Source: a virus. From it: 20,775 nucleotides of DNA. Every line of letters begins with the position of its first letter. Positions within the stretch are counted from its first letter, which is position 1. Below, piece by piece: positions 1 to 20,775 of this stretch. Position numbers and translations under genes: made by a program. Under the pieces are notes generated by a model, which saw nothing but the letters and a program-made list of their open reading frames with translations, made no database searches and was not told where the DNA came from. The stretch lies in IMG/VR virus record IMGVR_UViG_3300046005_003078, positions 1-20,775 of that record; one strand, written 5' to 3'.

Positions 1-1563
1 CTAACACTGCTTAGGTGGTCGCGCCATGGTCGGAACAGCGTCTGTGTATGGTTTCGCTGTTGCGGTTATCCCCGTGGCGCGCTGGCTATAAGGGCTAGAA
101 ATAGGGGTAAGTGCGCGACTGGATAGACAGTACGGGTCTTTGAGGTCGCCACGCTGCACTGTCAGAAGTGAGCTATACGGGCTGATTATTAGCGCCCCGG
201 TGCCCGCAGGCAGGACACGGCCATGAAGTAGGCGGGTGGTGTAGGTGAAAATAAGCCCCGTACTAGGCACGCCAGCCACTCGTCTGTGTGCATAAACCCC
301 TGCACCGGAGCTGGACAAAGTGACGGATGATGCGGTTCCAGCCAGTCGTAGGCTACGGGCGATACCGGTACCAAAGGCAGAAAGGTCCAAGGCAACACTG
401 CCTGCGCCAAGGCTGTACCGGCGATTGATTGATGTAAGGCTAGGAGTAAGTGACAGGGCGGCTGGGGTAGCACCAACGCGGTACGCCGCATGGAGGCCGG
501 TATTTGAGCCAGACAGTGTAAATGTCCCCGCAGTGGCCACCATAGAACGGCCACGGACAAAGGTTGTTGCGGGTGCACTGAGGGACAGACTGGCTTGGCT
601 TGCACCTAAGTGTGACGCCTTGCGGAGCGTCACAGCGGTGCCCGCTAGGCTACCGGTGCCGGTACCAGCCGTGATCCTGTAGCCGATCGTTAGGCCGGTC
701 GATGTCGGGGTAATGGTAAGCGATGCTGGTGCCGGTACCAGCCGTGACGCCTTGCGGAGGCCCGCCCCAGTTGAAGTCAGGGACAGGGTGCCAGTTTGCC
801 CGTTTAGAGTGCGCATTGTGTTCAATGCGGTAGGACCGGTGGACAGTGTGTATGTGCCTGTACCCACCAGAACGCGCCTGCTAGCCTGTAGCGCGGTGGT
901 AGATGGTGAGATGGTGAAAGATGCAGGGGACGCAGAAAGACGTCGCATCGGGGCAATTTGCGCTGAATACGAGGTAATGGCGAGCGTGCCTTGCCCAGCC
1001 GTCAGACTGAAACCCTTAGCAAAGACAGTTGTGGTGCCTGTGAGGGCAATACTGCCTGATACACCGGTAAGGAGATGTGCCCAAATGAGGTTAGCAGGTA
1101 GATCGCCAAGCGCAAAACTGCCAACGCTAGCCGTCAGCCGGTAGCCTCGGGCAAGGATGGTGGTTGTCGGGGTGAGGGATAAATTGGACACCGCCGCAGA
1201 CACAAGGCGGTTGTATTTTAATGCAACTGCAACAGGGGTGAGGGATAGGGCAGCGATGGCTGACGTCAGCCGGTAGCCTCGGGCAAGGATGGTGGTTGTC
1301 GGGGTGAGGGATAGGGACAGTGTATCGGCAGTGAGTGTGTACGTAGAACCTGATGTGACGGCTTGTTGCAGGCCGATTTTGCCGGTGTCTTCTTTCAGCA
1401 CAAAACCACCATCCTCTTTCAGTAAGAATGAGGTAGGTGGGTCAATGACTGGATTATCAAGAAAATCAGCATCCAATACGACACTGGCTTGAGGCTGGTC
1501 CCAAGTGTCGGAACCACCACGTAGCCCGCTTGTTTTTTCTGTTTGCGGGAATTTTGTTTGCAT
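1..1563 (-). CDS. Repetitive phage structural-type protein (520 aa)
   Basis: This 520-residue protein is built from about a dozen imperfect units of roughly 30-44 residues. Each has a serine/threonine/glycine-rich beta-strand pattern such as LSLTPTTTILARGYRLTA, followed by a basic RGYRL/KASRL-type element. The N-terminal 70 residues are non-repetitive and contain FLLKEDGGFVLKEDTGKI. The last 60 residues are also unique and end in PPKQC. Proteins with repeated Gly-Ser-Leu-Thr strands of this kind occur late in phage head/tail operons, but no defined function is known to me; a surface-exposed virion or fibre-like role is an inference. The ATG follows the previous stop codon by 3 bases, which suggests translational coupling. 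Two of its units are encoded by an identical 50-bp sequence, a sign of recent internal duplication. The stop codon is the first three bases of the window, so the gene is complete. Confidence 0.8.
   Translation of the reverse strand: MQTKFPQTEKTSGLRGGSDTWDQPQASVVLDADFLDNPVIDPPTSFLLKEDGGFVLKEDTGKIGLQQAVTSGSTYTLTADTLSLSLTPTTTILARGYRLTSAIAALSLTPVAVALKYNRLVSAAVSNLSLTPTTTILARGYRLTASVGSFALGDLPANLIWAHLLTGVSGSIALTGTTTVFAKGFSLTAGQGTLAITSYSAQIAPMRRLSASPASFTISPSTTALQASRRVLVGTGTYTLSTGPTALNTMRTLNGQTGTLSLTSTGAGLRKASRLVPAPASLTITPTSTGLTIGYRITAGTGTGSLAGTAVTLRKASHLGASQASLSLSAPATTFVRGRSMVATAGTFTLSGSNTGLHAAYRVGATPAALSLTPSLTSINRRYSLGAGSVALDLSAFGTGIARSLRLAGTASSVTLSSSGAGVYAHRRVAGVPSTGLIFTYTTRLLHGRVLPAGTGALIISPYSSLLTVQRGDLKDPYCLSSRALTPISSPYSQRATGITATAKPYTDAVPTMARPPKQC
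1132..1313. repeat. 50-bp perfect direct repeat inside the repetitive protein gene
   Basis: Positions 1132-1181 and 1264-1313 are identical over 50 bases and lie 132 bp apart, exactly 44 codons. Both copies encode the same stretch, LSLTPTTTILARGYRLT, at residues about 84-100 and 128-144. Identity at the DNA level, while the other units have diverged, indicates a recent in-frame duplication or gene conversion. Confidence 0.95.
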
Positions 1564-1566
1564 AGG

Positions 1567-2379
1567 TTAGCCGTGGGCGACTTTGCCGGACCCACGAATG
1601 GTGCCGGTGGTCGTGGTACTGCATAGCATCAGCATCTGGAGACATGAGCTGTTCGGAATGTTTGGCAGGCCAAGCTGTGCCCAGTCCAGTGTCTCCGTTT
1701 TGTTGGCCAGTGGCATAGAGACGCTAGTGCGTGGGCGCGTAGCAGTGATGCCAAAGTTTCCGGCAGTACCGGTTGTCGCAGATAAGGTGACGCCCGTGAC
1801 GGCACGGATAAACTTCCCTGCAACAGCTGACAAAAGCGGATAAAGACGCCCTGCGCGTGGGGTAGCGCCAAGAGCAATAGCGGCAAGACTGCCGGTCGTA
1901 CCGTCGTTGTATTCAACAGCCACGGTCGCGTTCACACCAGTCGCACCCATGGCGGTATAGACCTCTAGCCACCACTGGACGTCGGAATAATTCGAAGCGC
2001 CCAGGCGATCAGCTCCAGGAGAAGTGGTCACAAGGCTAAGCGCCCCCTGAGCCGTGGTCACGATGCCGGATAGCCCGCCCATGCAGGCAAGGCGGTCATG
2101 TATCTCTAGGTTGGTAGCGTTGTTTGACCCCTGCACAGCAAGCCAAGCCAGATATCCTGTCACTGGTGCGGTCTGATTGGTGATACCAAATGCACCCACA
2201 GTGGCATTTGTAGGCACTACAGCGGTCGTTGGTATGGTGCCGGTACCTGGTATGCCCGTGGCTGTCCATAGACTGAAAAACTGCCCAGCAACGGTACTCG
2301 CCAAAGACGCCTTGTCGATAACGAGGCGGTCTGAATCATTGCCGAGTGCGCTAATTAGTTGGTCGCGGGTCGTAAGCAT
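1567..2379 (-). CDS. Phage structural-region protein, 270 aa, function unknown
   Basis: This protein starts MLTTRDQLISALGN and has a glycine/threonine-rich, all-beta-looking body with conserved-looking blocks: FSLWTATGIPG, EIHDRLACMGGLSG, YSDVQWWLEVYT, LANKTETLDWAQLGLPN and a C-terminal GTIRGSGKVAHG. I recognise this layout from hypothetical proteins encoded next to the 138-aa protein in head/tail clusters of tailed phages and prophages, mostly of Proteobacteria. A virion role (decoration, head-tail or tail surface) is inferred from position only. The ATG is 4 bases after the upstream stop and there is no Shine-Dalgarno sequence, so coupled translation is likely. No signal peptide or membrane segment is visible. 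Confidence 0.75.
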   Translation of the reverse strand: MLTTRDQLISALGNDSDRLVIDKASLASTVAGQFFSLWTATGIPGTGTIPTTAVVPTNATVGAFGITNQTAPVTGYLAWLAVQGSNNATNLEIHDRLACMGGLSGIVTTAQGALSLVTTSPGADRLGASNYSDVQWWLEVYTAMGATGVNATVAVEYNDGTTGSLAAIALGATPRAGRLYPLLSAVAGKFIRAVTGVTLSATTGTAGNFGITATRPRTSVSMPLANKTETLDWAQLGLPNIPNSSCLQMLMLCSTTTTGTIRGSGKVAHG

Positions 2380-2383
2380 AGGT

Positions 2384-2800
2384 TTAAGTTAGCGAAAAGA
2401 TGCCGTTGGTGTTGTCAAAGTCAATTGTAATACTTTCGCCGTCAGCTAATGTGATACTTGACCCATAGTCATACCAGCCAATGAGTGGGTCAGCTGGGGA
2501 TGTTGGAGTGTCGTTGTATACAACCACATACCGGAATGGGCCGGTGGCACCGCCTGTGGTAGTCAAGACTAGATCGTCTAGGACAAGCTTATACACACCG
2601 CCAGTTTGCGCCGATGATGCGACAGTGATGACACGTGAAGACAGGTTAGTGTAAGCAATTTGTGTAATGTCAGCGAGGACCGTATTTCCAGCAGTCGGGG
2701 CAGTGTTGGTGAGCGCGATGGTCAAGGCACCACTTTGGAGGTTATGAACACCCTCAGCAAGGTGCTCAGTTAGAGCGTTAAACTTATTGAATGCAGCCAT
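2384..2800 (-). CDS. Phage structural-region protein, 138 aa
   Basis: The sequence begins MAAFNKFNALTEHLAEGVHNL and continues with ALTIALTNTAPTAGNTVLADITQIAYTN and, near the end, PFRYVVVYNDT, IGWYDYGSSITLADGES and IDFDNTNGIFSLT. This pattern is typical of a small beta-rich protein family found repeatedly in phage head/tail operons. The family has no experimentally assigned function that I know of; a capsid-decoration or tail-associated role is possible. It lies between the 76-aa gene and the 270-aa gene in the same orientation. The 73-bp gap before it contains short hairpins but no clear terminator, and the ATG has no good Shine-Dalgarno sequence. Confidence 0.8.
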   Translation of the reverse strand: MAAFNKFNALTEHLAEGVHNLQSGALTIALTNTAPTAGNTVLADITQIAYTNLSSRVITVASSAQTGGVYKLVLDDLVLTTTGGATGPFRYVVVYNDTPTSPADPLIGWYDYGSSITLADGESITIDFDNTNGIFSLT

Positions 2801-2873
2801 AGATAAATGTGATTATGTGATAACAAGCTACCAAGCTTGAGTGGAGAGCCGATGTACTCAGCTCCCCTACTAG

Positions 2874-3104
2874 CTATTTAGCCTTTGCCTCCGCCTTTTC
2901 GGCCTCAGCTTTAGCCTTTGCCTCCGCCTTTGGCTTAATGATTTGGGACAAACCAAACTCATTAAGGAAGACATCAACGGCAGTTTCGTCAGCGGCTAGG
3001 TCTCTATTTAGTACAAAGGCAGATACCCCGTACAATGACCCCTTTACTTCAACTATCTTGGCAAATCGCCCCTGATAGTTTTCAATAATGTCTCCCGCTT
3101 TCAT
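2874..3104 (-). CDS. Small protein with Ala/Lys/Glu-rich tail (76 aa)
   Basis: This 76-residue protein has a compact N-terminal part (MKAGDIIENYQGRFAKIVEV) and a low-complexity C-terminal tail of alternating Lys, Ala and Glu from about residue 58. The ATG begins one base after the capsid stop codon (TAA-T-ATG), so it is probably translated by termination-reinitiation from the capsid gene. Genes directly after the major capsid protein often encode head-completion or decoration factors, but nothing in this sequence identifies one. The charged helical tail could be a flexible binding extension. Function unassigned. Confidence 0.7.
   Translation of the reverse strand: MKAGDIIENYQGRFAKIVEVKGSLYGVSAFVLNRDLAADETAVDVFLNEFGLSQIIKPKAEAKAKAEAEKAEAKAK
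2877..2931. repeat. 22-bp direct repeat coding the Ala/Lys tail
   Basis: Positions 2877-2898 and 2910-2931 are identical over 22 bases with a 33-bp period (11 codons). They encode the repeated Lys-Ala-Glu-Ala segments at the end of the 76-aa protein. It looks like a slippage-type expansion of a low-complexity tail. Confidence 0.9.
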
Positions 3105-3105
3105 A

Positions 3106-4401
3106 TTAAGCAGCTAAGAAGCCTTTAACAGCAGAAATACTACCAGTCATAAACGCACCGTTGTCGTTTGTCTTGACGTAAGCAGCAAGGTAACGGCGCA
3201 TCTTGATAGAGATGATGTCGTTCTGGAAGTCAGTGCTGTCTGAGTTAGTAATCTCAACTTCAACACCACCGTTTGTACGAACATTGAGGTAACGGAAGTC
3301 ACCAACTAGGAATGTACCAGCAGTGATGCCTGTGTTTTCGATAACACGCGCCCCTTTGATAAGCTGCCCATTTGCAGCATAGAATGACGGCATGATGTAG
3401 TCACCAGAACTATTCTTTGTCAGGTCGAGTTCTTCACTATCAGCAGGGTTCAAAACAATAAAGTTAGGAACAAACTTTCCTTTTCCAGCAACGGCAATCT
3501 TTGTCATTGCGATGCGCAACACATCAAACAAGTTTGCGTTAGGCACTACCTGAACACCTACAGCAGTTACATCAAGCACTGGGGCTACGCCTAGTACACC
3601 TTGTAGGTTTGGCGCTGTCCCGTTTCCTGAGAGCAACTGCGCATCAGTTACAAGGTTAAGGTCTACAGCAAGCATATCCTTAAGCACAGCGACCAATTCA
3701 GGCCCATACTTAAGCAGTTCGTTTGAGTGCTTTGAAATCGCGGCAATCTTCTGAACTGGCTTTGAGTATGACTGGAATGCACGGTCTACTTGTGGAATTG
3801 TTCCCAACTCAGCAGTAGTAGCTGGCGCACCAGTTGATCCAGTCACTTCTGTGTACTTTGCAGAATCAGAATTGATAGGAACTACGTTTGCAATATTTTC
3901 AATGAAAGTAGTGCGAACGGCTGGGCGGGTAATTTCCGCATCCTTTTCAGGCTCAATAACTACGTCAGTGAGGTCTGAACGGTCAGTGCCTTTTGCAAGG
4001 TACGCTAGGTCTGCATCACTTTTTAGAGTAAACACAGCAGTACCACCAGACTTTTGCATTGACTCGAATGACTTTGTCACCGCTTCAACGTCAAATGATG
4101 CCTTTTGTACTGGCAATTCTACTTTGCTTGAGCGAGTAGCAGCCTTTTCTGCAAGCGCGTCAAACATCTTTTCAACAGCTTCAGTTGTCTTCTGAATCTG
4201 AGCAACAGCAGCGGCGTCACCAGCTTTGAGAGCCTTTTGCATAGCCTCTGAAAGCATTTTAGTAGCTTCATCTACACCACTTTCGATATCAACCGCAGAT
4301 GTGTCAGTTGCTAACACTTCTTGGTCAACACCGTCTTTTTGTAGGACCACCCCCTTCTCGTCACAATAAAACTTCTTGCCGTTAATGAATTTGAAAAACA
4401 T
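3106..4401 (-). CDS. HK97-fold major capsid protein
   Basis: This 431-aa protein fits the phage major capsid family with the HK97 fold (Pfam Phage_capsid). The N-terminal ~120 residues are charged and helical (for example MLSEAMQKALKAGDAAAVAQIQ), like the scaffold-type delta region that the head protease removes in HK97. The shell domain follows, with FIENIANVVPINSD, SYSKPVQKIAAISKHSNELL, the loop LLSGNGTAPNLQGVL (about 256-270), a spine-like stretch around FIVLNPADSEELDL and a C-terminal strand DIISIKMRRYLAAYVKTNDNGAF. The first 20 residues (MFFKFINGKKFYCDEKG) are unusual and cysteine-containing. The gene follows the protease, the usual order. The ATG is preceded by an A/T-rich stretch without a Shine-Dalgarno sequence. 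The delta cleavage site cannot be placed from sequence alone. Confidence 0.92.
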   Translation of the reverse strand: MFFKFINGKKFYCDEKGVVLQKDGVDQEVLATDTSAVDIESGVDEATKMLSEAMQKALKAGDAAAVAQIQKTTEAVEKMFDALAEKAATRSSKVELPVQKASFDVEAVTKSFESMQKSGGTAVFTLKSDADLAYLAKGTDRSDLTDVVIEPEKDAEITRPAVRTTFIENIANVVPINSDSAKYTEVTGSTGAPATTAELGTIPQVDRAFQSYSKPVQKIAAISKHSNELLKYGPELVAVLKDMLAVDLNLVTDAQLLSGNGTAPNLQGVLGVAPVLDVTAVGVQVVPNANLFDVLRIAMTKIAVAGKGKFVPNFIVLNPADSEELDLTKNSSGDYIMPSFYAANGQLIKGARVIENTGITAGTFLVGDFRYLNVRTNGGVEVEITNSDSTDFQNDIISIKMRRYLAAYVKTNDNGAFMTGSISAVKGFLAA

Positions 4402-4469
4402 AGTTAGCTATTATTTTTTTAACTGAGCACCCATTACAGGGGTAGAATCGCATTGCTCCTTAGTCGTTC

Positions 4470-5114
4470 TTATCCTTTGTATTGCCTGATGGCCTTATTT
4501 ATCAACGCAACGGCGTTCATCTTTCGTGATACGGCAGGGTCTGTTGCCACAATCGCCGCCTCCATTTGTGCCTTTGTTTCGATGAGTGTATCTACAACAT
4601 CCCCGCCTTTCACGAGTGCGCGGCGGTTTGAGCCGATGCCCACGAGTGAACACTCCATGAGTTCGCAAGACTTAAGGATAAAGCAGTCCTTATTCTCATC
4701 ATACTCCACCACGTGCGGAATGAAGCCCACAGAAACCATGTTTAGGTCGCCACGCACAACGTGATCCCACGCGCGCTGTATCTCTGGGTCTACATCAACT
4801 GCAAACTCAGCCTCGCCCATGAGCATGTTCTCGGCTGGGTTCTCTGGGTCTGGTTCAAGCCAAACACGTAGCCACTTACCAAGAGGAAAATCGTTTGAGC
4901 GGTGCCCCCAGAAAAAGGCTGGATTCTTTTGGAAGTGCTCCAGCATCCAGCTGTTTTGGTCAACAATGTCGCCGTGACGGTCTACACTCGATGTGGACAT
5001 TACAAAGATGGCAGTGTGCTTTTCTTTGTTGATAGAGACAGACTTTTGCGCGATGTCCATGTCATATCGCTTGCCTATCATTTCTAGTGCTTTTGTTTTC
5101 ATCTCTGGTTTCAT
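4470..5114 (-). CDS. HK97-type prohead maturation protease
   Basis: The 214-aa product matches the HK97 prohead protease family (Pfam Peptidase_S78), which cleaves the capsid scaffold domain during head maturation. Likely catalytic residues are His71 in FFWGHRS, Ser128 in NMVSVGF and the acidic residue Glu154 in ELMECSLVGIGSN. The N-terminal strand IFVMSTSSVDRHGDIV is also typical. A C-terminal helical tail after residue 170 may act in assembly or self-cleavage. It sits between portal and capsid, as expected. Two in-frame ATGs (5114 and 5102) are possible starts; neither has a good Shine-Dalgarno sequence, and the first is given. Confidence 0.92.
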   Translation of the reverse strand: MKPEMKTKALEMIGKRYDMDIAQKSVSINKEKHTAIFVMSTSSVDRHGDIVDQNSWMLEHFQKNPAFFWGHRSNDFPLGKWLRVWLEPDPENPAENMLMGEAEFAVDVDPEIQRAWDHVVRGDLNMVSVGFIPHVVEYDENKDCFILKSCELMECSLVGIGSNRRALVKGGDVVDTLIETKAQMEAAIVATDPAVSRKMNAVALINKAIRQYKG

Positions 5115-5148
5115 AAGTATAGTGTATCAGATGCTAATATATGGCTCA

Positions 5149-7173
5149 TTATAAGGCTGGGGCGAGCACACAACGACAATTTACAGAGTGCTCCCCTGGG
5201 TAACTTTCTCCGTCTGGGAACGCGGCACCCTTTGGCACAATGACACCTGAGTTCATCTCGTGGTCGTCACGCACGTTGTCGTCACCTGCCGTTATCCACT
5301 CCTTGCCAGTAATCACACTGGACTGGGCATAGGCGTCGTTTGTTGCCTTTGAGAGTGCAAACGCTGTCTCGGTGCGGGCAATGGTCTTAGCCCTGCCTAC
5401 ACTCATGTCATCAAAGTACTCGCGCAGTGAGCGCCCGATAGCGTCAACCCCGTCACCTGCGGCGATACCGGCAGTGATTTTGGTTTTCAGTACTTCAAAG
5501 GTGGTGTCTGTGATGGAGTCAGCAAAGAAACGGACACGCCCCTCAATCGCGGCAATCATCACCTCATCAGCAAAGAAATCAGTGGCTGATTTGCGGAAAA
5601 TGGCGTCTAGGGCGTCCTGTCCACCCTCCTTGTACAGTTTCACCACAACAGGGGTAAACGCCTCTCTAGCGGCTCGTTTCTCGCCTTGTACGTCCATAAA
5701 CGAGTGGACATCTAAGTCGGTGGCTAGGACACGCTTCAACAAGGCATCATGATACTTGTCTACAGCCTCCTTTAGCACCTCAGCCTTGCGGTCAATTTTG
5801 CTGTTTACCGCCTTAGCATACTCAACTTTCATCGACTTAGTGGCGAATATGCTTGTCATTTGGCGCTCAGGCTGTGCGAGCTGCGTGAGCTTTAGCATTT
5901 CACTGATCGCATCCAGCTTCTGCACCAGCACAGGACGCGCACGCAGGATCTGTTTTGCTTTTGCTTTGAGGTCAGTGGACGTGGTGTCCTGGACACTCGA
6001 TGCCCCAAACGACACCTCCCCGAGGGTGTCATGCCCATCAATAGCTGGGCGGTTTGTTTCGAGGCGTGCTTCGTTCTGAGTTATCCACTTGCCGACACCA
6101 GCCTTATGCTCCTCTAGCACCATGGCACGGTCCACAGGCACGGGGTCTGTGAAATCAAAGAACACCGTCTGGTCTATTTGAGGGATAAGGCGGAAGTTGG
6201 CACTGTCTATGAATGCCTCAAGCACCGGTACCACGGCTTCGGTTAGGTACATGCGGTACGCTTCCTTAGCATTTGCCATGTTCACATCATCGCTCGTCAC
6301 CATGGCTTTAGGGATGCGTAGCGCCGCCATAATGTCATCACGCAAGAAGTGTTGTGACTGGATAAAGTCCATCTCTTTAGGTGTCTTGTTTAACTCCTGT
6401 ACTGATTTAACGTTGCGCCCAAAAAACCCAACATTGCCACTGTTGTTATTGCCAAATACTCGTTTCCAGTCGGCGCGGGCTTCATCTGCTTGCTCAGCAG
6501 ACACCTCAGTATCTGCAAAAATAGCAAGGTCTGGTCGCCCTTGGTTCTTAAAGAATTGCGCCTGGTACTTCGTAGCTTCAATTTCGGTAAGAATACGCGA
6601 CATGGCTGGGCGCACGACACCAACCCCACGCAACGGATTTGTAGGGTCTGGGTTCTTGATATGGACCATATTCTCTGGTGCTACAGTCAGCACTTCGCCG
6701 GACCGATACTCATATCCAATGATACGCTTTGCATCCTTGGACAGTAGTATTTGCACGTTATCAGGGCGCAAGGGAATAATCTGCTTAATGGTGGTACCAG
6801 CACGATCTAACAGCCAAAAACAGTCACCAGAAAGCAGGTAGTGGGTTATGGACACCTCCATAAACTCGCGCCCAGTTTGTATGTCATTTGGATTATTAAA
6901 CAGTGCCAATACAGGGTGGTCAAACACCTCCGTCACGTCACCGCGTTTGTTCTTTATCTTGTATAGCTCAAGCGGAATACCAGCTGCCCGCTTAGCAATC
7001 ATGGAAACACCGATATACAGATACAGGCTCTGCTTGTATGAATTGAGGTTATTTATATCTTGCGAGTGCTCAAACCCCGAAAACCCGCTTGTACCGGAAA
7101 CAAGGCTAAATGACTTTGTGCGTGATAAATTGCGCTGCGTACTTCTAAATAGTCTTCGTAAAGCGTGTGGCAT
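5149..7173 (-). CDS. Portal protein fused to a MuF-like minor head domain
   Basis: I start this gene at the ATG at 7173 (674 aa, MPHALRRLFRSTQRN), 16 bases after the TerL stop. The reading frame stays open upstream to 7290, but that part overlaps the end of TerL and is not portal-like. Residues about 50-390 are an HK97/PF04860-type portal domain, the dodecameric ring through which DNA enters the head, with SITHYLLSGDCFWLLDRAG, RPDNVQILLSK and NPLRGVGVVRPA. A helical linker follows. The last ~110 residues resemble the Mu gpF/SPP1 gp7 domain (Phage_Mu_F): RAKTIARTETAFALSKATN, ITAGDDNVRDDHEMNSG and the terminal EHSVNCRCVLAPAL. Portal-MuF fusions are known in other phages; here the fusion saves a separate head-completion gene. 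No Shine-Dalgarno sequence is visible at the chosen start. Confidence 0.9.
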   Translation of the reverse strand: MPHALRRLFRSTQRNLSRTKSFSLVSGTSGFSGFEHSQDINNLNSYKQSLYLYIGVSMIAKRAAGIPLELYKIKNKRGDVTEVFDHPVLALFNNPNDIQTGREFMEVSITHYLLSGDCFWLLDRAGTTIKQIIPLRPDNVQILLSKDAKRIIGYEYRSGEVLTVAPENMVHIKNPDPTNPLRGVGVVRPAMSRILTEIEATKYQAQFFKNQGRPDLAIFADTEVSAEQADEARADWKRVFGNNNSGNVGFFGRNVKSVQELNKTPKEMDFIQSQHFLRDDIMAALRIPKAMVTSDDVNMANAKEAYRMYLTEAVVPVLEAFIDSANFRLIPQIDQTVFFDFTDPVPVDRAMVLEEHKAGVGKWITQNEARLETNRPAIDGHDTLGEVSFGASSVQDTTSTDLKAKAKQILRARPVLVQKLDAISEMLKLTQLAQPERQMTSIFATKSMKVEYAKAVNSKIDRKAEVLKEAVDKYHDALLKRVLATDLDVHSFMDVQGEKRAAREAFTPVVVKLYKEGGQDALDAIFRKSATDFFADEVMIAAIEGRVRFFADSITDTTFEVLKTKITAGIAAGDGVDAIGRSLREYFDDMSVGRAKTIARTETAFALSKATNDAYAQSSVITGKEWITAGDDNVRDDHEMNSGVIVPKGAAFPDGESYPGEHSVNCRCVLAPAL

Positions 7174-7189
7174 ATACCAAAAGTATACA

Positions 7190-8386
7190 CTAGGCGAATA
7201 ACTTACCTGCACGGCGACCGCCAGAGCCATACCTGATGGCATCAAGCGCGTGGTTATCGTAGTCCTGCGGGTTATTTGTGACCTTGCCACTTCTATCGCG
7301 CAGCCAGAGGTAGTTACGGTATTCTTTCAATGTTTCAGTGGAGCGCTTGGTGATTGAACAGGCAGTATCTTGAATGTAGCCAATACCTTGGTTCACACTC
7401 CCTGCCCCTTTGCTGGCCGGAATGACGTTTACACCATAACTCTTTAGCTCATCAATGGACTTTGGCTCAGCACTATCTGCGATAACTAGGGCATTTTTAT
7501 AGGTTCCTAGCGCATCTGCTATGGCCTTATTGCTCATGCCCTTGCGGTACAAAATCTCGTCAAAAATCAACCCTCCATTGTATTCATAGATAGCCACTGC
7601 GGCAGTCGGGTCGTTGGTATAACCAAAGTCCAAACCAATAGCTTTGAGACGGGCCTCGTGTGGGATATCGTCAACGAGTTTCCAACCCGTATAGATACGC
7701 CCCTCAACCTCGCCCAGCTGCCCAAGACCATAAACTTTCCACCACTCAGGACGGTTCTTGCGTTGCTCGATGGACGCCACTGTACGCGCGTCTAGGGCTT
7801 CGTTATCCAGGTACGTAACTGTGAGCATGTCTACGTCGTCCCGCTTGCCCAGCACGTCGGTATAAAACCAAAACTCAGCGCTCGGGTTCCAGTCAAGCCA
7901 GACACTTTCGCTGGTACGCACCTCTAGCTGTTCAAACGCATCAAAAGATACGTTGTTTGCTTCGTTTATGTACAGGCGTTGGCGTCTGGCACCGCGTAGC
8001 TTGTCTGGTTGGTCTGCGGAGAAAAACTCAATCTGCGAGCCTGTTTCAAAGGTATATATGAAATCGGACCGGTTCCACTGAGCGTCATCGTAGTAGCCGT
8101 GCTCACGCATTATTTTCAAAAAGTCACGAATGGCACCACGTTTAAGGTGGGGCAAGCTTTCGGAAACTATAGAAGTGAGCACCGGCTCTTTAACCCAGCT
8201 AGCGGCGTGTTCCGAGACCTGACACCCCTTTTCACCACACACGGTGCAAGTATAGTCAGATTGAGCAAGGCCAATAAGTATCAGCTCAATACTGATTGTT
8301 TTAGAGGCTGACGTACCACCTGGCACAGCCTTGATACGCTTTGTGAGCGCTTTAATCTTGCGCGTTGCCGTTGTCTCGATGAACAT
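7190..8386 (-). CDS. Terminase large subunit (PBSX/Terminase_3-like)
   Basis: The ATP-driven motor and nuclease for DNA packaging. Starting at the ATG at 8386 gives 398 residues beginning MFIETTATRKIKAL; the frame stays open to 8419, but this start fits the family better and overlaps terS by 35 bases. The ATPase part has the Walker A-type GGTSASKT, then LPHLKRGAIRDFLKIM, EFFSADQPDKLRGARR, a Walker B-like RLYINEAN and WLDWNPSAEFW. The RNase H-fold nuclease shows acidic residues in GLDFGYTNDPTA, LVIADSAEPKS and NHALDAIRYG. Just after the Walker A region is an insertion carrying CTVCGEKGCQVSEH, a possible zinc knuckle not expected in this family. The motor would dock on the portal encoded next. 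Confidence 0.92.
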   Translation of the reverse strand: MFIETTATRKIKALTKRIKAVPGGTSASKTISIELILIGLAQSDYTCTVCGEKGCQVSEHAASWVKEPVLTSIVSESLPHLKRGAIRDFLKIMREHGYYDDAQWNRSDFIYTFETGSQIEFFSADQPDKLRGARRQRLYINEANNVSFDAFEQLEVRTSESVWLDWNPSAEFWFYTDVLGKRDDVDMLTVTYLDNEALDARTVASIEQRKNRPEWWKVYGLGQLGEVEGRIYTGWKLVDDIPHEARLKAIGLDFGYTNDPTAAVAIYEYNGGLIFDEILYRKGMSNKAIADALGTYKNALVIADSAEPKSIDELKSYGVNVIPASKGAGSVNQGIGYIQDTACSITKRSTETLKEYRNYLWLRDRSGKVTNNPQDYDNHALDAIRYGSGGRRAGKLFA

Positions 8387-8846
8387 TGATGATTGGTTGA
8401 GGCAGCTGCTTGCCGTCACTTGTGACGTCTATTTTGTCCCCGTACTTCTTAGGCTTTATCTTTGACATAGCCCACTTTCGCGCGTCAATACGTAGGCGTG
8501 AGCGCTGGATATTCTCAGTATTTACTACATCAATTGTAGCGCCATTGCCAAGCTCTCGCTCCATATAGTCGTTGGCACTGTTATCCGCTATATCCAGCAA
8601 CTCATCTGCCATTAGATCAGCTTGAATGTCACGGGCGGTCTTGTAATGCTCCAAAAACTCTGGTCTAGTTTTATCAAGTAACCAGTAGAATACGGTTGAC
8701 GCACGGGGCATCGCTTCATCACGGCAAATGGCACGTAAGCTTTCACCCCCCGCAAGGCGCGCACATATTGCCTGCCCTAACTCCGGTGTGTAGATAGATG
8801 GCCTGCCATTTGGCTTTGATGCTGATTTTTTCTTTTTCTTTTCCAT
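8352..8846 (-). CDS. Terminase small subunit (Sf6 gp1-like)
   Basis: The start at 8846 gives a 164-aa protein beginning MEKKKKKSASKPNGRPSIYTP, 7 bases after the upstream stop. The frame is open further upstream, but that segment overlaps the previous gene and looks non-coding. The N-terminal half is a helix-turn-helix recognised in Sf6-type small terminases: GRPSIYTPELGQAICARLAG, GESLRAICRDEAMPRASTV, then FLEHYKTARDIQADLMADEL and LLDIADNS. This subunit recognises packaging DNA and regulates the large subunit. The poly-lysine N-terminus adds a basic DNA-binding tail. It overlaps terL, so the two are probably translationally coupled. Confidence 0.9.
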   Translation of the reverse strand: MEKKKKKSASKPNGRPSIYTPELGQAICARLAGGESLRAICRDEAMPRASTVFYWLLDKTRPEFLEHYKTARDIQADLMADELLDIADNSANDYMERELGNGATIDVVNTENIQRSRLRIDARKWAMSKIKPKKYGDKIDVTSDGKQLPQPIINVHRDNGNAQD

Positions 8847-8853
8847 ATGTAAA

Positions 8854-9081
8854 TTATAGCCCATTACGATTAACAATGCGCCAGACAAAGGTGCGCCCCC
8901 TACGCACCCGCCGCACGTCAAGCTGTGTCCTCGTCAATATCAGGCTGGCATCAACAGCGATTTCCTGTAGCTCTTTCTTGTCCAGCTCAGCAAAATCAAT
9001 GTCTAGTAGGTACCGACCACGCTCCTGCCGATAGCGGAATATGGCAAGACGTAAATCCTGTAAGCGAATGGATGTAAGCAT
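8854..9081 (-). CDS. Small basic protein, 75 aa, upstream of terminase
   Basis: I choose the ATG at 9081 (MLTSIRLQDLRLAIFRYRQE) because a GGGGAAA Shine-Dalgarno-like run sits 5 bases upstream; the frame is open to 9114. The protein is rich in Arg and Leu with no membrane segment, and ends in a strand-like DVRRVRRGRTFVWRIVNRNGL. I do not recognise a family. Position directly before terS suggests a packaging or late-gene accessory role, perhaps nucleic-acid binding, but that is inference from charge and position. The Shine-Dalgarno run lies in one arm of an inverted repeat (9087-9144). Confidence 0.6.
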   Translation of the reverse strand: MLTSIRLQDLRLAIFRYRQERGRYLLDIDFAELDKKELQEIAVDASLILTRTQLDVRRVRRGRTFVWRIVNRNGL

Positions 9082-9086
9082 GGGTA

Positions 9087-9144
9087 TTTCCCCATGAATA
9101 ATACTATACAACACAACACTACATTACTGTGCTTTATGGGGAAA
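9087..9144. repeat. 9-bp inverted repeat that could mask a ribosome binding site
   Basis: The arms TTTCCCCAT (9087-9095) and ATGGGGAAA (9136-9144) are perfectly complementary and 40 bases apart. On the minus-strand transcript the downstream arm contains the GGGGAAA ribosome-binding run for the 75-aa gene starting at 9081. Pairing would hide it. No clear promoter was found between the arms. Confidence 0.55.
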
Positions 9145-9145
9145 A

Positions 9146-10471
9146 CTAACTACCAGCGTCACCCAGAGCCTTTACACCTTTACGCCCGATTTCAACCTCC
9201 ACACCGTTCTGTCCCACGCGGGCCGAGCCAGCCAGGCCCATCAGGGCTTTGAGGGCTAGTGACGCATCATCTAGGTGGGTTGTCTGGTTGCTTTCGGTAA
9301 AAAGGTTTCGTGTAACTGCTTCCACCCATTCATCTGGCAGATCACCTTTATGCTCATGCTTGATTTCGTGGATGGCCTCAATAACCCATGAAGCGCGGGC
9401 AACATCGGTGCTAAACTGCTGAAAATTACGCGTAAAGCGCACATCGTCATCAAAGTACCGCTTCATCCAGCTCGCAGCCCAAGTGAGGGAGCCTACAGCA
9501 ATAAGACCGGATATTAGAGCTTTGCCAGCCAGAAACCATGACAATACAGGGAAGCTAGCTATTACAGTATTTATTGTTGCGTCTGGTTCAGCTGCCGACA
9601 TTGGTGCGTTTTTAGCCATAGCTTTAGCAACAACGCTCAAATCTGCAACGACACCGGCATCAATCTGTAGGGCGCGCACAGTCTGAAAGGCAATGATGGA
9701 CGATACAGAACCGCCTAACAATGCTACAAGAAAGATAGACAGGCCGTAGATGCGTGCTTGAAATGGCAACGTAGTGCGCCCGTTAAGACTTTCAGAAAGA
9801 TTGGTGATACTGTTGCCGATACGGCGGCGCTCAGCCATATGAGATTGCAATTCGAGCTTTTCACGCTCTCCTTGAAGCTCAGCAAGTTTGCGCTCATGTA
9901 CTTCCTCACGGCGGGCTTCGGCGGCTTTTGCATCGGAGTCAAGCTGGGCACGTTTGGTTATCATATCGTCTGTCGCCGTGGACAGAGACTCGATCATCCG
10001 CTGATGGTTGGCGCTTTGGCTAATCATCAGCTCGCGTAGTGTATCTTGCGCCTTACCTGTGTCAAAGCTCGCTGCTGGTGTTTCGTGCTGGGTGATGGCG
10101 GAAAAGATACTACGTATAACCTCTGTATACGATTGCCATTGACCTGGGCTAGCACCCAAACGCACCGTCACAGTATCAAAGTTGAAGTCACTGGGCGAAG
10201 GCTGGTCGCGAGCGAAACGCACATAGTGTACCTGCACCGATTGGTTATTTGGCTGGTGTATACCATTCCAGATAAACTCAGGTATAGCGTAGGAACCGGT
10301 GTGTATGTTTTCTTCACCATAGGCAGCTACTTGTACGTTAAAGCCACGTGCAATATTGACATGAATAGGATCGGTGGCACCAATAATGTCACGAATTTCG
10401 CACATAATGCGATAGGCAGTGATGTCATCAAGCTTGTGTATTCTAAAAATCTGCTCGCCGTTGTTAGACAT
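9146..10471 (-). CDS. Membrane protein with long coiled coil, unknown function (441 aa)
   Basis: The start at 10471 is supported by GAGGT about 5 bases upstream. The N-terminal ~130 residues look like a soluble alpha/beta domain. Residues about 140-215 are highly charged and helical (KAAEARREEVHERKLAELQ), a likely coiled coil. Two hydrophobic stretches follow, about 241-262 (IYGLSIFLVALLGGSVSSII) and 308-333 (VLSWFLAGKALISGLIAVGS), the second next to a basic WMKRYF. The C-terminal 100 residues are soluble, with the tail VEVEIGRKGVKAL. I do not recognise a family. It lies between DUF932 and the terminase genes, led by its own 196-bp intergenic region. Membrane anchoring, infection exclusion, lysis control or DNA entry are all possible; none is shown. 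Confidence 0.8.
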   Translation of the reverse strand: MSNNGEQIFRIHKLDDITAYRIMCEIRDIIGATDPIHVNIARGFNVQVAAYGEENIHTGSYAIPEFIWNGIHQPNNQSVQVHYVRFARDQPSPSDFNFDTVTVRLGASPGQWQSYTEVIRSIFSAITQHETPAASFDTGKAQDTLRELMISQSANHQRMIESLSTATDDMITKRAQLDSDAKAAEARREEVHERKLAELQGEREKLELQSHMAERRRIGNSITNLSESLNGRTTLPFQARIYGLSIFLVALLGGSVSSIIAFQTVRALQIDAGVVADLSVVAKAMAKNAPMSAAEPDATINTVIASFPVLSWFLAGKALISGLIAVGSLTWAASWMKRYFDDDVRFTRNFQQFSTDVARASWVIEAIHEIKHEHKGDLPDEWVEAVTRNLFTESNQTTHLDDASLALKALMGLAGSARVGQNGVEVEIGRKGVKALGDAGS

Positions 10472-10630
10472 GAAGACCTCGCTGAAAATCTGGCGGCACT
10501 ATCTCCCCTCCCCCGCTAGATGTCTAGGTGTTTTTCTCCTTGGAGGTGTAGAAAGAGGGGGTATCGGTGGGGTGGGGGACACCCCCTACACTAGCGAGAT
10601 AACCTTATTTAGAGCCGTGTATTGCTGATA
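10472..10630 (-). promoter_or_regulatory. G/C-rich leader upstream of the late genes
   Basis: This gap separates the DUF932 terminator from the 441-aa gene and probably holds the promoter for the packaging/head operon, although I see no convincing -35/-10 pair. It has runs of 4-5 G or C: a GC hairpin (10574-10578 with 10582-10586, 3-base loop), further G runs at 10557-10561 and 10569-10572, and a small palindrome CTAGATGTCTAG-type element near 10515-10526. Close to the gene is the GAGGT ribosome binding site. Confidence 0.4.
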
Positions 10631-10660
10631 AAGAAAAACAGCCCCGCGATTGGGGCTGTT
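10631..10660 (-). terminator. Intrinsic terminator after the DUF932 gene
   Basis: Nine-base-pair perfect stem AACAGCCCC (10637-10645) with GGGGCTGTT (10652-10660), 6-base loop, followed on the minus strand by TTTTTCTT (10631-10638). It lies 7 bases beyond the DUF932 stop codon and separates this gene from the late operon. Confidence 0.92.
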
Positions 10661-10667
10661 GATAGTC

Positions 10668-11384
10668 TTATGCAGCGATGCGTTCACACACACCGTCAAT
10701 GATGTCGTGCAGCACCTTAGTACCTTGCGGATTTTCAGCGACCTTGCCAGTCAGTGCAAATGTGCAAGCGTTGAAAAGACGCCACGGGCTATGATCGCCC
10801 CAGTCATGCGGCGGGCGGTCATAGGCATCAACCACGTCACCGATGCGGGTGAGGTTGATAACGCCCTTGCGGAACATTTCCATGATGCCATGGTTCATGA
10901 GCTGATCCGGCAACGGAAGCGCCTTGTACCGGTCAAAGCGTACCGTTTGCTGGCGGCGTTGGTCGGCCAGCGGTTCGATGATTTCCGCAATCAATCCAGG
11001 CAGTTCCCTTTTGATTTTGGGAGTGTGCCGCCGCTTGATGACGTGCTCACCGGTAAATGCCATGTTGTCGCAGCAGAAGACCCGACTGCCGAAGCTTACG
11101 CCCACGGGAAACGACTTGTCGTGGCTGTTCCGAAGACCAACCATGTCCGTGTAGTCGCCATGCTCCGACCGCAACGACAGAACACCAAAGAAGCGGTCGC
11201 CAGTTGGCGTAACGCCGTAGTCCTCCCCCACCACCTCGTGACCAAAGAATGTCAGCGAGTGCTTCACGTAGTCCACCACTGAATGGTGGGGGATAGGGTA
11301 GTGGGTTGATGTTGGCGCTGGGGTCGCAAGGGCGCGCAAACTGGCGTAGCCAATTGGGGTTGCCCCCGAGTGCAGCATTAGCAT
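10668..11384 (-). CDS. DUF932 phage/plasmid-like protein
   Basis: This 238-aa protein belongs with the DUF932 (phage/plasmid-like, TIGR03299-related) family, recognisable from SLTFFGHEVVGEDYGVTP, FFGVLSLRSEH, VGLRNSHDKSFPVGVSFG, GSRVFCCDNMAFTGEH and, at the C-terminus, DWGDHSPWRLFNACTFALTG. Members are widespread on plasmids and phages. Their biochemical role is not established; links to DNA metabolism are suggested by genomic context only. A strong AGGAGG site precedes the ATG and overlaps the stop codon of the 88-aa gene, so the two form an operon ending at the hairpin terminator at 10631-10660. It is shorter than many family members but shows no break. Confidence 0.9.
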   Translation of the reverse strand: MLMLHSGATPIGYASLRALATPAPTSTHYPIPHHSVVDYVKHSLTFFGHEVVGEDYGVTPTGDRFFGVLSLRSEHGDYTDMVGLRNSHDKSFPVGVSFGSRVFCCDNMAFTGEHVIKRRHTPKIKRELPGLIAEIIEPLADQRRQQTVRFDRYKALPLPDQLMNHGIMEMFRKGVINLTRIGDVVDAYDRPPHDWGDHSPWRLFNACTFALTGKVAENPQGTKVLHDIIDGVCERIAA

Positions 11385-11393
11385 GGTAGCCTC

Positions 11394-11660
11394 CTAGAAC
11401 AATGAAAGTTGACGGGATTGCTGGACATACGCCTGCCAGCTCGGCTCGTTAGCCCAGTGATTGAGCCAATCGGTTACAAACGCCTCGGGGGTTTCCCAAA
11501 GCGCTAGTTCTTGCGGGTGCAGGAAGTGCGAGCGGTAGCCTGTCTCTGTGACGGGTAACCTCTGTGGCGCGCGTAGCTCAATATGGTGAAAAGGCGAGCT
11601 ATAGGCGGGCTGTGTATATGAGAGGGTGATTTCTATGCCACCCCAAACAAGGATGGACAT
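11394..11660 (-). CDS. Small conserved-looking protein, 88 aa, in operon with DUF932
   Basis: I use the ATG at 11660 (MSILVWGGIEITLSYTQP), which has GAGG 7 bases upstream; the frame begins at 11672. The sequence has a beta-rich N-terminus, the block PVTETGYRSHFLHPQEL, a helical AFVTDWLNHWANEPSW and a terminal SRQLSLF. I recall similar small proteins next to DUF932 genes on alphaproteobacterial plasmids and prophages, without known function. The stop codon overlaps the DUF932 ribosome binding site, so both are co-translated from the extended -10 promoter at 11694-11702. Confidence 0.75.
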   Translation of the reverse strand: MSILVWGGIEITLSYTQPAYSSPFHHIELRAPQRLPVTETGYRSHFLHPQELALWETPEAFVTDWLNHWANEPSWQAYVQQSRQLSLF

Positions 11661-11693
11661 AGTGTGCCTCATGTAAATGTGCTGTCTGAGGTA

Positions 11694-11702
11694 AGTATAG
11701 CA
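11694..11702 (-). promoter_or_regulatory. Extended -10 promoter for the 88-aa/DUF932 operon
   Basis: The minus strand reads TGCTATACT, a TGn plus TATAAT-like extended -10 element, about 33 bases upstream of the 88-aa start codon. No good -35 hexamer is present, as is usual for extended -10 promoters. It directly follows the terminator of the SPFH gene, so a new transcript plausibly starts near 11687. Confidence 0.55.
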
Positions 11703-11704
11703 GT

Positions 11705-11735
11705 TAAAAAGAAACCCCGCCTGTTAGAGCGGGGT
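11705..11735 (-). terminator. Intrinsic terminator after the SPFH gene
   Basis: Stem ACCCCGC (11714-11720) with GCGGGGT (11729-11735), 8-base loop, followed on the minus strand by a T-rich tract TTCTTTTTA (11705-11713). It is 10 bases past the SPFH stop codon. Confidence 0.88.
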
Positions 11736-11745
11736 AATCTTCGAT

Positions 11746-12555
11746 TTATTGGTTCAGGTCTATGAATGGCACTGTAGCGTTTGGAACCATCGTTGTAGGG
11801 ACGTTACCGTTCCACTTCTCAATGGCCTTTAGCTTTACGTAGTCTGCACCACCCTGTGATGTTACAGCTTCCGCCTGAATGCGGATAGATTCCGCCTCGG
11901 CTTTGGCTGTTACAACCTTTTGCTCCGCCTCATACTTTGTTTGTTCCAGCTTATTCTTTGAGGCTAAAGCATCTTGTTCTGCCTGCACTTTGGCCTCTAC
12001 AGCCTGATTAAACGCCGGTGAAAAGTCAAAGTTGGTAATCAGCACCTCTGTAACAATGATGTTGCGTGTAGCTAGGCGCAATTTCAAGTCTTGATAGATA
12101 ACCCCCTTTACCTCCTCACGCTTTGTAATAAGCTCCTCGGCTGTATACTTAGCGGTAGCCCCCTTTACCGCTTCTTGTACACTAGGCTCAATTACGCGTG
12201 TTGAATATTCAGTTTTTAGCTCACGATAGATGTCCACCACCTTTGAGCTATCAAGATTGTAGTTGACAGACACTTGTGTACTGACTGACTGCAAATCCTT
12301 ACTGGCTGCGCTCGCTGGCACCGCCAATTGTTGCGTTGTAATGTCCATTTTCACTACATTAGTAGTAAACGGATTGACTAAGTGAAGACCCTCACCGATT
12401 GTTCCGTCAATAGCCCCAAACTTAGTGATGATTCCTACTTGCTGCGACTGCACCATTGCAAAAGGGTTCATTATTAGCAGAACTACAAGAAATAGAAACA
12501 ACACAACTCCGCTCACAATCCACTTGACCCTACCGTCTGTTTCGTTTTCGTACAT
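11746..12555 (-). CDS. Prohibitin/SPFH (Band 7) membrane protein
   Basis: The 269-aa protein has a single N-terminal membrane helix (about residues 12-30, IVSGVVLFLFLVVLLIM) followed by an SPFH/Band 7 domain: VGIITKFGAIDGTIGEGLHLVNPF, VPASAASKDLQSVSTQVSVNYNLD, EPSVQEAVKGATAKYTAEELITKREEV and VTEVLITNFDFSPAFNQAVEAK, each only approximately bounded. A coiled coil runs from about 185 to 230 (KLEQTKYEAEQKVVTAKAEAES), as in prohibitin and HflK/C relatives. These proteins form large ring or cage assemblies that organise membranes and control proteases such as FtsH. A phage copy could tune host proteolysis (for example lysis-lysogeny decisions) or membrane state; this is inference. It overlaps the preceding 43-aa gene by 26 bases and has no Shine-Dalgarno sequence, so it is probably coupled to it. 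Confidence 0.92.
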   Translation of the reverse strand: MYENETDGRVKWIVSGVVLFLFLVVLLIMNPFAMVQSQQVGIITKFGAIDGTIGEGLHLVNPFTTNVVKMDITTQQLAVPASAASKDLQSVSTQVSVNYNLDSSKVVDIYRELKTEYSTRVIEPSVQEAVKGATAKYTAEELITKREEVKGVIYQDLKLRLATRNIIVTEVLITNFDFSPAFNQAVEAKVQAEQDALASKNKLEQTKYEAEQKVVTAKAEAESIRIQAEAVTSQGGADYVKLKAIEKWNGNVPTTMVPNATVPFIDLNQ

Positions 12556-12661
12556 TTTTAGTTGAATTAGATTTTAGTAACGACTTCATAAAGAGGGCAA
12601 AGATAGTTGCTAGAACCAACATCACTGCCCATTGAAAGATTTTTGCAAATGCAATTATCAT
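12530..12661 (-). CDS. 43-aa membrane mini-protein overlapping the SPFH gene
   Basis: A short ORF reads MIIAFAKIFQWAVMLVLATI and continues into a basic tail ending RKRNRR. It is one predicted membrane helix (residues about 2-25) plus a Lys/Arg-rich cytosolic tail, consistent with an inward positive end. An AGGGGT ribosome-binding run (12670-12675) lies about 9 bases before the ATG. Its stop codon falls inside the SPFH gene, giving a 26-base overlap. Single-pass mini-proteins often regulate larger membrane partners, and SPFH proteins are plausible ones; holin- or antiholin-like activity is another option. No homolog is recognised. A better ribosome binding site than the SPFH gene itself supports it being real. 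Confidence 0.65.
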   Translation of the reverse strand: MIIAFAKIFQWAVMLVLATIFALFMKSLLKSNSTKNVRKRNRR

Positions 12662-12684
12662 ATATTTATACCCCTGTTTTTAAT

Positions 12685-12735
12685 ACCAAAGCCTATTACC
12701 TCCTTGCGAGTGGTAATAGGCTTTGGTCGCAAGGA
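12685..12735 (-). promoter_or_regulatory. Leader hairpin with two mutually exclusive pairings
   Basis: Positions 12685-12700 and 12712-12727 form a perfect 16-bp stem with an 11-base loop. The loop (12701-12709, TCCTTGCGA on the plus strand) is also perfectly complementary over 9 bases to 12727-12735, immediately outside the stem, so the two pairings compete. On the transcript the loop and descending arm read AAGGAGGT, a perfect ribosome-binding sequence with no ATG at proper distance. The element sits between a good promoter and the mini-protein/SPFH genes, so it is transcribed as their 5' leader. It has no T-run and is therefore not a normal terminator. Confidence 0.7.
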
Positions 12736-12742
12736 TAGATAC

Positions 12743-12771
12743 ATTATACAAAAGAAAACAGGCTCTGCAAA
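12743..12771 (-). promoter_or_regulatory. Sigma70-type promoter for the mini-protein/SPFH operon
   Basis: The minus strand has TTTGCA (12766-12771), a 17-base spacer and a perfect TATAAT (12743-12748). The -35 lies inside the terminator of the upstream primase-like gene. Transcription would begin near 12736, just before the leader hairpin. Confidence 0.7.
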
Positions 12772-12783
12772 TGAGAGCCTGTT
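12749..12783 (-). terminator. Intrinsic terminator after the CHC2-like gene
   Basis: Ten-base-pair perfect stem AACAGGCTCT (12757-12766) with AGAGCCTGTT (12774-12783), 7-base loop, then a T-rich tract on the minus strand (12749-12758). It begins 5 bases after the stop codon of the CHC2-like gene. Confidence 0.9.
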
Positions 12784-12788
12784 AGTAG

Positions 12789-13316
12789 TCACCACGACCA
12801 TTTGGGCGGCAAGTGCAGTTCCGTAGCACCTACATACCCTGCAAGTTTTCCGTTTGCCAACCTCACTGGTATAGCAACCTTGCCTTTGAGCATACCCCTT
12901 GGGGCGTACCCAATTCCTAAGCGTTCCGCGTCCCCAGGCTCAAAGCCCAGAGCTACAACCGCTTCATGGTCGTGGATCAAGTATTCCAAAGGCTTGAATC
13001 CCTCACTGGGTGGTTCTCCCTTGGTAGCCTTCTCCTTGGACCGTTCAGCACCAGAAAGCCATGAAGCCGCTTCCTTGGCACCAATTCCTTTCACATGTGA
13101 AACCAATTGGATTTGGTCGCCACCCTTGCCCCATGTAAAGCAAAAGAAGACGCCCTTTTCCGGTGTAACGACAAGATTCCTGTCGCCACTACTTTCGCAC
13201 GTGGGACACTTCCCACGAAAGCTTGAGCCTGCCTTGTTGAGGTTCAAGCTAAGCCGCTCTACCACCTCACTGATGGGATTTGCAGCTTTAATTTCCTCAA
13301 AATTAAGGAACGACAT
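12789..13316 (-). CDS. Stand-alone CHC2-type primase zinc-finger protein
   Basis: The ATG at 13316 (MSFLNFEEIKAANPISEVVE) is chosen because GGAGG lies 8 bases upstream; the frame opens at 13349. Residues 7-85 resemble the N-terminal zinc-binding domain of DnaG-type primases: PISEVVERLSLNLNKAG, FRGKCPTC (Cys37, Cys40), a beta hairpin, FFCFTWGKGGD (Cys59) and LVSHVKGIGAKEAASWL. The usual fourth ligand is absent (Trp62 where Cys is expected). The C-terminal part (LGIGYAPRGMLKGKVAIPVRL, GYVGATEL) resembles the segment that leads into a TOPRIM fold, but the catalytic TOPRIM and helicase parts are missing at 175 aa. It could be a DNA-binding accessory for replication. The gene looks intact rather than truncated, with a clean terminator. 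Confidence 0.78.
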   Translation of the reverse strand: MSFLNFEEIKAANPISEVVERLSLNLNKAGSSFRGKCPTCESSGDRNLVVTPEKGVFFCFTWGKGGDQIQLVSHVKGIGAKEAASWLSGAERSKEKATKGEPPSEGFKPLEYLIHDHEAVVALGFEPGDAERLGIGYAPRGMLKGKVAIPVRLANGKLAGYVGATELHLPPKWSW

Positions 13317-13420
13317 TGGAATATCCTCCACTGGGTTATCCAATACCATTGTACACCCCCACGTAACTAATTACCCGCCTGTGTAGTACTATTGGTGTAG
13401 GACAACAGAAGGAGATTGTT

Positions 13421-13642
13421 ATGTCCAACGCACCAGTCAAGAAGTTCCGCATCGGTCTTGTGGTCGCCACTGTGTGGAAAAACGAAACAGATGGCGGCAA
13501 ACCGTTCTACACCGTCAACTTTCAGCGCCAATACAAGAACAGCGCTGGCGAGTGGCAAGCAGGCGACAACTACAACCACGATGATCTGCTGAACATGGCA
13601 AAGGTTGCCGAACGTGCAGAATCCTATATCGCGGAACAATAG
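13421..13642 (+). CDS. 73-aa protein, only plus-strand gene
   Basis: A short ORF beginning MSNAPVKKFRIGLVVATVW with a beta-rich middle (PFYTVNFQRQYKNSAGEW) and a helical end (DLLNMAKVAERAESYIAEQ). It has an excellent AAGGAG ribosome binding site 7 bases before the ATG, a TACTAT -10-like element at 13387-13392 without a clear -35, and a strong terminator after it, so it is an autonomous transcription unit. Similar small proteins occur on plasmids and phages as hypotheticals; I know of no function. It is transcribed divergently from the CHC2-like gene and convergently with the replication-relaxation gene. Single-stranded-DNA or replication accessory roles would fit the neighbours but are inference. 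Confidence 0.82.
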   Translation: MSNAPVKKFRIGLVVATVWKNETDGGKPFYTVNFQRQYKNSAGEWQAGDNYNHDDLLNMAKVAERAESYIAEQ

Positions 13643-13649
13643 GTATCAG

Positions 13650-13684
13650 CCCCCGACACTAATCTGTCGGGGGTTTCTTTGTTT
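13650..13684 (+). terminator. Intrinsic terminator after the 73-aa gene
   Basis: Nine-base-pair stem CCCCCGACA (13650-13658) with TGTCGGGGG (13665-13673), 6-base loop, then TTTCTTTGTTT on the plus strand. It overlaps the 3' end of the convergent replication-relaxation gene. Confidence 0.92.
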
Positions 13685-14663
13685 GCAGATCGGCAAAGGT
13701 GACAGGTGGCAAGCCCCCACGTTTCCACTCACCGGAAAACATAAGCTCTGGGAAGGGACTTGGTGCAGACAGCAACTCCTCCTGGACCGGCACAGTCTTG
13801 ATGAGAAACATCTCCGATGACCCAAACAGGTCAACAATCAGGTTCTGAATCTTAGTTGCTGCCGTCAGTGGTTTGCCTGTGCGGTGTTCGTTTGCCAGCA
13901 CCTCGGGCTGATGAGGCGACACAATAAGGACTGTGAAGCGCTTTTTGCCTAGATTGCGAAACATGGCGTCACTAGCCCAGATGTCAGCGTATGACAGCAA
14001 TTTTTTCAGCGTGGAGGTATTCTCAAAGGTGTTGCGATAGGGCGCGCTGTAGTGTTCTGCCTCTAGGACAAACAAGCGGGTGCGTCCGTCTGGGTACTTA
14101 ATGCCAAATACCCCGTCTGGGCGCGCATACGTGGTTATGCGCTCATGGTGTCCATTGCGAAAAGTATGATTGAGGGTGCAAGGTATTTTCAGCGGGTCCG
14201 TGACCGAGCTATGTTCGACAATCTCCCCCTCGGGAATGAAGGTATACCCGTCAGCATCGCGCACACCAATCTCGATAGATGACAGGGTGTCACATATCAT
14301 CATCGCATGGCTAAACTGCTTTGGCTGCGCATACGAGTACATGCGCAAGATGTTTGTAACTGGCGGGTGTTCGATGGTTATGCGCTTTTGACCCGCTGGC
14401 GTTAGCTCATAGATGTCGCTGTCGTTAAGCGAGTTCCAGCCCAGAAACTGCTTACGCGGTTTGTCCACGAGTTCGACGCCATGCAGTTTATTAAGTGCGT
14501 GGTTCACTGTCTTCCGTGGGCGACCTACGAGGCGGGCAATATACCCACCACGTAGGTAACGGTAGCGACTGAGTTGTAACAGAATCTGCTTATCGAGTTC
14601 TGTAAAACGCCACTCTTTAGTCTTCCACTTTGGGTCGCGCATGTAGCGCTTCTTTTTTATCAT
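13659..14663 (-). CDS. Replication-relaxation family protein
   Basis: The 334-aa product fits the Replic_Relax family (PF13814), proteins linked to plasmid replication and DNA relaxation. The N-terminus is a winged helix: LDKQILLQLSRYRYLRGGYI, ARLVGRPRKTVNHALNKL, then a wing with YELTPAGQKRI. The central and C-terminal part has a strand pattern RPDGVFGIKYPDG followed by FVLEAEHYSAPY, an Asp/Glu-x-Glu arrangement reminiscent of a restriction-endonuclease-like fold, although catalysis is not shown. This family often sits beside VirD4/TraG-like ATPases, as here. The ATG is 4 bases after the 133-aa gene stop, with a second in-frame ATG at residue 8; there is no strong ribosome binding site at the first, so coupling is likely. 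Confidence 0.82.
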   Translation of the reverse strand: MIKKKRYMRDPKWKTKEWRFTELDKQILLQLSRYRYLRGGYIARLVGRPRKTVNHALNKLHGVELVDKPRKQFLGWNSLNDSDIYELTPAGQKRITIEHPPVTNILRMYSYAQPKQFSHAMMICDTLSSIEIGVRDADGYTFIPEGEIVEHSSVTDPLKIPCTLNHTFRNGHHERITTYARPDGVFGIKYPDGRTRLFVLEAEHYSAPYRNTFENTSTLKKLLSYADIWASDAMFRNLGKKRFTVLIVSPHQPEVLANEHRTGKPLTAATKIQNLIVDLFGSSEMFLIKTVPVQEELLSAPSPFPELMFSGEWKRGGLPPVTFADLQTKKPPTD

Positions 14664-14667
14664 GCAA

Positions 14668-15069
14668 CTATTTTACCATCTTGCAGATAAAGTAGTTGTC
14701 AAACTGGATGTCATACGTCCAGTCGTCTAATGCCAAAGCTTCTGCGTGCAGAACAGGTACCAGCCTGCCAAGATAGACTTCCCTGCCCTCTTTCAAGAAA
14801 ATAAGCGTGGCTTTAGGTTCGGCGCTAGAGTTGAAGCTATGGATATGCAAGATGCTTTCCTCATCATCCAGCCAGGGAGAAATAAGGTTGTAGTTGTGCA
14901 TCTGAGCTATGAAAGAGTGTTCCAACTGCCCCTTATACTTGCCAAGCAACGGCTTATGCCACACGCCGAGCGAAGTCATGCTGGACTTAAAGGCGTTCAT
15001 GGTTATGAGCGACTGCCCGACACAAAAGATGAAGTAGGTGTCCGAGCTGGACTGTGGGTGTATCGACAT
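14668..15069 (-). CDS. Unknown 133-aa protein in the transfer-like module
   Basis: I use the ATG at 15069 (MSIHPQSSSDTYFIFCVGQS), which has GGAG 8 bases upstream; the frame is open to 15108. The protein is alpha/beta-looking with GKYKGQLEHSFIAQMHNYN, WLDDEESILHIHSF, ATLIFLKEGREVYLGRL and a C-terminal DDWTYDIQFDNYFICK. No membrane helix or catalytic motif is evident. I have an impression of small phage/plasmid proteins with the same order of blocks but cannot name the family. It is followed immediately by the replication-relaxation gene, so the two probably act together. The ribosome binding site lies in a hairpin stem, which may make expression conditional. Confidence 0.68.
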   Translation of the reverse strand: MSIHPQSSSDTYFIFCVGQSLITMNAFKSSMTSLGVWHKPLLGKYKGQLEHSFIAQMHNYNLISPWLDDEESILHIHSFNSSAEPKATLIFLKEGREVYLGRLVPVLHAEALALDDWTYDIQFDNYFICKMVK

Positions 15070-15100
15070 AGAAAATCTCCATTGAGGTTGGAGATTTCTA
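15070..15100 (-). promoter_or_regulatory. Hairpin covering the ribosome binding site of the 133-aa gene
   Basis: On the minus strand AGAAATCTCC and GGAGATTTTCT pair (one bulge) around a 9-base loop, ending at the ATG. The second arm contains the GGAG ribosome-binding core, so the stem would block initiation when formed. Confidence 0.5.
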
Positions 15101-15144
15101 ATGTTCACACATTTTGACGGCTGTAACCGTTCGCTATGAGTAGC

Positions 15145-15167
15145 AAAAACCCCGCGTGGTGCGGGGT
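15145..15167 (-). terminator. Intrinsic terminator after the 51-aa gene
   Basis: Stem ACCCCGC (15149-15155) with GCGGGGT (15161-15167), 5-base loop, then TTTTT on the minus strand. It lies 23 bases beyond the stop codon of the 51-aa zinc-ribbon gene and separates it from the 133-aa gene. Confidence 0.85.
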
Positions 15168-15190
15168 GATGTGCTATGAGGAGGTATCAA

Positions 15191-15346
15191 TTATTGTTTC
15201 AGGCGGGCTTTGCGTGTCGCCCATCCTTTCTTTGCATTTATGCGAGATGCCTGTGCCCGCGCTTCGCTTGGTATTGCGCGTAGCATTTTTGCTGGCGATA
15301 TCGCGCCGCCACAGTGAGGGCAAGTAACGCTGATTTGTTGGCTCAT
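15191..15346 (-). CDS. 51-aa zinc-knuckle mini-protein
   Basis: A short ORF reads MSQQISVTCPHCGGAISPAK and then a basic helical stretch with PSEARAQASRINAKKGW and a Lys/Arg-rich C-terminus. The single CPHCGG knuckle plus strongly basic tail resembles small nucleic-acid-binding ribbon proteins found on plasmids and phages; one Cys pair alone could bind zinc only as a dimer or with other ligands. It is followed by a good terminator, which supports it being a real 3'-terminal gene. The ribosome binding site is weak (a GGGG run 14 bases upstream). Role unknown. Confidence 0.6.
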   Translation of the reverse strand: MSQQISVTCPHCGGAISPAKMLRAIPSEARAQASRINAKKGWATRKARLKQ

Positions 15347-15360
15347 AGTGAAAGTGATAA

Positions 15361-15387
15361 CCCCAAAAGGGGTGGGGTCGAAGCCCC
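15361..15387. repeat. Two adjacent G4/C4 hairpins between mini-genes
   Basis: CCCC-AAAA-GGGG (15361-15372) is followed directly by GGGG-TCGAAG-CCCC (15374-15387). The central G runs could pair with either C run. The element is between the 56-aa stop codon and the 51-aa start codon and might attenuate or control translation. It lacks a T-run. Confidence 0.5.
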
Positions 15388-15393
15388 AGATTG

Positions 15394-15564
15394 CTAGTAA
15401 CTGATGTTCAAAGCTATCGAGTAAAGCAACTCCGTCTCGCTACGTGACTTGAGTTCATGCAACCCAAGACGGTAGTTAGTGGCATCTGCGTGCTGCTTAG
15501 ATGTATAGGCGATGCACATGTTGTAGATGTCCAACGAGCACCAATCCTTGTAATTTGTTGTCAT
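15394..15564 (-). CDS. 56-aa mini-protein, unknown
   Basis: The ORF starts MTTNYKDWCSLDIYNMCIAY and is mostly alpha-helical in appearance (KQHADATNYRLGLHELKSRS, then ETELLYSIALNISY). It has no membrane segment or known motif. Length and codon use look ordinary, but the ATG is preceded by a very A/T-rich stretch with no Shine-Dalgarno sequence (15565-15590). It lies between the larger VirD4-like ATPase and the zinc-knuckle gene in the same direction. The call rests on an uninterrupted frame, sensible amino-acid composition and position, so it is tentative. Confidence 0.45.
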   Translation of the reverse strand: MTTNYKDWCSLDIYNMCIAYTSKQHADATNYRLGLHELKSRSETELLYSIALNISY

Positions 15565-15650
15565 ATATTATTTATTATTTAATAACAATGCAAGTATATG
15601 CCAACGTCAGCATTTAGGCAACTAGACGCAAGGTGATTGGCATGGTGTAA

Positions 15651-17540
15651 CTACCACTTGTCAGTGCTGTCTGCATCAGGTGGTGGCTTCTTGGAACGAG
15701 GTTTGCTCTGAGCGCGGGGGTTTGCCTCCAATTGCAGTATTCCGTATGTATGCTGCATGTACCGATGAAACGCGACCATCTCCTCTGGCTTGTGCTGTGG
15801 TTGTCTATCAATGCGTCCAATGTCCACGTTCCATTCAAACGGGTATCTTTGTCCGCGTATAGACCCAAGGAAAGTATGCGGAGGCAGGCGGTCCACAACC
15901 TCAGGCTCAACGCGCATTTGCTTTGCGCGGGCATTGAGTTCCTCAGCCGATATCCCAGCTGAAAACTTGATGGACGTGTTAGCCGATATCGATGAAGCCA
16001 AGAGTGGCGGAAGCTGGCCGAGAAACTGGTGTGTCACTATCAGACCCAGCTCATACTTACGAGCTTGGGAAAAGATGCGCAGCAATATGTCACTGTCCTC
16101 TGCGTAGTCTCCAAACTCATCAATGTATAGGTACACCCGCTTGCGAGTGCCTTGTGCCTTACTCATGACTGCCTGCAAGACAAGCGCCACAAACACCCGC
16201 CCCAAGAGTGCAGCACCAGATTTTAGCAACAAGCTATCTGTATTGACGAGGATAACCTTGCCGTCATCAATCGCCTGCGCGATGTCTAGCTTCATTGTCG
16301 GCGCACCAAACATACGAGCAAGGGCTGGGGTATCGAGCACCTGCATGATGCGGCGTAGTACCTGTTGCCGTGTTTCGTTGTAGTGATTATTTTTTGGTCG
16401 CTCAAACTCATCAAAGAAGACAATGGCATTTTCGCCAAGACGTTCAATTTCGGCGCGGTATGGCGCGGTACCGTTTGGACGCAATAGGTCACGCATTGTG
16501 GCTAGGGTTGCCCCTGGGATTTCCATGCACAGCCGTGATAGGTTTCGATACACAAGCGCCTGCATACCAGTGAGCTTGGCATCTAAGCTTGAGAAGATGT
16601 ATTCATAGAGGTCGAGCGCATCAGATATACTCTGCTCATCGCCGTCACGGCTAGAAAAAATGTTTAATGCTGGGGGGCAAATAACTGGGTCAACGAGTAT
16701 TTGACGATCAAGAGGCACCACGAAGGATAGGTTAGTTATTGTGTCGCGCTGGCTGTCAATCACAACTATCGCAACATCGTTTTCAAGGTCATCTAGCACC
16801 ATGTTATACATGAGCTGTGTCTTCCCTACTCCACTCCCCGCAATGATATGGTGATGGGCTGTACGTATCTTTTCTGGCAGTTGCAGCTTTACTTTCACGT
16901 TTCGTAGGTGCGAGTAAAAACCAGTATCAACTATGCCATGGGAAGCAAGAGCGGAAATATCATCAGGAAACTTTCCAATGATTGACAATGGCGTTTCACC
17001 GCGTACAAGCATCTCACGATTAGGTATGCGCGCCAGTAATACGTCCAGCATACGTGCATCACGTTGCGCCATAGTTAGTGTTAGCAGATGCCCCATCGCA
17101 GGGTTATACGTTTTCAGAGCAAACGCTCTGTACTCCTCGGTCAAGATGCTTTCTAAGGGCTGGGGTATTTGTAGTGCTTCTGAAAATGTGCGGGTGGCGT
17201 CCGCTGGGGTGGCGTGGTCTGGGTCTACATTAACAGAATCTGTTTGCCCTGCCACTATTTGTTGGAGCACACCTATTAGGAATGGGAACTGCCGCTTTAC
17301 TGGGTAAATCACAAACCCCAGGCATATTATTATTAAAGCCCACGCAGTGTAGAAGTTAATTGGTAAAGGGAATACATAGATTATAATTAAACCAGAGCCA
17401 CCAATAAAGTAGTCCTCAATGTACTCAAATAAACCAAATTTATCGTCACTATGTATCTTAGCCCCAACTGCCAAGATAAACATTGCGGCCCAAAAATTAC
17501 CAGCTATCACTATCACATCAATTAGAAATGGCCCCAGCAT
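15651..17540 (-). CDS. VirD4/TraG-like DNA-transfer ATPase with membrane anchor
   Basis: This 629-aa protein has the layout of a type IV coupling protein. The first ~85 residues contain two or three hydrophobic segments (about 5-26, 48-62 and 64-80). The ATPase domain has Walker A GSGVGKT (235-241), a motif VVIDSQRDT (259-267) and Walker B VYLYIDEFGDY (469-479), followed by IVTHQFLGQLPP (501-512), a sensor-like Gln region shared with HerA/VirD4 enzymes. The C-terminal tail is Pro/Lys-rich (QSKPRSKKPPPDADS). Such hexameric pumps move DNA or DNA-protein complexes through or along membranes. An AGGAG site sits 6 bases before the ATG. It is downstream of a second, related ATPase and upstream of the mini-genes. 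No VirB4 or other channel component is visible in the window. Confidence 0.9.
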   Translation of the reverse strand: MLGPFLIDVIVIAGNFWAAMFILAVGAKIHSDDKFGLFEYIEDYFIGGSGLIIIYVFPLPINFYTAWALIIICLGFVIYPVKRQFPFLIGVLQQIVAGQTDSVNVDPDHATPADATRTFSEALQIPQPLESILTEEYRAFALKTYNPAMGHLLTLTMAQRDARMLDVLLARIPNREMLVRGETPLSIIGKFPDDISALASHGIVDTGFYSHLRNVKVKLQLPEKIRTAHHHIIAGSGVGKTQLMYNMVLDDLENDVAIVVIDSQRDTITNLSFVVPLDRQILVDPVICPPALNIFSSRDGDEQSISDALDLYEYIFSSLDAKLTGMQALVYRNLSRLCMEIPGATLATMRDLLRPNGTAPYRAEIERLGENAIVFFDEFERPKNNHYNETRQQVLRRIMQVLDTPALARMFGAPTMKLDIAQAIDDGKVILVNTDSLLLKSGAALLGRVFVALVLQAVMSKAQGTRKRVYLYIDEFGDYAEDSDILLRIFSQARKYELGLIVTHQFLGQLPPLLASSISANTSIKFSAGISAEELNARAKQMRVEPEVVDRLPPHTFLGSIRGQRYPFEWNVDIGRIDRQPQHKPEEMVAFHRYMQHTYGILQLEANPRAQSKPRSKKPPPDADSTDKW

Positions 17541-17598
17541 GTCTGCTCCTACACAACCAAAGTTAGCCTAGCTAGGTAGTGTAATGTGTCAAGATTTT

Positions 17599-18726
17599 TC
17601 AACAATAGCGTGTCATAAGGGCATCATTTTCTCGCGTAGCTGGCGCAACGTAGTTACGCAGAATGTTCGACCGTATCTGTCGGTAGCTGGCTTCGTAGGG
17701 CGTAAAGGACAGGGGAGAGGTCGTGACCATGCGCGGTGTGACGCCATCAAATGCCCACAACGTGTACGATGGCAGCTCGTACGGCTGTATTTCCTGCTCG
17801 CCAAGCTTCGGTAGCCCGTCCCTGTCGTCCATAGACACGCGAAAGGCAAACTGGCTAGCGTTGGCATTCAGACTGTCACGTAGCTTCGCGTCCAGCTGTC
17901 CAAGGTACTGATGCACGGCTGTGATGGTCACATTAAACTTGCGGATGCCAGACAACATCTCAGCAATCGGGTCCGGTGCCCAGGTATGCACTTCGTCAAG
18001 GTACAAGCAAAACGGCACGGAAGGGTCGCGGGCTAGTAGGGCTTGGTGAAGCTGGGTAAGGAGCAACGAGCCAAGCATCGCAGTCTTTTCTAAGCCTAGT
18101 TCTCCTTGGGGTAGTCGGACGAAAAGTATCTTGTCCTTTACGATGTCCTTTAGACATAGGCGGGACACTGTGCCTGCAATTGCCCGCACACGTGGGTCCA
18201 CCATCAGTATCTGAATTTTGTTTAGGGTACTTTCAATCTGCAAATCCTGTTGCTTCTTGTCGAGCATCTCAAACTGGTGCCAGTACTGTACCACCACAGG
18301 GTCCAAAACGGCGTCTAGGACGTGAAAACGATAGTCACGCGACACCAACATCAAATACATACCAAAAAGGCTATGACGGGCCTCCATGAGCGCCACAAGG
18401 GTATTGTAGACAACACCATCCATGCGCGGTGTAGCTATTTCGGAATACTTCCAAACAGAACGAAAAGTATTCACAAACATGCTGGCGGTCATCGGGATAT
18501 TTTCGGCGTCAAGCGGGTTCCACGGAACAGCGAACTGAGACGGGTCAAAAATCAAAACATCTTTACGCCGAGCGCGCGGAATAAATTGTAAAATGTCATC
18601 AGTATCGTGACCGTGTGGGTCAAAGTAACAGACACTGTGCCCCGCGTGGATGTCAGAAATCAGCCACTCTTTCATCAGGGTTGTTTTGCCAGTCCCGCTG
18701 GCACCTAGCAAATGTCTATGCGCCAT
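17599..18726 (-). CDS. Second VirD4/HerA-like ATPase lacking an N-terminal domain
   Basis: The 375-aa protein starts MAHRHLLGASGTGKTTLMKE, so Walker A (residues 8-15) is almost at the N-terminus and no membrane anchor is present. It continues with VCYFDPHGHDTDD (32-44), VLIFDPSQFAVPWNPLD (57-73), a helical insert, RLPQGELG (204-211), Walker B FCLYLDEVHTW (239-249) and TAVHQYLGQLDAKLRDSL (269-286). These match TraG/VirD4-type pumps and parallel the neighbouring 629-aa ATPase (both share HQ-Y/F-LGQL after Walker B), so the pair look like paralogs. The frame stays open upstream to 18795 without ATG, GTG or TTG but with coding-like residues just before the Met; a rare CTG at 18753 is an alternative start. 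No ribosome binding site is obvious. A soluble partner for the anchored ATPase is an inference. Confidence 0.88.
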   Translation of the reverse strand: MAHRHLLGASGTGKTTLMKEWLISDIHAGHSVCYFDPHGHDTDDILQFIPRARRKDVLIFDPSQFAVPWNPLDAENIPMTASMFVNTFRSVWKYSEIATPRMDGVVYNTLVALMEARHSLFGMYLMLVSRDYRFHVLDAVLDPVVVQYWHQFEMLDKKQQDLQIESTLNKIQILMVDPRVRAIAGTVSRLCLKDIVKDKILFVRLPQGELGLEKTAMLGSLLLTQLHQALLARDPSVPFCLYLDEVHTWAPDPIAEMLSGIRKFNVTITAVHQYLGQLDAKLRDSLNANASQFAFRVSMDDRDGLPKLGEQEIQPYELPSYTLWAFDGVTPRMVTTSPLSFTPYEASYRQIRSNILRNYVAPATRENDALMTRYC

Positions 18727-18835
18727 AACGGTACTGCGCCAGTCCCCTGCCAGTGCCTTGTGTCGTGAGGTTAGTGGGGGAGTGCAGTAGTACCGTCAAG
18801 GAACATGTCCTTAATCATTGTACCGTGGCTGTTGT

Positions 18836-18962
18836 CCGCAACACTAGTCCGTCCAAAGCGATAGCGGCGTGACCCCGCCCGTTTCATCCGTAAGGACTTT
18901 AGCTTGTGGTAGCAAGTGAAAGGGGTGGGGTCACGCCGTAAGGCGGGCGGCTAGTGTTGCGG
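18836..18962. repeat. 127-bp nested inverted repeat
   Basis: Three concentric pairings share one axis. The outer arms CCGCAACACTAG (18836-18847) and CTAGTGTTGCGG (18951-18962) are perfect over 12 bp. The inner arms GGCGTGACCCC (18866-18876) and GGGGTCACGCC (18927-18937) are perfect over 11 bp. An apical hairpin CTTT..CTTG/CAAG..AAAG spans 18897-18922. The 8-bp sequence CCGTAAGG occurs twice (18888-18895, 18936-18943); on the plus strand each copy can form a small GUAA-capped stem. It may be an ssDNA origin or transfer origin, or a structured RNA. Confidence 0.85.
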
Positions 18963-18996
18963 AATATGTATAAAATCAATGCGTTAGCTTGAATTG

Positions 18997-19026
18997 CTGT
19001 CTGGGTACTGTGAGTTACCCAGACAG
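18997..19026 (-). terminator. Hairpin after the 126-aa gene (terminator-like, no T-run)
   Basis: Perfect 11-bp stem CTGTCTGGGTA with TACCCAGACAG around an 8-base loop, 15 bases beyond the stop codon of the 126-aa gene. There is no T-tract after it on either strand, so termination would be weak or Rho-dependent. It may instead belong to the origin-like region. Confidence 0.5.
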
Positions 19027-19041
19027 AGGTGGTTGCCCCGC

Positions 19042-19422
19042 TTAAACGGCCTTGTAAACGCCGTTTTCGGCGGTGACTTGCCCTTTTTTCTTCAAGTTTG
19101 ACAAGGCATTTGAAATGCTTTGCTGTGCTTTTGTGTCGTGTGCATGGAGCTGTTCCAACACACCAGCGCGGGGCAAACCGGTTGGTGCCGCCTTAATGAC
19201 AGCCAGCACCTCATCAGCAACACCGGCTTTGCGGGTACGCGTAGTAGTAAATTGTGCGGGTGTTGTGGAAGAGCCCTCAATGATCCGGTAATTGAAACCG
19301 AGATTATTCAGGTCAGCTATTGCCTTCTCAGCGGCGTTAAGGGCTTCGGACTTAGCTTTGCTCATCAGCGCCTGCTTTTGCGCTTCAAGCTCCATAATCT
19401 GGTCAATGATGCTAGTCGCCAT
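19042..19422 (-). CDS. Small coiled-coil plus winged-helix regulator (126 aa)
   Basis: The N-terminal half (SIIDQIMELEAQKQALMSKA to about residue 38) is a helical oligomerisation-type segment like those of H-NS/MvaT-type nucleoid proteins. The linker is Ser/Thr-rich. The C-terminal half is a winged-helix: GVADEVLAVIKAAPTGLPRA, GVLEQLHAHDTKAQQSI, SNALSNLKKKGQV and a wing TAENGVYKAV. This architecture fits a DNA-binding regulator or DNA-bridging protein rather than an enzyme. An AGGAG site is 7 bases before the ATG, and a strong promoter with an operator-like palindrome precedes it, so autoregulation is plausible. It is the most likely early-region regulator visible, but it is not a recognisable C1-type repressor. 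Confidence 0.75.
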   Translation of the reverse strand: MATSIIDQIMELEAQKQALMSKAKSEALNAAEKAIADLNNLGFNYRIIEGSSTTPAQFTTTRTRKAGVADEVLAVIKAAPTGLPRAGVLEQLHAHDTKAQQSISNALSNLKKKGQVTAENGVYKAV

Positions 19423-19450
19423 GGTATTACTCCTACTAGTGTGGGTGTAG

Positions 19451-19482
19451 TGTACTTATACATTGTTCATGAAACAGTACAA
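19451..19482 (-). promoter_or_regulatory. Promoter with embedded operator palindrome
   Basis: The minus strand shows TTGTAC (-35, 19477-19482), a 16-base spacer and TATAAG (-10, 19455-19460), about 33 bases from the start codon at 19422. The spacer contains a near-perfect palindrome TGTTCATGAAACA (19464-19476), and the outer TGTAC/GTACA arms (19451-19455, 19477-19481) extend the dyad over both promoter elements. A protein bound there would block RNA polymerase. Confidence 0.7.
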
Positions 19483-19494
19483 GTAGAAATGGTT

Positions 19495-19518
19495 GGGGCG
19501 GGTTTGGACCCCCGCCCC
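19495..19518 (-). terminator. GC hairpin after the AlpA-like gene
   Basis: Stem GGGGCGGG (19495-19502) with CCCGCCCC (19511-19518), 8-base loop, 8 bases beyond the AlpA-like stop codon. It lacks a real T-run on the minus strand (AACCATTTC follows), so it is a weak intrinsic terminator at best. Confidence 0.45.
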
Positions 19519-19525
19519 ACTCCCA

Positions 19526-19711
19526 TTACTGAGAGTCCCGCTCTGCTATGCGCTGTGCTATCCAATCCAGTATTTCACTCTCCACCCATGCGACACGTTG
19601 CTGGCCTAGCGTCACCCGTTTAGGAAACGTCCCTGCCCGTTCAAGCCTGTCGATGTGCGCAGGTGAGTACGAAACTAATTCACACACTGCTTTCTTCTTG
19701 AGTAGTTTCAT
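19526..19711 (-). CDS. AlpA-like excisionase/regulator
   Basis: I start at the ATG at 19711 (MKLLKKKAVCELVSYSPAHI, 61 aa), with GGGAG 8 bases upstream; the frame is open to 19750. The protein is a MerR/AlpA-type winged helix: LLKKKAVCELVSYSPAHIDR (helix-turn-helix), LERAGTFPKRVTLGQQRVAW (wing) and VESEILDWIAQRIAERDSQ (C-terminal helix). AlpA/phage transcriptional regulators of this size typically bind near integrase genes and act as directionality factor or activator of excision. It directly follows the integrase gene, with 41 bases between, consistent with co-regulation. Confidence 0.9.
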   Translation of the reverse strand: MKLLKKKAVCELVSYSPAHIDRLERAGTFPKRVTLGQQRVAWVESEILDWIAQRIAERDSQ

Positions 19712-19752
19712 CACGCAAACTCCCGAAAAGGAGCACTGCGCAATGCTCAAGG

Positions 19753-20775
19753 TTACGCCCGAGCACCTACCAGAGTGGCGATAAATGCCTCATAGGTCAA
19801 CTGAGCGTCACGCTTCTCTTTGATGAAGCTATACCGGTTGTACGTAGCCGCTACGCCTGAGATGGTGCCACGGTGGTTTAGCAATAGTTCTGTGATGTGC
19901 AGCGGTACGCCAAGCCTTGCCATAGTGCTGGAATAGTAGCGGCGGCAGTCATGGACTACCCAGTCAGTCACGCCGGTAGCTTTATCTATCTGCTTCTTTC
20001 CATACGAATATCTCGAAAAAGTATTGCCAGCATATCGGTCAAGATAGGTCTGGGTAAGACTACCAAAGGGGAAGGTGTGTTCGCGCCCGTTTTTGGTGAC
20101 GCTAGCAGGGATGGTGATTGTACCGTCTGAAATCCATGAATGGTTGAAGCCCGTCACTTCACCAACTCGCTGCCCAGTAAGGATGCAGAGCTTGATGATG
20201 TCGCTGTACGGTAGCCATTCGTAGGCCCAAATGGCTTTTACCTCGTCATCAGTGAGCAACCGGTCACGGGTAGGCTGTGGCTCAGACTTAAGCCCGACAC
20301 ATGGCGACACGTCTAGGTAACGGGGGATGCACCAGTTAAAAAACGTCTTGATGTCCTTTTGGGCGTGAAAGCGGGCAGACGGCTTTTCGATACTTTCAAG
20401 CACCTGCACCACATCCTCGTGGGTGATGAGATGCACCTGCTTTTTCCATGTAAATGGTTTGATCGTGCTGCGCAGGACGCTGGCTGTCTGTGGTCGCCAC
20501 TTGGGAAGCGTTAAAAACGCCTGTAGCGCCTCTGGGAAGCTGATGCGTGACTTGGACCATGTCGGGGCTACAATCGCCTCCTGGGCCAGTTTCCGCGCTT
20601 CTGAGAGGCTTACAGCGGGGTAATGTCCCAGGGTGACTTTGGTACGGTTTGCACCTTTTACCAAAATCCATGTTTTGCGGTTCTTGCCTACACGAACACC
20701 AAAGCCCGTTAGCTTGGTGTCAAAGTGTACGCCCTCGGGCAACTTCTGCACGGACAGGTCTGTGAAGTGTGGCAT
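19753..20775 (-). CDS. Tyrosine site-specific integrase (P4-type)
   Basis: This 340-aa protein carries an N-terminal arm-binding domain of the DUF4102 kind (MPHFTDLSVQKLPEGVHFDT, TLGHYPAVSLSEARKLAQEA), a central SAM-like core-binding domain (about 75-165) and a C-terminal catalytic domain. The expected residues are visible: Arg203 in LTGQRVGEVTG, Lys228 in TKNGREHTF, His275 and Arg278 in VVHDCRRYYSS, His301 in LLLNHRGTIS and the nucleophile, probably Tyr312 in TYNRYSF. It would integrate and, with the AlpA-like partner, excise the element. The start codon coincides with the window end, so a longer N-terminus or the attachment site just upstream cannot be seen. The protein is slightly short for the P4 group (usually near 400 aa) but no motif is missing. 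Confidence 0.95.
   Translation of the reverse strand: MPHFTDLSVQKLPEGVHFDTKLTGFGVRVGKNRKTWILVKGANRTKVTLGHYPAVSLSEARKLAQEAIVAPTWSKSRISFPEALQAFLTLPKWRPQTASVLRSTIKPFTWKKQVHLITHEDVVQVLESIEKPSARFHAQKDIKTFFNWCIPRYLDVSPCVGLKSEPQPTRDRLLTDDEVKAIWAYEWLPYSDIIKLCILTGQRVGEVTGFNHSWISDGTITIPASVTKNGREHTFPFGSLTQTYLDRYAGNTFSRYSYGKKQIDKATGVTDWVVHDCRRYYSSTMARLGVPLHITELLLNHRGTISGVAATYNRYSFIKEKRDAQLTYEAFIATLVGARA

Follow-up and report, generated by a model that had tools for sequence, protein, structure and literature searches.

Can phage head genes and a mobilisation-type DNA-pumping module belong to one and the same element and, if they do, what does the module do there? The question is raised by a gene-trimmed IMG/VR provirus record (IMGVR_UViG_3300046005_003078), whose 20,775 nt were analysed whole and are called the window here. 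A sequence-only reading had placed an HK97-type packaging and capsid set on the same strand as two VirD4/TraG-like ATPases, a replication-relaxation protein and a structured candidate origin. It had proposed that the element may be able to move both as a virion and by DNA transfer, or else may use the ATPases for intracellular DNA segregation.

The integrase-to-capsid part of a temperate siphovirus

All window features given here with start and end lie on the minus strand. Read along it, the window holds first an integrase, an AlpA/Xis gene, a 126-aa gene, a nested hairpin of ~130 nt, a small ATPase (ATPs), a large ATPase (ATPl) and a PF13814 protein; a CHC2 protein, terS, terL, portal-MuF, protease and HK97 capsid follow in that order. 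The tyrosine integrase (19753..20775; Arm-DNA-bind_3 2.9e-10, Phage_integrase 1.1e-8, phrog_1 3e-39) keeps its position in the viral contigs G001, G002 and G793 and in Roseovarius. Beside it are a 61-aa AlpA/Xis-like excisionase or regulator (19526..19711; PF05930 8.3e-14) and the 126-aa gene (19042..19422), a conserved ORF that had no match in Pfam, PHROG, NCBIfam or PADLOC and occupies the slot of genes common to G001, G002 and Roseovarius.

Family matches bear out the head and packaging set. The terminase small subunit (8352..8921; PF20901 2.6e-40) and large subunit (7190..8419; Terminase_3C PF17288 1.2e-13; 78% to G001), a portal fused to a Mu F-like protein (5149..7290; PF04860 2.9e-58, PF04233 3e-14), an S78 prohead protease (4470..5114; PF04586 1.2e-4, phrog_617 1.1e-22, phrog_80) and an HK97-type major capsid protein (3106..4401; PF05065 8.3e-30) stand in the order that marks a siphovirus of the Caudoviricetes. 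Further on lie a virion-region protein (2384..2800; phrog_644 1.2e-9) and, at the record end, a repetitive virion-region protein (1..1563) related to G001 6690-9620, a stretch followed by adaptor, neck, tube and tape measure genes. Genes for the tail tube, tape measure and head-tail connectors come after the capsid homologue in G001, G792 and G793; the window stops earlier. The record covers the stretch from integrase to capsid of an integrated temperate siphovirus.

Between the two modules are a 441-aa protein (9146..10471), 41% identical to a G001 gene in the same place, a DUF932-like protein (10668..11384; weak PF06067 0.025; 55% to Roseovarius RT_12), whose gene recurs immediately upstream of terS in relatives, and a 186-aa CHC2 zinc-ribbon (DnaG-like) protein (12789..13349; PF01807 5.9e-11), in which no catalytic primase domain was matched. 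A 146-aa protein (14668..15108) has a G001 relative at 64% and a weak SAM-lyase similarity (PF23780 0.0016, below cut-off).

The co-linear order is kept in the window, G001, G002, G782/L140, G793, G785, G786, G788 and G790, and terminase and portal accompany the module in G791 as well. Some of these independent viral contigs run on through tape-measure and tail genes. ATPl adjoins the relaxase gene in 15 of 15 viral loci checked, and likewise in 10 of 10 alphaproteobacterial loci, counted where both genes fell inside the fetched stretch, with one pair on opposite strands; taken over all relatives looked at, the two adjoin in almost every one. Because the bridging gene at 9146-10471 and small genes at 11394 and 13367 are common to G001 in the same order, no join lies between 8900 and 13600, where the sequence-only reading had said that one might part the modules. 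It had also allowed that the two might never meet in other genomes; they co-occur in many contigs. Record edges that coincide exactly with gene boundaries (1 and 20775), and so keep att sites out of view, would suit an assembly chimera or two abutting elements, but the order crosses the supposed join in G001, G002, L140, G785, G793 and others, with the bridging genes shared. Since the order recurs in independent contigs, we regard a chimera as already refuted, with practically no probability left to it; both modules sit in one element.

Two ATPases, a relaxase-family protein and a hairpin

ATPs (17599..18726; phrog_5156 1.2e-24) is a small, soluble VirD4-like ATPase of 375 aa, with a Walker A motif GASGTGKT, a Walker B motif LYLDE and no predicted TM helix. 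ATPl (15651..17540), of 629 aa, has predicted N-terminal TM helices and a TrwB-like fold. Walker A and B motifs are intact in both proteins; both match phrog_5156 (5e-20 for ATPl, 1e-24 for ATPs), and TraD/TraG/TrwB weakly. As the best matches to the curated T4CP profiles (TrwB_AAD_bind, TraD, TraG) fall below cut-off, "VirD4-like" is used only as a label. Calling the ATPases VirD4/TraG-like, as the sequence-only reading did, rests on the fold: the predicted structure of ATPl has TrwB as its best PDB match (Foldseek 3.7e-14; VIA Z 28), in an alignment that spans both TrwB domains, the RecA-like NTPase and the inserted all-alpha domain; VirB4, DndH and HerA folds score near TrwB. TM helices are predicted in all eight full-length ATPl members of the nearer groups. 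In three distant phage copies none is predicted, either in ATPl or in the preceding gene.

The replication-relaxation assignment of the protein at 13659..14663 holds: it matches PF13814 (Replic_Relax) at 7.7e-8, scoring 33.1 bits against a gathering cut-off of 25.3, below which some relatives fall. We take it for a replication-relaxation or MOBC-type relaxase-family protein, with a wHTH and a putative PD-(D/E)XK domain. In its structure model (pLDDT 83.5) the N-terminus is a MarR-type wHTH (VIA Z 9.8, 83 residues), as in MOBC relaxases, and a PD183...E201-x-E203 motif is set in an alpha-beta-beta-beta-alpha-beta order; the structure match to the restriction enzyme PfoI is weak, at rank 19. H119, D183 and E201 are invariant in 15 relatives. 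A PDB search with the relaxase profile gave chance matches of wHTH type only. Sequence searches with the window relaxase against plasmids (tblastn) and with the G002 relaxase against phages gave no match, and a profile search recovers both Mwe-JY31 and plasmids.

Directly upstream of the ATPs gene, the nested hairpin (18833..18965) is a candidate cis site, oriT or origin. It folds at z -8.75 as DNA and at z -9.6/-11.9 as RNA on the two strands. It is found at the same position in six elements, across which 19 of its 33 pairs have changed on both sides (0/500 shuffles), a covariation that conserves the structure; the structured candidate origin proposed earlier is borne out to that extent. Both strands fold better than shuffles, the plus strand slightly better in most elements. 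An Rfam search with the hairpin returned no known RNA family, and no such hairpin was found near the small ATPase of more distant Rhodobacteraceae elements.

The module outside phages and its known relatives

The module also occurs in elements without virion genes. A near match is in Roseovarius tolerans, where an element carries the module and a type I RM system but no virion genes; R. tolerans encodes VirB4 as well, and in trees the Roseovarius copy is placed among phage copies. Patescibacteria were set aside as hosts: the genome-contig scan gave mostly Patescibacteria ATPases, at ~30% identity and without neighbouring module genes. Rhodobacteraceae genomes also have the module without virion genes, as do a Sulfitobacter plasmid encoding RepA/RepB, the Methylomagnum plasmid pRS11DPr5, which encodes Rep proteins, and Mwe-JY31, which has ParA and a replication initiator. 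In the last three, replication does not rest on the ATPase-relaxase pair alone.

A coupling-type ATPase gene beside a PF13814 gene is already known in phages. In the Tyroviruses, or Thrax phages, of Bacillus, a type IV secretion protein (gp17) adjoins a replication-relaxation protein (gp18), a region that their authors judged plasmid-derived, suggesting that such phages live as plasmid prophages (PMC9703825). They are temperate and tailed like the window phage, but replication genes are many in them, with ParM and Rep genes in addition, and some relatives are without the cassette; ATPl has no BLAST-level match in them. The window lineage, by contrast, consists of ~30-40 kb integrase phages with two ATPases and a conserved hairpin, in which no candidate for a replication or mobilisation module is apparent besides this cassette. 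Bacillus subtilis phage 268TH007 (PMC9476937) and B. megaterium phage Pony (PMC3853050), also tailed, pair a DNA-translocase gene with a PF13814-type gene, but their ATPase is FtsK/SpoIIIE-type rather than VirD4/TrwB-type, and neither the two-ATPase arrangement nor the hairpin is reported for them.

Among elements without capsids, streptococcal IMEs combine VirD4 with PF13814, which is the domain of MOBC relaxases; those of class 8 resemble the window in their compact integrase, VirD4 coupling protein and PF13814 relaxase and in being integrated, but have a serine integrase, belong to Firmicutes and lack capsid genes (PMC5357655). CloDF13 and the MOBC1 plasmids (MobC relaxase, MobB coupling protein) and pAD1 TraX likewise combine a MOBC relaxase with their own TM-anchored VirD4-like protein and no channel (PMC7431656, PMC12857230); in CloDF13, which supplies its own coupling protein, the TM domain of that protein is essential (PMC7431656). 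Unlike these plasmids, which have no virion genes, the window has a second, soluble ATPase, and a direct-repeat array like the pAD1 TraX bind site was sought near its hairpin and not found. CloDF13 and pAD1 were compared by description, the PLSDB annotation of CloDF13 being without mobB/mobC.

Possible uses: mobilisation, replication and others

As the sequence-only reading had it, no VirB4, pilin or channel/MPF family is present among the 20 main proteins of the window, an incomplete record. Integrase, relaxase and coupling protein without MPF genes are the make-up of an integrative mobilisable element; the VirB4 and mating-pair formation genes of an integrative conjugative element are absent among those main proteins of the incomplete record. 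Known relaxases and coupling proteins are matched weakly in sequence (PF13814 7.7e-8; TraD/TrwB far below cut-off). Support for a mobilisation type of module nonetheless comes from a relaxase family of MOBC type, a membrane ATPase like TrwB, the conserved hairpin and the occurrence in virion-less plasmids and integrative elements. Our best explanation of the whole, held tentatively and with slightly less than even confidence, is that a temperate siphovirus has as its early operon a mobilisation module of MOBC relaxase/VirD4 coupling-protein kind. It probably serves for transfer that the relaxase starts and that passes through a type IV system of a helper, and possibly for rolling-circle replication too. 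Of the earlier proposal of two routes, one element with both modules, one of them of mobilisation type, stands; transfer would need a helper type IV channel.

The nicking, docking, transfer and dual use in replication that we infer might run as follows. Integrase and AlpA would first excise the prophage, and the PF13814 protein, with its wHTH and putative PD-(D/E)XK nuclease, would nick at or near the hairpin. Membrane-anchored ATPl, aided by soluble ATPs, would dock the relaxosome and push the strand into a mating channel provided by a helper plasmid or ICE resident in the cell. Besides leaving in virions, the prophage could then exit in the manner of an integrative mobilisable element. The nick made by the PF13814 protein would probably start rolling-circle replication as well, yielding concatemers for the terminase to pack.

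The module may instead have been taken over purely as a phage replication initiator, the PF13814 protein nicking a hairpin origin for rolling-circle replication without conjugation, the CHC2 protein helping to prime and the ATPases acting as translocases on phage DNA. We consider this rather unlikely as a whole, although the module occupies the replication-gene slot of temperate siphoviruses and scans of the window proteins and of additional G793/G792 proteins turned up no family of DnaB, polymerase or initiator kind. It also counts in its favour that conjugative relaxases, NicK of ICEBs1 among them, serve as replication initiators too. The idea of such doubling has been raised before (PMC5357655). 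However, a membrane-anchored coupling-type ATPase has no obvious replication job, and the same ATPase-relaxase pair is carried by plasmids with their own Rep genes; the original role of the pair is therefore not replication.

It is improbable that ATPl works for the phage by pumping its DNA at the envelope or holding it in position there, be it to pull in injected DNA, for superinfection exclusion or in segregation of the excised prophage, a use of the ATPases also raised by the sequence-only reading that gained no specific support. Its TM helices are kept among near relatives, and an injection role has been proposed for the FtsK-like ATPase of Pony (PMC3853050), but the ATPases must be made before they can act on infecting DNA, and the obligate relaxase neighbour, the hairpin and the same pair on virion-less plasmids would go unexplained. 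More improbable still is a defence or counter-defence cassette of HerA/Mad8-type ATPases with the nuclease as effector. Both ATPases match PADLOC mad8 (1.3e-13, 1.4e-11) and DndH and HerA folds are near ATPl; yet PADLOC detected no other MADS or HerA-system partner, a conserved DNA hairpin goes with the module, and the module has a set place beside the integrase in the core of the phage, not in a slot for variable cargo; actual RM cargo lies at other sites in Roseovarius and G793.

As a rule, a phage and a conjugative element are seen as different kinds of mobile DNA. A phage family in which relaxase, coupling protein and hairpin form a conserved module would allow the use of both routes by a single element to be tested. 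It is possible, although we hold it as doubtful, that a widespread temperate siphovirus lineage spreads in virions and also by helper-dependent conjugation from a hairpin oriT, with its own MOBC relaxase and coupling ATPases, and swaps this module with capsid-less mobilisable elements. Should the module serve replication only, a phage whose packaging motor is fed by replication that a relaxase starts would still replicate in an unusual way. A single portable module also joins phage, plasmid and integrative element into one continuum.

Head genes and mobilisation module in one phage lineage

The window is a whole IMG/VR record (20,775 bases) whose two ends coincide exactly with gene ends: an ORF stops at base 1, and the integrase gene begins with its start codon at 20,775. 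Its appearance is that of a provirus cut at gene borders, with the att sites and host flank outside the record. The sequence-only reading had placed phage head genes and a mobilisation-type module on one strand of one element. Every main gene is indeed on the minus strand, and Pfam and PHROGs bear out both gene sets: terS, terL, a portal-MuF fusion, S78 protease and HK97 capsid at 8921-3106, and the PF13814 replication-relaxation gene with CHC2, AlpA and tyrosine integrase genes, all in 12789-20775. The early region also holds a Band 7/SPFH membrane protein gene (11746-12555; phrog_200, 2.2e-51), a 43-base inverted repeat between it and the CHC2 gene (12685-12727; opposite-strand self-match, 86%), and a 73-codon plus-strand ORF (13421-13642) opposite to the main genes, with a good ribosome site and without a Pfam family. 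The 14668-15108 product weakly resembles a phage S-adenosylmethionine lyase (anti-restriction), and ArdC-like genes lie between the CHC2 and terminase genes in the related contigs G002 and L140.

An assembly chimera is ruled out, as the window's gene order was found again in independent viral contigs. Portal relatives led to G001 (29,389 bases) and G002 (29,847 bases), longer contigs that recover the window's gene content and order; in G001 the head genes are followed by genes for head-tail adaptor, neck, tail tube, tape measure and tail-tip proteins. Profiles of the large ATPase, the relaxase and the capsid protein retrieved more viral contigs, and local profile scans found the proposed co-occurrence of module and head genes in L140, G785, G786, G788, G790 and G793, the last of which spans integrase to tail in 40 kb. 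Recognised virion genes occur in seven of the 11 contigs retrieved by the large ATPase alone, among them a Terminase_6N and a Phage_capsid gene in G785 and terminase plus portal in G791. Within this set, G783 has no recognised virion gene, and spot checks of G784, G787 and G789 found large ORFs without assignment. The right arm of G793 carries a BglII-like restriction endonuclease and N6/N4 methylase pair (L179:4748-6234), with an ERF recombinase near.

Relaxase, ATPases and hairpin

MOBC relaxases combine a wHTH with a PD-(D/E)XK domain (PMC12857230). The confident structure model of the window's relaxase-family protein (13659-14663; pLDDT 83.5) has a predicted MarR-like winged helix at its N-terminus (Z 9.8) and, in its C-terminal half, a PD...ExE pattern with H119, D183 and E201 invariant in 15 sequences and a weak structural match to a restriction enzyme.

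The description of both ATPases as VirD4/TraG-like rests on the fold: that of the large one (15651-17540) is predicted to be TrwB-like. Both proteins match curated coupling-protein models only below cut-off. They share phrog_5156. The N-terminus of the large ATPase carries TM helices, and the predicted structure of its cytosolic part resembles TrwB (Foldseek 3.7e-14; Z 28 over 352 residues); VirB4 (27.0) and DndH (26.5) score close to this, HerA lower. In two distant phages this ATPase lacks TM helices, and the gene immediately preceding it codes for a short TM protein; in three others no TM helix is predicted in the ATPase or in the preceding gene.

A structured site near the module, also part of the earlier reading, is conserved and covarying, a candidate origin or oriT. 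This nested hairpin (126-151 nt; 18833-18965 in the window) lies directly upstream of the small ATPase gene (17599-18726) in six elements, namely the window, G001, G002 (where one extra ORF intervenes), Roseovarius, G784 and G793. Folded as DNA, five of them give z of -7.3 to -8.8. In a MAFFT alignment both sides have changed in 19 of 33 pairs, and the share of cells that pair is 85.5%, compared with 35-42% after sliding; none of 500 shuffles reached any of these measures. Since nested inverted repeats are rare in 2.9 Mb of fetched loci (loose search), the equal position in six elements is not chance. The long arms pair nearly throughout by Watson-Crick rules (285 pairs, with 8 G-T on the strand shown), as those of a DNA palindrome should, though the sequence might instead act as RNA; Rfam gave no match. 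A second inverted repeat (18727-18832) overlaps the stretch just before the small ATPase's start codon, after a TACAAT box; box and repeat recur in G001, Roseovarius and G793 and could possibly serve promoter and translation control.

The module without virion genes

The Roseovarius tolerans locus reads integrase, AlpA-like gene, conserved gene, hairpin, small ATPase, large ATPase, relaxase, CHC2 and DUF932-like gene, followed by hsdM, hsdS and hsdR instead of head genes. This complete type I restriction-modification system (L101:9248-16404) thus sits at the phage head-gene position. In each of the 15 viral loci checked the large ATPase and relaxase genes adjoin; they are also neighbours in 10 other alphaproteobacterial loci, one of these pairs on opposite strands. 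They are adjacent on a Sulfitobacter plasmid with RepA/RepB, and a transposase separates them on Methylomagnum plasmid pRS11DPr5, which has its own replication proteins. There, a nested inverted repeat (L198:4060-4150) beside the replication initiator, some 500 bases before the start of the replication-relaxation gene, is a possible origin or oriT. Mwe-JY31 (PP438423.1), deposited as a Microcystis phage, carries the ATPase-relaxase pair and is probably a plasmid, because it has a replication initiator, annotated ParA and a resolvase/DNA invertase, and no recognised virion gene among ten proteins checked. In small trees with mixed support (46 to 100), the Roseovarius copy groups among phage copies and the Sulfitobacter/G783 pair stands beside G784/G785; phage and non-phage carriers are therefore intermixed.

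Uses of the module and its precedents

In known mobilisable elements, such as CloDF13 (PMC7431656) and streptococcal IMEs (PMC5357655), the requirements for using the channel of another element are a relaxase of the MOBC type, a coupling protein like VirD4 and a site in cis. The R. tolerans genome encodes VirB4 away from the module, so a type IV helper is plausible there. Among the phage genes scanned no other replication initiator was recognisable, which makes replication a likely second use of the module. The two uses are compatible.

Bacillus Tyroviruses are reported to have a type IV secretion gene adjoining a replication-relaxation gene, judged plasmid-derived (PMC9703825). In two other Bacillus phages a replication-relaxation gene occurs together with an FtsK-like gene (PMC9476937, PMC3853050), so the pairing in itself is no categorical novelty. 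Against 50,697 phage records, the sole match of the large ATPase was Mwe-JY31 and that of the small one Bacillus phage G gp156, so few that the window's lineage seems unrepresented among deposited phages. What is new is the arrangement with two ATPases, the covarying hairpin that accompanies it, the presence of the same module in capsid-less elements, and its fixed position as the early core across a diverse lineage of siphoviruses tied to Alphaproteobacteria, which is not a host call for the window.
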